From Streptomyces showdoensis (GTDB taxonomy: Bacteria; Actinomycetota; Actinomycetes; Streptomycetales; Streptomycetaceae): a stretch of DNA of 64,000 nt. Where the stretch lies: NCBI RefSeq assembly GCF_039535475.1, contig NZ_BAAAXG010000002.1, forward strand, positions 124,001-188,000, written 5' to 3'. The notes under the pieces were generated by a model. That model was not told where the DNA came from and did not search any database. It worked only from the letters and a program-made list of their open reading frames with translations. Positions 1 to 64,000 of this stretch are shown one piece after another. Both the position numbers and the translations under genes were made by a program. The number at the start of each line of letters is the position of its first letter. Within the stretch, counting starts at the first letter, position 1.

Positions 1-667
1 TGCCGGGCAGGTTGCCGGCGAAGGTGATCGTGGCGCCGAACTCGCCGAGCGCCCGCGCCCAGGTCAGGGCGGCGCCCGCGACGACTCCGGGCGCCACCAT
101 CGGCAGGGTGACGGTGAAGAAGACCCGCACCGGTGAGGCGCCGAGCGAGGCCGCCGTCTCCTCGTACCGGGGACGCAGCCCGCCCAGCGCGCCCTCCAGG
201 CTGATGACCAGGAACGGCATGGCGACGAACGTGGCCGCGAGGACGGCGCCGGAGGTGTGGAACGGCAGGGTGATGCCGAAGGTGGACTCCAGCCAGGGGC
301 CGAGGAGCCCGCGCCGCCCGAACGCGAGCAGCAGCGCGACACCGCCGACGGTCGGCGGCAGCACCATCGGGAGCAGGACGAGCGAGCGGACGAAGGCCTT
401 GCCGGGGAACGGCACCCGGGCCAGGAGCCAGGCGAGCGGCACGCCGAGCAGGAGGGACAGGCCGAGCGCCCACAAGGAGACGAGCAGCGAGAGCTTCAGG
501 GCCTGGACGGTGCCCGGCGAGGTGAGGTGGCCGGCGAGTTCGCTCCACTCGGTCCGTACGAGGATGCCGAGGAGCGGGAGGCCGAGGAAGGCCACGGCCG
601 CCAGCGCGGGCAGCGCCAGCAGGAGGGGCGGACGGGCGCCGGAGCTTCGGCGGCCTGCTCGTTTCAT
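1..667 (-). CDS. modB: Molybdate ABC transporter permease ModB (3' part outside window)
   Basis: Inner-membrane permease of the molybdate ABC importer. About 222 codons are visible, reading leftwards off the window edge, so the C-terminus is missing. After a short basic N-terminus (MKRAGRRSS) comes a hydrophobic segment (LLLALPALAAVAFLGL) and further membrane segments. The region LVLLPMVLPPTVGGVALLL and the EAA-loop signature ending GEFGATITFAGN are typical of ModB rather than of other permeases. The ATG at 667 has GGGA about 8 nt upstream; an in-frame ATG at 685 is a weaker alternative. A HTH/TOBE gene lies upstream on the same strand, but no modA lies between the two genes. Confidence 0.9.
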   Translation of the reverse strand, partial: MKRAGRRSSGARPPLLLALPALAAVAFLGLPLLGILVRTEWSELAGHLTSPGTVQALKLSLLVSLWALGLSLLLGVPLAWLLARVPFPGKAFVRSLVLLPMVLPPTVGGVALLLAFGRRGLLGPWLESTFGITLPFHTSGAVLAATFVAMPFLVISLEGALGGLRPRYEETAASLGASPVRVFFTVTLPMVAPGVVAGAALTWARALGEFGATITFAGNLPG

Positions 668-700
668 CGATGATCCCGGAGACATGGGTGCGTGGGGCGG

Positions 701-735
701 AGGGGCCGTCCCTTCCCCCGGGAGGGACGGCCCCT
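701..735. terminator. Perfect 13-bp hairpin between TOBE gene and modB
   Basis: The arms at 701-713 (AGGGGCCGTCCCT) and 723-735 are exact reverse complements around a 9-nt loop. There is no obvious U-tract, as is usual in Streptomyces. It sits between the TOBE gene (ends 819) and modB (starts 667) on the minus strand, so it may terminate or attenuate transcription between them. Confidence 0.6.
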
Positions 736-818
736 CACGAGCTGAGGGAAGCACGGGGACGGGGCCGCCCGCGCCGACGGCCGGGAGGTCCCGGCGCCGG
801 GACCTGGGTGAGGGGTGG

Positions 819-1208
819 TCAGGTGCGGTCGATGTGCACGCTGGTCGACTTCACGCGGGCGGTGGCCTGCATGCCGACTTCCAGTCCCAGTTCCTCCACG
901 GCCTCCCGGGTCAGGAGGGAGACCAGCCGGTGCGGACCGGCCTGGATCGTCACCTGGGCCGCGATGTCGCCGAGCTTGATCGCCGTGACGATGCCCGGGA
1001 ACGCGTTGCGGGCCGACGTGTACGACGCGTCTTCGCCGTCGCCCTGCGCGATCTCCACGGAGAAGGCGGCCAGCGACTTCCCGTCGATCACGCGCCGGCC
1101 GCTCTCGTCGCGGTGCGTCGCGACCCGGCCGGCGTCGGCCCAGCGCCGCGCCGTGTCCGGGCTGACGCCCAGCAGACGCGCGGCCTGCCCGATGGTGTAG
1201 GACTGCAT
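819..1208 (-). CDS. HTH (MerR-type helix) plus TOBE molybdate-binding protein
   Basis: A 129-residue protein. Residues ~1-45 form an excisionase/MerR-like helix-turn-helix (MQSYTIGQAARLLGVSPDTARRWADAGRV). Residues ~60-129 form a TOBE/mop domain (ARNAFPGIVTAIKLGDIAAQ, then REAVEELGLEVGMQATARVKSTSVHI), the fold that binds molybdate or tungstate oxyanions. Such proteins usually precede modAB in actinomycetes and are thought to act as molybdate-responsive regulators or molybdenum stores. Here modB follows downstream. The start is ATG 1208. A promoter-like pair just upstream would make the mRNA leaderless. Confidence 0.85.
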   Translation of the reverse strand: MQSYTIGQAARLLGVSPDTARRWADAGRVATHRDESGRRVIDGKSLAAFSVEIAQGDGEDASYTSARNAFPGIVTAIKLGDIAAQVTIQAGPHRLVSLLTREAVEELGLEVGMQATARVKSTSVHIDRT

Positions 1209-1215
1209 GTTCGAC

Positions 1216-1245
1216 ACCGTAGGACGCTCAGGATCGCATCTGCAA
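1216..1245 (-). promoter_or_regulatory. Promoter candidate for the TOBE gene
   Basis: On the minus strand TTGCAG (1245-1240) and TACGGT (1221-1216) are separated by 18 nt, as in a vegetative sigma-70-type promoter. The expected transcription start falls at or next to the ATG at 1208, implying a leaderless transcript. Confidence 0.4.
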
Positions 1246-1560
1246 GAAAGCCGTGCGACCCTCCATGGTGAATGAGAGAGCGCTTGGAGGAACTGACGAG
1301 CTGTGGGGCCGGTGGTCTCACCCTGCGGAGCACGGCGCCGGCCCCGTCGAGGGGCTCGGTGATGTTTCGCGATGGTGTTCGACGAGAACGGGCGGGTAGC
1401 GGGACTCGTGGGGGCGCAGGAGAAGGCGCTCGCGCCGTTCGCCGGGCACTCCGTGCCCGGCACTCCGGCGGGCCACGGGCGAAAATACGTGGACGGAACC
1501 GCGGAGGATCTCGTACGGTGTGGCCCCACGCCCTGAGACGGACGGAAGGAGGCGAGTGCC

Positions 1561-1623
1561 GTGCAGTTCACACCATCCCAGCGCTCCCTCTTCCGCGTTC
1601 CCGGCGTGGTCCGTCGGTTCTGA
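1561..1623 (+). CDS. Possible 20-codon leader ORF upstream of acetyltransferase
   Basis: GTG at 1561 is preceded by GGAAGGAGG about 6-8 nt upstream, a strong ribosome binding site. The ORF reads VQFTPSQRSLF then RVPGVVRRF and stops at 1621-1623, 39 nt before the next start. It is basic at the C-terminus. It could be a leader peptide or a chance ORF. Only the ribosome binding site supports it. Confidence 0.25.
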   Translation: MQFTPSQRSLFRVPGVVRRF

Positions 1624-1662
1624 CCGGGAGCGCTCCGAGCAGCCTGTTTCCCGGAGGAATCC

Positions 1663-2562
1663 ATGACCGGTCCGGTCATCCGCGCGCTCTCCGCGAGCGA
1701 CGCCCATCTCTTCGACGCACTCCCCGACCCGCTGGGGGCCCGTGAGGGCCATCGGCTCACCCGGTTCCGCCCCGACTGGAAGCGCGTCGCCCTGCGCGAC
1801 GGCGTGGTCGTCGCCCGCGGCGCGTGGTGGGGCGGCCCCGACGACACGGAGCCCGTCAACATCAACTGGTTCGACGTGGCCGAGGGCGAGGAGGAGGCCG
1901 GGGCCGCGCTCCTGCGCTCCGCTCCCCGGCGGGTCGAACTCGAGATCAACCTGCCCGGCGGCTGGCGGGAGCGGCCCGGCCTGCGCGCCGCCGCCGAGGC
2001 CCGCTTCGCCGCCGCCCGCGCCGCCGGGTACGCGCTCCTGGTGGAGCGCTTCCTGTACCGCTGGACCCCCGAGCGGGGCCTGCCCGAGCGGCCCGGACGC
2101 CTGCGCTTCCGCGCCGAACCCGACGACGCCGTGTTCTTCGACGCGCTGCGCCGCATCCACTCCGTCACCCTGGACGCCCACGCGCTCCGGACGAGGGAGG
2201 AGAGCGGCCTCGACCGGGTCGCGCAGGACGAGCTCGACTTCTTCCACTGGTGCCCCTCCCCGCGGGAGTGGTGGCAGGTCGCGCACACGCCCGAGGGCGA
2301 CCTGGCCGGCATCCACATCCCGGCCCACAACCCCTCCGGCCCGACCGTCGGCTTCGTCGGGGTGGTCCCGGAACAGCGCGGCCACGGGTACGCCTACGAC
2401 CTCCTCGCGGAGTGCACCCACGTCCTCGCCGAGGAGGGCGCGGAGTTCATCGGCGCGGCGACGGACCAGGGCAACGTCCCCATGGCGGCGACCTTCGCCA
2501 GGGCCGGCTTCCCGGTCGTGAGGGAGCGCGTCAACTTCCACCCGTCGGGCGAGGTCGCCTGA
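1663..2562 (+). CDS. GNAT-family N-acetyltransferase
   Basis: A 299-residue protein, about twice the size of a minimal GNAT domain. The C-terminal half shows GNAT features: a beta-strand TVGFVGVVPEQRGHGYAYDL with the acetyl-CoA pyrophosphate loop (EQRGHGYA), then GAATDQGNVPMAATFARAGF, the typical 'N-x-x-M-x-x-x-F-x-x-x-GF' end. The N-terminal half looks like a degenerate second GNAT fold. The start has GGAGGA 7 nt upstream. The substrate cannot be told. It lies outside the biosynthetic cluster. Confidence 0.8.
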   Translation: MTGPVIRALSASDAHLFDALPDPLGAREGHRLTRFRPDWKRVALRDGVVVARGAWWGGPDDTEPVNINWFDVAEGEEEAGAALLRSAPRRVELEINLPGGWRERPGLRAAAEARFAAARAAGYALLVERFLYRWTPERGLPERPGRLRFRAEPDDAVFFDALRRIHSVTLDAHALRTREESGLDRVAQDELDFFHWCPSPREWWQVAHTPEGDLAGIHIPAHNPSGPTVGFVGVVPEQRGHGYAYDLLAECTHVLAEEGAEFIGAATDQGNVPMAATFARAGFPVVRERVNFHPSGEVA

Positions 2563-2607
2563 CGGGCGGGAGCGGGCGCGCGCGGTGACCGGCCGGTCGG
2601 ACCGGCC

Positions 2608-2964
2608 TCAGCGGCCCAGCCGGGCGTCCAGCCAGGTGAGGACCTCGGGGGTCACGGGGTCGGTGATGTCCGCGAACTCCTCGTGCTTCTTGAGGAACTT
2701 CGCCACGTACGGGCAGACCGGGACGATCCGCAGTCCCGCGGCGCGGACGTCGGTCAGGGCCTGCTCGACCAGGATCGCGGCGAGGCCCTGACCCGCGTAG
2801 GCCTCGTCGATCTCGGTGTGGAAGAACACCCGGCGGTCCTCGCGGTCGCGGTAGGCGGTCAGGCCGGCGCGCTGCTCGTCGACGAGGATCTCGTAGCGGT
2901 GGCGCGCGTCGACGCGGCGGACGACGGGGGTGGCGGCGGTCGTGGCGGTGGTCTGCTCGGTCAT
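2608..2964 (-). CDS. Small GNAT-like (YjdJ/GtfA-type) acetyltransferase
   Basis: A 118-residue single-domain protein. FFHTEIDEAYAGQGLAAILV carries the acetyl-CoA loop (AGQGLA), and IVPVCPYVAKFLKKHEEF matches the C-terminal 'CPYV..FI..H.EY' signature of the YjdJ-like family, usually annotated as an N-acetyltransferase of unknown substrate. The ATG at 2964 follows a short acidic/Thr-rich start. It is probably co-transcribed with the pirin gene upstream (96-nt gap). Confidence 0.8.
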   Translation of the reverse strand: MTEQTTATTAATPVVRRVDARHRYEILVDEQRAGLTAYRDREDRRVFFHTEIDEAYAGQGLAAILVEQALTDVRAAGLRIVPVCPYVAKFLKKHEEFADITDPVTPEVLTWLDARLGR

Positions 2965-3059
2965 GGCGGGGTTCCCTTCGGGAGTGAGTGCGCGGGGACC
3001 GCGCGGGGCTTGCGCCGGGGTGGTTCGGGGGTGGCCCGGGCGCGGGAGGAGCGGGGTGG

Positions 3060-3983
3060 TCAGGGGCGGGGCGGGTTCTTCCGCGGGGTGATCACCGCGT
3101 TCGGCAGTGCCGGGGCCGGGAGCCGGGCGCCGGGGTAGCCGTCGACGGCGCCGAAGCGGTCGGAGGCCCGCTCCCACTCCTCCCGCGCCTCGACGATGTC
3201 CTGGTGGTCGCGGCCGATGAAGTTCCACCACATCACGATCTCCTCCTCGAACGGCGGGCCGCCGAGCAGGACCGTCCGGGCCGTGCGGCCGGAGTGGTTG
3301 GTGAGGCTCAGGGCCGTGCGCCCGGGCGCGGCGTAGCCGAGCTCGGCGGGCTTCAGGGGCGTGCCGTCGAGGCGTACGTCCCCCTCGTCGACGAGCAGGC
3401 CGTGCTCGAACTCCGGGTCGACGTCCAGGGTGACCGTGGTCCCCGCGTCGATCAGGACCTCGGCTCCGAGGAGCGGGGTGAACGTGCTGACGGGGGAGGT
3501 CTCGCCGGCCAGCGTGCCGAGGAAGACGCGGAGTTCGGCGCCGTCGACGCGGAGCGGCCGCGGCGCGTGGTGCTGGAAGGCGCGCGGCGCGTGCCGGTGC
3601 GCGTCGGGCAGGGCCACCCAGAGCTGGACGCCGTGCAGGACGGTGGTGCCGGGGGTGGAGACCTCGGTGTGCGCGATACCGTGGCCGCCGGTCATGAGGT
3701 TGACCTCGCCGGGGCGCACGAAGGCGTGGGTGCCGAGGCTGTCGCGGTGCTCGATCTCGCCGGCGAACAGCCAGCTCACCGTCTGCAGGCCGGTGTGCGG
3801 GTGCGGGGCCACGTCCATGCCGCCGGAGTCGGCGACCCGGTCGGGGCCGTAGTGGTCGGCGAAGCACCAGGCGCCGATGAGCGTCCGGGCCCGCTGTGGC
3901 AGGGTGCGGCGTACGGTCATCGCGCGGGGTCCGCCCAGCGGGACGTCCCGGGCGGTGAGGACCTGAACCTCCGTGTCATCCAT
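3060..3983 (-). CDS. Pirin family protein
   Basis: A 307-residue bicupin. The first cupin contains PHPHTGLQTVSWLF, then EHRDSLG and GHGIAHTEVS, the conserved His/Glu metal ligands of pirins. The second cupin is the C-terminal pirin_C region. Family members bind Fe and act as redox-responsive cofactors or quercetinase-like enzymes. It is divergent from the AhpD-like gene at 4083, which may share a redox-related promoter. Confidence 0.9.
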   Translation of the reverse strand: MDDTEVQVLTARDVPLGGPRAMTVRRTLPQRARTLIGAWCFADHYGPDRVADSGGMDVAPHPHTGLQTVSWLFAGEIEHRDSLGTHAFVRPGEVNLMTGGHGIAHTEVSTPGTTVLHGVQLWVALPDAHRHAPRAFQHHAPRPLRVDGAELRVFLGTLAGETSPVSTFTPLLGAEVLIDAGTTVTLDVDPEFEHGLLVDEGDVRLDGTPLKPAELGYAAPGRTALSLTNHSGRTARTVLLGGPPFEEEIVMWWNFIGRDHQDIVEAREEWERASDRFGAVDGYPGARLPAPALPNAVITPRKNPPRP

Positions 3984-4082
3984 CGTTCTCGGCCCTCTCC
4001 GTCTCGGGTAGTTTCGTTTTCAACAATGATGGGTGATCATAGACCCGATGGCAACCCACGACAACGGGCGAAGGAGCACAGG

Positions 4083-4586
4083 GTGACCGAGACGGCACAG
4101 ACCACGGCGGCGGCCCACCGGACGAACGGCCGGATCTACCTCGACAAGCAGAGCCCCGCCGCGTACCGGGCGCTGGTGGGGACCGCCGACGCCGTCCGCG
4201 CGACGGCCGCCGAGGCCGGGCTCGACCGGATCCTGGTCGAACTGGTCAACCTGCGCGTGTCCCAGCTCAACGGCTGCGCCTCCTGCCTCGACGTGCACAC
4301 CAGGGCCGCGCTGCGCGCCGGGGAGAGCACGCGGCGCCTCGGCGTGCTCGCCGCCTGGCGGGACACCGAGCTCTTCACCGCCCGCGAGCGCGCGGCCCTC
4401 GCCCTCGCCGAGGCCACCACCCACCCCGCCGACGCCCTCGCCCAGGAGCGGGCCTACGCGGAGGCGCGCACGGTCTTCGCCGACGACGAGCTCTCCGCCG
4501 TCCTCTGGGTGGCCGTCACCATCAACGCCTTCAACCGGGTCGCGATCCTCAGCAAGCACCCCGTACGGGAGACCCCCGGGCACTGA
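4083..4586 (+). CDS. Carboxymuconolactone decarboxylase / AhpD-like protein
   Basis: A 167-residue all-helical protein. The CxxC motif in LNGCASCLDVHTRAALRAG, with the following His, is the AhpD-type redox centre. The family includes alkylhydroperoxidase adaptor proteins. I chose GTG 4083 because GAAGGAG lies about 8 nt upstream; upstream in-frame codons lack a ribosome binding site. The gene converges with the DUF1275 gene, with a gap of 5 nt. Confidence 0.85.
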   Translation: MTETAQTTAAAHRTNGRIYLDKQSPAAYRALVGTADAVRATAAEAGLDRILVELVNLRVSQLNGCASCLDVHTRAALRAGESTRRLGVLAAWRDTELFTARERAALALAEATTHPADALAQERAYAEARTVFADDELSAVLWVAVTINAFNRVAILSKHPVRETPGH

Positions 4587-4591
4587 ACCGG

Positions 4592-5323
4592 CTACGGCGC
4601 CGCCGCCCAGACCGCGCCCGCCGCCGAGACCCGCCACAGCACCGCCGCGCCCGCCGCGAGGAGGGCCAGGACCGCGCCCAGGACCACGGAGAGGCCGACC
4701 GACAGGAGCGCGGCACCGGCGAGGGCGCCGAGGAACATCGCGAGTACGGAGAGGGCCCGTCGGCCGGGCCGGGGCGCCGTCCCGCCGACGGGGCCGGAGT
4801 CGGCGGCGAGCCCGGTCAGGGTGCGGGTGAGCACGGTCGTCGTCAGGTCCGGGACGCCGAGCCGCCGGACCGTCGCGTTCTGCAGCCCCATCGAGAGCCC
4901 GAGCAGCACGATCAGGGGGTACCGGAAGGCGGCGTCCGCCCGGTCGTGCCCGGCGAGGGCCACGACCAGCGCCCCGGCGACCAGCACCGCCTGCACGGTC
5001 ATGCCCGAGGCGAGCAGCCGGCCCCGGTGCGTCCCGAACCGGACGCCGAAGCGCCCGCCGGCCAGGGCGCCGGTGAGGAAGGCGGTCAGGGAGACGACCG
5101 AGGCCAGGGCGGACAGGCCCTCGGCCTCGGCCAGGGCGAAGCCGAGGAACACCACGTTGCCCGTCATGTTGGCGACGAAGACGTGGCCGAGCCCCAGATA
5201 GCTCACCGCGTCCACCAGGCCCGTGACGACCGTGAGGACCAGCATCAGCGGCGGCAGCGGGCCGTGCGGGTCGCCCTTCGGCGGAACCAGCGTGCGGGCC
5301 GCGTCGGCCAGCAGTGCGCGCAT
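4592..5323 (-). CDS. DUF1275 (YoaK-like) integral membrane protein
   Basis: A 243-residue protein with about six hydrophobic segments. Family landmarks are VTGLVDAVSYLGLGHVFVANMTGN near residues 35-60 and GLSMGLQNATVRRLGVPDLTTT in the middle. The function of the family is unknown. It is probably a monocistronic housekeeping-type gene outside the cluster. Confidence 0.85.
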   Translation of the reverse strand: MRALLADAARTLVPPKGDPHGPLPPLMLVLTVVTGLVDAVSYLGLGHVFVANMTGNVVFLGFALAEAEGLSALASVVSLTAFLTGALAGGRFGVRFGTHRGRLLASGMTVQAVLVAGALVVALAGHDRADAAFRYPLIVLLGLSMGLQNATVRRLGVPDLTTTVLTRTLTGLAADSGPVGGTAPRPGRRALSVLAMFLGALAGAALLSVGLSVVLGAVLALLAAGAAVLWRVSAAGAVWAAAP

Positions 5324-5481
5324 CCTCGGGGCTTCCTTCCGGGGGAGCGGGGCGGGGCGGGGTGGGGGAGGGGTGGTGGTGCGGGGCAGCAGCGTACGCG
5401 CGTCGCGATCATGCTCCGTGGCCGTTCACCCGTGTGGGCCATGACGGCGTGGCCCCGGCCCAGCGGGCGGGGCGGGACGCC

Positions 5482-5745
5482 ATGTACGGGAACATCGCCC
5501 CCATGACGGTCGGTCAGGGCATGCAGGGCGGCTGGGGGTTCGGCATGGCGGTCCGCACCCGACGCGGCGACTACGCGCCGCTCGGCCAGTTCGGCTGGGA
5601 CGGCGGCACCGGCACCTCCGTGTACGCCGACCCGGTCCACGGGGTCACCGGGGTGCTGCTCACCCAGGTGGGCGTGTCCACCCCCGATTCCCCCCGTCTC
5701 GTCCACGACTTCTGGACCACCCTCTACCAGGCCGTGGAGGACTGA
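5482..5745 (+). pseudogene. C-terminal remnant of a beta-lactamase-family serine hydrolase
   Basis: An 87-codon ORF. GWGFGMAVRTRRGDYAPLG, then QFGWDGGTGTSVYADP and GVLLTQVG, match the C-terminal end of class C beta-lactamase/esterase-like serine hydrolases. The rest of the ~350-residue enzyme, including the SxxK and YxN motifs, is absent; upstream sequence is non-homologous GC-rich DNA. I read it as a decayed fragment, which sits close to the left boundary of the cluster. Confidence 0.65.
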
Positions 5746-5761
5746 CGGCGGCTTCCCCGGC

Positions 5762-6760
5762 TCAGCGGACCGGGGAACCGGCGGTCTCCGGGGAACAGGT
5801 GAGCACCGTCTTCGCGATCGTCGCGCGGGCCTCCAGTGCCGTGTGGGCGTCCGCCGCCCCGGCGAGGGGGAAGCGCCGGCCGACGCGGACGTCCAGGGCG
5901 CCGTCACGGGCCAGTCGCAGGACGGCCGTGCCGCGGCGCAGCAGCTCGGACCGGGCCGTGATGTGGTGCTCCAGATTGGGGCGGGTGACGAACAGGGACC
6001 CGGCGGCGTTGAGGCGTTGCAGGTCGAACGGGGGGACCGGGCCGCCGGACTGGCCGTAGACCGCCAGGACCCCGCGGGGGCGCAGCGCGGCGAGGCTCTC
6101 GTCGAAGGTCGGGCCGCCGATGCCGTCGAAGACCGCGGCGGCGCCGAGGCCGTCGGTGTGCTTCCGGACCGCGGCGAGCAGGGCGCCCGGCCGGTAGTCG
6201 ACGACCTCGGCGGCGCCCGCCTCCCGTGCCGCCTCCGCCTTGGCCTCGGTCGAGGCGGTGCCGATCACCGTGCCGCCGCGCATCCGCACGAGCTGGGTGA
6301 GCAGCATGCCGACGCCGCCCGCGGCCGCGTGGACGACGACGGTGTCGCCCGGCCGGACCGGGTGGGTGTCGTGGCACAGGTAGTGCGCGGTCATGCCCTG
6401 GAGGAGGACGGCCGCCGCCGTCTCCGGGTCCAGTCCGGCCGGCACCGGCACCAGGCGGTCGGCGCTCAGCAGGGCGTACTCCGCGTAGGAGCCGGGCAGG
6501 TTGGCCCAGGCGACCACGTCGCCGACGGCGACCTCGGTCACCCCGGGCCCGAGCTCGACGACCGTGCCGGCGCCCTCCTGGCCGGGGACGTACGGCAGTT
6601 CCCTCGGGTAGCGGCCGGACCGGAGGTAGACGTCGATGAAGTTGACCCCGGCGGCGGCGAGGCGCACCAGCGCCTCGCCCGGTCCCGGTGACGGGCGGGG
6701 CACGTCGACGAGCTCGAGGACCTCGGGCCCGCCGGCCCGGCTGACGCGGATGGCTTTCAT
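5762..6760 (-). CDS. NADPH:quinone oxidoreductase (zinc-independent MDR family)
   Basis: A 332-residue medium-chain dehydrogenase/reductase. The N-terminus MKAIRVSRAGGPEVLELVDV is typical of quinone reductases. VNFIDVYLRSGRYP and PGQEGAGTVVELGPGV follow, and the NADPH-binding loop is HAAAGGVGMLL. The structural zinc cysteines are absent. An in-frame ATG at 6823, with GAGGAAG upstream and overlapping the sulfotransferase stop, would give 353 residues and translational coupling. It ends the minus-strand MFS-sulfotransferase operon, so a redox tailoring role is possible but unproven. Confidence 0.85.
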   Translation of the reverse strand: MKAIRVSRAGGPEVLELVDVPRPSPGPGEALVRLAAAGVNFIDVYLRSGRYPRELPYVPGQEGAGTVVELGPGVTEVAVGDVVAWANLPGSYAEYALLSADRLVPVPAGLDPETAAAVLLQGMTAHYLCHDTHPVRPGDTVVVHAAAGGVGMLLTQLVRMRGGTVIGTASTEAKAEAAREAGAAEVVDYRPGALLAAVRKHTDGLGAAAVFDGIGGPTFDESLAALRPRGVLAVYGQSGGPVPPFDLQRLNAAGSLFVTRPNLEHHITARSELLRRGTAVLRLARDGALDVRVGRRFPLAGAADAHTALEARATIAKTVLTCSPETAGSPVR

Positions 6761-6809
6761 GGAGGGGATCGTACGGAGGCCGGACCGGGCGGGACCGGCG
6801 TTCGGGCGG

Positions 6810-7907
6810 TCAGGCGCGGTCATAGCCGGCTTCCTCGGCGAGGTCGGCGACGAGCGGCAGGACCTGGCGGATCTCCTGCTCGTGGCGGCGCCACTTGTCG
6901 GGGTCGGGGACGGTCTGGGTCATCACGACGGGGAGGTCGCGGCGGCCCCAGGCGTCGGCGAAGGGCAGGTCCACGGCCTCGGCCACGGCCTCCATCGTGG
7001 CCACCGGGTCGGCCTGCACGTCCTCGTAGCGGACCAGGACGGAGTTGCCGGTGGGGGCGAGGGCCCGGGCGGCGTCCAGGACGGCCCGGTTGTGGGCCAG
7101 CCAGTTGCGGGCGCAGACCTCGGCCAGCGGCAGGTCCACCCAGTCCCGCCAGCCGGGCGGCAGGCTGAGGTTCCACCACTCCTTGCCCCAGGGGAAGACG
7201 TCCGAGTACCCCTTGATGCGCAGCGGCTCGGGCACCGGGTAGGAGAAGAACATCCGCGGGTTGAGCCAGGCGTCCATGAGCGAGCCGATGCTGGTGCGCG
7301 GGTCGCGGACGACGAAGACGTACTTGGCGTCGGGGTAGAGGGCCTGCAGGAACGGGATCCGGAAGCAGGACTGGATGCTCTTCTCCACCAGCCGGATGCC
7401 GTCGGCGAGTTCGGCCTCGGTGGGGCGCGGGCCGCGCGGCGGGAAGCAGAACGGCGTGATCTCGTCGAGCTCGCCGCCGTCCCGCGTGGTGGGCGGGCCC
7501 TCGGGGAGCTCGCCGGGGAAGCGCTGCCGGAGGGCCTTGAGCGGCACGTCGTAGTAGTACGGCTGCGGGCCCTGGGCGCTGATGAAGTCGAGGTAGTCGA
7601 GCTTGTCGTCGACGGACCACTCCGCGCCGGGCCTGCGTGCGGCGGCGAGCAGGTCGGCGTCGAGCCGGGCCGCCACCTCGGGGGTCGCGTCGGAGGCGTC
7701 CAGGGCGTTGGAGTGCCAGCCGCGCCGGCTGGGGTGCAGTCCGTCGCGCTCCCAGATCGGCTTGCCCTCGCGGCCGATGCTCCAGACGTGCTCGCTGCGT
7801 TCGATGAGGCTGCGGACCAGACTGGTGCCGGAACGGGGGTGGCCGACGATGAAGATGGGCTGCTTGAGCATGGCTGAGGTCGCTTTCGTGAGGAGGCGGG
7901 TACTCAT
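6810..7907 (-). CDS. PAPS-dependent sulfotransferase
   Basis: A 365-residue cytosolic sulfotransferase. The 5'-phosphosulfate loop is IFIVGHPRSGTSLVRSL (residues ~18-34) and the 3'-phosphate-binding element is KYVFVVRDPRTSIGS. It transfers sulfate from PAPS to a hydroxyl or amine acceptor. The ATG at 7907 overlaps the stop of the MFS gene (ATGA), implying coupling; a later ATG at 7871 (MLKQPIF) is possible. PAPS is presumably made by cysCDN at 57.5-60.4 kb. Pairing with an exporter suggests sulfation of the peptide late in assembly. The acceptor is unknown. Confidence 0.88.
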   Translation of the reverse strand: MSTRLLTKATSAMLKQPIFIVGHPRSGTSLVRSLIERSEHVWSIGREGKPIWERDGLHPSRRGWHSNALDASDATPEVAARLDADLLAAARRPGAEWSVDDKLDYLDFISAQGPQPYYYDVPLKALRQRFPGELPEGPPTTRDGGELDEITPFCFPPRGPRPTEAELADGIRLVEKSIQSCFRIPFLQALYPDAKYVFVVRDPRTSIGSLMDAWLNPRMFFSYPVPEPLRIKGYSDVFPWGKEWWNLSLPPGWRDWVDLPLAEVCARNWLAHNRAVLDAARALAPTGNSVLVRYEDVQADPVATMEAVAEAVDLPFADAWGRRDLPVVMTQTVPDPDKWRRHEQEIRQVLPLVADLAEEAGYDRA

Positions 7908-9208
7908 GCGGGCCAGCGGGCGGACCGGACGTGCCGGTTGGCGAGGCCGGCCGCGGTGATCAGGGCCTGGGCTCCGGCGATCAGCACGATGGCGCCGGTG
8001 ACGCCGAGGAACTGCAGGGCCAGGCCGCCGACCAGCGAGCCGAGCGGGGATCCGGCGCCGATGAGGGTGATGGTCGCGGCGATGGCGCGGCCCCGGCGGT
8101 GGTCCGGCGTCTGCCGGAAGATCATGATGTCGACGAGGATCTTCAGGGCCGGCAGCCCGAGCGCCGCCAGGGTGAGCATCGCGAAGACCCAGACCGGTCC
8201 GAACGGAAGGGCCAGCAGGGCCACCGCGAGGGTGGTGAGCGTGGACGCGGAGAGCAGCAGGCCGCCGGGGCTGAGCAGCCGGTTGAGCCGGGGCACCAGC
8301 GCCGAGCCGACGAGCATGCCGACGGCGGTGCCGGACAGCGCCAGACCGATCGTGCCGGCGGAGTGGTCCTGCTCGCGCAGGGTCACCATCACCATGAGGA
8401 TCGCGGCGGTGATGCTGAAGTAGAAGATGCTGATGAGGAGGAGGGCCGAGCGCAGCAGGCGGTCGGTGAGGAGTTCGACCAGGCCGGAGAAGGCCGTGGT
8501 CAGGGGGCTCAGCGCGCTCTTCGGCCCGGCGCGCTCCGGCCCGACCGGCCCGTCAGGACCGTCCGGTTCGTCGGGCGCGGTCGCTTCCGTGGTCTTCGGT
8601 ACGCGGACGAGCAGGGCGCAGACGAACGAGATCACGAAGCCGGCGATCGCCGCGAGGAACGGGAAGGTGCGGGAGACCAGGTAGAGCGCGCCGCCGAGGG
8701 GCGGTCCGGCGAGGGCGGCCGCGCCGCTGCGCGCCTCGTCCTGGCTGAGTGCGGCGGTGAGTTGATGGTCCGGCACCACGGCCCGGATCAGCAGCATCCG
8801 GGCGGGTGCCCCGAAGGCCGTACCGGCGCCCAGCACGACCGCGGCGAGGATCAGAAGTCCGAAGTTCGCCCGGCCGGCCATGAGACTGATCACGATGAAC
8901 GCGAGAGTGAGGGCGCGGACCGCTTCGGAGATCAGCAGGATGCGGCGCCGGTCCCACCGGTCGACCACCGCGCCGGCCGGCAGGCCGACGAGGAGGGCGG
9001 TACCGATCTGGGCGAAGCCGAACAGGCCGGCGAGTGCGGGGGAGCCGGTCAGGGACATGATCAGGAGGGGGTAGGCGACTTCCACGGTTTCGAGGCCGAG
9101 GTTGGCCGATGCGGCCCCGATCCAGAGAATTTGGAAGCGCCGGTTTCGGCGCAGGGGTGTCGGCGTGGGAAGAGTCGCGCTATCACTTAGATGTAAGCGT
9201 TCACTCAT
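7904..9208 (-). CDS. MFS transporter (enterobactin-exporter/macrolide-efflux-like)
   Basis: A 434-residue protein with about 12 membrane helices. The cytoplasmic loop PAGAVVDRWDRRRILLISEAVRA is the MFS motif A (G-x-x-x-D-R-x-x-R-R). A hydrophilic Pro/Gly-rich stretch lies between helices 6 and 7. It probably exports the peptide product, or a toxic precursor, and is the first gene of the operon with the sulfotransferase. A GTTCAC-N6-GTGAAC inverted repeat spans its start codon, and a divergent ArsR-like regulator lies 57 nt away. Confidence 0.88.
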   Translation of the reverse strand: MSERLHLSDSATLPTPTPLRRNRRFQILWIGAASANLGLETVEVAYPLLIMSLTGSPALAGLFGFAQIGTALLVGLPAGAVVDRWDRRRILLISEAVRALTLAFIVISLMAGRANFGLLILAAVVLGAGTAFGAPARMLLIRAVVPDHQLTAALSQDEARSGAAALAGPPLGGALYLVSRTFPFLAAIAGFVISFVCALLVRVPKTTEATAPDEPDGPDGPVGPERAGPKSALSPLTTAFSGLVELLTDRLLRSALLLISIFYFSITAAILMVMVTLREQDHSAGTIGLALSGTAVGMLVGSALVPRLNRLLSPGGLLLSASTLTTLAVALLALPFGPVWVFAMLTLAALGLPALKILVDIMIFRQTPDHRRGRAIAATITLIGAGSPLGSLVGGLALQFLGVTGAIVLIAGAQALITAAGLANRHVRSARWPA

Positions 9209-9216
9209 GCGTGAAC
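9199..9216. promoter_or_regulatory. Inverted-repeat operator over the MFS start codon
   Basis: GTTCAC (9199-9204) and GTGAAC (9211-9216) are perfect 6-bp arms with a 6-nt spacer, placed across the MFS start codon in the divergent promoter region. It is a plausible binding site for the adjacent ArsR-like repressor. Confidence 0.5.
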
Positions 9217-9265
9217 GGTAGCATGGACATGAATGATTTCGCTACGAGGAAACGGAGTTGGGCCC

Positions 9266-9907
9266 ATGGCCGACGATGCCGACGCGGTGACGGTCGTCCG
9301 CGAGGTGGACGACGTGGAGACGCTGAAGGCCCTGTCCGACCCGCTGAGGCTGGCGATCCTGCGCACGATGATGAGCGACGTACGGGCCTCGCACCGGGTC
9401 AAGGACATCGCCCGGCTGCTGGACCAGCCGCCCACCCGGCTCTACCGGCACATCAAGGTGCTGGAGGCCGCGGGCCTGATCAAGGTGGCGCAGACCCGGA
9501 TGGTCTCCGGGATCCAGGAGAGCCAGTACCAGGTGGCGCAGTTCGCCCTGCGGCTGAGCCGCGACCTGCTGGCCGCGCCGGGCAACGCGGGCGACCTGGC
9601 CGACGCGTTCGCGGCCACGCTCAACGACTTCCGCGACCGGCTCGTACGGGACATCATCAGCGGCCGCTTCCAGCCGGAGCCGGACCCGGAGGCCGCCGAG
9701 CAGCCGGATCCGCTCGGCCCGATGGTCGTGGCGCTCGACCGGCGGCTGACGCCGGAGCGCGCCGTCGAGTTCCGGTCCCGGCTGACCGCGCTGATGGACG
9801 AGTTCAACCGGCCCGACGACGAGGAGAAGGCCGATGTGCCGGTCGAGTTCCTGCTGATGTTCTGGGCGCCCAAGGAGCCGGCCGAGGAGTCCGGGGGGAA
9901 GTCCTAG
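9266..9907 (+). CDS. ArsR-type winged-helix transcriptional regulator
   Basis: A 213-residue protein. The HTH region is LKALSDPLRLAILRTMM, followed by VKDIARLLDQPPTRLYRHIKVLEAAGLI, as in HTH_20/ArsR proteins. No metal-binding cysteine motif is seen, so the ligand is probably an organic compound. It probably represses the divergent MFS-sulfotransferase operon through the 9199-9216 repeat. I chose ATG 9266, with GGAG 9 nt upstream. A perfect 19-bp hairpin follows the gene. Confidence 0.8.
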   Translation: MADDADAVTVVREVDDVETLKALSDPLRLAILRTMMSDVRASHRVKDIARLLDQPPTRLYRHIKVLEAAGLIKVAQTRMVSGIQESQYQVAQFALRLSRDLLAAPGNAGDLADAFAATLNDFRDRLVRDIISGRFQPEPDPEAAEQPDPLGPMVVALDRRLTPERAVEFRSRLTALMDEFNRPDDEEKADVPVEFLLMFWAPKEPAEESGGKS

Positions 9908-9928
9908 GGAAGGCCGGGGACGCACACG

Positions 9929-9971
9929 GACGCCCTCGGGCCCGGCCGTCGAGGCCGGGCCCGAGGGCGTC
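9929..9971. terminator. 19-bp perfect hairpin, probably a bidirectional terminator
   Basis: The arms 9929-9947 and 9953-9971 are exact reverse complements around GTCGA. It lies between the plus-strand regulator (stop 9907) and the minus-strand methyltransferase (stop 10037), so it can serve both. Confidence 0.75.
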
Positions 9972-10036
9972 GGGGGGAGGGCGGCACGGCCGTCAGGAGG
10001 CCGCCCGGATCACTCTGTCCGCTCTGTTCGCTCCGC

Positions 10037-11068
10037 TCACTTGGTCGCGATGAAGAGGCGGCCGCCGGGGAAGCGGTGCGGCACGCACTCGGCCTGCTCG
10101 AAGCCGGCCTGCCGGAAGCGGGCCAGCCAGTCCTCCTCCGGGGGCAGCGTCACGTTCATGAACCCGGCGTGCAGGTAGGTGAACAGCGCGCTGAACCGGC
10201 GCTCGCGCTCCGCCGACGCGTACGGCACCGCGTCGGTGATCGCCATGATGCCGCCCGGGCGCAGCGCCTCCCGGCACTGCCGCAGCACCCGGTCGAAGAC
10301 GTCGCCCTCCAGCACGATGTCGTGGAAGACGAACCCGGCGTGGATGACGTCGGCGCCGGCCACCGGGCCGGGGTCGTCGGCGATGGACTGGATCGGCCGC
10401 TCCACCACCGTCAGGCGCTCGCCGACCCCCGCGTCCCGAGCCGCGCGGGCCGCCTCCTGACACGCGCCGGCACTCATGTCCAGGGCCACGCCGGTGCTCT
10501 CCGGCAGCCGGCCGAGCAGGTCGATCAGCAGGCCGGCGGCACCGGCACCGAGGTCGACGATGTGCTTCGGCCGCGCGGCCAGGATCGCCTCGGTCGCGGC
10601 CGGGTAGAAGCCCTGGCTGCCGATCCACCGGGAACTGACCGCCACCTCGCGCCCGTTGCGCCGGAACTGCGCTCCGGCGGCGGCCGGGTCGCGCAGGAAC
10701 GCGGCGGGGTTCTGGACGTACGGCTGGTTGGCCCGCAGCGACCAGGTGAGGTAGCCGGAGTCGTGGATCCGGTCGGCGAAGTCCTCCGCGACCCGGAACT
10801 CCTTGACACCGGTCGGCACCACCAGCGCCGCGGCGACCAGGGTGGCCAGGAAGCCGTCCATGCCCTCCTCCGGCACGTCCGCGGCCACGGCCAGCTCGGC
10901 CGAGGTCACCGGCTCACCGCGCTCCAGCAGCGGGACGATGCCCAGCCGGTCGGCCATTTCGAGCAGCGTGGCGACGGCGGCGAGATCGGCTGCGGTCTCC
11001 CGGGGGCTGATGCTTGACATCGCGTTCTCCCACTCCAATTCGACGGTCATCTCGGGATCTACGGTCAT
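10037..11068 (-). CDS. SAM-dependent methyltransferase with N-terminal winged helix
   Basis: A 343-residue class I methyltransferase. An N-terminal dimerisation/winged-helix part ([18 protein letters not shown]) is followed by SAM motif [18 protein letters not shown] at ~residue 175 and a post-II region [13 protein letters not shown]. The end, [19 protein letters not shown], resembles ketoacid C-methyltransferases such as MppJ, but also small-molecule O-methyltransferases, so substrate and atom are uncertain. The ATG at 11068 overlaps the NRPS1 stop (ATGA). Downstream ATGs at 11050 and 11020 are alternatives; the latter has GGGAG upstream. Tight coupling to NRPS1 makes a precursor or peptide methylation role likely. 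Confidence 0.75.
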
Positions 11069-14000
11069 CGGGGGTCCGGCTGGGCGCCGGAGGGTTCGGT
11101 GCGCCGGCGGAGCTTCGGCCGGCTGCGGCCGGCGGACCGGCCGAGGCGTTCGGCGAGCGCCGCCACCGTCGGGGACTCGAACAGGGCGGCCACGCTGAGG
11201 CTCGCGTCGAAGCGGGTGCGCACCCGGTTGAGCAGGCGGGTGGCGAGCAGCGAATGGCCGCCGAGGTCGAAGAAGTTGTCGTGCACGCCGACCCGTTCGG
11301 TCTTCAGGACCTCGGCGAACATCGCGCACAGCGCGGTCTCCCGCTCGTCCCGCGGCGCCACGTACTCCATGGCGGACGTGCCCGGGCCGGGGGCCGGCAG
11401 CGCCTTCCGGTCGACCTTGCCGTTGCCGGTCAGCGGCAGCCGGTCCAGCGTGACGAACACGCTCGGCACCATGTAGTCCGGCAGCGTCCGGGCGGCGTGC
11501 TCCCGGACGGCGGCCACGTCCACGTCCGCCGGCACGAGATAGCCGACCAGCCGCTCGCCGTCCCCGGTCACCGTCGCGTGGGCCACGTCCGGGTGGCCGG
11601 TCAGGGCCGCCTCGACCTCGGCCGGTTCGATCCGGAACCCGCGGACCTTCAGCTGCGCGTCGACCCGGCCCTCGAACTCCAGCACCCCGTCGGTCCGGTA
11701 GCGGGCGAGGTCGCCGGTGCGGTACATCCGCCCGCCGGCCGGGCCGTACGGGTCGGCGACGAAGCGGGCCGCGGTCACGTCCGGCTGGTGCGCGTAGCCG
11801 CGGGCCAGGCCGGTCCCGGTCACGTACACCTCTCCGGGCACCCCGGGGGCCACCGGCCGCAGCCGCTCGTCGAGCAGGTACAGCCGGGTGTGGTCCATCG
11901 CCCGGCCGATCGGCACCGTACGCGCGGGCACCGTGGCGATCGGGTACCAGGAGGAGATGACGGTGGTCTCCGTGGTGCCCCAGGCGGCGGCGACCGCGGT
12001 GTCCGGAGCGTCGGCCACCAGATCCGCGACCGAGGCGGGCGACACCACGTCGCCGGCCATCCACACGAGGTCCAGCGCGGCCAGCGCCGGCCGGGCCTCC
12101 GCCGCCATCAGGTTGAACAGCGCGGAGGTGAAGACCGCGGTGGTGGCCTTGCCCTCGACGATGGTGCGGGCCAGCACCTCGGTGTCCAGGTCTCCCTCGG
12201 GAGCGATCACCACCCGTCCGCCGGTCAGCAGCGGCAGCCAGATCTCGTACGTGGACGGGTCGAACGAGGTCGGCGAGTGCATCAGCGCGTCCGCCGGCCG
12301 CAGTTCCGCCCAGGCGCGGTCGGTGACGAACTCGGCGACGCTGCGGTGCGAGACGCCGACCGCCTTGGGCGTGCCCGTCGAGCCGCTGGTGAACATCGTG
12401 TACGCGGTGAGCTCGGGGTGGGTGGTGACGGCGGGTCCGTGCTCCTCGGCGCCCGGGGAGGGCGCCACGACCGTGACCCCGGTCAGCGCGGTGGGCGTGT
12501 CGGTGACGAGCAGCGACGCCCGCATGTGGTCGACCATCCGCTGCTGCCGGGCGAGCGGCGCGGACGCGGGCAGCGGCAGGTAGCCGCCGCCGGCCTTGAC
12601 GACCGCGAGGACGGTCACGAGGTAGTCGATGCCGCGCGGCTGACGCACCGCCACCGGGTCGTCGGGCGCGCAGCCCGCCGCGACCAGGGCGTGCGCCAGG
12701 TGGTTGGCGCGCCGGTCCAGGTCCCGGTAGCTGATCGACCGGTCGCCCTCGACCGCGGCGACCGCGTCCGGGGTGGCGGCGGCCTGCCGGGCGAAGAGCA
12801 CGGCGAGGTCCTCGTCGACGACCGGCCGCCCGGTGTCCGCCCGGTCCGACAGCGCGGCCCGGCGTTCGGCGTCGGAGAGCAGGTCGATCCGCCCGATCGG
12901 CAGGTCCGGATCGGCGACGGCCGCGCTCAGGACCCGTGTCAGCCGGTCCATCAGAGCGGTCACGGTCTCCCGGTCGAACAGATCGGTGCGGTAGCGCACC
13001 TCGCCGGTGATGCCCTCGGGCGCCCGGCCCTCCCCGTGCCGCTCGGCGAAGCTCAGGCTGAGGTCGAAGTCGACCGGGCCGACCCGGATCGCGTCGAGCG
13101 CGCCCCCGGTCGGCGCCGGCGACACCTCGACGCCCGGCAGGGCGAAGGAGGCCTCGGCGTTGTTCTGCAGGACCAGCATGGTCTGGAAGAGCGGGTGCCG
13201 GCTCAGCGTGCGGGCCGGGTTGAGCGCCGTGACGATCCGGTCGAACGGCAGCTCCTGGTGGGCGTAGGCCGCCAGGTCCAGCTCCCGCACCCGGGTCAGC
13301 AGTTCGCGGAAGCTCGGGTCCCCGCCGGTGTCGGTGCGCAGCACCAGGCTGTTCACGAAGCAGCCGACCAGCTGGTCGAGGCTGTCGTCGCTGCGGCCGG
13401 CGACCGCGGTGCCGATCGGGATGTCGGTGCCCGCCCCGAGCCGGGTGTAGAGCGTCGCGAGCGCGGCGTGCAGCACCATGAACAGCGTGGTGTGGGTGCG
13501 CCGGGCCAGAGCCAGCAGTCCGGCGTGCAGCGGTGCGGGCAGCGTGACCGGGAGCAGGGCGCCCCGCAGGTCCGAGGAGTCCGGCCGGGGCCGGTCGTAG
13601 GGGAGGGCCAGCTCCTGCGGGAGCGCGGCGAGCCGCTCGGACCAGTACCCGGAGAGGCGTTCGCCGTCCGGTCCTTCGAGCAGGGACCGCTGCCACAGGG
13701 TGTAGTCGGCGTACTGGACCGGCAGCGGGCGCCAGACCGGCGCGTCGCCGCGGACCCGGGCGGCGTAGGCCTGGGCGAGGTCGTGCGTCAGCGGGGCCTG
13801 GGACCAGCCGTCGCCGGCGATGTGGTGCAGGAGCAGCAGCAGGGTGTGCCGGTCCGGGCCGGTGGTGAACAGGTGCAGCCGCAGCGGCAGTTCGGTGGTC
13901 AGGTCGAAACGGTGGCCGGCCGCGGCCGCCAGCTCGCGGTCCAGGTCGGCCGGGTCCACCCGGAGCGCCCGCAGCACCTCGTCGGGGTCGGCCTCCTTCA

Positions 14001-17000
14001 GGATCTCCTGGCCGGGCGCCCCGTCGACCTCCGGGAAGCGGGTCCGCAGGGTCTCGTGCCGGTCCAGCAGGTCGCCCACGGCGGCGCGCAGCGCCCCGGT
14101 GTCCAGGGCCCCGTCCAGGCGCAGCACCAGCGGCCAGCCGAGCCCGTTCCACCGGGACAGGAACCACAGCCGCTCCTGGGCGTAGGACAGGGGCAGCGGG
14201 CTGGGCCGTTCGGCCGGCACCAGGGCGCCGCGGGTCCGGCCCGACGCGTCGCCGGAGGCGATGCGCGCGGCGAGCGCCGCCGCCGTCGGCGCCTCGAACA
14301 GGTCCGCGACGCCCAGGTCCGCGCCCAGGTGCGTGCGGACCCGGTTGACCAGCCGGGTGGCGAGGAGCGAGTGGCCGCCGAGGTCGAAGAAGTTGTCGTG
14401 GGCGCCGACCCGGGACCTGCCGAGCAGCTCGCCCATGAGCTCGACGAGGATCTCCTCGGTCGGGGTGCGCGGGGCCGTGTACCCGGAGCCGGTCTCGAAC
14501 GCGGGCTCCGGCAGGGCCCGCCGGTCGACCTTGCCGTTGCCGGTCAGCGGCAGCCGGTCGAGGACGACGAAGGCGCTCGGCACCATGTAGTCGGGCAGCG
14601 CGGCGGCGACGTGGTCCCGTACGGCGGCGAGGTCCGGGGCCGCGTCCTCGGGGACGAGATAGGCGACGAGCCGGCGTTCGCCCCCGTGGTCCTCGTGGGC
14701 GGTGACGAAGGCCTGCCCGATCTCCGCGAGCGCGGTCAGCGAGGACTCGACCTCGGCGGGTTCGACCCGGAAGCCGCGGATCTTCACCTGGGCGTCGGCC
14801 CGCCCGACGAAGTCGAGGGTGCCGTCGGCACGCCACCGGGTGATGTCGCCGGTGCGGTACATCCGGCCGCCGGCCGGGCCCCACGGGTCGGCGGTGAACC
14901 GCTCGGCGGTCAGGTCGGGCCGGCCTGCGTATCCGCGCGACACCCCCGAGCCGGCGATGTAGAGCTCGCCGGGGACCCCGGCCGGCACCGGCTGGAGCCG
15001 CTCGTCGAGCACGTACAGCCGGGTGTTGTCCATCGGGGCGCCGATCGGCACCCGGCCGGGCACGTCCTGGCCTGCGGACATCGAGAACCGGGAGGAGCAG
15101 GTGGTGGTCTCGGTCGGGCCGTACAGGGCCCGGACCGTGAGGCCGGGGTGCCGGTCCAGCAGCCGCGCGACCGCCGCGGGCGGCACCACGTCGCCGCCGG
15201 TCAGGATCTCCCGGACGCCCGCGAAGCACTCCGGGTCCTCGGCGAGTGCCGCGAACAGGCCGGAGGTGAGCCAGACCCGGTCCACGCCGGACTCGGCCAC
15301 CGCGCGGGCCAGACCGGCGTCGTCGAGGACGCCGTCGGGCGCCACGACGACCGTGCCGCCGGTCAGCAGCGGGGTCCAGATCTCGTGCACCGACGCGTCG
15401 AAGCCCGTGGCGGAGTGCATCAGCACCGTGCCGCCGGCCCGCCAGAGCCGGTCGCGGACGAACCCGGCCGCGTTGCGGTGCGTCAGGACCACGGCCTTCG
15501 GCACCCCGGTCGAGCCGCTGGTGAACATCACGTACGCGGCCTGGTCCGGGTGCGGGTCGGCGCGGGGCGGCTCGGCCGCCTCGCCCTCCTCGGGCGCCAG
15601 CACGGTCAGGCCCGTCAGCTCGTGCGGCCGGTCGGTCACGAGCAGGGCGGCGCCGGCCCGTTCGGCCATCGCGCGCATCCGGTCGGCGGGCACCGTCGAG
15701 GGCAGCGGCAGGTACGCGGACCCGGCCTTGAGCACCGCGAGCATCGACACGATCAGCTCGGCCGAACGCTCCTGCAGCAGCGCCACCGGCCGGTCCGGGA
15801 GCGCCCCGGCCGCGACCAGCCGGTGGGCCAGGTGGTTGGCCCGCCGGTCGAGCTCGGCGTACGTGAGGACGACCGGTCCGGCGACCGCCACCGCGTCCGG
15901 GGCCGCCGCGACGTGCTCGGCGAACAGCCCCGGCAGCGAGGCCTCGGGCAGCGCGCGCCCGGTGTCGTTCCAGGAGCGCAGGATGGTGTCGCGCTCGTCC
16001 TCGGCGAGCACGTCGAGCCCGCCGAGCCGGGCGTCGGGGTCGGCCGTGACGGCCCGCAGGACGCGGACGAACCGGTCGGCCAGGGCCTGCACGGTGTCCC
16101 GGTCGAAGAGCCCGGTGCGGTAGACGATCTCGCCGACGATGCCGTCGGCGGCGCCGTCCCGCCCGTACGCCTCGGTGAGGTTCACGAAGAGGTCGAGCTG
16201 GGCGGCGGACGGCGTCGACCGGACCACCTCGACGTCCAGGCCGGCCAGGGCGAAGTCGGCGTCCGCGTTGTTCTGCAGCACCAGCGTGGTCTGGAACAGC
16301 GGGTGGCGGCTCAGCGCGCGGGCCGGGTTGAGCGCCTCGACCAGCCGGTCGAAGGGCAGCTCCTGGTGGCTGAGCGCGGCCACGTCCTCGGTCCTGGTGC
16401 GCTCCAGGAGCTCGCGGAAGGTCGGGTCGCCCGAGGTGTCGGTGCGCAGCACCAGGTTGTTGACGAAGAAGCCGACCAGCTCTTCCAGCTGGTCGTCGCC
16501 GCGCCCCGCGACCACGGTGCCGACGGGGATGTCGGTGCCCGCGCCGAGCCGCGTGTAGAGCGCGGCCAGGGCGGCGTGCAGCACCATGAAGAGCGTGGTC
16601 CGGCTCTGCTGGGCCAGGCCGAGCAGGGCGGCGTGCAGCGGGGCCGGTATCCGCAGGGGGAGCAGCTCGCCGGCGTGGTCGGCGCCGCTCGGGCGGGGCC
16701 GGTCGTAGGGCAGGGCCAGTTCCTCCGGGAGGTCCGCCAGGCGGTCCCGCCAGAATCCCGTCAGCTGCTCCTGGTACGCCGTGCTGAGCAGGTCGCGCTG
16801 CCACAGCGCGTAGTCGGCGTACTGGACGGGCAGCGGCCGCCACTCCGGTGCGGCGCCGGTGACCCGGGCCGCGTACGCGGTGGCCAGGTCCCGGGCCAGC
16901 GGCTGCATCGACCAGCCGTCGCCGGCGATGTGGTGCAGCACGAGGACCAGCACGTGCCGGTCCGGGGCGGTGCGCAGCAGCCACACCCGGACGGGCACCT

Positions 17001-20000
17001 CGGCGGTGATGTCGAAGGGCTGCCGGCACGCGGTCCGCACGGCCTCGTCGAGCTCCGGCTCGGGCACGTCGAGCACCCGGACCAGGTCTCCCGCCGGCAC
17101 CTGGGACAGGATGCGCTGGTACGGCTGTCCGTCCTGCTCCTCGAAGACGGTGCGCAGCGACTCGTGCCGCGCCGTCAGGTCCTCGACCGAGGCGGCCAGC
17201 GCGGCCCGGTCGACGGGGCCGGTCAGGCGCAGCACCACGGGCAGGTTGTAGGTCCAGCCGAGCGGATCCATCCGGTTCACGAACCACAGGCGCTGCTGCG
17301 CCCAGGACAGCGGGACGCGGTCCGGCCGCGGGGCCGCGACCAGGGCGGGCGCCTCCTGCCCGGCGGTCTCGGCGAGGGTGGCCGCGAGACCGGCGACGGT
17401 GGGCGTGGCGAACAGCGCGTCGAGCCCGAGCCGGACGCCGAAGGCGCCCCGGATCCGGTTGAGCAGGCGGGCGGCGAGCAGCGAGTGGCCGCCGAGCTCG
17501 AAGAAGTCGTCGTCGATGCTGACCCAGGCCCGGTCCAGGAGTTCGGCGGCGAGCTCGCAGAGCAGCCTCTCCCGCGCGTCACGGGGGGCCCGGCCGGACA
17601 CGTCGCCGCGGAAGTCGGGCTCGGGCAGCGCCTGCCGGTCCAGCTTGCCGCTCGCCGTCAGGGGCAGGGCGTCGAGCACCACGAAGGCGGCGGGCACCAG
17701 GTAGGAGGGCAGCCGCTCCTTGGCCCAGTCGCGCAGCGCCGCGACGAGCAGCCCGCGACGACGGGTGGCGATGGGGTCGTTGGTGAAGCCTGCGGTGCCC
17801 GCGGTGCCGATGGCGTCGGTGGTGCCCGTAGTGCCCGCGGGGCCGGCGGAGCCCGTCGTTCCCGCGGGACCGCCGGGCAGGTACACCCCGTCCAGCGCCT
17901 CGCCCGCGCCGGCGGCCGGGAAGAGGACGTCGAGCAGGTCCGGGCCGTCCGCGGACCAGGTGACCACGGCGGATCGCCCGTGCGCGGCGGCGAGGGAGTG
18001 CCAGTACTCCGGGTCGATCCGGTCGTCCGGCCCGTCCAGCGCGGCGCGCGTGGTCTCCACCGGCGCGCCCGCCCGGACCGCCCGTGCCGCGGCGACCTCA
18101 CCGGCGACCCGGGCGTTGCGCACCCCGGTGAGCCGCAGCGCGGTGCCGTCGGCCAGCCGGGCGGCCAGCTCCTCGGGGCCCCGCACCTCGGCCCCCCAGC
18201 CCAGCGCCGGGGCCGCCGACAGGTCCTGGGCGGCGGTGCCGTCCTTGTGCAGCACCACGTCGTAGCGGTGCTTGGTCAGCTCGTTGTGGTCGGCGCCGCG
18301 CTTGAGCCGCACGTCGACCGCGCCCGCGCCGACGGTGCCGAAGAGGCCCGGGTCGATCAGGAGCTCCTTCTCCAGGAGCACGGCCTGCTCGACCTCGCGG
18401 CGCAGCACCGCGGGGTCCGGGTCGTGGTCGAGCTGCGCGAGCCGGACGCCGGTCCACATGCTGTCGACGAGCGGCAGGCAGCGCACGTCGCCCACGAGCA
18501 GGCGGCCGCCCGGAGCGAGCAGGTCGAGCAGCTTGGTGAGCACGTCCCGCAGGTACCGCTCGTCGGGGAAGTACTGCACGACCGAGTTGATGACGATCGT
18601 GTCGAAGTGGCCGCGGGGCAGGCCGTCGGTGACGTCGGCCGCCTGGTGGCGCAGGGTGACCTTGCCGGCGGTGTCCGGCTCGCCGGCGAGCCGGTCGCGC
18701 AGACCCTCGATCGCGGACGCCGAGTAGTCGGTGCCCCAGTACTCGTCGACCCCGCCGACCAGCGGCGTGAGGATCAGGCCGGATCCGACGCCGACCTCCA
18801 GGACGCGCTTCGGCGCGAAGCCGCGGACGCGGGTGACGATCGCCTCCCGCCAGCGGGCCATCTCCTCGACGGGGATCCCCTCGCCGGTGTACGTGGAGTT
18901 CCAGCCCGAGAAGTCGGCGCCGAACGCGGAGCGGTCGGACTCGTCGTAGAAGGTCTCGTAGATCTGCTGCCACTCGTCGACGTGCCGCTCGGCGTTGCCG
19001 TCCTCGGTCTCCGGCGCCGGTGCCGCGACCAGATAGGCGGCGAGGCGCTTCTCGCCGAGCCGGTCCTCGTGCACCAGCACCCGGGCCTGCTCCACCGCCG
19101 GGTGCCCGGCGAGGGCCGACTCGATCTCGCCCGGCTCGATCCGCAGGCCGCGGATCTTGACCTGGTCGTCGGCCCGGCCGCAGTAGGCGAGCTGACCGTC
19201 GGGCAGCCGCCGCACCAGGTCGCCGGTGCGGTACATCCGGGTGCCGGGCTCCCCGAAGGGGTCGGCGACGTAGCGCTCGGAGGTGAGCCCGGCGCGGTCC
19301 ACGTACCCGCGGGTCACGCCCTCGCCGCCGCTGTACAGCTCGCCGATCTCGCCGGGGGGCGTCGGGCGCAGCGCGTCGTCCAGGACGTACAGGCGGGTGG
19401 CGCCGGACCGGGAGCCGATCGGCGGGGCGTCCGGCCCGGGTTCGAGCGGGGCGGAGAGGGTGACGGCGATGGTGGTCTCGGTGGGCCCGTAGCCGTTGAC
19501 CATCCGGCGGCCGGGGGCCCAGGCCTCCACCAGCCGGGCGCCGCACGCCTCGCCGCCGACCATCAGGGAGCGCAGCTCCGGCAGCTCGGCCGGCGGCACG
19601 GTCGCCAGCACCGACGGCGGGACGAACGCGTGGGTGATCCGGTGCTCCGCCAGGAACGCGGCCAGGTCCTCGCCGGCCAGCGGGTCGGGGGGCGAGACGA
19701 CCAGGGTGCCGCCCGGCGCGAAGGCCAGCAGCACCTCGATGATCATCGCGTCGAAGCTGGGCGAGGCGAGCTGGGACACCACCGCGTCGGGGCCCGACGC
19801 CATCCGCTCCACCAGGTCGGCCGCGAACGGCGGCAGCCCGCGGTGCGGGACCGCGACGCCCTTGGGCCGGCCGGTCGAGCCGGACGTGTAGATGACGTAG
19901 GCCAGCGACAGCGGACGGTCCACCGGGTCCGGGGCGGTCACCGGCGCGGCCGCCGCCTCGGCCAGGAGCTCCGACAGCGGCACCTGGACGGTGCCCGGGG

Positions 20001-20391
20001 TGTCGGGCAGCCCGTGCCGCGCCGCCTCGGTGGTCAGCAGGAGGCGGGGCGCGCTGTCGGCGCACATGAACGCGATCCGCTCGGCCGGGTGGTGGACGTC
20101 GACCGGCAGGAACGCGCCGCCGGCCTTCCCGACCGCGAGCATGGCGACGATCAGCTCGGCCGAGCGGGGCAGCGCGAGCGCCACCACGTCCTCGGCGCCG
20201 ATGCCGCGGGCCCGCAGCGCGTGGGCCAGCTGGTTGGCCCGGGCGTCCAGGTCGGCGTACCGCAGCTCGTCCGGGCCGCAGCGCAGCGCCGGCGCGTCAC
20301 CGCGGTCCGCCGCGTGCCGGGCCACGAGGCCGTGCAAGGACTCGTGCGGGTCGATATCGGCCGAGGGCAGGCGCTCCGGCGAAAACGGCAT
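11065..20391 (-). CDS. NRPS, three modules: A-nMT-T / C-A-T / C-A-T
   Basis: A 3108-residue peptide synthetase. Module 1 has no condensation domain: A1 (TSGSTG ~170) holds an N-methyltransferase inserted between its A8 and A9 motifs (VLEVGVGSG ~529), then T1 (GGHSL ~967). Module 2 has C (HHIAGDGWS ~1155), A2 (TSGSTG ~1624) and T2 (~2007). Module 3 has C (~2192), A3 (~2669) and T3 (~3047). There are no E or TE domains, so it should start the chain with an N-methylated residue and pass a tripeptide to NRPS2. Pocket residues I read: A1 DAIFMGGIAK, A2 DAHWLGLTCK, A3 DPYFWAAVIK. None matches a code I know; A2 shares G301/C331 with arylglycine pockets. The ATG at 20391 has GGAGAG 6 nt upstream. Confidence 0.95.
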
Positions 20392-20441
20392 CGCGGCTCT
20401 CCATGATCGATGTGTGCCGGTGGTCCCAGGCGGGCTGGCTC

Positions 20442-20477
20442 ATGATGGGCGGACGCCGAGAAGGCCGACAACCCCTA
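20442..20477 (-). promoter_or_regulatory. NRPS1 promoter with TAGGGGTTG element
   Basis: On the minus strand TAGGGGTTG (20477-20469) runs into a -35-like TTGTCG (20471-20466). After 18 nt comes CATCAT (20447-20442). The leader to the ATG at 20391 would be about 44 nt. The same element and spacing recur at the A-OMT and mbtH promoters. The 205-nt divergent region also holds the inverted repeat CCCCTGT-GG-ACAGGGG (20494-20509), a second operator candidate that may serve NRPS2. Confidence 0.5.
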
Positions 20478-20597
20478 TCCGGGGCCGCGAAAACCCCTGT
20501 GGACAGGGGCTTTTGGGAGTCGTCGGCCGTCCGTCCGACGGAACCGTCCTATCGTGCGGCCGACGACCGTCGATGCCTCACAGGCGCAGGAGGATCC

Positions 20598-27632
<7,035 letters not shown>

Positions 27633-27654
27633 CGGGACACCGCACCGCATACCA

Positions 27655-27688
27655 CCGCAGCCCCGGCCCGGAGAGGCCGGGGCTGCGG
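27655..27688 (+). terminator. 14-bp hairpin terminator after NRPS2
   Basis: The arms 27655-27668 (CCGCAGCCCCGGCC) and 27675-27688 are exact complements around CGGAGA. It lies 23 nt after the NRPS2 stop. Confidence 0.75.
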
Positions 27689-27721
27689 CGTTCCCGGACG
27701 GCGGGGGCGGGGGCACGGGGC

Positions 27722-27880
27722 GCGGACGCGCGGGACGGGGAGAGCGGGCCGGCGCGTGGACGCGCGGGCTTGGGGAGACCAGGGGCGCGCGCGGACGCGC
27801 GGGACGGGGAGAGCGGGCGCGCGCGGACGCGCGGAACGGCGGGAGCGGGCGTGCGCGGACGCGCGGAACGGCGGGAGCGG
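27722..27880. repeat. Five imperfect 32-35-bp GC-rich tandem repeats
   Basis: The core GCGGACGCGCGG recurs at 27722, 27756 (GTGG variant), 27791, 27823 and 27855, each followed by a variant of GACGGGGAGAGCGGG. It lies in the intergenic space between the convergent NRPS2 and free-PCP genes. It codes for nothing convincing. It could be a repeat from replication slippage or a spacer between two transcription units. Confidence 0.7.
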
Positions 27881-27898
27881 AACCTCCGCTCCCGCCGT
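27868..27898 (-). terminator. 14-bp hairpin terminator for the PCP/P450/A-OMT operon
   Basis: The arms 27868-27881 and 27885-27898 (TCCGCTCCCGCCGT) pair perfectly around ACC. It is 24 nt beyond the stop of the minus-strand carrier protein gene. Its left arm is the tail of the last tandem repeat. Confidence 0.65.
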
Positions 27899-27922
27899 CC
27901 CGTCGGTCGGGTCCGCCGGGTC

Positions 27923-28201
27923 CTATCGGGTCCCGTCGGACTGCCCGAGCTCGGCGAGCCGTGCGGTGAAGTCCGCCAGCACCGGGTGCTCCAGCAGCAC
28001 CCGGACCCGGACCGTGATGCCGAGGCGGCGGCGCACCGCGGCCACCACCTCCATGGCGGCCAGCGACTGGCCGCCCAGGGCGAAGAAGTCGTCGTCCTCC
28101 GTGACCGGGACGCCCAGGACCTCCTGCCAGATCTCGGCGATCGCGGCCGTGCCGGCGTTGCCGGCGTTCTCGGCGTTCTCAGCGGGGGCGGCGTTCGTCA
28201 C
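27923..28201 (-). CDS. Free-standing peptidyl carrier protein
   Basis: A 92-residue carrier protein. FFALGGQSLAAMEVVAAVRRR contains the phosphopantetheine serine. The first ~18 residues are an Ala/Asn/Glu/Gly low-complexity tail (NAAPAENAENAGNAG). GTG 28201 has AAGGAG about 10 nt upstream. Last gene of the A-OMT/P450 operon. Known systems such as NovH/NovI hold an aminoacyl-PCP for P450 hydroxylation; here the A domain and PCP are on separate proteins, and this PCP is the probable docking partner for both A-OMT and the P450. Confidence 0.9.
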   Translation of the reverse strand: MTNAAPAENAENAGNAGTAAIAEIWQEVLGVPVTEDDDFFALGGQSLAAMEVVAAVRRRLGITVRVRVLLEHPVLADFTARLAELGQSDGTR

Positions 28202-28224
28202 AGTCCATCAGCTCCTTGACGGGC

Positions 28225-29406
28225 TCACGCCGGGCTCAGCCGCACCGGCAGTCGGGTCAGTCCATGGATGAAGTTGCCCGCGCCCCACACCGGCTCGCCG
28301 GCCGGGGCGATCACCCGCACCCGGCGGATCAGCGCCGTCAGCAGCGCGGTGAGCTCCAGCCGGGCGACCCGGGCCCCGACGCAGACGTGGGGGCCCCAGC
28401 CGAACGCCAGGTGCTTGTTGGGCGTGCGGTCGGGCCGGAAGGTGTCCGGGTCGGGGAAGACGGCCGGGTCGCGGTTGGCCGAGCAGATCCAGGCGGTCAC
28501 CCGGTCGCCGGGGTGCAGCACGGTGCCGGCCACCGTCACCGGGCGGGTCACCGTGCGCAGCGCGTGCAGCCCGGGGCTGGTCCAGCGCAGGATCTCCTCG
28601 ACGGTGGTGGGCAGCAGCTCCGGCGCCGCGCGGAGCGCCGTCCACAGCTCCGGCCGGTCGCCGAAGACCAGCAGCGCCCCGGCCGCCGCGTACCGTACGG
28701 TCTCGCTCGCACCGGTCAGCACGCCGCTGCAGTTGAGGATCAGCTCGTCGTCGGTCAGATCGCCGTCGGCCGCGAGCAGCGCGCTGATCAGGTCGTCGCC
28801 GGGACGGGCCCGGCGCTCGGCGATCAGGTCGGCGAAGTAGCCGAAGATCTCGGCGTTGGCGTCCAGCCGGTCGATCGGGTCGGGGGAGTCCAGGCCGTCG
28901 GTGGTGAGCCTTCCGATCAGCGGCCAGTCGGCCCGGGGCAGGTTCATCATGGCGCAGATGACCTGGTTGGGGAGCCGCTGCGCCAGGTCGCCGACGGCGT
29001 CCCGGACCAGCGGCCCGCCGGCGTCCGCGGCCACCACCTCGTCCACCAGGTCGGTGACTCCGGCGACGATCCGGTCGTGCCACTGGCGCAGCGCCGCCGG
29101 GGTGAACGGGGCGCCCACCACGCGGCGGATCCGACCGTGCCGCGGCGGGTCGCTGACCACCATCATCCGGTCGGCGACCAGGTCGGCCGCCTCGCCCGAC
29201 CCGCCGAGCCTGATGCCCGCGCGGGAACTGAACGTGCCCGGGTCGGACAGGACCGCCTGGACGTCGTCGTACCGGGCGGCCACCCAGAACCCGGGGCCGT
29301 CCGGCTCCGGATGCCAGGTCAGACCCGGCCGTTCGCGGACGGCCGCGAGCCGGTCGAGGAACCGGTGCCCGGCGAAGACGCCGGGGGAGAGCAGATCGAT
29401 GTCCAT
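28225..29406 (-). CDS. Cytochrome P450
   Basis: A 393-residue soluble bacterial P450. Heme-binding loop FGWGPHVCVGARVARLE; K-helix TTVEEILRW with the ExxR-type region; I-helix LTGASETVRYAAAGALL, where the usual AGxxT is GASET. A 6-nt gap to the upstream A-OMT gene and the neighbouring PCP suggest it oxidises an aminoacyl group tethered to the PCP (for example beta-hydroxylation). No ferredoxin gene is seen in the window. The substrate is inferred from context only. Confidence 0.9.
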   Translation of the reverse strand: MDIDLLSPGVFAGHRFLDRLAAVRERPGLTWHPEPDGPGFWVAARYDDVQAVLSDPGTFSSRAGIRLGGSGEAADLVADRMMVVSDPPRHGRIRRVVGAPFTPAALRQWHDRIVAGVTDLVDEVVAADAGGPLVRDAVGDLAQRLPNQVICAMMNLPRADWPLIGRLTTDGLDSPDPIDRLDANAEIFGYFADLIAERRARPGDDLISALLAADGDLTDDELILNCSGVLTGASETVRYAAAGALLVFGDRPELWTALRAAPELLPTTVEEILRWTSPGLHALRTVTRPVTVAGTVLHPGDRVTAWICSANRDPAVFPDPDTFRPDRTPNKHLAFGWGPHVCVGARVARLELTALLTALIRRVRVIAPAGEPVWGAGNFIHGLTRLPVRLSPA

Positions 29407-29412
29407 CGCGGC

Positions 29413-32043
29413 TCAGCGCGCCTCGATCACGGAGAACGGCGACTCCGGGATCGTCAGGACCCGGTGCATGCCGAACCCGGCCGCCTCCAGGATCCGGGCG
29501 AAGCCGGCCCGGTCGCGCTCCCGGCCGCCGGTGAGCACCATCATGCCGAGGTCGCTCCAGTGGCTGACGTGCCGGCCGCCGTCCTCCGGCACCAGCATCT
29601 CGATCACGAGCAGCCGGCCGCCGGGCGCCAGCGCGCGGCGGCTCGACCGCAGGATCTCCACCGCCTGCTCGTCGGTCCAGTCGTGCAGGACGCTGCAGAG
29701 CAGATGGGTGTCCGCGCCGGCGGGCACCGAGACGAAGAAGTCCCCGGGCACCGCGCGGCAACCGGGGACGCCGCCGCGGAGGTTCACCTCGTCGATCACC
29801 GAGGGGCGGTCGAACAGGACGCCGCCCGCGTGCGGGGCCACCGAGAGGATCTCGCCGAGGAGGAAGCCGTCGGCGCCGCCGATGTCCAGGATGACCCGCG
29901 AGTCCGACCAGTCGACGGCCTCGGCCGCCTGCCGGTACAGGCGGCCGGTGCGCTCCCGCATCCGGCGCAGGAACGCGAGGTTCTCGCCGCGGCGGGTGTT
30001 CTTGACCCCGAAGAAGCCGTCGGCGCCCTCGTTGCCCGCGCCGCCGTTGAAGGAGGCGGTGCCGGTGCGGAAGGTGTCCGTGGCGCGCAGCCAGGCCAGC
30101 TGGCTCTCGGCGTTGACCAGGGAGGCGGAGAGGCTGTGCGGGTCGTCCCGGCGCAGCCGCGCGCCGAGCGGGGTCAGCCGGAAGCCGCCCGCCGGATCGC
30201 CGGCGAAGAACCCGGCGGTGGTGAGGGCGGCGAGCAGCCGGCCCAGGGAGTCGGGGTCGGCGTCGATCAGTTCCGCGGTCTTCGCCACGGGCTGTGCGGT
30301 CGAGAAGTCCATCACGTCGGCGACGCCGAGTTCGACGGCGATGCGCAGGGCGTGCGGCAGCACCGCGACCATGCTGTCGTCGACGAGCGTGAGGTAGTCC
30401 CGCACGATCGGGTCGGCGGCCTCGACGGGCGCGGTGTCGGCGGTCGCCGCGGAGCCGGCGGTTCTGCCGGCTCCGCCGGTTCTGCCGTCCGCGACGGCCT
30501 CCGCGACGGCCTCCTCGGCGCGTGCGGGCGGCGTGGTCGCTCCGGCGGCCGTGGTCGCCACGGCTTCGGTGGTCTCGGTGTACGTGGTCATCGTCAGCCC
30601 TTTTCCGGGGGTCGGGACGCGCAGCAGTTCGGTGACGGCTCGGTGGTCGACCTTGCCGTTGGCGTTGTGCGGGAGTTCGTCGAGGCGGCGCACCACATCG
30701 GGCACCAGATGGCCGGGGAGCCGCTCGCGCAGCTCCGTCCGGACCCGGTCCGGGTCCGCGTCTCCGGTGAAGGCCAGCGCCAGACGCTCGTACGCGCCGC
30801 TCCGGCCGGCCAGTGCCACCGCCACGCAGTCGCGCACGCCGGCGCGTCGCGCGGCGTGGCTCTCGACCTCGCCCAGCTCCACCCGGTAACCGCGGATCTT
30901 CACCTGCCGGTCGGCGCGGCCCAGGAAGTGCAGCACGCCCTCGGCGTCGCGCTCCGCGCGGTCGCCGGTGCGGTAGACCCGGGTCGGCACGCCCTCGACG
31001 TCGACCGTGACGAACACCTCGGCGGTGCGGTCCGGGTCGCGCAGGTATCCGTGGGCGAGACCCGTGCCGGCGACGCACAGTTCGCCGTCGATGAGATGGA
31101 TCGCGGTGCCGGGCACCGCCCGCCCGATGGGCACGCCGTGCGGGAGGTCGCAGTCCTCCGGCCGGATGGGGTGCATGGTGGCGAAGGCGAAACTCTCCAC
31201 CGGGCCGTAGCAGTTGATGACGGTCGTGTCCGGATGCGCCAGCAGCAGCGCGCGCACCGGCTCGGGCGACAGGCGTTCGCCGCCGATGAACATGAGGTCC
31301 ACCCCGCGCAGGCAGTCGGGGTCCAGCCGCACCAGCAGGTTCACCACGGAGGCGACCAGGACGAGGGTGTTCACGCCGTGCCGCTCGACCAGGTCGCGCA
31401 GGGTGTCCGGCAGCAGGTGGTCCTCGTCCGGCAGCACCACGGTGCCGCCCCGGCTGAGCATGCCCCACAGTTCCAGTCCGCAGGCGTCCCACCCGACCGG
31501 GGCCAGTTGCGGCAGCACCCGCCCGGGGCCGAAGGCCGCGAGCGGGCCGCTGTCGAAGAGCCGCAGCACCGCCCGGTGCGGGGTCACCACCCCCTTGGGG
31601 GCGCCCGTGCTGCCGGAGGTGAAGAAGACGCAGGCCGGGGCGTCCGGCCCGAGGTCCGCCGGGACGGCGGGGGACCCGGGCGAGGGAACGGCCGGCGGCG
31701 CCCAGCACGGGGCGCCGGCGAGCGGCGTGTCCGTGACGAACAGCTCCGCCCGCAGCAGGCGCAGCAGTTCCCGTACCCGCTCGTCCGGCCACTTCACGTC
31801 GATCGGGCAGTACGCCGCGCCCGTCTTGAGCACGGCCAGCAGGACGGTCACCATCCGGGCCGAGCGGGCGATGCGCACCGGCACCAGGCTCCCCGGCCCC
31901 ACTCCCGCCTCGGCCAGCGCCGCGGCGTACGAATCGGCCGTGGAAACCAGTTCGGAATAGGTGACCGGGCCGTTTTCGTCAATCAGCGCAATATGGTCGC
32001 CATATTCCGCCGCGCGCTCGTCGAGTGCCTGATGAATCAGCAC
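29413..32043 (-). CDS. Adenylation domain fused to SAM-dependent O-methyltransferase
   Basis: About 876 residues. The N-terminal A domain has [12 protein letters not shown], a pocket I read as DALVFGCAFK, an unusual CYGPVESFAF in place of GPTETT, YRTGDRAERDAEG and NGKVDHRA. A Thr/Ala/Gly-rich linker follows (~485-540), then a dimerisation helix bundle and a methyltransferase of the plant-type OMT family (LDIGGADGFLLGEIL; LLCSVLHDWTDEQAVEIL). There is no carrier domain. I prefer GTG 32043, with AAGGAG at a 6-nt spacing and downstream of the proposed promoter; ATG 32079 and GTG 32085 are alternatives. An internal ATG at 30591, preceded by GGAAAAGGG, could also give a separate methyltransferase. 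Probably loads the free PCP and O-methylates the P450 product. Confidence 0.88.
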   Translation of the reverse strand: MLIHQALDERAAEYGDHIALIDENGPVTYSELVSTADSYAAALAEAGVGPGSLVPVRIARSARMVTVLLAVLKTGAAYCPIDVKWPDERVRELLRLLRAELFVTDTPLAGAPCWAPPAVPSPGSPAVPADLGPDAPACVFFTSGSTGAPKGVVTPHRAVLRLFDSGPLAAFGPGRVLPQLAPVGWDACGLELWGMLSRGGTVVLPDEDHLLPDTLRDLVERHGVNTLVLVASVVNLLVRLDPDCLRGVDLMFIGGERLSPEPVRALLLAHPDTTVINCYGPVESFAFATMHPIRPEDCDLPHGVPIGRAVPGTAIHLIDGELCVAGTGLAHGYLRDPDRTAEVFVTVDVEGVPTRVYRTGDRAERDAEGVLHFLGRADRQVKIRGYRVELGEVESHAARRAGVRDCVAVALAGRSGAYERLALAFTGDADPDRVRTELRERLPGHLVPDVVRRLDELPHNANGKVDHRAVTELLRVPTPGKGLTMTTYTETTEAVATTAAGATTPPARAEEAVAEAVADGRTGGAGRTAGSAATADTAPVEAADPIVRDYLTLVDDSMVAVLPHALRIAVELGVADVMDFSTAQPVAKTAELIDADPDSLGRLLAALTTAGFFAGDPAGGFRLTPLGARLRRDDPHSLSASLVNAESQLAWLRATDTFRTGTASFNGGAGNEGADGFFGVKNTRRGENLAFLRRMRERTGRLYRQAAEAVDWSDSRVILDIGGADGFLLGEILSVAPHAGGVLFDRPSVIDEVNLRGGVPGCRAVPGDFFVSVPAGADTHLLCSVLHDWTDEQAVEILRSSRRALAPGGRLLVIEMLVPEDGGRHVSHWSDLGMMVLTGGRERDRAGFARILEAAGFGMHRVLTIPESPFSVIEAR

Positions 32044-32077
32044 GTACCGCTCCTTGTCCGCAGCTTCGATCGGTCGC

Positions 32078-32112
32078 ATACTCACCTGTCACCATGGTGT
32101 GCGCAACCCCTA
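32078..32112 (-). promoter_or_regulatory. A-OMT operon promoter with TAGGGGTTG element
   Basis: On the minus strand TAGGGGTTG (32112-32104) overlaps TTGCGC (32106-32101). After 17 nt comes GAGTAT (32083-32078). The predicted start of transcription (~32071) leaves a 28-nt leader to GTG 32043. The layout matches the NRPS1 and mbtH promoters. Confidence 0.45.
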
Positions 32113-32131
32113 TGCACCCCATAGGGGTTGC
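32103..32131. promoter_or_regulatory. 12-bp inverted repeat, operator candidate
   Basis: GCAACCCCTATG (32103-32114) and CATAGGGGTTGC (32120-32131) are perfect arms around CACCC. It presents the TAGGGGTTG element on both strands, between the divergent A-OMT and hmaS operons, as expected for a dimeric activator serving both. Confidence 0.6.
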
Positions 32132-32192
32132 TTCGAAACCCAAGTGCGAGAAGGCGGGTTCCGCACTGTTCGGCGGCTGGCGGCACGGTTCG

Positions 32193-32222
32193 TTGACATT
32201 CTCCGACGCCCGTCCTTAGCGT
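32193..32222 (+). promoter_or_regulatory. hmaS operon promoter
   Basis: TTGACA (32193-32198) is followed after 18 nt by TAGCGT (32217-32222), a good match to the Streptomyces vegetative consensus. It would drive the 11-gene precursor operon starting at 32300. Confidence 0.55.
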
Positions 32223-32246
32223 TTTTCCGTCGCGGTACCGGGATCT

Positions 32247-32261
32247 GAACAATTCTTGTTC
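32247..32261. promoter_or_regulatory. GAACAA-TTC-TTGTTC inverted repeat in the hmaS leader
   Basis: A perfect 6-bp inverted repeat with a 3-nt centre lies between the proposed -10 box and the hmaS ATG. It is AT-rich in a GC-rich genome. It could be a repressor site or a small RNA hairpin. Confidence 0.4.
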
Positions 32262-32299
32262 CCGACGTCGAAACCGATTATCGAGCCTTGGGGGAATTA

Positions 32300-33319
32300 A
32301 TGTCGTCCGGACCCCAGACCAGAAATCAGCACGCCGTCGACGCCGAGATCGACCACATCACGCTCTCGGTCGGGGACGCCCGTGCCCGTGCGGCCGAGTA
32401 CGTCGAGCGCTACGGCTTCGAGGTGATCGCGGCGGGAGAGACCCCGGAGTTCACCGCCGTGGCGGTGGGCCAGCGGGACACCGTCCTCCTGCTCCTGCAG
32501 GGCCTCACCGACGACCACCCGTCCACCCTGTTCACCGCCCGGCACGGCGACGGCGTCAGCGACATCGCCCTGCGGGTGGCGACACCCGACCCGACGGTGC
32601 TCCAGGCCTTCGGCGACGTGACCCACAGCTTCGTGAGCCGGCCCGCCGGCGCGCCCTGGTCGCTGCCCGGCATCGCGCCGGTGCGGACCGAGGGCACCAC
32701 GGAGACCGCGGCCACCTCGGCGCCGGCCACCCGTCACCTGCTCCGCGTCGACCACATAGCGGTCTGCCTGGAGACCGGCGAACTCGACGGAACCGTCGAG
32801 TTCTACCGCCGGACGCTCGGCTGGGAGGTGGTGTTCGAGGAGGACATCCACGTCGGAGCGCAGGCCATGCAGTCCAAGGTGGTGCAGAGCCCGAACGCGG
32901 GCGTGACGCTGACGCTGCTGCAGCCCATGAGCGGCGCCGTGCCCGGCCAGATCGACGACTTCCTGAAGAAGCACGGCGGCGGCGGCGTCCAGCACCTCGC
33001 CTTCGCGGTGCCGAACATCGTGGACGCCGTGGCCGAACTCGGCGGCTCCGGCGTGCGCTTCCTCTCCACGCCCGACACCTACTACGAGGACCTGCACGAG
33101 CGGCTCGGCTCGTCCGGCTACGCGGTCGCCGAACTGCGCAAGCACAGCGTGCTCGCCGACCGGGACCACGACGGCGAGCTGTTCCAGATCTTCACCCGGT
33201 CCGAGCACCCGCGCCGCACCCTCTTCATGGAGATCATCGAGCGCCGCGGCGCGACCACGTTCGGCAGCAACAACATCCGCAAGCTGTACGAGGCGGTCGA
33301 ACGACAGGACCTCGCGTGA
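32300..33319 (+). CDS. hmaS: 4-Hydroxymandelate synthase
   Basis: Non-heme Fe(II) dioxygenase of the vicinal-oxygen-chelate fold that converts 4-hydroxyphenylpyruvate to L-4-hydroxymandelate, the first dedicated step to Hpg. It is 339 residues, shorter than typical HPPD. Metal ligands: His in LRVDHIAVCLE, His in GGVQHLAFAV, Glu in LFMEIIERRG. It cannot be separated from HPPD by sequence alone here, but the next two genes (hydroxymandelate oxidase and Hpg aminotransferase) make HmaS the sound call. The ATG at 32300 follows GGGGGA. No prephenate dehydrogenase gene is seen, so 4-HPP must come from primary metabolism. Confidence 0.92.
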   Translation: MSSGPQTRNQHAVDAEIDHITLSVGDARARAAEYVERYGFEVIAAGETPEFTAVAVGQRDTVLLLLQGLTDDHPSTLFTARHGDGVSDIALRVATPDPTVLQAFGDVTHSFVSRPAGAPWSLPGIAPVRTEGTTETAATSAPATRHLLRVDHIAVCLETGELDGTVEFYRRTLGWEVVFEEDIHVGAQAMQSKVVQSPNAGVTLTLLQPMSGAVPGQIDDFLKKHGGGGVQHLAFAVPNIVDAVAELGGSGVRFLSTPDTYYEDLHERLGSSGYAVAELRKHSVLADRDHDGELFQIFTRSEHPRRTLFMEIIERRGATTFGSNNIRKLYEAVERQDLA

Positions 33320-34425
33320 CGGGCGGACCGGGCGTCCTGGCGCCCGACCCGCTCACCCTCGCCGACGTCGAGGACCGCGCCCGCGCCGTCCTGGCGCCCG
33401 AGGTCTACGACTTCGTGGCCGGCGGCAGCGGCGACGAGTCGACGCTGCACGCCAACCGCACCGCCTTCGACCGCTGCCACCTCGTGCCCCGGGTCCTCAA
33501 CGGGGTGGAGACCGCCGACACCACGACCACCCTGCTGGGTGCCGCGTCGTCGATGCCCGTCGCGGTGGCGCCGATGGCCTTCCACTCGGTGGTGCACCCG
33601 GACGGCGAGCCGGCGGTGTCCCGGGCCGCGGCCGCGGCCGGGATCCCCTTCACGGCGGCGACCCTGGCCAGCCGCCCGCTGGACGAACTGGTCCCGGCCG
33701 GCGGCGAACTGTTCCTCCAGCTGTACTGGCTGCGCGACCGGGCCCGCACCGCATGGCTGATCGCCGAGGCCGAGCGGCTTGGCGCCCGCGCCCTGATCCT
33801 CACCGTGGACGTCCCGTTCATGGGCCGCCGGCTGCGCGACCTGCGCAACGGGTTCGCCGTGCCGGCGCACGCCGCGCCGGTGAACCTGGCCGACACCCAG
33901 CGCGGTGCCGGGCAGACCGTCGGCGGGCACGCGGCCGCGGTGATCGACCCCACCCTCTCCTGGGCCGACCTGGAGTGGGTGCGGCGCCGGACCCGGCTGC
34001 CGCTGGTCCTCAAGGGAGTCCTCGACCCGGCGGACGCGCGGCGCGCCGTGGACCTCGGCGCGGACGGCCTGGTGGTGTCCAACCACGGCGGCCGGCAGCT
34101 CGACGGCGCCGTGCCCAGCCTGTTCGCCCTCCCGGCGATCCGGGACGAGGTCGGCGACGCGTGCGAGCTGCTGCTGGACAGCGGCGTGCGAGGCGGCACC
34201 GACGTCCTGCGCGCGCTGGCCCTCGGCGCGTCCGGGGTGCTGCTCGGCCGGCCGGTCCTGTGGGGACTGGCCGACGGCGGGGAGTCCGGGGTGACCGGGG
34301 CGCTGCGCCTGCTGCGTACCGAACTCGAGGTGTCGATGGCCCTCGCCGGGGCGCCGAACGTGGCCGCGGCCCGACGGCTCGGCGTGCGCTGGGCACCCGG
34401 AACCGACGAACGGGAGGGGTCATGA
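33316..34425 (+). CDS. hmo: 4-Hydroxymandelate oxidase
   Basis: A 369-residue FMN-dependent alpha-hydroxyacid oxidase. FVAGGSGDESTLHANRTAFD at the N-terminus, LTVDVPFMGRRLRDLRNGF, and the catalytic SNHGGRQLDG followed by LDSGVRGGTDVLRAL and GASGVLLGRPVLWGL for FMN phosphate binding. It oxidises hydroxymandelate to 4-hydroxybenzoylformate. The GTG at 33316 overlaps the hmaS stop (GTGA), so it is translationally coupled. Confidence 0.92.
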   Translation: MTGGPGVLAPDPLTLADVEDRARAVLAPEVYDFVAGGSGDESTLHANRTAFDRCHLVPRVLNGVETADTTTTLLGAASSMPVAVAPMAFHSVVHPDGEPAVSRAAAAAGIPFTAATLASRPLDELVPAGGELFLQLYWLRDRARTAWLIAEAERLGARALILTVDVPFMGRRLRDLRNGFAVPAHAAPVNLADTQRGAGQTVGGHAAAVIDPTLSWADLEWVRRRTRLPLVLKGVLDPADARRAVDLGADGLVVSNHGGRQLDGAVPSLFALPAIRDEVGDACELLLDSGVRGGTDVLRALALGASGVLLGRPVLWGLADGGESGVTGALRLLRTELEVSMALAGAPNVAAARRLGVRWAPGTDEREGS

Positions 34426-35750
34426 CCGAGGCGTCCCACGCCTCGACGGCACGGCCGGGAACGGTGCTGGACCTGGCCGACCTGCACGGGTCGCTGTCCG
34501 ATCCGGCGCTGCTCTCGATGAACCTGCTGAACGAGGTGTCCGAACGGTACCCGGACGCGGTCTCCTTCGCGCCCGGCCGGCCGGACCCCGGCGGGTTCGC
34601 GATCGAGGACGTCCACCGCTATCTGCGCGCCTGGACCGAGCACGTCACCGACGGCACGGACCAGGGCGCGGAGACGGCCCGCAACCGGCTCTACCAGTAC
34701 GGCAGGACGAAGGGCGTCATCCAGGACCTGGTGGCCCGCAACCTGGCGACCGACGAGAACATCCACGTCGACCCCGAGACGATCCTGGTGACCGTCGGCT
34801 GCCAGGAGGCCATGGTCCTGGTGCTGCGCGCGCTGCGCGCCGACGAGCACGACGTGCTCCTGGCCACGTCGCCGTCCTACGTGGGCATCACCGGCGCGGC
34901 CCGCCTGGTCGACCTGCCGGTCGTGCCGGTCGACAGCGGCACCGCCGGGATCGACCTGGACGACCTGGCGGCCAAGGTGAAGGGCGCGCGCGAGGCCGGA
35001 CTGCGGCCCCGGGCCTGCTACCTGGTGCCCGACTTCGCCAACCCGACCGGGCTCAGCCTCGACGTGCCGACCCGGCACCGGCTGCTCGACCTGGCGGCGG
35101 AGCTCGACATCCTGATCATCGAGGACAACCCGTACGGCTTCTTCGGCGACGGCGCGGCCCCGAAGCCGACGCTCAAGTCGCTGGACTCCGGCCACCGGGT
35201 GGTCTACCTCGGCTCGTACGCCAAGACCCTCCTGCCCGGCGCCCGGATCGGGTTCGTGGTGGCGGACCAGCCCGTCGTCCGCGGCGGCGAGACGGCCGGC
35301 ACCCTCGCCGACGAGCTCTCGAAGATCAAGAGCATGATCACGGTCAACACCCCGCCGATCGCCCAGGCGGTCATCGGCGGCGCGTTGCTGGAGAACGACT
35401 TCGCCCTGCGCGAGGCGAACCGGGACGCCACCGCCCGGTACGGAGAGCGGCTGCGGCACCTGCTCGACGGGCTGGCCGCACGCTTCCCCACCCCGTCCCC
35501 GGTCGGCTGGAACCGACCGGACGGCGGATTCTTCCTGGTCGTCACGGTGCCGTTCGTCGCCGACGACGACCTGCTCGCCTACTCGGCCAAGCGGCACAAG
35601 GTCATCTGGACGCCGATGCACCACTTCTACGCGGCGGAGGGCGGGGCGCGGCAGCTGCGCCTGTCCCTCAGCTCGCTCACGCCGGAGAAGATCGACCTCG
35701 GTCTGGACCGGTTCGCTGCGCTGGTGACCGACCTTCTGGAGAGGACCTGA
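34422..35750 (+). CDS. hpgT: 4-Hydroxyphenylglycine aminotransferase
   Basis: A 442-residue fold-type I PLP aminotransferase. VSFAPGRPDPGGFAIEDV at the N-terminus, LVPDFANPTGLSLDVPTRHR, IIEDNPYGFFGD, and the Schiff-base lysine in YLGSYAKTLLPGARIGF. It transaminates 4-hydroxybenzoylformate to L-Hpg, usually with Tyr as donor, which regenerates 4-HPP. The start overlaps the oxidase stop (ATGA). With HmaS and Hmo it gives a complete Hpg set; no dpgA-D are seen, so Dpg is not expected. Confidence 0.9.
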   Translation: MTEASHASTARPGTVLDLADLHGSLSDPALLSMNLLNEVSERYPDAVSFAPGRPDPGGFAIEDVHRYLRAWTEHVTDGTDQGAETARNRLYQYGRTKGVIQDLVARNLATDENIHVDPETILVTVGCQEAMVLVLRALRADEHDVLLATSPSYVGITGAARLVDLPVVPVDSGTAGIDLDDLAAKVKGAREAGLRPRACYLVPDFANPTGLSLDVPTRHRLLDLAAELDILIIEDNPYGFFGDGAAPKPTLKSLDSGHRVVYLGSYAKTLLPGARIGFVVADQPVVRGGETAGTLADELSKIKSMITVNTPPIAQAVIGGALLENDFALREANRDATARYGERLRHLLDGLAARFPTPSPVGWNRPDGGFFLVVTVPFVADDDLLAYSAKRHKVIWTPMHHFYAAEGGARQLRLSLSSLTPEKIDLGLDRFAALVTDLLERT

Positions 35751-35755
35751 CAACC

Positions 35756-36823
35756 ATGAGAGCGCTGACGATAAACGAGCGGATCGTCTCGGACGACACC
35801 GACGCCTACGTGATCGCCGAGATCGGCCACAACCACGAGGGCGACCTCGGCAAGGCGGAGGAGCTGGTCCGCCAGGCGGCGGCGGCCGGGGCCAGTGCCG
35901 TCAAACTGCAGAAGCGGGACAACCGCTCGCTCTACACCAAGGCCATGTACGACTCCCCGTACACCGGGCGCAACAGCTTCGGCCCGACGTACGGAGCCCA
36001 CCGCGAGTTCCTGGAGTTCGGCACCAAGGAGTACACCCACCTCCAGCAGCTCGCCGCCGAACTGGGCGTCGACTTCTTCGCGACCGCCTTCGACTTCGCC
36101 AGCGTGGACTTCCTCGCCGAGCTCGGCGTCCCGGCGATCAAGATCGCGTCCGGCGACATCAGGAACACCCCGCTGCTCGCCTACGCGGCGAAGGCGGGCA
36201 AGCCGCTCGTCGTCAGCACCGGCGGCGCGGACATGGAGTCGGTGCGGCGGGCCTGCGGCACCATCCTGCCCATCAACCCCGACCTCGCGCTGCTGCAGTG
36301 CACCGCGACCTACCCGGCCGAGCCGGAGGAGCTGAACCTGAAGGTGCTGGGCACCTACCGGGCCGAGTTCCCCGACACGGTGATCGGCTACTCCGGGCAC
36401 GACCTCGGCCCGTGGGCCGCCTGGACCGCGTACGCGCTCGGCGCCCGCGTGGTGGAGAAGCACGTCACCCTCGACCGCACCCGGCCCGGCAGCGACCACA
36501 AGTTCTCGCTGGAGCAGGAGGACATGGCCGAACTCGTCGAGGGGCTGCGCCGGGTACGGCGCTCGCTCGGCAGCCCGGACAAGCAGGTCCTGCCGCGCGA
36601 ACGGCCCGCCATGGACAAGATGGGCAAGAAGCTGGTCGCCCACCGGGACCTGCCGGCCGGACACCGCCTCACCCTGGAGGACGTGGCGATCAAGTCGCCC
36701 GGCGACGGGCTGACCCCCGACCGGCTCGCCGACGTGGTCGGCCGCCGCCTCGGCCGGCCGCTGGCGGCCGACGCCGACATCGTCCTGGACGACCTGGTGG
36801 ACGGCGATGCCGGCCGCGATTGA
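35756..36823 (+). CDS. NeuB-like sialic-acid-type synthase with SAF domain
   Basis: A 355-residue homologue of N-acetylneuraminate synthases, which condense PEP with an aldose to give a 3-deoxy-2-ketoacid. VIAEIGHNHEGDLGKAEELV, AVKLQKRDNRSLYT, IKIASGDIRNTPLLAY, QCTATYPAEPEELNL and VIGYSGHDLGPWAAW form the TIM-barrel active site; the last ~60 residues are an antifreeze/SAF domain (HRLTLEDVAIKSPGDGL). Only 5 nt after hpgT. No other sialic acid genes (CMP-sialate synthetase, NeuC) are present, so I infer a 2-ketoacid precursor of a non-standard amino acid or sugar, not sialic acid. Confidence 0.88.
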   Translation: MRALTINERIVSDDTDAYVIAEIGHNHEGDLGKAEELVRQAAAAGASAVKLQKRDNRSLYTKAMYDSPYTGRNSFGPTYGAHREFLEFGTKEYTHLQQLAAELGVDFFATAFDFASVDFLAELGVPAIKIASGDIRNTPLLAYAAKAGKPLVVSTGGADMESVRRACGTILPINPDLALLQCTATYPAEPEELNLKVLGTYRAEFPDTVIGYSGHDLGPWAAWTAYALGARVVEKHVTLDRTRPGSDHKFSLEQEDMAELVEGLRRVRRSLGSPDKQVLPRERPAMDKMGKKLVAHRDLPAGHRLTLEDVAIKSPGDGLTPDRLADVVGRRLGRPLAADADIVLDDLVDGDAGRD

Positions 36824-37616
36824 CCTGACCGGATCGGTCGCCGTCGTCACCGGCGTGTGCGGGCGGCTCGGCGCGGTGTGGGTGGACGCCCTGCTGGGCG
36901 CCGGCGCCGACGTCGTGGGCCTGGACGTGCGGGACACCGTCGGACCGGAGCTGCGGGCGGTGCTCGACGCCCACGACCCGAAGCGGTTCCTGCCGCTGGT
37001 CGCGGACGTCACCGACACCGCCGGCCTGCGCCGGGCGCTCGACGCCTGTCTCGAACGGGCCGGAGAACCCGCCGTGCTCGTCAACAACGCGGGCATCGAC
37101 AGTCCGCCCTCGGCCGAGGGCACCGGCTGGCGCTTCGAGGACATCCCGGACGAGGTGTCGGGCGGCGTCCTCGACGTCAACGCCCAGGGCACCCTGCGGA
37201 TGTGCCAGGTGTTCGGCTCGCGGATGGCCCGCAACGGCCGCGGGTCCATCGTCAACATCGGCTCGATGTACGGCGGGCTGGCGCCCGACCCGCGGATGTA
37301 CGAACACCTGCCGGTGGACCCGCCGTTCCTGAAGCCGCCCGCGTACGGCATGTCCAAGGCCGGCGTCGCCGCGCTGACCCGGTACCTCGCGGCGCTGTGG
37401 GGACCGGCCGGGGTGCGGGTCAACACCCTGTCGCCGGGCGGCGTGCTGGGCGCGCAGGACCCGGTGTTCCGGGAGAAGTTCGACGCCAAGGTGCCGCTGC
37501 GGCGGATGGCCCGCCCCGAGGACCTGACCGGACCGCTGCTGTTCCTCGCGTCCGACCTGAGCCGCTACGTCACCGGCACCGAACTCGCCGTGGACGGCGG
37601 GTTCGGGTGCTGGTGA
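36807..37616 (+). CDS. Short-chain dehydrogenase/reductase
   Basis: A 269-residue SDR. Cofactor loop VAVVTGVCGRLGAVWVDALL, LVNNAGIDSPPSA, catalytic Ser in IVNIGSMYGGLAP and YxxxK in AYGMSKAGVAAL, ending GTELAVDGGFGCW. The Asp after strand 2 (VVGLDVRD) suggests NAD(H). It overlaps the NeuB-like gene by 17 nt. Probably oxidises or reduces a hydroxyl of the sugar-like intermediate. Confidence 0.9.
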   Translation: MPAAIDLTGSVAVVTGVCGRLGAVWVDALLGAGADVVGLDVRDTVGPELRAVLDAHDPKRFLPLVADVTDTAGLRRALDACLERAGEPAVLVNNAGIDSPPSAEGTGWRFEDIPDEVSGGVLDVNAQGTLRMCQVFGSRMARNGRGSIVNIGSMYGGLAPDPRMYEHLPVDPPFLKPPAYGMSKAGVAALTRYLAALWGPAGVRVNTLSPGGVLGAQDPVFREKFDAKVPLRRMARPEDLTGPLLFLASDLSRYVTGTELAVDGGFGCW

Positions 37617-37642
37617 CCCCTACCCCTGCACGAGGAGAAGCC

Positions 37643-39568
37643 ATGGACAGGTCCCTGGCCTGGATCCCGCGCGCCGAGTTCGAGCGCGTCCTGGGCGAGG
37701 TCGTCGACCCGCACCGAAGGGTGCTCGCCTTCTCGGCGATGTGCCGCATCAACACCCTCTACATGATCACGCGCGCCGGCTCGGGCCACATCGGCTCCAG
37801 CTTCAGCGCCGCCGACGTGGTCAGCCGGCTGGTCCTGGAGGAGCTCTACCGGCCCTTCGAGGCCGACGGGGACGTGTACTTCTCCTCCAAGGGCCACGAC
37901 GCGCCCGGACTGTACGCCGCGATGATCGGGCTCGGGCTGCTCGACGAGGAGCTCCTGCACCGGCTGCGGCGGATCGACGGCCTGCCCGGACACCCGGACG
38001 TCGGCACCCCCGGCATGCCCTTCAACACCGGTTCCCTGGGCATGGGCATCTCCAAGGCGAAGGGCCTGGTCCTCGCCCACCGGCTGGCCGGCCGCAGCTC
38101 CCGGGTGGTGGTGATGACCGGGGACGGCGAACTGCAGGAGGGCCAGAACTGGGAGGCGCTGCCCAGCGCCGCGCGGTACGGCATGGGCGAGCTGACGGTG
38201 GTGGTCGACCACAACCGCCTGCAGTCCGATACCTTCGTCGCCGACGTCAGCGACCTCGGCGACCTGGCGGGCAAGTTCACCGCCGCCGGCTGGGGCGTGC
38301 TGCGCTGCGACGGGCACGACCCCCGGCAGCTGGCGGAGGCCTTCGCCCGCCGGGCCGCCGAGCACCCGGAGCGGCCCGCGGTGATCATCGCGGACACCGT
38401 GAAGGGCGGCGGCTGCGCCACCTTCGCCGCGACCTCGATGGCACCCGGCGAATGGCGCTACCGCCACCACAGCGGCGCGCCGGGTCCCGCGGACCACGAC
38501 TCCGCCTACCGGGAGCTGCTCGGCACCGCCGACGGGATCCTCCGCGGGTGCGGCCTCGCACCGCTGCGGCCGGTCGAGCTCACCGTGGACCTCCCGGCGA
38601 AACCGGCCGCGGTGCGGCTTCCCGAGCTGTACGGCCGACTGCTCACCGAGGCGGCCCACGAGGACCGGAGGATCGTCGCCCTCGACGGCGACCTGGTGCT
38701 GGACACCGGCCTGATCCCGTTCCGCGAGACCCACCCGGACCGGTTCGTCGAATGCGGCATCGCCGAGCAGGACATGGTCTCGATGGCGGGCGGACTGGCG
38801 GCCGGCGGACTGCGGCCCTTCGTCCACTCGTTCTCCTGCTTCCTGCACGCGCGGCCCAACGAGCACATCTACAACAACGCCACCGAACGGCGGCCGGTGG
38901 TCTACGTCGGCTCGCTCGCCGGACTGCTGCCCGCCGCCCCCGGCCACTCCCACCAGGCGGTCCGCGACGTGTCGGCGCTGTCCGGCGTGCCCGGCCTGAC
39001 CATCCTGGAACCCTCCCACCCCGCCCAGCTGGCCGCCGCCCTCGACCACTGCAGGTCCACCCCGGACAGCGTCTACCTGAGGCTGTCCAGCCAGCCGGTC
39101 CCGCCGGAACTCGCCGAACTGCCGCCCGCCCCGCTGGCGGTCGGCCAGGGGCAGGTGCTGCGGGCCGGCGGCCAGGCGGTCGCGTTCGGCGCCGGCCCGG
39201 TGGTCCTCGGGCAACTGCTGGGCGCCGCCGACCTGCTCGCGGAGCGGGGCGTCACGCTCACCGTGGTGGACCTGCCCTGGCACAACCGGGTCGACCCGGT
39301 GTGGCTGGGCAAGCTGCTGGCCGGCGTCCGGCACGTGTTCGTCGTCGAGCACCAGTACGGCAACGGCGGCCAGGCCGACCTGCTCGCCCGGCACCTGCTG
39401 GAGACCGGCACCGCGGACGGCCTCGCCTTCCGCGGCATCCACCTCACCGAGGTGCCGCGCTGCGGCACCGAGGCCGAAGTCCTCGCCGCCCACGGCATGG
39501 ACGCCGCGCACCTGGCCCGGCTCATCGGCGCGGACGTCCTGGACGCCGCACCCGCACCCACCGACTGA
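37643..39568 (+). CDS. Transketolase (single polypeptide)
   Basis: A 641-residue thiamine-diphosphate enzyme. The N-terminal half has SGHIGSSFSAADVVSRL, GHPDVGTPGMPFNTGSLGMG and the ThDP/Mg loop MTGDGELQEGQNWEAL with VDHNRLQSD. The C-terminal half has IVALDGDLVLDTGL and the catalytic Glu in ECGIAEQDMVSMAGG, then a transketolase_C domain. Many secondary-metabolite transketolases are split in two genes; this one is whole. It would move a C2 ketol unit to or from the intermediate of the NeuB/SDR/RraA set. The ATG at 37643 follows GAGGAGAAG. Confidence 0.9.
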   Translation: MDRSLAWIPRAEFERVLGEVVDPHRRVLAFSAMCRINTLYMITRAGSGHIGSSFSAADVVSRLVLEELYRPFEADGDVYFSSKGHDAPGLYAAMIGLGLLDEELLHRLRRIDGLPGHPDVGTPGMPFNTGSLGMGISKAKGLVLAHRLAGRSSRVVVMTGDGELQEGQNWEALPSAARYGMGELTVVVDHNRLQSDTFVADVSDLGDLAGKFTAAGWGVLRCDGHDPRQLAEAFARRAAEHPERPAVIIADTVKGGGCATFAATSMAPGEWRYRHHSGAPGPADHDSAYRELLGTADGILRGCGLAPLRPVELTVDLPAKPAAVRLPELYGRLLTEAAHEDRRIVALDGDLVLDTGLIPFRETHPDRFVECGIAEQDMVSMAGGLAAGGLRPFVHSFSCFLHARPNEHIYNNATERRPVVYVGSLAGLLPAAPGHSHQAVRDVSALSGVPGLTILEPSHPAQLAAALDHCRSTPDSVYLRLSSQPVPPELAELPPAPLAVGQGQVLRAGGQAVAFGAGPVVLGQLLGAADLLAERGVTLTVVDLPWHNRVDPVWLGKLLAGVRHVFVVEHQYGNGGQADLLARHLLETGTADGLAFRGIHLTEVPRCGTEAEVLAAHGMDAAHLARLIGADVLDAAPAPTD

Positions 39569-39584
39569 CGAGGAGACACCCCCC

Positions 39585-40259
39585 GTGGAAACCGTACGCA
39601 ACGAGCTCAACCGCCCGCCCCAGGAGATCGTCGAGGGCTTCCGCGCCGTACTCGCCGAGTACAGCCCGAGCTGCCTGGTCACCGACGCGCGGCGACGGGT
39701 CGGCGCGCTCGGCGGGCTGCTGCCCGTCAAGCACCACCACAAGATCGCCGGACCGGCGCTCACCGTCAACCTCTCGATCGACGACCTGGTCGACTGCATG
39801 CCGGTCCTCGTCCAGGCGCAGCCGGGGGACGTCATCGTCGTGGCCTGCCACGAGACCACCCGCACCGCCATGTGGGGCGGCCTCATGTCCACCCTGTCGA
39901 AGCAGATCGGCATCGCCGCCGGCATCGTCGACGGCGCCGTCCGCGACGTCGACGAGATCCGCGACCTCGACTTCCCGGTCTGGTACCGCAGCACCGTCCC
40001 GAGGCCCTCCCCGACCGCCGTGCACGACCGCACCGAGCCCGTCCAGGTGAACGTGCCCGTGGTGATCGACGGCCAGGTGATCAACCCCGGGGACATCGTC
40101 GTGGCCGACGAGAACGGGATCGCGGTGGTCCCCAAGGACACCGCCGGCACCGTGCTGGAGCGCACCCGGATGAACATCGACCGGGAGCGCGTCATCCGCG
40201 AGAAGATCAGCTCCGGCCTGACCGTCGCCGAACTGATCGCCGAGTTCGGTCACCTGTGA
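39585..40259 (+). CDS. RraA-like / HMG-type class II aldolase
   Basis: A 224-residue member of the RraA/4-hydroxy-4-methyl-2-oxoglutarate aldolase fold. The core MWGGLMSTLSKQIGIAAGIV then DGAVRDVDEIRDLDFPVW contains the Gly-rich loop and the Arg-Asp pair that holds Mg-pyruvate; NPGDIVVADENGIAVVPKD is the typical C-terminal strand. Members cleave or decarboxylate 2-ketoacids (aldolase, oxaloacetate decarboxylase). GTG 39585 follows GAGGAG. Here it may trim the ketoacid made by the NeuB-like enzyme. Confidence 0.82.
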   Translation: METVRNELNRPPQEIVEGFRAVLAEYSPSCLVTDARRRVGALGGLLPVKHHHKIAGPALTVNLSIDDLVDCMPVLVQAQPGDVIVVACHETTRTAMWGGLMSTLSKQIGIAAGIVDGAVRDVDEIRDLDFPVWYRSTVPRPSPTAVHDRTEPVQVNVPVVIDGQVINPGDIVVADENGIAVVPKDTAGTVLERTRMNIDRERVIREKISSGLTVAELIAEFGHL

Positions 40260-41149
40260 TGCGGGTCTACCTCACCGGCGCGGACGGGATGCTGGGCACC
40301 GCGCTGCGCCACGAGCTCGCCTCGCGCCCGGAGACCGCCGACTGGCCCGTCCTCGGGGTCTCCCTCGCCGACTTCGACATCGGCGACGCGGCCGCCGTAC
40401 GGGACTCGATCGACGCGTTCCGGCCGGACGTGGTGGTGCACACCGCCGCCAACGCGGTGGTGGACTCCTGCGAACGCGACCCGGCCCTGGCCCTGCGCGT
40501 CAACGTGGGGGGCACCCGCCACGTCGCCGAGGCCTGCCGACGGCACGGCAGCCGCCTGATCTACATCTCCAGCGACTACGTGTTCGACGGCCGGGCCCCC
40601 GGGCCCGCCGGGTACAACGAGGACGACATCCCCGCCCCGGTCAGCGTGTACGGCCTGAGCAAACTGGCCGGCGAGCGGATCGTGGAGGCCGTCCCCGACC
40701 ACCTCGTGGTGCGCACCTCCTGGCTGTACGGCGGCACCGACCCGCGCCTCGACCAGGTCCTCGCCGCCGCCCGGGAGTTCCTGGACGGCGGCCGGCCGCG
40801 GCTGATCGACGACCAGTTCAGCAGCCCGACCTACATCCCCGACCTGGCGTCCGCGCTGGTACGGCTGCTGCCGGGCGCCCTCGCCGTGCGCGGCCTGCTG
40901 CACATCGCCAACCGGGGCCGGGCGAGCTGGTACCAGGTCGGTCTGGCCCTCGCCGAACGGCTCGGCACCGCCCACCCGGTGCCGATGTCCATGGCCGAGG
41001 CCGGCTTCGTCGGCGGCCGGCCGCGCGACTCACGCCTGGACAGCACCCGCGCGGCCGCCTTCGTCCACGCGATGCCCCACTGGACCGACGCCCTCTCCCG
41101 CTACTGCGCCCTGCTCACCGCGGGCGACCGAGGGACGGTGGACCACTGA
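40259..41149 (+). CDS. RmlD-like dTDP-4-dehydrorhamnose reductase family protein
   Basis: A 296-residue extended SDR. N-terminal NAD(P) loop VYLTGADGMLGTALRHEL, VVVHTAANAVVDSCERDP, LIYISSDYVFDGRAPG, and the YxxxK in VYGLSKLAGERIVEAV, then VVRTSWLYGG and FSSPTYIPDLASAL, all RmlD family landmarks. The start overlaps the RraA-like stop (TGATG). No other deoxysugar (rmlABC) genes are present, so the substrate need not be a nucleotide sugar. Confidence 0.87.
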   Translation: MRVYLTGADGMLGTALRHELASRPETADWPVLGVSLADFDIGDAAAVRDSIDAFRPDVVVHTAANAVVDSCERDPALALRVNVGGTRHVAEACRRHGSRLIYISSDYVFDGRAPGPAGYNEDDIPAPVSVYGLSKLAGERIVEAVPDHLVVRTSWLYGGTDPRLDQVLAAAREFLDGGRPRLIDDQFSSPTYIPDLASALVRLLPGALAVRGLLHIANRGRASWYQVGLALAERLGTAHPVPMSMAEAGFVGGRPRDSRLDSTRAAAFVHAMPHWTDALSRYCALLTAGDRGTVDH

Positions 41150-41796
41150 TGGACCAGCCGTTCCTGCTGCTGGACTTCGACGGCCTGGTGTGCGACACCG
41201 AACGGGCCGCGCTGCTGGCCTGGCAGGACCTCTACGACCGGCTCGGGGTGCCCCTGACCGCCGGCGTGCGGGCCGGGATGCTCGGCAACTCGGCCGGAGC
41301 CCGTGTCGCGCTGGCCGACCTGGCCTCCCGGCTCGGCCGGCCGGTCGAGGACGCCGAGTGGACCTGGCAGCGGGAGCGGCGGGCCGTCCGGTGCGCCGCC
41401 GCGCCCGCCCGGCCCGGCGCGGAACGGCTGCTGCGCACCGCCGAGGGGGCGGCCGCGATCGTGTCCAGCAGCCCGGCCGCCTGGGTCGAGGACCACCTGC
41501 GGCGGCTCGGGCTGCGGCACCACCTCGCCTTCCTGGTGACCGGCGACGACACCGACCGGCACAAACCCGCACCGGACCTCTACCTGCTCGCGCTGGCACG
41601 CGCCGGGGTTGCCGCCGGCGACGCGCTCGCCGTCGAGGACTCCCCGACGGGGCTCCGCGCCGCCCGGGCCGCCGGCCTGCGCTGCGTCGCGGTCCCCTGG
41701 GAACCGGCCGGGGCGGCCGACCTGGCCGGTGCCGACGCGGTGCTGGCCGACCTGAGCGAGCTGGATCCGCAGCGCTACCGGCACGACGAGGAATGA
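41149..41796 (+). CDS. HAD-superfamily phosphatase (beta-phosphoglucomutase-like)
   Basis: A 215-residue HAD hydrolase. Nucleophile motif LLLDFDGLVCDTE (DFDG), motif II IVSSSPAAW, motif III Lys in DRHKPAPDLYLLAL, and motif IV VEDSPTGLRAARAAGL. Coupled to the RmlD-like gene by TGATG. It likely removes the phosphate from the sugar-phosphate-type intermediate. Confidence 0.85.
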   Translation: MDQPFLLLDFDGLVCDTERAALLAWQDLYDRLGVPLTAGVRAGMLGNSAGARVALADLASRLGRPVEDAEWTWQRERRAVRCAAAPARPGAERLLRTAEGAAAIVSSSPAAWVEDHLRRLGLRHHLAFLVTGDDTDRHKPAPDLYLLALARAGVAAGDALAVEDSPTGLRAARAAGLRCVAVPWEPAGAADLAGADAVLADLSELDPQRYRHDEE

Positions 41797-41797
41797 C

Positions 41798-43081
41798 ATG
41801 GAGATCACGGCGGACAACGCCCTGGAGGAACTGTCCCGGCACGTCCTGATGGACGGCCTGGACCTGGTCCTGGACCTGGAACGCAGCCGCGGCAGCACCC
41901 TGGTGGACGCGCGCGGCGGCGAGGAGTACCTGGACCTCATCACGTTCTACGGTTCGCTGCCCCTGGGCATGAACCACCCCGGCATGGCCGAGGACCCGGC
42001 GTTCCTGGCCGGACTCGCCCGGGCCGCCCTGCACAAGGTGACCAACTCCGACATCTACACCGTGGAGTACGCCCGCTTCGCGGCGACCTTCCGCCGCGTC
42101 CTCGGCGACCCGAGGCTGCCGCACCTCTTCTTCATCGACGGCGGCGCCCTGGCGGTCGAGAACGCGCTGAAGGTGGCCTTCGACTGGCGCGCCCAACGGC
42201 GGGGGACCGACCCGTCGCGGCCCCTCGAAGTCCTGCACATGGAGCACGCCTTCCACGGGCGCAGCGGCTACACGCTGAGCCTGACCAACACCTCGCCGGC
42301 GGTGACCGCGCGCTACCCCGCCTGGAGCTGGCCGCGCGTGCCGGTGCCCCGGCCCGGTGCCGAGCGGGAGGCGGTGGAGGCCGCACGACGGCACCTGGCC
42401 GAACGCGGCGACCGGATCGCCTGCTTCATCGCCGAACCGGTCCAGGGGGCCGGCGGCGACCGGCACCTCGGCCGGGAGTTCCTGCTGCGCATGCAGGACC
42501 TGTGCCACGAGCACGACGTGCTGTTCGTGCTCGACGAGGTGCAGACCGGCTGCGGCCTGTCCGGCGCGCCGTGGACCTACCAGCGGCTCGGGCTCGAACC
42601 CGACGTGGTGGCCTTCGGCAAGAAGACCCAGGTGTGCGGCCTGATGGCGGGCGGCCGGGTGGACCGGGTGCCCGAGGGCGCGCTGACCGTCCCGGACCGG
42701 CTCGGCTCCACCTGGGGCGGCAACACCGCGGACATGGTGCGGGCCACCCGGATCCTGGAGATCGTCGAGCGGGACGGCCTGGTGGCCGCGGCCGAGACCA
42801 AGGGCGCCCACCTCGGCCGGCTCCTCGCGGACCTGGCCGAGGCCCACCCGGCCCTCGTCCACGACGTGCGCGGCCTCGGCCTGATGTGGGCCTTCGACCT
42901 GCCCGACACGGCGCTGCGCAAGGAGCTCCTGGACCGCCTGCGGCGGGTCCACCGGGTGCTCCTGCTGCCCGGCGGGCCCCGCGCCGTACGGTTCCGCCCG
43001 GCGCTGACCATCGGGCTCGACGAACTGGACAAGGCGGTCGCCGCGGTGGACGCGGCGCTCACCTCGATGGGGGTGCGATGA
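41798..43081 (+). CDS. Class III aminotransferase, L-lysine 6-aminotransferase (LAT) family
   Basis: A 427-residue PLP enzyme. HKVTNSDIYTVEYARFA, HLFFIDGGALAVENALKVAF, HAFHGRSGYTLSLTN, CFIAEPVQGAGGDRHLG, FVLDEVQTGCGLSG, the Schiff-base Lys in VVAFGKKTQVCGLMAGG, and RLGSTWGGNTADMVRATRIL are close to lysine-epsilon-aminotransferases. In this operon the amino acceptor is more likely the terminal carbonyl of the sugar-like intermediate, but an aminoadipate semialdehyde role cannot be excluded. Last enzyme gene of the precursor operon. Confidence 0.87.
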   Translation: MEITADNALEELSRHVLMDGLDLVLDLERSRGSTLVDARGGEEYLDLITFYGSLPLGMNHPGMAEDPAFLAGLARAALHKVTNSDIYTVEYARFAATFRRVLGDPRLPHLFFIDGGALAVENALKVAFDWRAQRRGTDPSRPLEVLHMEHAFHGRSGYTLSLTNTSPAVTARYPAWSWPRVPVPRPGAEREAVEAARRHLAERGDRIACFIAEPVQGAGGDRHLGREFLLRMQDLCHEHDVLFVLDEVQTGCGLSGAPWTYQRLGLEPDVVAFGKKTQVCGLMAGGRVDRVPEGALTVPDRLGSTWGGNTADMVRATRILEIVERDGLVAAAETKGAHLGRLLADLAEAHPALVHDVRGLGLMWAFDLPDTALRKELLDRLRRVHRVLLLPGGPRAVRFRPALTIGLDELDKAVAAVDAALTSMGVR

Positions 43082-43112
43082 CCGGGTCGGGCGGGCCCCG
43101 CGTACGGGGATG

Positions 43113-43147
43113 TAGGGGTTGTCAGGAGTTTGCCACGCGGACAGAAT
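43113..43147 (+). promoter_or_regulatory. mbtH promoter with TAGGGGTTG element
   Basis: TAGGGGTTG (43113-43121) overlaps TTGTCA (43119-43124). After 17 nt comes CAGAAT (43142-43147). The leader to the ATG at 43194 is about 40 nt. This suggests mbtH has its own regulated promoter although it follows the LAT-like gene. Confidence 0.5.
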
Positions 43148-43193
43148 GCGGGCAGCTCGTCCCATCCGCAGCGAAAAAGGAGTGCGCTGGCTC

Positions 43194-43409
43194 ATGAGCA
43201 ATCCGTTCGAGGATGAAAATGCCTCATACCGCGTTCTGGTCAATGCGGAGGAGCAGTATTCCTTGTGGCCGGATTTCGCGGAGGTCCCGGCCGGCTGGAC
43301 CGTCGCCCTGGAGAGCACGTCCCGGCAGGAATGCCTGGACTACGTGAACGAACACTGGGTCGACATGCGCCCCAAGAGCCTCGTCGAGGCGATGGGTCAG
43401 TCCGGCTGA
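43194..43409 (+). CDS. MbtH-like protein
   Basis: A 71-residue NRPS accessory protein. The MbtH signature is intact: [33 protein letters not shown] (split here by function: N-terminal NPFED, central SLWP, then GW), and [14 protein letters not shown] with the conserved Trp. It binds A domains and supports their solubility and activity. AAGGAG lies upstream. A strong hairpin follows. Confidence 0.95.
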
Positions 43410-43428
43410 CGCACCGCCCTCGAAATCC

Positions 43429-43465
43429 GCCAGGGACCACGCCGCACGGCAGCGTGGTCCCTGGC
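43429..43465 (+). terminator. 14-bp hairpin terminator after mbtH
   Basis: GCCAGGGACCACGC (43429-43442) and its exact complement at 43452-43465 surround a 9-nt loop, 20 nt after the mbtH stop. Confidence 0.8.
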
Positions 43466-43555
43466 CGCGTTCTGCGACGACTCCCTTCGCATTTCCTTTC
43501 CGCGCGGCGGCCGAACGGCACCCGGGACGACCGATAGCGCGCTGATAGCCGGTCG

Positions 43556-46414
43556 ATGAGCCGGACGGGAAGCATGGGCCAAGACCTTACGGCCCGTCCG
43601 AGGAACGGCTTTCCCTCTTTGCTCACCGACCCATGGGAGGAGTTCGCGGTGGAACTGGTGGAGCGCGAAGTACCGCTGGCGCTGCTGTCCGTACTGGCCG
43701 AACAGGCACGGGACGGACACGGGCGTGCCGTCCTGGTCTCCGGACCGGTGGCGGCGGGCAAGAGCGTCCTGCTGCACGACTTCGCCGACCTCGCCCTGAG
43801 CCTGGGCATGCTCACCCTGTCGGCACTGGCCTCCGAGGCCGAGCGGCACCTGCCCCTGGGCGTGGTCCGGCAGCTCGTCGACGACGCGCCGCTGGACGAG
43901 GAGGACCGGACGCGGGCCGTGGAGCTCATCGAGCGCGGCGTGCACGCGGCCCGCCACCAGGGACCCGGCGCCCGGATGGACGCCGGCATCGTGCACGGGC
44001 TCTGCACCGTCCTGCTGGAACTGGCCGAACGCTGCCCGCTGTTCCTGTCCGTCGACGACGTGGAACAGGCCGACCAGGCCTCGCTGACCTGCCTGGCGTA
44101 CCTGGCGCGCCGCCTCAACAACGCCCGGGTGCTCGCGGCGTTCACGCACAGCGGCCACGGGTGCGACACCGACTTCCGCTTCGGCGCCGACCTGCTGCGG
44201 CAGCCCAACTGCCACCGCGTCGAGGTCACCCCGCTCTCCCCGGCGGGCGTCCGGGCGCTGACGGCCCAGCACCTGGGCGAGGCGGTCGCCGACGAGCGGT
44301 CCGCCGACTGGTACGCCTACAGCGGGGGCAACCCGCTGCTGGTCGAGGCGCTGGTCCGCGACCACCTGGGCGGCGGCGAGGCCGGCCCCCGCTACCGCGA
44401 GGCCGTCCTGTCCTGCCTGCGCCGCAGCTGCCCGGACATGCTCCGCGCGCTGAACGGCTACGTGGTGCTGGGGGAGTGGGACCACCTGGACGGTCTTGTG
44501 GACCTCAGCCCGGCCCGGACCACGGAGGCGGTGCACGCGCTGATCGCCGGCGGACTGCTCACCATGGACGGCTTCCGGCACGAGGCCGCCCGCTCCGCGG
44601 TGGCCGGCGCGATCGAGGCCGACGAACTCGCCCGGCTGCACGCCCGCGCGGCCTTCCACGCCCACGAGCGCGGCGCCGGCACCACGGTCGTCGCCGGCCA
44701 CCTGCTGCACGTCGACGCGCCCGCCCGGGGCGGTGTGCTGCAGGAGCCCTGGGCGCTGCCGGCGCTGGAGGACGCCGCGGCGCACGCCCTGCGCGACGGC
44801 GCGGCCGACCGGGCGGTGGACTGCCTCCGGCTGGCCCGGACCGTCTGCGCGGACCCGCTCCGCAGGTCACGCATCACCGCCGCCCTGATCCGGGCCGAGT
44901 GGAGCATCAACCCCGGTGTCTCCAGCGGCCGGCTCGGCGAACTTGTCGAGGCCATGCGCAAGGGCTGCCTGCGGGGCGCCGACGCGCTCACCCTGGCCCG
45001 GGCGCTGCTCTGGCACGGCCGATTCGAACAGGCCCAGGAGGTCCTCGGCCACCTGGCCGGCTCCGGCCAGACGACCGACCCGGAGACGGCCACCGAACTG
45101 CAGATCACCCGGCGCAGGCTCCGGCACACCTACCCGTCGTTCCTGGCCGCGCTCGGCCCGCGGTCCGGCGCCGGACGTCCCCCCACCCACTCGGTGAGCG
45201 CCGACCGCCGCCTGCAGGCGGTGTCCGCGCTGGCCGCCGTGCTCAGCGAGGGCCCCCACCACGAGGCCGTCGGCGTGGCCCAGCGGGTGCTCCACGGCAC
45301 CCGCCCCGACGAACTGTCCACCGAGACCGTCGAAAGCGCCCTCCTCACCCTCGCCTACAGCGGGCGCGCCGAACGCGCGACCGCCTGGTGCGACCTCTTC
45401 CTCGACCGGATGGAGGCCCGGCACACGCCGAGCCGCCGGGCCAGGCTCGGCGCGGTGCGGGCCGAGATCGCCCTGCGCCGGGGCGACCTGTCCGACGCCC
45501 GGCGCTACGCGAGCGAGGCGCTCGCCACCCTGCCGGCGATCAGCTGGGGGGTGACCGTCGGCGCGCCCCTGAGCACCCTGATCCTGGCCACCACCGCGAT
45601 GGGCCGCTACGACGAGGCGCAGACCTATCTGGACCACCGCGTCCCGGAGGCGATGTTCGAGACCCGCTACGGCATGCACTACCACTACGCGCGGGCCCGG
45701 TTCGGACTCGCCACCGGCTACCTGGAGATGGCCCTGGAGGACCTGCGCCGCTGCGGTGCCAAGCTGTCCCAGTGGGGGATGGACACGCCCGGCCTGATCC
45801 CCTGGCGCACCGACGCCGCCGAGGTGTACCTGGGCCTGGGCCGTCCCGAGGACGCCCGGCGGATGCTCGCCGAGCAGTCGGCCAAGTTCACCTTCATGCC
45901 GAACCGGGTCCGCGGCACCGCGAGCCGGGTCCTCGCCGGAGCCAGCGCCCCGGCGCACCGGCCGACGCTGCTGCGCCAGGCGGCCGAACTGCTGCAGTCC
46001 GACGACGGCGACCGGTACGAACTCGCCCTGGCCTTCGCCGACCTGGCCCGCGCCTACCGCACCCTGGGGGAGTTCCGGCGCGCCGCGGCGGCCGAGCGCC
46101 GGGCGGTCATCGTGGCCGCCGACTGCCATGCCGAGGCACTGGTGCGGGGCCTGGCGGTGGAGAGCGCCACCGCGCTGCCGGCACCGTCCGACGGCGGCGA
46201 CGGGCTCACCGAGGCGGAGCGCCGGGTGGCCCAGATGGCGGCCGTCGGCTGTTCCAACCGGGAGATCGCCGAAGGCCTGCACGTCACGGTCAGCACCGTC
46301 GAGCAGCATCTGACCCGGACCTACCGGAAGCTGCGCATCAGCCGCCGCGCGGACCTGCCGCCCCTGCTGGGCGGGCCGGTGACCGGAGACCTCACGGAGG
46401 CGCGAAGGCGGTGA
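43556..46414 (+). CDS. LuxR-family transcriptional regulator with AAA ATPase domain (LAL-like)
   Basis: A 952-residue regulator. P-loop VLVSGPVAAGKSVLLHDFA near residues 56-74, with Walker B LFLSVDDVEQADQ ~160. A long helical sensor region with tetratricopeptide character follows. The C-terminal LuxR HTH is LTEAERRVAQMAAVGCSNRE then IAEGLHVTVSTVEQHLTRTYRKL. Large ATPase-LuxR proteins are common pathway activators in actinomycete clusters. An internal ATG at 43574 is an alternative start. It is the best candidate for binding the TAGGGGTTG inverted repeats; that is inference. Confidence 0.88.
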   Translation: MSRTGSMGQDLTARPRNGFPSLLTDPWEEFAVELVEREVPLALLSVLAEQARDGHGRAVLVSGPVAAGKSVLLHDFADLALSLGMLTLSALASEAERHLPLGVVRQLVDDAPLDEEDRTRAVELIERGVHAARHQGPGARMDAGIVHGLCTVLLELAERCPLFLSVDDVEQADQASLTCLAYLARRLNNARVLAAFTHSGHGCDTDFRFGADLLRQPNCHRVEVTPLSPAGVRALTAQHLGEAVADERSADWYAYSGGNPLLVEALVRDHLGGGEAGPRYREAVLSCLRRSCPDMLRALNGYVVLGEWDHLDGLVDLSPARTTEAVHALIAGGLLTMDGFRHEAARSAVAGAIEADELARLHARAAFHAHERGAGTTVVAGHLLHVDAPARGGVLQEPWALPALEDAAAHALRDGAADRAVDCLRLARTVCADPLRRSRITAALIRAEWSINPGVSSGRLGELVEAMRKGCLRGADALTLARALLWHGRFEQAQEVLGHLAGSGQTTDPETATELQITRRRLRHTYPSFLAALGPRSGAGRPPTHSVSADRRLQAVSALAAVLSEGPHHEAVGVAQRVLHGTRPDELSTETVESALLTLAYSGRAERATAWCDLFLDRMEARHTPSRRARLGAVRAEIALRRGDLSDARRYASEALATLPAISWGVTVGAPLSTLILATTAMGRYDEAQTYLDHRVPEAMFETRYGMHYHYARARFGLATGYLEMALEDLRRCGAKLSQWGMDTPGLIPWRTDAAEVYLGLGRPEDARRMLAEQSAKFTFMPNRVRGTASRVLAGASAPAHRPTLLRQAAELLQSDDGDRYELALAFADLARAYRTLGEFRRAAAAERRAVIVAADCHAEALVRGLAVESATALPAPSDGGDGLTEAERRVAQMAAVGCSNREIAEGLHVTVSTVEQHLTRTYRKLRISRRADLPPLLGGPVTGDLTEARRR

Positions 46415-46533
46415 GCGCGCACGGCGGTTCCGGCCGCGGCGGGCCGCCGCCGTCCCGGAGCCCACCGCACCTGACGACCTGACATCCCGCCGACGCATCC
46501 CCGGCCCCTCGGGCAACACCGCTCACTGGACAG

Positions 46534-46545
46534 ACCCGATCGGGT
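46534..46545. promoter_or_regulatory. 12-bp perfect palindrome upstream of the SARP gene
   Basis: ACCCGATCGGGT, 65 nt before the ATG at 46611. It may be an operator for the SARP gene. Nothing else is notable in the 196-nt gap after the LuxR gene. Confidence 0.4.
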
Positions 46546-46610
46546 TAGGTAGATATGGTGTTGCTGCGTAGCTGACCGGCGGAAATCGTGTCTGGATGTG
46601 AAGGACGGTC

Positions 46611-49600
46611 ATGCGCTTTCGATTACTCGGGCCGTTGGAAGTCGTCGGTCCCGGTGGCCCGGCGCTGATCACCGCCGAGCGTCAGCGCATCGTCCTGGCG
46701 GTCCTGCTCCTGGAGCCCAACCGGATCGTCCCGATGGGCCGGCTCGTCGACGCGGTCTGGGGTGCCTCCCCGCCGCCCACCGCGCGCGCCCAGATCCAGA
46801 TCTGCGTCTCCATCGTCCGCGCCAGCATGGCGAAGGCCGGCCTGCCCGACGTCATCCAGACCCGGTCGCCGGGCTACTTCGTCGAGGTCGAGGACGAGGA
46901 GCTGGACCTCCAGGTCTTCGAGCGGACCGCGTCCGCCGGGCGGACCGCCGCCGAGGCCGGCCGCTTCGAGGAGGCGGCCACCGCCTTCGAGAGCGCCCTC
47001 GGGCTCTGGCGCGGCTCCGCGTGCTTCGGCGGCGGCATCACCAGCACCGTGCTCCAGGCCCCGGCCGCCCGGCTCGACGAACAGCGGCTCGCCGTCGTCG
47101 AGCAGTGGGTGGACGCGCGCCTCGCCCTCGGGCTGCACCAGCAGCTCGTGGCCCGGCTGATCGACCTGGTGATGCAGAACCCGCTCCGCGAGCGCCTGCG
47201 CGCCCAGCTCATGGTGGCGCTGTCCCGGTCGGGCCGCCAGGCCGAGGCGCTGGAGGTCTACCGGCGGGGCCGGCGCGAGCTGATCGACGAACTCGGCATC
47301 GAGCCGGGGGAGGAGCTCCGCAGGCTCCAGGAGTCCATCCTGGCCGGCCGGCTGGACGGCGCCCCGCAGACCGTCGCGGTGCCGGTGGTCCGTACCGCGG
47401 CACCGGCGGCGCCCCCCGCCCCCGCGGAGCCGTCGGCGTCGGCGGCGCCCGTGGCACCGGCCGCGGCCGCGCCGGGCGTCGAGCCGCCGGCCGTCCCCCC
47501 GCCTGCTGCCCGGCGCCATCGCCGACTTCACCGGACGCGACGACCTGCTCGCCCGGCTCAAACGCGCGCTGGAGGAGGACCCGGAGACCTCGTACGCCCT
47601 GCGGATCGTCTCGATCACCGGCCGGGGCGGCGTCGGCAAGACCACCCTCGCGGTGCATCTCGGACACTCCTTGGCGAAACGATTCCCCGACGGCCAGATG
47701 TTCGCCAAGCTGCGCGGCCCCTCGGCCCAGCCGATCCTGCCGGCCCGCATCCTCGAACGCTTCCTGCGCAGCCTGGGGATACCGGGCTCGGCCATGCCGC
47801 AGACCATCGAGGAACGGGCGGAGCTGTTCCGGAACCTCATCGCCGACCGGCGCATGCTGATCGTCCTCGACGACGCGATCGACGAGGAGCAGGTGCGCTG
47901 GCTGTTACCCGGCTCCTCCAACTGTCCGGTCCTCATCACCAGCCGCTCCCGGCTCGCCGGCCTGGAGGGCGCCAGCTCCGTCCAGATCGACGTGTTCTCC
48001 ACCGAGCAGGCGCTGGAACTGCTCAGCCGGATCCTCGGCGCCGAGCGGGTCCACAGCGAACTGCCCAGCGCCCTCCAGCTGATCGAGCTCTGCGGCAACC
48101 TGGCGCTCGCGCTGCGGATCGTGGCGGCGCGGCTGGCCGCCCGGCCGCACTGGCCGCTGAGCAAGATGGTGGCCCGGCTCCGCGACGAGAGCCAGCGCCT
48201 GGACGAACTGACCCACGGCGGGGTCGGCGTCCGGGCCGGCCTGGCCATGGTCTACCAGGGTCTGCCCGCGGACGCCCAGCGCCTCTTCCGGCGCCTGTCC
48301 ATGCTGGAGGCGGCGGAGTTCTCCAGCTGGGTCGCGGCCCCCCTGCTCGACGTGGCCGTGGCGGAGGCCGAGGACGTCCTGGAGATCCTCGTCGACGCCC
48401 AGCTCGTCGACGTCGAGGTGGTGCGGGGCCGCCGGCCCCGCTACCGCCTGCACGACCTGGTCCGGGTCTACTCCCAGGAGTGCCTGGCCGAACACGAGAA
48501 CACCGCCGAGCGCTCCGTCGTGCTCGGCCGGGTGCTGAGCACCTGGCTGCTCCTGGTCGAGGAGGCGCACCGGCGGGCCTACGGCGGGGACCACACGCTC
48601 ATCCACGGCGACGCGCCGCGCCTGGCGCTGGACGCCTCGGTCCTCGACCGCGAACTCGACGACCCGCTGCGGTGGTTCGAGGACGAGCGGGCCAGCCTCA
48701 TCACGGCCGTCAGACAGGCCGCCGGCGCCGGGCTCGACGAGCTCTGCTGGGACCTGGCGCTGACCCTGGTCACCCTCTTCGAGATGTACGGCTACTTCGA
48801 CGACTGGCGCACCACGCACGAGATCGCGCTCGCGGTCACCCGGCACAACGACAACCGGCGCGGCCAGGCGGCGATGCTGTACTCCCTCGGTGCCCTGCAC
48901 ATGTTCGAGTACAAGCTGGACGAGGCACGGGGCAGGCTCGGGCCCGCCTGCGAGCTGTTCCGCCAGGTGGGCGACGTGCACGGCGAAGCCCTCGCCCTGC
49001 GCAACCTCGCCTTCGTCGACCGGATCCAGGGCCGCCTCGACGAGGCGATGGCCGGGTACGAGAAGGCCCTGGTCATGCTCTCCCAGGTGAACGACTCGAC
49101 CGCCGAGGCGCACGTCCTCAGCAACATGGCGCAGATCCACCTGGACCGCGGGCTGATCGCGGAGGGCAAGGAGACCATGGCGGCCGGTCTGGCGGCCGTG
49201 GAACGCTCGGGCAACCGGCGGGTCCGCGCGCAGATCCTGTGCCGCCTCGGCGAGGCGCATCTGCAGATCGACGAGGTGACCGAGGCCGAGTACGTGTTCA
49301 CCCAGGCGCTGGAGACCGTCCGCTCGGTCGGCGACCCGGTGGGCGAGTGCTACGCGCTGCGCGGCCTCGCCATGGTCCGGTCCCGCCAGGGGAGTCACGA
49401 CGCGGCGTACGAGATGCTGGAGGAGGCCGTCGGGATCGCCTCCCAGGCCCGCGAGTACCTCGCCATCGGCCGTATCCAGCTCTCGCTCGGCGAGGTGGCC
49501 GCGGACAAGGGCAGCTACGAACGCGCCAAGGAACACATCGACGCGGCCCTGGACGTCTTCGGGCGGATGCAGGCGACCCGCTGGCAGAAACAGGCCTCGC

Positions 49601-49662
49601 GCCTCATGAGCGAGGTCTGCGCGGCCTCCGACGCCGCCTACGCCCCGGCGAGCACGGGCTGA
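46611..49662 (+). pseudogene. SARP/AfsR-type regulator (BTAD, NB-ARC, TPR) with an apparent one-base frameshift
   Basis: N-terminal winged-helix DNA-binding and BTAD domains (MRFRLLGPLEVVGPGGPALI; LWRGSACFGGG; RELIDELGIEPGEELRRLQ) read in one frame from ATG 46611 to about 47500. The NB-ARC part (ADFTGRDDLLARLK, P-loop SITGRGGVGKTTLAVHLG) and C-terminal TPRs (to the stop at 49662) read in the next frame. The switch falls in TCCCCCCG at ~47495-47502: five Cs instead of six would restore one ~1016-residue protein. As given, translation from 46611 runs open to 49886 with a nonsense C-terminus. Could be a sequencing error or real loss. Leu codon 5 (46623) and the codon at 47905 are TTA, so expression should need bldA tRNA. 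Confidence 0.8.
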
Positions 49663-49688
49663 CGCCGGGCCCCCGGAGCCGGCGGCCG

Positions 49689-49710
49689 GGGACGGCGCCT
49701 CCGCCGTCCC
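49689..49710 (+). terminator. 9-bp hairpin downstream of the SARP gene
   Basis: GGGACGGCG (49689-49697) pairs with 49702-49710 around CCTC, 27 nt after the SARP stop. The rest of the 291-nt gap (49663-49953) is GC-rich with no convincing gene. Confidence 0.5.
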
Positions 49711-49953
49711 GGTACCCGGCCGAAGGGCCCGGGGGCCCGGCACCGGAACCGGCCAGCGAGGTGCGAAAACTCCCCCGTCCGCCGCGCCCGCGTGGCAGGA
49801 TGCCCGCCTCGGCGGCAAGCCCCGTCCCGGCGGCGGACGGCGGACGGTGGGAGGAAGGAAGGACGCCGCGGCGGCGGCGGGGCTGACGTTCGCAGACGGG
49901 GCGCATCCGGTGTCCCGTCCCACAAAGGATGCAATCGATGAGGCCGGTGTCAC

Positions 49954-50283
49954 GTGAAGCTCGGAGTGAGTGTCTCTGATGGAACCAATGGGCGGCCCGT
50001 CGACGGGCTGATGATCCGCATCGAACGACCCAGCCCGGACGAATGGCGGACCGTGTGGCACGGGCTGACCGGGCAGGACGGGCGGCTGGACCGTCCCTCC
50101 CTGCCGGAGGACGAGCCCGGGCCGTTCCGGCTGGTCCTGGAGACCGACCGGTATTTCACGACGCTCGGGATGCGGCCGTTCTACAGTCACATCGCGGTCG
50201 CGTTCGCGGAGTGGGAGGCGGACCAGGAGATCCCGATCGTGATCGCCCCCCATGGATACGCGGTGTGCGCCGTCGGCCAGTAG
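49954..50283 (+). CDS. Degenerate transthyretin/5-hydroxyisourate hydrolase-like protein 1
   Basis: A 109-residue beta-sandwich-like protein. The pattern VSVSDGTNGRPVDGLMIRIE, then LPEDEPGPFRLVLETDRYF, FYSHIAVAF and IPIVIAPHGYAV follows the HIUase/transthyretin fold strand by strand. The catalytic His of THVLD is replaced (SVSDG), the Arg of 'ARTDADGR' is missing, and the C-terminal YRGS is absent. It should therefore not hydrolyse hydroxyisourate. Two such paralogues flank a microprotein gene and precede the StrR-like regulator. Function unknown; a ligand-binding or scaffold role is a guess. GTG 49954 chosen; only a distant GAGG upstream. Confidence 0.65.
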   Translation: MKLGVSVSDGTNGRPVDGLMIRIERPSPDEWRTVWHGLTGQDGRLDRPSLPEDEPGPFRLVLETDRYFTTLGMRPFYSHIAVAFAEWEADQEIPIVIAPHGYAVCAVGQ

Positions 50284-50544
50284 CCGCGGCCCACGGAAGA
50301 CGCCCGGCGGCAGCGTGGAAGACGCACGTCCGAGGCGCTGAGGACGGACGGACACAGGCGACCCCACCCCGGTCGCCCCCTGCGGTGGCGCGGCCGCGGG
50401 CGAAGGCGATCCCTTCCCCGGGCACCCCGCCGAGGGCGCTTAGCGAGGACTTAGCGTTCCAGTAGGAGGACGAAAACGGAGCTCACTTAACTGGAGGCAT
50501 CCACCCGGGCCTCCGGGTCACGAGTTTCCGTAGGGGAGATCGAC

Positions 50545-50622
50545 ATGCTGGCACTGCTCAACACCCTGGCCGGTTTCGGATTCGCGGGCTTCTTCACCAC
50601 GGACGACACGATCTGGGGCTGA
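50545..50622 (+). CDS. 25-residue microprotein between two transthyretin-like genes
   Basis: ATG 50545 has GGGGAG 7 nt upstream and an in-frame TAA about 60 nt further up, so the ORF is well bounded. The product starts MLALLNTLAG, has a Phe/Gly middle (FGFAGF) and ends FTTDDTIWG. It has no Cys and no basic residue. The next gene starts 7 nt after its stop, so it looks like part of an operon. It could be a RiPP-like precursor, a signalling peptide or a leader peptide. I do not recognise it. The 261 nt before it (50284-50544) hold no other gene I can support. Confidence 0.5.
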   Translation: MLALLNTLAGFGFAGFFTTDDTIWG

Positions 50623-50629
50623 CGCGGAC

Positions 50630-50992
50630 ATGAGCATCTCGGTTCGGGTCATCGACTCCACCAACGGCTGCCCGGTCGCCGACCTGGCCGTCGCCCTGCA
50701 CACCAGGGACCACGGCGCATGGCCCGTGGTGGCCAGGTCGAGGACCGACAGCGCCGGCAACGCCGGCTCGTGGAACGGCCAGGCCCTCCCGCTCGGCTCC
50801 TACCGACTGGTCCTGGAGACCGGCGACTACTTCGCCGACCGGGCCGTCGACAGCATGTACGCCGAGGTCATCGTCTCGCTCCACTACCAGGGCGACCCGA
50901 GCGACCTGCACATCCAGGTGCTGTTGAGCCCCTTCTCGTACACCACCTACCGGGGGCACGTCCCCTGGACGGTGCCGGCCGAGAAGGTCTGA
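50630..50992 (+). CDS. Degenerate transthyretin/5-hydroxyisourate hydrolase-like protein 2
   Basis: A 120-residue paralogue of the 49954 gene. VRVIDSTNGCPVADLAVALH, RTDSAGNAGSW, LPLGSYRLVLETGDYFADR, YAEVIVSLHYQGDPSDLHIQ and LLSPFSYTTYRGHVPW align with HIUase. It keeps a Arg-Thr-Asp and a C-terminal YRG, but YRGS is YRGH plus an extension, and the N-terminal catalytic His is Arg. Enzyme activity on hydroxyisourate is unlikely. Its start is 8 nt beyond the microprotein stop. Confidence 0.7.
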   Translation: MSISVRVIDSTNGCPVADLAVALHTRDHGAWPVVARSRTDSAGNAGSWNGQALPLGSYRLVLETGDYFADRAVDSMYAEVIVSLHYQGDPSDLHIQVLLSPFSYTTYRGHVPWTVPAEKV

Positions 50993-51044
50993 GGCGGGGC
51001 GGGCGGCGCGCGGGCACGGCGCAGGGGCACCGCAAGCGGAAGGG

Positions 51045-52085
51045 GTGGAACAGTTGTTGGACACATCGGAGTCGCCGATTCACACCGTGCCGGTCGAATC
51101 CCTGCTGCCGGCGGACTCGCCGCGGCTGGAGGGCCTGAACGAGGACCACGCGCGGGCCCTGGCGGAGAGCGGGACGGAGTTCGAACCGATCCTCGTGCAC
51201 CGGGACACGGGCCGGGTGATCGACGGCATGCACCGGCTGCGGGCCGTGGTCCTGCGCGGGGAACACCGCATCGCCGTCCGGCACGTCGACGGGGCCTCGG
51301 CCGATCTCTTCATCCGGTCGGTGCAGGCCAACATCCGGCACGGCCTCCCGCTGACGCTGGGGGACCGCAAGGCGGCGGTCCTGCGCATCCTCACGACCCA
51401 CCCGCACTGGTCGGACCGGGCCATCGCCGCCGTCACAGGGGTGTCGCCCAAGACGGTAGGGGTCGTACGGGGCAAACGTTCGACTGAGGAATCTCCTCAG
51501 TCGAACCCCTCGCTCCCGCGCGTCGGCAGGGACGGCCGGGCCCGCCCGGCGGACATGCCGGAGCGGCGGGAGAAGGCCCGCTCCCTGCTCACGGAGCGGC
51601 CCCGCGCGACCCTGCGCGAGGTGGCCCAGGAAGCCGGGGTCTCCGTCAGCACGGCCCACCGCCTGCGGCAGGAACTGCGCTCCGGCGCCCCGGACCCCGA
51701 CGAGCGGGCACCGGGGGCGCGCGGGGACTCCCCGTACCTCGCCGCACTCGTGGCGGCGCCCCCGCGCTACACGGGCCTGGCCGCCCTGCCGTCCCCGGCG
51801 GACCGCTCCCCGCGCGGGGTCCCGGGCATCCGGGTGCGGGCCCTGGACGTCCTGTCCAACGACCCCTCGATCCGCTTCACGGACAGCGGCCGGGCCCTGC
51901 TGCGCTGGCTCAACGGCCAAGCGCAGGGGCTGGCGGCCGGCGAGCAGCTGCTGGCCGCCGTCCCCCCGCACTGCGCCCGCGCCCTCACCGAGGTGATGAG
52001 CCACTACGCCCGGGAATGGGAACGGCTGGCCGCCGGGATGCAGCGCACCGACCCCGTGAACGGGGCCTGGCGGGCCGTCCGTTGA
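51045..52085 (+). CDS. StrR-family (ParB-like HTH) pathway activator
   Basis: A 346-residue protein. The N-terminal ParB/Spo0J-like domain has ILVHRDTGRVIDGMHRLRAV and FIRSVQANIRHGLPLTLGDR; the HTH is HWSDRAIAAVTGVSPKTVGVV; then RSTEESPQSN and RVGRDGRARP, a StrR/NovG/Bbr hallmark; a second HTH is ATLREVAQEAGVSVSTAHRL. StrR-type regulators activate aminoglycoside, aminocoumarin and Hpg-containing glycopeptide clusters. GTG 51045 follows GGAAGGG closely. A perfect StrR-type operator lies inside this coding sequence (51478-51506), suggesting autoregulation. Confidence 0.88.
   Translation: MEQLLDTSESPIHTVPVESLLPADSPRLEGLNEDHARALAESGTEFEPILVHRDTGRVIDGMHRLRAVVLRGEHRIAVRHVDGASADLFIRSVQANIRHGLPLTLGDRKAAVLRILTTHPHWSDRAIAAVTGVSPKTVGVVRGKRSTEESPQSNPSLPRVGRDGRARPADMPERREKARSLLTERPRATLREVAQEAGVSVSTAHRLRQELRSGAPDPDERAPGARGDSPYLAALVAAPPRYTGLAALPSPADRSPRGVPGIRVRALDVLSNDPSIRFTDSGRALLRWLNGQAQGLAAGEQLLAAVPPHCARALTEVMSHYAREWERLAAGMQRTDPVNGAWRAVR
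51478..51506. promoter_or_regulatory. StrR-type operator inside the regulator gene
   Basis: GTTCGACTG-N11-CAGTCGAAC, which matches the published StrR/Bbr consensus spacing and arms. The palindrome extends to 13-bp perfect arms (51478-51490 and 51494-51506) around ATC. It encodes the conserved RSTEESPQSN segment, so part of the match may be forced by codons. Confidence 0.6.
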
Positions 52086-52288
52086 GACCGCCGCCGACCG
52101 GGCCCCGCGCCGTTCCACGGACCGGCGGCGGGCCCGGGGAAAACCTTCTGCGCGGCTCACTTCGTCGTTACGGTGAGACGCGAAACGAGGGGGCGGGCAT
52201 CGGGCCCGCGGGCTCTCCGGCCGCCCTCCCCTCGCCCGGATCCGTTCTGCCGATCCGAGTGATCCGGTCCGCACGGCACGCCCCGGAC

Positions 52289-52308
52289 CGCGCCGACGCG
52301 TCGGCGCG
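52289..52308. promoter_or_regulatory. 20-bp perfect palindrome before the hydratase gene
   Basis: CGCGCCGACG and its exact complement CGTCGGCGCG abut with no spacer, 69 nt upstream of GTG 52378. It is an operator candidate for the 52-60 kb operon. The rest of the 292-nt gap after the StrR-like gene shows no gene. Confidence 0.45.
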
Positions 52309-52377
52309 CGAGACCGTCCGCGTACAGGAGACCGGCGGGACCGTGCGGCAGGCGCGATGTGTTCTGACAGGAGCAGA

Positions 52378-53172
52378 GTGAACATCTCGGTGGACGACGC
52401 CAGAGTCAAGGCCAAGGCACTGTACGAGGCCCGTGCGACGGGCCGCCCCATCCCTCCCTTCACCGACGAGCAGCCCGCGCTGGACATGCACGACGGGTAC
52501 GCCATCCAGCGCGAACTGGTCGCCCTGCTGACCGCGGCCGGCGACACCGTCGTCGGCTACAAGGCGGGGCTCACCTCCGTCCCGATGCAGCAGATGCTCG
52601 GCGTCGGCACCCCGGACTACGGACCGGTGCTGGCCTCGACCGTGTACGAGAACGGGGCCACCACGCCGGGCGGGGCGTTCATCGCGCCCAAGGTCGAGGC
52701 GGAGATCGTGTTCCGGCTCGGCACGCCCCTGCGGGGCCCCGGCGTCACCGTGGCCGCGGCCCGCGAGGCGATCTCCGAGGTGATGGCCGGACTGGAGATC
52801 GTCGACTCGCGGATCGAGGACTGGCGGATCCGGCTCGCGGACACGGTCGCCGACCTCGCCTCGAACGGCGCGGTGGTGCTCGGCCCCCCGGTCGAGCTGC
52901 CCGACGACTGCGACGTACGCCTGATCGGGATGGCCTTCTCCCGCAACGGCGAGCTCGTGGCGACCGGAGCCGGTGCGGCCGCCCTCGGGGATCCGGCCGC
53001 GGTGGTCGCCTGGCTGGCGAACGTGCTCGGCGAACACGGCGTGACCCTCGAAGCCGGCCAGCTGATCATGACGGGCGCCCTCCACGCGGCCGTCCCGATG
53101 ACCCCCGGCGACACCTTCGTGGCCGAGTTCGACCGGCTGGGCACCGTCACGCTCCACATGGGCGACTCGTAG
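52378..53172 (+). CDS. 2-Oxopent-4-enoate hydratase-like (fumarylacetoacetase fold)
   Basis: A 264-residue member of the 2-keto-4-pentenoate hydratase / 4-oxalocrotonate decarboxylase family. VGYKAGLTSVPMQQMLGV, FIAPKVEAEIVFRLG (metal-binding Glu residues), LEIVDSRIEDWRIRLADTVAD and LIMTGALHAAVPMTPGDTF are family landmarks. In catabolism it hydrates 2-oxopent-4-enoate to 4-hydroxy-2-oxovalerate for the aldolase; in a biosynthetic setting the reverse dehydration is possible. GTG 52378 has AGGAG 5 nt upstream; ATG 52357 is a weaker option. First gene of a nine-gene operon. Confidence 0.85.
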   Translation: MNISVDDARVKAKALYEARATGRPIPPFTDEQPALDMHDGYAIQRELVALLTAAGDTVVGYKAGLTSVPMQQMLGVGTPDYGPVLASTVYENGATTPGGAFIAPKVEAEIVFRLGTPLRGPGVTVAAAREAISEVMAGLEIVDSRIEDWRIRLADTVADLASNGAVVLGPPVELPDDCDVRLIGMAFSRNGELVATGAGAAALGDPAAVVAWLANVLGEHGVTLEAGQLIMTGALHAAVPMTPGDTFVAEFDRLGTVTLHMGDS

Positions 53173-53224
53173 ACCACCGTCGCGCCCCCAGGCGCACCTC
53201 TAGACAGGGAAGGGCGAAGCAGCC

Positions 53225-54118
53225 ATGAAGCGAAACGGGCGCCTGCCCGTGGCCGTCCTCGGCGCCGGGCTCATCGGCGTCGATCTGGCCGAGAAGATCA
53301 TGCGTTCGGAGTTCCTCGAGTGCGGCATGGTCGTGGGACGCGACGAGAGGACACCGGGCCTGCGGCAGGCGGCCGACCTCGGTCTTCCCATCGGCACGCG
53401 CGGCATCGAGTCCCTCCTGGAGGCACCGGAGCCGTTCGGCATCGTGTTCGACGCGACCAACGCCATGGCGCACGCCGAGCACGCGGACCGCCTGCGGCGG
53501 ACCGGCGCGCGGCTCGTGGACCTGACGCCCAGCAAGGTCGGCCGGATGGTGATCCCCAGCGTGAACGGGGAGGAGGTCCTGCACTGCGACGACATCAACA
53601 TGATCAGCTGTGGCGGCCAGGCCTCGATCCCGATCCTGCACGCGATCACCCAGGCGCACCGGGTCGAGTACGTCGAGGTCGTCACGACCGCCGCCAGCCC
53701 GAGCGTCGGCCGCTCCACCCGGCTCAACCTCGACGAGTACATCGAGACCACCCAGGACGCCGTACGCGACTTCACCGGCGTCAAGGACGTCAAGGCCATC
53801 CTCAACATCAGCCCGGCCAGACCGCCGGCCACCTTCCGGGTCGCCATGTCGGTCCTCGGCGAGGGCTTCGGCACGGCCTCGGTGAACGCCGCCGTGACGA
53901 CCGCGGCCGAGCAGGTCCGCTCCTTCGTCAAGGGCTACCGGATCACCGCCCGCGTCGTGGACGAGAACAAGGTGTTCGTCGCCGCGGAGGTCACCTCCAG
54001 CGGCGGACGCATCCCCCGGTACGCCGGCAACCTCGACATCATCAACTCCGCAGCGGTTCACGTCGCCGAACGAAGTGCGGCGGCCGGCCTGGCGGGCATC
54101 GGTACGGAGACGTCATGA
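53225..54118 (+). CDS. Acylating acetaldehyde dehydrogenase (DmpF/MhpF family)
   Basis: A 297-residue enzyme. NAD loop [34 protein letters not shown], catalytic Cys in [32 protein letters not shown], and [15 protein letters not shown] near the C-terminus. It interconverts aldehyde and acyl-CoA. The homologues NikA/SanN in nikkomycin clusters run in the reductive direction, giving the aldehyde for the partner aldolase. That direction fits here too, since an ACP and an acyl-loading enzyme are in the same operon. Confidence 0.93.
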
Positions 54119-55152
54119 GCGCAGCACCCCCTCCCGGCGGAGCCGGCAAGCAGGTCCTCATCCACGACGCGTCCCTGCGCGACGGCCACCACGCCGTCCG
54201 CCACCAGCTGGGCCGCGACCAACTGCGGGCCTACGCGCGGGCGGCGGACACCGCCGGCGTCCCGGTGGTCGAGGTGGGGCACGGCAACGGCCTCGGCGCC
54301 TCCTCCCTCCAGGTCGGGCAGGCCCGGCTCGACGACGACGAGATGCTGTCGATCGTGCGGGAGGCCCTGCAGAACAGCACGATGGCCGTCTTCATGCTGC
54401 CGGGCTGGGGCACCACCGCCGACCTGGAACGGGCCATCGCCCACCAGGTGGACGTGGTCCGGATCGGCACCCACTGCACCGAGGGGGACCTCGCCGAACG
54501 GCACCTGGGCTTCCTCCGCGAGCAGGGTGTCCAGGCCCAGGCCGTCCTGCTGATGAGCCACATGGCGAGCCCCGACCGGCTGGCCCGGGAATGCGCCCGG
54601 CTGGTCGAGTTCGGCGCCACCGCCGTCGGCATCATGGACTCCTCCGGCCACTACCTTCCGGCCGACGTCACCGAACGCGTCGGCGCCATGCGCGAAGCCG
54701 TCGACGTGCCGGTCATGTTCCACGCCCACAACAACCTCGGGATGGCGGTCGCGAACTCGGTCGCCGCCGTGGAGGCCGGGGCGGACATCCTGGACGCCTG
54801 CGCCCGGGGCTTCGGCGCCGGAGCCGGGAACACCCAGCTCGAAGTCCTGGTGCCGGTGCTGGAACGGATGGGCTTCCCGACCGGGATCGACCTCTACGGT
54901 CTGCTGGACGCGGCCGACCTCGCCGAGCGCGAGCTCATGCCGGCCCCGCCCACCATCGACTCGGTGAGCGTCGTCAGCGGCCTGGCCGGAGTGTTCTCCG
55001 GATTCAAGACCCGGGTCCTGGACGTCTCCCGGCGCGAGGGCGTCGATCCGCGCGACGTCTTCTTCGAACTGGGCAGGAGACAGGCCGTGGCGGGCCAGGA
55101 GGACCTCATCATCGAGGTGGCCCTCGCCCTGAAGGCGGCCCGTGGTGCGTGA
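54115..55152 (+). CDS. 4-Hydroxy-2-oxovalerate aldolase (DmpG family)
   Basis: A 345-residue class II aldolase. [16 protein letters not shown] (catalytic Arg-Asp-Gly), [33 protein letters not shown], metal ligands in [16 protein letters not shown], and [17 protein letters not shown] with the DmpG communication domain at the C-terminus. It joins pyruvate or 2-oxobutyrate to an aldehyde, channelled from the dehydrogenase. The start overlaps the dehydrogenase stop (ATGA), as expected for this stable enzyme pair. Confidence 0.93.
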
Positions 55153-55207
55153 ACGCCGCAATCCCGCGGCTTCCGTTCGGGCGAGGACAACGAGGGAAGA
55201 GCCGGCC

Positions 55208-55438
55208 GTGTACGAGGTACTCAAGGACATCCTGGTCAGCGAACTGCAGGTGCGCGAGGAGGACGTCCTGCCCACGGCCACCCGCGAAGAGGTCGGGCTG
55301 GACTCCCTGGCGGTGCTGGAACTCGCCACCGCGCTCCACGAGCGGCTCGGCATCGAGGTCCAGGACTACGAACTGCTCGACGCCGGCACCCTCGCCGACG
55401 TGGCCCGCCTGATCGCGGAACGGCAGCCGGGAGGCTGA
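55208..55438 (+). CDS. Acyl carrier protein
   Basis: A 76-residue ACP. VGLDSLAVLELATALHERLG holds the phosphopantetheine Ser (DSL). I chose GTG 55208, with GAGGGA ~9 nt upstream; GTG 55142 would add a basic, non-domain N-terminus. Likely carrier for the acyl group loaded by the LnmK-like enzyme two genes downstream, delivering an acyl thioester to the aldehyde dehydrogenase. Confidence 0.88.
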   Translation: MYEVLKDILVSELQVREEDVLPTATREEVGLDSLAVLELATALHERLGIEVQDYELLDAGTLADVARLIAERQPGG

Positions 55439-55506
55439 GCCCCACAGTCGATCCGGGCGCCGCCCGCACGACCGGGCGCGGCGGCGCCCTCTCCACCGGG
55501 AGTCCC

Positions 55507-56592
55507 ATGTCTTACCCACGCCTGCGCGCGGTCCTGGAGACCGTCGCCGCCTACAAGCCGTCCGACGGCCTCCACGGCCCGGCCGAGCGCCCCCGCCCGC
55601 TGTCGGCGAACGAGTCGCCGCACACCCCCCTCCCCGGCATCGTCGAGGCGATCGCCCGGGCCGGCGCCACGGTGAACCGCTACCCGGACCCCGGCTGCGG
55701 AGCGCTGGTCCGGGCCATCGCCCGGGCCCACGGGATCGCCGAGGACCGGGTCGCCGTCGGCGCCGGCTCCGTGGCCCTCCTGCAGACCCTGTTCCAGTCC
55801 GTCGCCGACCCCGGCGCCGAAGCCGTCTACGCCTGGCCGTCGTTCGAGGTCTACCCCACGCTCGCCGCCCTGGCCGGTGTGACCGCCGTGCCGGTGCCGC
55901 TGGCCGACGAGGCCCACGACCTGCCGGCCATGGCCGAGCGGATCACCCCGCGGACCCGGCTCGTGATCGTCTGCGACCCGAACAACCCGACCGGCACGGT
56001 CGTCGACCCGGACGAGCTCCGGAAGTTCGTCGCGTCCGTGCCCCCGACCTGCCTGGTCGCCGTGGACGAGGCCTACCACGAGTACGTCCGCGGCCCGGCG
56101 GCCCCCGGTGCCCTGGCGCTGTGCGCCGACCACCCCAACCTGGTCGTGCTGCGCACCTTCTCCAAGGCCTACGGACTGGCCGGCCTGCGCACCGGATACC
56201 TGGTGGGCCACCCCCACGTCGTCGAACGGCTCCGCAAGGCGAGCCCGCCTTACGCCGTGAGCACCGTGGCCCAGGAGGCGGCCGTCGCGGCCCTCGGACT
56301 CGAGGAGCGGCTGCTGCGCCGCGTCGACGAGACGGTCGCGGAACGCACCCGGGTACGGGACGCCCTGGTGGGGGCCGGCTGGGAGGTCCCGGAGAGCCAG
56401 GCCAACTTCGTCTGGCTGCGGCTGGGCCCGGACGCCGCCGAGTTCGGCGCGTGGTGCGCCGAGAGGGGCGTCGCGGTACGGGCGTTCGCCGGCGTGGGCG
56501 TGCGCGTGTCGATCGGCTCCGCCGAGGACGACGACCGGTTCCTCGCCGTGGCGGACGCCTGGCGCACCTCGAGAAAGGCGGCGGAGGCATGA
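55507..56592 (+). CDS. HisC-like aminotransferase
   Basis: A 361-residue PLP enzyme of the histidinol-phosphate aminotransferase family. LSANESPHTPLPGIVEAI, NRYPDPGCGALVRAIA, VGAGSVALLQTLF, VCDPNNPTGTVVDPDEL, VDEAYHEYV, Schiff-base Lys in RTFSKAYGLAGLRTGYLVG. NikK of nikkomycin, also HisC-like, aminates the gamma-hydroxy-2-ketoacid made by the SanM/SanN-type pair. By analogy this one should convert the aldol product into a gamma-hydroxy-alpha-amino acid. A second primary-metabolism HisC cannot be excluded but the operon makes it unlikely. Confidence 0.9.
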   Translation: MSYPRLRAVLETVAAYKPSDGLHGPAERPRPLSANESPHTPLPGIVEAIARAGATVNRYPDPGCGALVRAIARAHGIAEDRVAVGAGSVALLQTLFQSVADPGAEAVYAWPSFEVYPTLAALAGVTAVPVPLADEAHDLPAMAERITPRTRLVIVCDPNNPTGTVVDPDELRKFVASVPPTCLVAVDEAYHEYVRGPAAPGALALCADHPNLVVLRTFSKAYGLAGLRTGYLVGHPHVVERLRKASPPYAVSTVAQEAAVAALGLEERLLRRVDETVAERTRVRDALVGAGWEVPESQANFVWLRLGPDAAEFGAWCAERGVAVRAFAGVGVRVSIGSAEDDDRFLAVADAWRTSRKAAEA

Positions 56593-57557
56593 CCACGTTC
56601 CACCCGGCCCCCGAGGCCCTGCTGCCGGCCGCGGCCGCCGGGGTCTCCCGGCACGTCGTCGTCGCGCCGGGCATGTGCAGCGGCGGCTCCCTGGTGTTCG
56701 GCCGCATCGGCGACTGGACCTGGGAGGTGGTCGCCGAGTCGTGCCGGATCAACGTGCACGCGGCCAGGACCGCCGCGGGGGACCCCGCCTACCTGTCCTT
56801 CTACTACTTCCACGTGCGCGGCGGCGACGTCGTCCACCCGCACGGGCTCACCTTCGGCGACGAACTCCGGGTCGATTCCCGGTCCTTCCGCTTCGGCAGC
56901 CAGTCGGTCATCACCCTGCACCGGCTGGCCCCGGCCGGCCTGGAGCTGCCGGCCGGACCGCTGGACCCGGCGGAGGTGTACGAGAACCCGCACCCGCACT
57001 GCCTCTACGCCGAGAACTTCAACCGCTGGATCGCCCGCACCACCGCGGGCAGCAACCGGGACCTCGCCCAGGTGACCCCGCCGGACTTCGCGTACCAGGA
57101 GCTGGCACCGCTGCCGAACGCCTACTCCCCGCGCTCCCTCGTGGGCAGGGCCCGGGCCACCGGAAGCTTCCACCCCGAGGGCCCGCCCGGATTCCACGAG
57201 GCGGGGCAGCCCGTCACCTTCCCGTACACCCTGGACGTCGTGCGCGACCTCAACGGCGCCGGACTCATGTACTTCGCCTCGTACTTCGCCGTCTTCGACA
57301 CGATGCTGCTGCGGCTGTGGCGCTCGCTGGGGCGCACGGACGAGCAGTTCCTGCGGCGCAAGGTGACCGACCAGAAGATCGGCTACTTCGGCAACGCCGA
57401 CCCCGGCACGGGCTTCACGGTCACGGTCCGCAGGTGGCGGAGCACCGCGTCCCCGGACGTCGAGGTGGCCGACATGGCCCTGCGCGACAGCGCGACCGGC
57501 CGGCTGATCGCCGTCACCGCCATCGAGACCGAGACCGAGGCGGCGGGTGCGTCATGA
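56589..57557 (+). CDS. LnmK-like (Pnap_2097-type) acyltransferase/decarboxylase
   Basis: A 322-residue double hot-dog protein. VVAPGMCSGGSLVFGRIGDW at the N-terminus, YLSFYYFHVRGGDVVHP with Tyr residues where LnmK has its catalytic Tyr, NPHPHCLYAENFNRWI, and FASYFAVFDTMLLRLWRSLG. LnmK turns methylmalonyl-CoA into propionyl-S-ACP. Overlaps the aminotransferase stop (ATGA). Paired with the ACP it would supply a short acyl chain. The assignment rests on overall pattern, not on a full alignment. Confidence 0.7.
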   Translation: MTTFHPAPEALLPAAAAGVSRHVVVAPGMCSGGSLVFGRIGDWTWEVVAESCRINVHAARTAAGDPAYLSFYYFHVRGGDVVHPHGLTFGDELRVDSRSFRFGSQSVITLHRLAPAGLELPAGPLDPAEVYENPHPHCLYAENFNRWIARTTAGSNRDLAQVTPPDFAYQELAPLPNAYSPRSLVGRARATGSFHPEGPPGFHEAGQPVTFPYTLDVVRDLNGAGLMYFASYFAVFDTMLLRLWRSLGRTDEQFLRRKVTDQKIGYFGNADPGTGFTVTVRRWRSTASPDVEVADMALRDSATGRLIAVTAIETETEAAGAS

Positions 57558-58099
57558 GCGGGGACACCACCGGCGCGACGGTATGGCTGACCGGCCTGCC
57601 CAGCGCCGGCAAGACCACGATCGCGCGCAGCGCGGCCGGCGCCCTGCGGTCCGCCGGACGCCGGGCGCACATCCTGGACGGCGACGAGCTGCGCGCCCAC
57701 CTGACCGCCGACCTCGGCTTCTCCCGCGAGGACCGGGACGCGAACGTGCGACGCGTCGGCTACGTCGCGGAGCTGCTCGCCTCCCACGGCGTCACCGTGC
57801 TGGTCCCGGTCATCGCCCCGTACGCGGACGCCCGCGCCGCGGTGCGCGCGCGGCACGAGGCCGCCGGCCTCCGGTACGTCGAAGTGCACGTGGCGACCCC
57901 GGTCGAGGTGTGCGCCGGGCGGGACGTGAAGGGCCTCTACGCCCGCCAGGCGAGGGGCGAGCTGACCGGACTGACCGGGGTGGACGACCCGTACGAGCCG
58001 CCGGCCGCACCGGACCTGAGGATCCCGGCGCACGAGCAGAGCCGGGCGGAGTCGGCGGAGGCGCTGGTCGCACTGCTGCGGGAGAAGGGGCTGGCATGA
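57554..58099 (+). CDS. cysC: Adenylylsulfate (APS) kinase
   Basis: A 181-residue kinase that makes PAPS from APS. P-loop VWLTGLPSAGKTTIARSAAG, LDGDELRAHLTADLGFSRED, RDANVRRVGYVAELLASHG, and the DVKGLYARQARGELTGLTGV lid followed by DDPYEPP. Overlaps the LnmK-like stop (ATGA). Together with cysDN and the sulfotransferase at 6.8-7.9 kb it indicates dedicated PAPS supply. Confidence 0.96.
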   Translation: MSGDTTGATVWLTGLPSAGKTTIARSAAGALRSAGRRAHILDGDELRAHLTADLGFSREDRDANVRRVGYVAELLASHGVTVLVPVIAPYADARAAVRARHEAAGLRYVEVHVATPVEVCAGRDVKGLYARQARGELTGLTGVDDPYEPPAAPDLRIPAHEQSRAESAEALVALLREKGLA

Positions 58100-59076
58100 C
58101 GACTGCGACGACTGCGACGACGGCGACCGCTCCGCCGACCGCGACGCCGACGACGGCCGAGACCGGGAGCACCGACGACCCGGGCGCGCGGACCCACGCG
58201 GACGTGCTGGAGGCGGAGGCGGTGCACATCATCCGCGAGGTGGCGGGCGAGTTCGAGCGGCCGGTGATCCTGTTCTCCGGCGGCAAGGACTCCGTCGTCC
58301 TGCTGCACCTCGCGCTGAAGGCCTTCGCGCCCGCCCCCGTGCCCTTCGCCCTGCTCCACGTGGACACCGGACACAACTTCCCGGAGGTCCTGGCGTACCG
58401 GGACCGTGTGGTGGCGGCACACGGGCTGCGCCTCCACGTGGCCTCCGTACAGGACTACCTCGACCGCGGTGTGCTCAAGGAACGCGCCGACGGGACCCGC
58501 AACCCGCTGCAGACGCTGCCCCTGACGGACCGGATCCGCTCGGAGGGCTTCGACGCCGTCTTCGGCGGCGCCCGGCGCGACGAGGAGAAGGCCCGGGCCA
58601 AGGAACGGGTGTTCAGCCTCCGGGACCGGTTCTCGCAGTGGGACCCGCGCCGCCAGCGCCCTGAGCTCTGGCAGCTCTACAACGGCCGGCACGCACCCGG
58701 CGAGCACGTACGGGTCTTCCCGCTGTCCGACTGGACCGAGCTCGACGTGTGGGAGTACGTCGCCCGCGAGGGCATCGAACTCCCGGAGATCTACTTCGCC
58801 CACGAGCGCGAGGTCTTCCGGCGCTCCGGGATGTGGCTCCCGGTCGGCGACTGGGGCGGCCCCGAGGAGGGCGAGCGGGTCGAGAAGCGGCGCGTCCGCT
58901 ACCGCACCGTCGGGGACATGTCCTGCACCGGCGCCGTCGACTCCGAGGCGGTGACCCTGGACCAGGTGATCGCGGAGATCTCCGCGTCCCGGCTGTCCGA
59001 GCGGGGCGCGACCCGCGCCGACGACAAGCTCTCCGAGGCCTCCATGGAGGACCGCAAACGCGAGGGGTACTTCTGA
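58096..59076 (+). CDS. cysD: Sulfate adenylyltransferase subunit 2
   Basis: A 326-residue PAPS-reductase-like ATP sulfurylase subunit. PP-loop VILFSGGKDSVVLLHLALKA, HVDTGHNFPEVLAYRD, FGGARRDEEKARAKERVFS and NGRHAPGEHVRVFPLSDWTE are characteristic. It has an unusual Thr/Ala repeat at the N-terminus (TTATTATTAT, then APPTATPTTAE). Overlaps cysC by ATGA. Activates sulfate to APS with CysN. Confidence 0.96.
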   Translation: MTTATTATTATAPPTATPTTAETGSTDDPGARTHADVLEAEAVHIIREVAGEFERPVILFSGGKDSVVLLHLALKAFAPAPVPFALLHVDTGHNFPEVLAYRDRVVAAHGLRLHVASVQDYLDRGVLKERADGTRNPLQTLPLTDRIRSEGFDAVFGGARRDEEKARAKERVFSLRDRFSQWDPRRQRPELWQLYNGRHAPGEHVRVFPLSDWTELDVWEYVAREGIELPEIYFAHEREVFRRSGMWLPVGDWGGPEEGERVEKRRVRYRTVGDMSCTGAVDSEAVTLDQVIAEISASRLSERGATRADDKLSEASMEDRKREGYF

Positions 59077-59078
59077 GC

Positions 59079-60416
59079 ATGACCAGGACCACGGAACTCC
59101 CCACCGGCGGCCTGCTGCGGTTCGCCACCGCCGGCTCCGTCGACGACGGCAAGTCCACCCTGGTGGGCCGGCTCCTGCACGACTCCAAGTCGGTCCTGGC
59201 CGACCAGCTGGAGGCCGTGGAGCGCGCCTCGGCCGGCCGCGGCCAGGAGGCGCCCGACCTCGCCCTGCTCACCGACGGCCTGCGCGCCGAACGGGAACAG
59301 GGCATCACGATCGACGTCGCCTACCGCTACTTCGCCACCCCGAGGCGGCGGTTCATCCTGGCCGACACCCCCGGGCACGTGCAGTACACCCGCAACATGG
59401 TCACCGGTGCCTCCACCGCCGACCTGACGGTGATCCTCGTCGACGCCCGCCACGGCGTCGTCGAGCAGACCCGTCGGCACGCCGCCATCGCCGCCCTCCT
59501 GCGCGTCCCGCAGGTCGTGCTCGCGGTCAACAAGATGGACCTGGTCGGCTACCGCGAGCCGGTCTTCGCCACGATCGTCGCCGAGTTCACCGCGTACGCG
59601 GCCGAGCTCGGCATCCCCGCGGTCACCGCGATCCCCATTTCGGCCCTCGCCGGGGACAACGTGGTGGAGCCCTCGGCGGTCATGGACTGGTACGGCGGCT
59701 CGACCGTCCTGGAACACCTGGAGACCGTCCCGGTCGGCCAGGGCCCCGCGCACCGCCGGGCCCGGCTGCCCGTCCAGTACGTCATCCGCCCCCGGACCGC
59801 CGCGCACCCCGACTACCGCGGCTACGCCGGCCAGGTCGCGGCCGGCGCCTTCCGCGTGGGCGAGCCGGTCACGGTCCTGCCGTCCGGCCGGACGACCAGG
59901 ATCTCCGCCATCGACCTGCTCGGCCGCCGGGTCGCCGTCGCCGGGGCCGGGCAGTCGGTGACGGTCCTGCTGGAGGACGACATCGACGTCTCCCGGGGCG
60001 ACCTCATCGTGCCGACGGCCGACGCCCCGCCGACCACCCAGGAGATCGAGGCCACCGTCTGCCACGTCGCCGACGAGGCCCTGACCGTCGGCCACCGGGT
60101 GCTGCTCAAGCACGGCACCCGCACGGTCAAGGCCATCGTCGAGGACATCCCCTCCCGGCTCACCCTCGACGACCTGACCCTGCACCCGCACTCCGGCCGG
60201 CTGGTGGCCAACGACATCGGCCGCGTCAGGATCCGCACCGCCGAACCGCTGCCCGTCGACTCCTACGCCGACTCGCGCCGCACCGGCTCGTTCATCCTGA
60301 TCGACCCCGGCGACGGCACCACCCTGACCGCGGGCATGGTCGGCGCGTCCTTCGCCGACCCCGGACCGGCCGACGGCGCCGCCGACCCCGCCGAGGACGC
60401 GGGCTGGGACTTCTGA
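59079..60416 (+). CDS. cysN: Sulfate adenylyltransferase subunit 1 (GTPase)
   Basis: A 445-residue EF-Tu-like GTPase. P-loop ATAGSVDDGKSTLVGRLLHD, switch II DTPGHVQYTRNMVTGAS, NKMDL, then beta-barrel domains. No CysC domain is fused at the C-terminus, matching the separate cysC. It couples GTP hydrolysis to APS formation by CysD. Two nt after the cysD stop. A convergent hairpin follows. Confidence 0.96.
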   Translation: MTRTTELPTGGLLRFATAGSVDDGKSTLVGRLLHDSKSVLADQLEAVERASAGRGQEAPDLALLTDGLRAEREQGITIDVAYRYFATPRRRFILADTPGHVQYTRNMVTGASTADLTVILVDARHGVVEQTRRHAAIAALLRVPQVVLAVNKMDLVGYREPVFATIVAEFTAYAAELGIPAVTAIPISALAGDNVVEPSAVMDWYGGSTVLEHLETVPVGQGPAHRRARLPVQYVIRPRTAAHPDYRGYAGQVAAGAFRVGEPVTVLPSGRTTRISAIDLLGRRVAVAGAGQSVTVLLEDDIDVSRGDLIVPTADAPPTTQEIEATVCHVADEALTVGHRVLLKHGTRTVKAIVEDIPSRLTLDDLTLHPHSGRLVANDIGRVRIRTAEPLPVDSYADSRRTGSFILIDPGDGTTLTAGMVGASFADPGPADGAADPAEDAGWDF

Positions 60417-60431
60417 CGGACCCGGCGCCCG

Positions 60432-60458
60432 GCGGGGCCGGGTACCGCCCGGCCCCGC
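60432..60458. terminator. 11-bp hairpin, bidirectional terminator
   Basis: GCGGGGCCGGG (60432-60442) pairs perfectly with 60448-60458 around TACCG, in the 49-nt gap between the convergent cysN and NRPS3 genes. Confidence 0.75.
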
Positions 60459-60465
60459 GCCCCGC

Positions 60466-63400
60466 TCAGCTCCCGGCACGCCCTTCCGCCGCCCGCTCGG
60501 ACAGCACCGCCCCGATCCGGGCGAGCGGAACGGGATCCAGCATCTCGTAGTGGCCGCAGGCGAGGTCGACGGCGGTGAGGCGCCCGCCGCCGTACGCCCG
60601 CCAGGCCTCCGGATCCGCGACCGGAACGCCGGCCCCCTCGGTACCCTCCGCGGCGGCCCGGAAGTGCAGCACGTCGACCCCGCGCGTCCGCACCGGTGCG
60701 GTCCGCAGGGCGTCCACCGCCGACCGCACCGCGAGCCGCGCCCCCGCCACCGCCCGCTCCCCGAGCAGCGCGATCTGCTCCGGCGGCGTCCCGTCGGCGG
60801 CGAACCCGGCCGACCCGGCCACGTGCCGGTGCGTCTCCTCCCAGCCCGGCAGACCCTCCTCGGGAGCCGGATACGAGTCGAGCAGGGCCACGAACTCCAC
60901 GGCGTGCCCCGACTCCACCAGCTCCGCGGCCACCCCGTAGGCGAGGGTGCCGCCGACCGACCAGCCGAGCAGCCGGTACGGCCCCTCCGGCCGCAGCTCC
61001 CGGATCCGCCGCGCGTACTCCCGCACCAGCTCCTCCGGCTTGCGCGCACCGCCCTCCGGATCGGCGAGGCTCGGCGCCTGCAGCCCGTACAGCGGCACGT
61101 CCGGGTCCAGGTGCGGCAGCAGCCGGGCGTACGGCCAGGCGAGACCGCTCGCCGCGTGCACCGCGAACAGCGGCCGCAGCCGCCCGCCGGTCCGCAGCGG
61201 CAGCAGCACGTCCAGGCCGGAACCGCCGCCCTCGCCGTCCAGCCGCCGGGCCAGGGCCGCCGGGGTCGGCGCCTCGAACAGGGCCCGCACCGACAGCTCG
61301 GTGCCCAGGACCGCCCGCACCCGGCTCACCAGCTGGGTCGCCAGCAGCGAATGCCCGCCCAGGTCGAAGAAGCCGTCGTCCGGACCGACCCGGTCCACCC
61401 CGAGCACCTCGGCGAACAGCGCGCACAGCGGCTCCTCGTGGGCGCGGGCCGCCCCGCGCCGGGCGGCGGTGCGGTACGTGGGGGCCGGCAGCGCCGACCG
61501 GTCCAGCTTGCCGTTCGGCATCAGCGGCAGCCGCTCCAGCGACACCACCGCCGACGGCACCATGTGGTCCGGCAGCACGTCACGGGCGAAGCGCCGCAGC
61601 TCCGCACCGTCGAGCGGCGTCCCGGACGCACCCGGCACGGCGTACGCGACCAGCCGGCGGTCGCCCGGCCGGTCCTCCCGCACCACCGCCACGGCCTGCG
61701 CCACGTCCTCGTGCCGCAGCAGGGCGGCCGCCACGTCACCGAGCTCGATCCGGAAACCGCGCACCTTCACCTGGCCGTCCAGCCGGCCCAGGTACTCCAG
61801 CTGCCCGTCGGCCCGCCACCGCACCCGGTCGCCCGTGCGGTACATGCGGCCGCCGGGCTCGCCGAACGGGCAGGCCACGAAGCGCTCCGAGGTGAGCGCC
61901 GGCCGGTTCAGATAGCCGCGGGTGACACCCGCCCCGGCGATGTACAGCTCTCCCGGCCGCCCCACCGGGACCGGCCGCAGCCACGGATCCAGCACGTACA
62001 CCCGGGCGTTGGGCACCGGCCGGCCGATCGGCGGATCGCCGTCGGCGTCCTCGGGCCCGCCGCGCCACCAGGTCGAGTAGGTGGTCGCCTCGGTGGGCCC
62101 GTAGATGTTGGTCACGGCGCAGCCCGGCACCCGCTCCCGCAGCTCCCGCAGCAGGCCGTGCGGCACCGCCTCCCCGCCGAGCACCACGTGCGGTGCCGAC
62201 ACCGCGAAGGCCCCGCCGGCCAGCAGGCTCGCCACCGCCGAGGGGACGCCGCTGACCAGGCTCCCCTCCCAGCCGTCCCGGTCGAGCAGCGCGAACAGGT
62301 CGTCGACCAGTTCCAGACGCCCGCCGAGGGCCAGCGTCGCGACGATCTCGAAGACCGACACGTCGAAGCTGAGCGAGGTGGACGCCAGCACCCGCGCCAT
62401 GCCCTCGGCGCCGAAGTGGTCCTCCACGGTCGCCACGAAGTTGACGGCGTTCGCGTGCTCGACGACCACGCCCTTGGGCACGCCGGTGGTGCCCGAGGTG
62501 TAGATCACGTACGCCGGGTGCCGGGGGAGCAGCGGCTCCGGCCGGTCCGCGTCCACGAGGTCCGCGTCCCCCTGCTCCACGACGCGCCGCACCACGGCCG
62601 GATCGTCCAGGACGAGCGCGGCCGTCCCCTCCGGCAGCACGTCCCGGGTCGCCCCGGTGACCACCGCCAGCCGCGGCCGGGCGTCGCCGAGCATCCGCGC
62701 CACCCGGTCGGCCGGGTAGCGCACGTCGACCGGCACGTAGGCGGCCCCGGCCTTGAGCACGGCCAGCAGGGCGACCACCAGGTCCGCCGTCCTCGGCAGC
62801 GCCAGGGCCACCAGGGTGCCCGGCCCCGCGCCCTCGGCGAGCAGCACGCGCGCCAGCCGGTTGGCCCGGCGGCCGAGCTCCCCGTAGCCGAGCTCCCGCC
62901 CCCGGTGGGAGACGGCGGGCCGGTCCGGGATCCCGGCGGACCGCGCCTCGATCAGGGCGGGCAGGGTGACCGGCGCCACCGGGCGGGCGGTGGCGTTCCA
63001 CTCCTCCAGGACCCGCCGGCGCTCGTCGTCCGAGAGGGCCGGCAGGCCGGCGACGGGCTGGTGCGGGTCGTCGGCGATCGCCTCCAGGATCCGGACCAGC
63101 CGCTCGGCGATCCCCTCCACCGTCGCCCGCCCGAGCAGATCGGGCCGGAAGTCGAGCCGAACGCCCAGTTCCTCGGCCGGGGTGCAGATCAGGGAGAGCG
63201 GATAGTGGGTGGCGTCGAACCCCGTGACGTCGACCAGCAGGGCCGCGCCGAGCCGGCGCCGGCCCGAGCCCATCGGGTAGTTGTCGAACACGGCCGTGGT
63301 GTCGAACAGGGCCCCGAAGCCCGCCTGCTGCTGGATCTCCGTCAGCCCGACGTGGTGGTGCTCCATCAGGTCGAGCTGCTCGTCCTGGACCCGTTCGAGG

Positions 63401-64000
63401 AGATCGAGCAGGGTGTCCCGGGGGTCCGTCCGCACCCGCGCCGGAACGGTGTTGATGAGCAGGCCGACCATCGACTCGACGCCGTCCACGTCGGCGGCCC
63501 GGCCCGACACCGTCATCCCGAACAGCACGTCGCCCTGCCCGGTCAGCTGCCGCAGCACCAGTCCCCAGGCCACCTGCATCACCGTGCCGAGGGTGACCCC
63601 CGCCTCCCGCGCCCGCTCCGTCAGCGCCGCGGTGTGCCCGGCCGGCAGCGCGCGCACCACCCGCTCCGGGACCACCGTGCCCGCGCCCCGCGCCCGGGGC
63701 GCCACCAGCGTCGGCCCCTCGATCCCGGACAGCGCCTCCGCCCAGGCCTCCAGGGACCACTCCGGATCCACCTCGCCGAGCCACTCCAGATAGGAGCCGT
63801 ACGAGGGGGCGGCCGGCAGCACGCGCTCCGCCGCCGCCCCCGCCCCGGCGTCGTACAGCCGGAACAGCTCGTCCAGCAGGATCGAGGTGGACCAGCCGTC
63901 CAGGATGATGTGGTGGTTCGTCAGCGCGAACCGCCACCGGGTGCCGCCCAGCCTGATCAGCAGGAAGCGGACCAGCGGCGGCCGCGCGGTGTCGAAGCGC
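60466..64000 (-). CDS. NRPS, terminal module C-A-T-TE (5' part outside window)
   Basis: About 1178 residues are visible; the gene continues beyond the right edge. The C domain carries [19 protein letters not shown] and [13 protein letters not shown], a form typical of DCL domains that follow an epimerase, so an upstream D-residue is likely. Then an A domain ([13 protein letters not shown]; pocket I read as DVFSVGITYK, unassigned), a T domain ([14 protein letters not shown]) and a TE ([15 protein letters not shown], His in CGHYEML). It ends a peptide chain of its own, separate from NRPS2, or contributes a second part of the molecule. Convergent with cysN. Confidence 0.93.

Follow-up and report, generated by a model that had tools for sequence, protein, structure and literature searches.

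A 73-kb gene set of Streptomyces showdoensis looks like one co-inherited, uncharacterised antibiotic-type cluster with two NRPS lines

Results

The window analysed here comprises 64,000 nt of Streptomyces showdoensis DNA; the cluster begins at position 5762 and runs beyond the end of the window to about 78726 (Table 1). It holds two NRPS lines, each with a terminal thioesterase: a five-module line 1 (nrpsA and nrpsB) and a four-module line 2 (nrpsC1, nrpsC2 and nrpsD), which lies mostly outside the window. Beyond nrpsD come nrpsC2, a luciferase-like oxidoreductase (LLM), nrpsC1 and, at the far end, a second MFS gene (MFS2). Every element named in an earlier sequence-only reading of the window was found at gene level by Pfam or NCBIfam. 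The three NRPS genes it counted are present, the third being cut by the window and two more lying beyond; its three methyltransferase activities become four when a second in-module methyltransferase (MT) domain, in the line-2 NRPS region outside the window, is included. N- and O-methylation, as it had proposed, do not cover the stand-alone enzyme, which is a C-methyltransferase by family. Its two amino acid gene sets contain the genes it listed, to which the hydratase (faa) must be added on the right and the SDR, RmlD and HAD genes in the NeuB set.

Table 1. Genes of the cluster within the window, with the basis of each assignment.
Feature	Position	Strand	Basis
Zinc-type alcohol dehydrogenase	5762..6760	-	Pfam PF08240/PF00107; left edge, first conserved gene in S. 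zaomyceticus and TSRI0281
Sulfotransferase (Sulfotransfer_3)	6810..7907	-	Pfam 1.3e-23; P-loop GHPRSGTS read directly
MFS exporter 1	7904..9085	-	Pfam
ArsR-type HTH regulator	9266..9907	+	Pfam
SgvM-type alpha-keto acid beta-C-methyltransferase	10037..11068	-	PDB 8ftr, E 4.4e-95; metal ligands H244/H296 kept
nrpsA, line 1: A-MT-PCP / C-A-PCP / C-A-PCP	11065..20391	-	Pfam; motif map; A codes DAIFMGGIA, DAHWLGLTC, DPYVWAAVI
nrpsB, line 1: C-A-PCP / C-A-PCP-TE	20403..27632	+	Pfam; last A code DFWNIGMVH
Free-standing PCP	27923..28201	-	Pfam 3.1e-18
Cytochrome P450	28225..29406	-	Pfam; heme motif FGWGPHVCVG
Free-standing A domain fused to O-methyltransferase (A-OMT)	29413..32085	-	Pfam AMP-binding and Methyltransf_2
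HmaS, 4-hydroxymandelate synthase type	32300..33319	+	PDB 7yvv 8e-79 (named HPPD), 2r5v (PCZA361.1) 3.9e-76
Hmo, FMN-dependent hydroxymandelate oxidase type	33316..34425	+	Pfam FMN_dh
HpgT-type aminotransferase	34464..35750	+	Pfam Aminotran_1_2; position in trio
NeuB-like PEP aldol synthase with SAF domain	35756..36823	+	Pfam; aligns to SpsE and SiaC
Short-chain dehydrogenase (SDR) of NeuB set	36807..37616	+	Pfam
Transketolase-like enzyme	37643..39568	+	Pfam; PDB transketolases
RraA-like aldolase	39585..40259	+	Pfam; PDB 3noj
RmlD-like reductase	40256..41149	+	Pfam; NCBIfam rmlD over cut-off
HAD phosphatase	41149..41796	+	Pfam
L-lysine 6-transaminase family (LAT)	41798..43081	+	NCBIfam TIGR03251, 575.6 bits, cut-off 520.8
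MbtH-like protein	43194..43409	+	Pfam
LuxR-type large ATPase regulator	43556..46414	+	Pfam
AfsR/SARP-type regulator (BTAD, NB-ARC, TPR), two frames here	46611..49662	+	Pfam
Transthyretin/HIUase-fold protein 1	49954..50283	+	Pfam
Transthyretin/HIUase-fold protein 2	50630..50992	+	Pfam; PDB
HTH regulator	51045..52085	+	Pfam HTH only
FAA-fold hydratase (faa)	52378..53172	+	Pfam; PDB 2eb4, 1sv6
Acylating aldehyde dehydrogenase	53225..54118	+	NCBIfam TIGR03215 over cut-off
DmpG-type 4-hydroxy-2-oxoacid aldolase	54115..55152	+	NCBIfam TIGR03217 over cut-off; PDB 1nvm
ACP	55208..55438	+	Pfam
HisC-type aminotransferase	55507..56592	+	Pfam/NCBIfam
LnmK bifunctional acyltransferase/decarboxylase	56589..57557	+	NCBIfam TIGR04098, 282 bits, cut-off 100; PDB 4hzo 1.8e-89
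CysC, APS kinase	57554..58099	+	Pfam
CysD, sulfate adenylyltransferase subunit 2	58096..59076	+	Pfam
CysN	59079..60416	+	Pfam
nrpsD, line 2: C-A-PCP-TE	60466..64000 (on to 64374)	-	Pfam; motif map; homologues in order

Both lines start with a methylating first module and have no starter C domain; the MT domain of nrpsA is read as N-methylating from its position. Most A codes of the cluster match nothing known to us, so that residue assignments are guesses, and none corresponds to what we take to be the textbook Hpg code. The last code of nrpsB is presumably Thr, nrpsC1 presumably carries a Phe code, and for line 2 we read the third code as Gly, a poor fit to the adjoining E domain, whose motif HLVVDGVSW closes nrpsC2. 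In this genome, nrpsC1 and the AfsR/SARP-type regulator each occupy two frames, and therefore line 2 may be silent in S. showdoensis or the assembly may be wrong; the regulator is in one frame in S. zaomyceticus and TSRI0281. LLM proved useless as a marker of line 2, since 156 of 391 genomes match it at 1e-60. The last HTH regulator in Table 1 is, judged by eye, presumably ParB/StrR-like.

HmaS, Hmo and HpgT lie together in one run and constitute an Hpg biosynthesis set, HmaS being preferred over HPPD because of its gene context; no prephenate dehydrogenase occurs among the genes scanned. The run and the match of HmaS to PCZA361.1 resemble the trio of glycopeptide clusters. Glycopeptide NRPS lines have seven modules, whereas this cluster has five plus four, with one P450 gene among the genes scanned.

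The sulfotransferase is predicted to be PAPS-dependent, having a Sulfotransfer domain and a P-loop, GHPRSGTS, that we take by eye to be a 5'-PSB motif. At 1e-80 it was found in 1 of 396 genomes of a phylum sample, its own. CysD is a second genomic copy, 81% identical to that on contig 28 in a search of the same genome.

The NeuB-like protein scores 283.9 bits, below the TIGR03569 cut-off of 399.65 for canonical NeuB sialic acid synthases. The run neuB-sdr-tkt-rraA recurs in 15 of 17 loci, some within NRPS clusters, and in 6 of the 10 loci without NRPS matches an ATP-grasp L-amino acid ligase gene adjoins it. The literature searched gave no described function for the NeuB-SDR-transketolase-RraA set. 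An aziridine or azabicycle pathway combining transketolase, PAPS and sulfotransferase was also considered and set aside, with no supporting papers in that literature.

The right-hand set contains a member of the LnmK family, which exceeds the NCBIfam cut-off and is homologous to solved LnmK, next to a contiguous hydratase, acylating aldehyde dehydrogenase, DmpG aldolase and aminotransferase (52378-56592). LnmK occurs in 14 of 394 genomes of a family sample at 1e-20 and in 5 of 391 of an order sample at 1e-100, its own genome counted in both; only one of these five (G421) has a close LnmK (88%), at the same place on the contig as in S. zaomyceticus. NRPS genes accompany the cassette in G239, in G204 and at all five lnmK-bearing Micromonosporaceae loci; one LnmK cassette, that of G366, showed no NRPS match within the 80 kb examined. 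A codes at LnmK loci (DAYFWGVTF here vs. DSYYWGVVF at L116, DAFCVGGTF at L117-L120 and others in G239) give only a hint as to which residue the cassette might supply.

S. zaomyceticus JCM 4864 and Streptomyces sp. TSRI0281 each matched all 41 protein queries from the cluster, with gene order and strand preserved. Two of the queries are parts of a single gene, and some alignments were partial (e.g., A-OMT 55%, btad 67%). This conservation in two other species exceeds chance. S. hydrogenans matched 34 of the 41, split over two contigs, with the left end outside the sequence compared. The edges are sharp: of 35 flank genes, seven matched weakly in S. zaomyceticus (29-54% identity), none in the corresponding position, in a comparison covering about 24 kb on the left side and 20 kb on the right. 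No flank gene was matched in about 19.7 kb past MFS2 in S. hydrogenans, and TSRI0281 offered about 4.4 kb and 0.2 kb of flank for comparison. Close-protein clusters of the sulfotransferase and LnmK have similar member counts (85 in one cluster at 92%, and 82 in nine clusters at 85-90%, respectively).

An uncharacterised cluster of Acrocarpospora catenulata (G397:C127, 52.7-98 kb) shares the sulfotransferase (72% identical), MFS, MT (66%), a five-A-domain NRPS pair (55-59%), MbtH, Hpg trio, NeuB set and LAT. Its second line-1 A code is identical, the first, third and fourth are similar, and the fifth (DAFLWGGVI) differs and is not Thr. The genome has no LnmK at E 1e-20, and its 40-120 kb region contains no nrpsC/D-like best match, LLM or CysC/D/N match; DAHP synthase, MR_MLE, PhzF and others are found instead.

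Discussion

The 73-kb gene set looks to be one unit inherited together in several Streptomyces strains. The sequence-only reading had proposed a hybrid cluster that combines genes for sulfation and for Hpg with two more amino acid routes, and comparison of gene order with related genomes bears this out: its blocks are conserved together, contrary to what would have spoken against it. Nor did we find a described match in the open-licence PMC papers searched, a comparison that lay apart from MIBiG, in keeping with its failure to recognise a known pathway. That the blocks are independent neighbours brought together by chance is highly improbable given the 41 ordered matches in two species and the unrelated flanks in S. 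zaomyceticus, even though sub-blocks recur alone elsewhere and the Acrocarpospora region has line 1 without line 2. Line 1 thus has the look of an older core, to which line 2, the PAPS genes and the LnmK cassette seem to have been added.

Judged by its genes, the right-hand set encodes a route of the cyclomarin ADH type, predicted to be fed by LnmK, and is a recurring cassette. It is not new in kind. According to two sources, cyclomarin ADH (2-amino-3,5-dimethylhex-4-enoate) arises by homologation of an aldehyde with pyruvate, giving an unsaturated amino acid for the NRPS (PMC8068612, PMC8401383). The likeness lies in this logic, compared at the level of description; the cyclomarin aldehyde comes from Val, whereas here it would come from methylmalonyl-CoA via LnmK and the ACP. 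The genes reportedly assigned to cyclomarin ADH formation encode a hydratase, a dehydrogenase, an aldolase, a C-methylase and an aminotransferase. Leinamycin LnmK, of the same family, is said to serve a polyketide branch, whereas the present gene stands beside DmpG/HisC genes. If the cassette runs in the direction expected, LnmK would provide propionyl-ACP, then propionaldehyde, which after aldol addition to pyruvate, dehydration and transamination would yield a 2-aminohex-4-enoate, with a methyl group at position 3 should the SgvM-type enzyme act on it as well.

Whether that enzyme does so is doubtful. It resembles SgvM of viridogrisein (taking PDB 8ftr to be SgvM from its residue numbering), which uses 4-methyl-2-oxovalerate and binds metal through H244 and H296; both histidines are kept in all 18 sequences compared, the cluster's included. 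Among 300 Micromonosporaceae genomes there are 11 MT loci, 10 of which carry faa, aldDH and dmpG, yet in an unrooted tree the cluster MT falls outside the clade of these cassette MTs (support 89). No methyltransferase of that clade lies beside the LnmK cassette, unlike in cyclomarin, and the cluster's only stand-alone MT is about 41 kb away. The MT may therefore not serve the cassette. Support for placing the Acrocarpospora MT on the cassette side is just 71, so the tree does not establish that it groups with the cluster MT.

For the NeuB set, we tentatively consider it possible that neuB-sdr-tkt-rraA-rmlD-had is an undescribed portable pathway that starts from PEP and an aldehyde derived from a sugar and leads to a hydroxylated amino acid, which would then be sulfated in this cluster. 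After aldol reaction, reduction and dephosphorylation, LAT or a class IV aminotransferase would aminate one end or both, giving, for instance, dihydroxylysine or dihydroxypipecolate.

The earlier reading took the product to be a single sulfated peptide, which sits poorly with two assembly lines. We regard as somewhat probable a single cluster in which line 1 makes a sulfated peptide and line 2 a shorter one, the two being separate co-made products or joined later. The line-1 peptide would have an N-methylated first residue, Hpg-type residues, probably one residue from the NeuB-to-LAT set and a final Thr; the cluster sulfotransferase would sulfate it, using PAPS supplied by the extra CysC/D/N genes. 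The line-2 peptide would begin with N-methyl-Phe, its third residue would be in the D form, and it would probably include the cassette amino acid. That the lines instead give one nine-residue sulfated peptide, e.g., through an ester or amide bond between the line-2 peptide and that of line 1, would suit the co-occurrence of all 41 queries in two other species and the location of the PAPS genes in the line-2 half while the only sulfotransferase found, of line-1 type, is in the other. We think this rather unlikely: there are two thioesterases and two MFS genes, both methylating first modules lack a starter C domain, and the 80 kb of Acrocarpospora examined holds line 1 and the sulfotransferase but not line 2.

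Sulfation of the final product would follow from the preferred two-peptide reading. Aziridine-type and monobactam pathways have dedicated PAPS genes, precedents for sulfation as a passing activation. In such a case sulfate would act as a leaving group, or a strained ring would carry an N-sulfonate, and the end product would be something other than an ordinary O-sulfate. A C-terminal Thr beside the TE is compatible with ring formation. This reading is unlikely here, as we noticed in the cluster, short of a gene-by-gene search, no gene specific to those pathways, and a literature search for the combination gave nothing.

If our two-peptide interpretation is correct, named, culturable strains would carry a two-line cluster for a family of sulfated Hpg peptides. 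It would also define two portable amino acid cassettes, one for LnmK-fed hexenoate-type amino acids and the other the NeuB-transketolase-RraA set, which is seen in many actinobacteria.

Results and Discussion

Genes of the window (G000:C2:124001-188000, in the 8.5-Mb source genome) were called with a codon-usage script, and most were then scanned against Pfam and some against NCBIfam. All elements that the sequence-only reading had listed were found, but the cluster exceeds the window: the third NRPS gene, nrpsD, crosses its end and further genes follow, as tabulated below. Additional NRPS loci of this genome lie on contig 13 (about 99-121 kb) and on contigs 26 and 29. All that is said here of the products of the cluster is inferred.

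A NeuB scan of an 84,980-species collection returned 17 loci, with matches of 88-93% in three Streptomyces and 62-71% in the others. The sequence-only reading had proposed a comparison of gene order with related genomes, and when complete regions were compared, each of the 41 protein queries spanning adh to MFS2 was matched in S. zaomyceticus JCM 4864 and again in Streptomyces sp. TSRI0281 with no change of gene order or strand, some with partial-length alignments. In S. hydrogenans, the matches are divided between two contigs, with 15 and 19 queries respectively, the seven leftmost of the 41 lying outside the region compared. When 35 flank genes were compared with the flanks of S. zaomyceticus (~24 kb left, ~20 kb right), seven weak matches of 29-54% identity were obtained and none of the 35 was in the corresponding position; likewise, no flank gene was matched within ~19.7 kb beyond MFS2 in S. 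hydrogenans, and for TSRI0281 the comparison covered only ~4.4 kb and ~0.2 kb of flank. At the left, the conserved unit starts at 5762, where the sequence-only reading had placed it. The sulfotransferase falls in a protein cluster of 85 sequences at 92%, and LnmK in nine clusters at 85-90% with 82 sequences altogether; these similar sizes agree with joint inheritance, though they are no strain-by-strain proof of it.

Two genes are each split between two frames in the sequence of the source strain. The AfsR/SARP-type regulator occupies two frames here and a single frame in S. zaomyceticus and TSRI0281, and the A-MT and PCP parts of nrpsC1 are in different frames here and in a single frame in three relatives. 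Either an assembly error or real loss could account for these breaks.

Features of the cluster, in window coordinates (L009 is the source-genome stretch to the right of the window)
Feature	Position	Strand	Content	Source
Conserved unit	5762 to ~78726		adh to MFS2	comparison with relatives
Stand-alone methyltransferase (MT)	10037-11068	-		
NeuB set	35756-41796	+	neuB, sdr, tkt, rraA, rmlD, had	
LAT	41798-43081	+	L-lysine 6-transaminase family	
SARP regulator	46611-49662		AfsR/SARP-type	
Small protein 1	49954-50283		transthyretin/HIUase fold	
Small protein 2	50630-50992		transthyretin/HIUase fold	
LnmK cassette	52378-57557	+	faa-aldDH-dmpG-acp-hisC-lnmK	
nrpsA			line 1; A-MT-PCP, C-A-PCP, C-A-PCP	domain scans, motif map
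nrpsB			line 1; C-A-PCP, C-A-PCP-TE	domain scans, motif map
nrpsD (third NRPS)	60466-64374		line 2; C-A-PCP-TE	gene calls, Pfam
nrpsC2	64371-72215	as nrpsD	line 2; C-A-PCP, C-A-PCP-E	gene calls, Pfam
Luciferase-like oxidoreductase	72254-73303	as nrpsD		gene calls, Pfam
nrpsC1	about 73469-77189; L009 9472-13189 (about 73472-77189)	as nrpsD	line 2; A-MT-PCP	gene calls, Pfam
MFS2	77446-78726		second MFS gene, after nrpsC1	gene calls, Pfam

Domain scans and a motif map resolved two NRPS lines in the locus. Since the MT domains of the NRPSs are placed within A domains, they would be expected to N-methylate. Specificity codes of the A domains were taken from motif alignments. We take the code of nrpsB module 2 to be Thr, that of nrpsC1 Phe and the third of line 2 Gly, and the remaining codes of both lines have no confident match to a familiar code. 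To our knowledge, none of the A domains carries the textbook Hpg code. The nearest relative of the nrpsB module 1 A domain is an Acrocarpospora domain with the code DALHLGLMC, which we presume to be Hpg-like.

Acrocarpospora catenulata (G397:C127) possesses line 1, and nothing of line 2 was seen within the 80 kb examined. Its NRPS pair (55-59%) has five A domains; set against line 1, codes 1, 3 and 4 are similar, code 2 is identical and code 5 differs. Also present are the sulfotransferase (72%), MFS (59%), MT (66%), MbtH (73%), the Hpg trio (55-69%), the NeuB set (55-77%) and LAT (66%). LnmK was not detected in this genome at E 1e-20, and the single CysC match is on a contig other than that of the cluster. 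Moreover, at least six of 29 sulfotransferase homologs have a longest contig equal in size to that of an RraA homolog, among the matches listed (120 of 230 for RraA), and one such contig is only 22.7 kb. Because Acrocarpospora has the sulfotransferase and the NeuB set beside line 1 only (80 kb), and because of these equal-size contigs, we assign both sulfation and that set to line 1. CysC, CysD and CysN are all complete in the cluster (Pfam), CysD being a second genomic copy that is 81% identical to the one on contig 28. The sulfotransferase keeps the PAPS P-loop by eye; a search for a close solved relative found none, the best match being 6.6e-4. The two small transthyretin/HIUase-fold proteins are conserved in a further three strains (71-94%). 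Neither is likely to be a hydroxyisourate hydrolase, since at the first His of the HIUase site (SVHI in the solved homolog) the 50630-50992 protein has Arg and the other, by eye, Ser.

The best solved match of the stand-alone methyltransferase is 8ftr (339 residues, E 4.4e-95), which has His at positions 244 and 296. Since the published account of SgvM numbers its metal ligands H244 and H296 (PMC10502145), 8ftr is taken to be SgvM; the text consulted nowhere gives the code 8FTR. Both histidines are kept in 18 of 18 compared sequences, and from this and the resemblance to SgvM the enzyme is, by predicted family, an alpha-keto acid beta-C-methyltransferase rather than an N- or O-methylase. At locus L115, an SgvM-like MT adjoins mbtH, a P450, a free PCP and an A domain without the aldolase cassette, an arrangement that echoes the P450-PCP-A/OMT group of the source cluster.

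By family and structure matches, the LnmK cassette encodes a 2-oxoacid hydratase (faa), an acylating aldehyde dehydrogenase (aldDH), a 4-hydroxy-2-oxoacid aldolase (dmpG), an ACP, an aminotransferase (hisC) and LnmK. It recurs in three further genomes of the genus. G239 has the full six-gene cassette (70-84%) together with MT, adjoining NRPS; G204 has the cassette at 61-84% (faa 35%) adjoining NRPS, with no MT seen; and G366 has aldDH, dmpG, acp and lnmK at 64-83%, with faa (46%) and MT (49%) on the opposite strand and neither hisC nor an NRPS match within the 80 kb examined. A search of 300 genomes from the family to which M. rosaria belongs detected an MT relative in 11 of them at 1e-50. At ten of these 11 loci faa, aldDH and dmpG are present, and at five there are acp and lnmK as well; hisC was seen in four of these five, and NRPS matches lie within 20 kb in all five. 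An LnmK-free form, faa-MT-dmpG-aldDH (dmpG about 52%), adjoins NRPS at L121-L125 in the same family and resembles the cyclomarin type. In published accounts, the ADH residue of cyclomarin comes from isobutyraldehyde and pyruvate (PMC8068612), with valine and pyruvate given as sources (PMC8401383), and the LnmK cassette would follow the same aldehyde plus pyruvate logic. With LnmK at its front, propionaldehyde would be supplied and a 2-aminohex-4-enoate residue expected. This residue may or may not be 3-methylated, because MT lies outside the clade of cassette MTs (support 89, unrooted tree).

In 15 of the 17 NeuB loci, neuB, sdr, tkt and rraA are consecutive (exceptions, L023 and L024), and LAT occurs in four, Acrocarpospora being the only one besides the three close Streptomyces. 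NeuB can be aligned with SiaC and SpsE but scores below the sialic acid synthase cut-off, and no published account of the neuB-sdr-tkt-rraA set was found in the open-licence PMC literature. Ten loci (L015-L022, L026, L027) have no NRPS matches. By family grouping, with identities from the L021 members, a D-arabinono-lactone-oxidase-type gene separates rmlD from had in every one of the ten, and a class IV aminotransferase is present in nine; in six (L015-L019, L027), one gene combines an ATP-grasp domain with an L-amino acid ligase C-terminal domain. Glutamate-mutase-type and desaturase-type genes adjoin the set in L021, and the same families occur in L020 and L022. The ligase genes beside the set favor an amino acid as its likely end product, and we propose a dihydroxylated, lysine- or pipecolate-like residue. 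It is possible that the ten NRPS-free loci represent unexplored peptide-ligase clusters.
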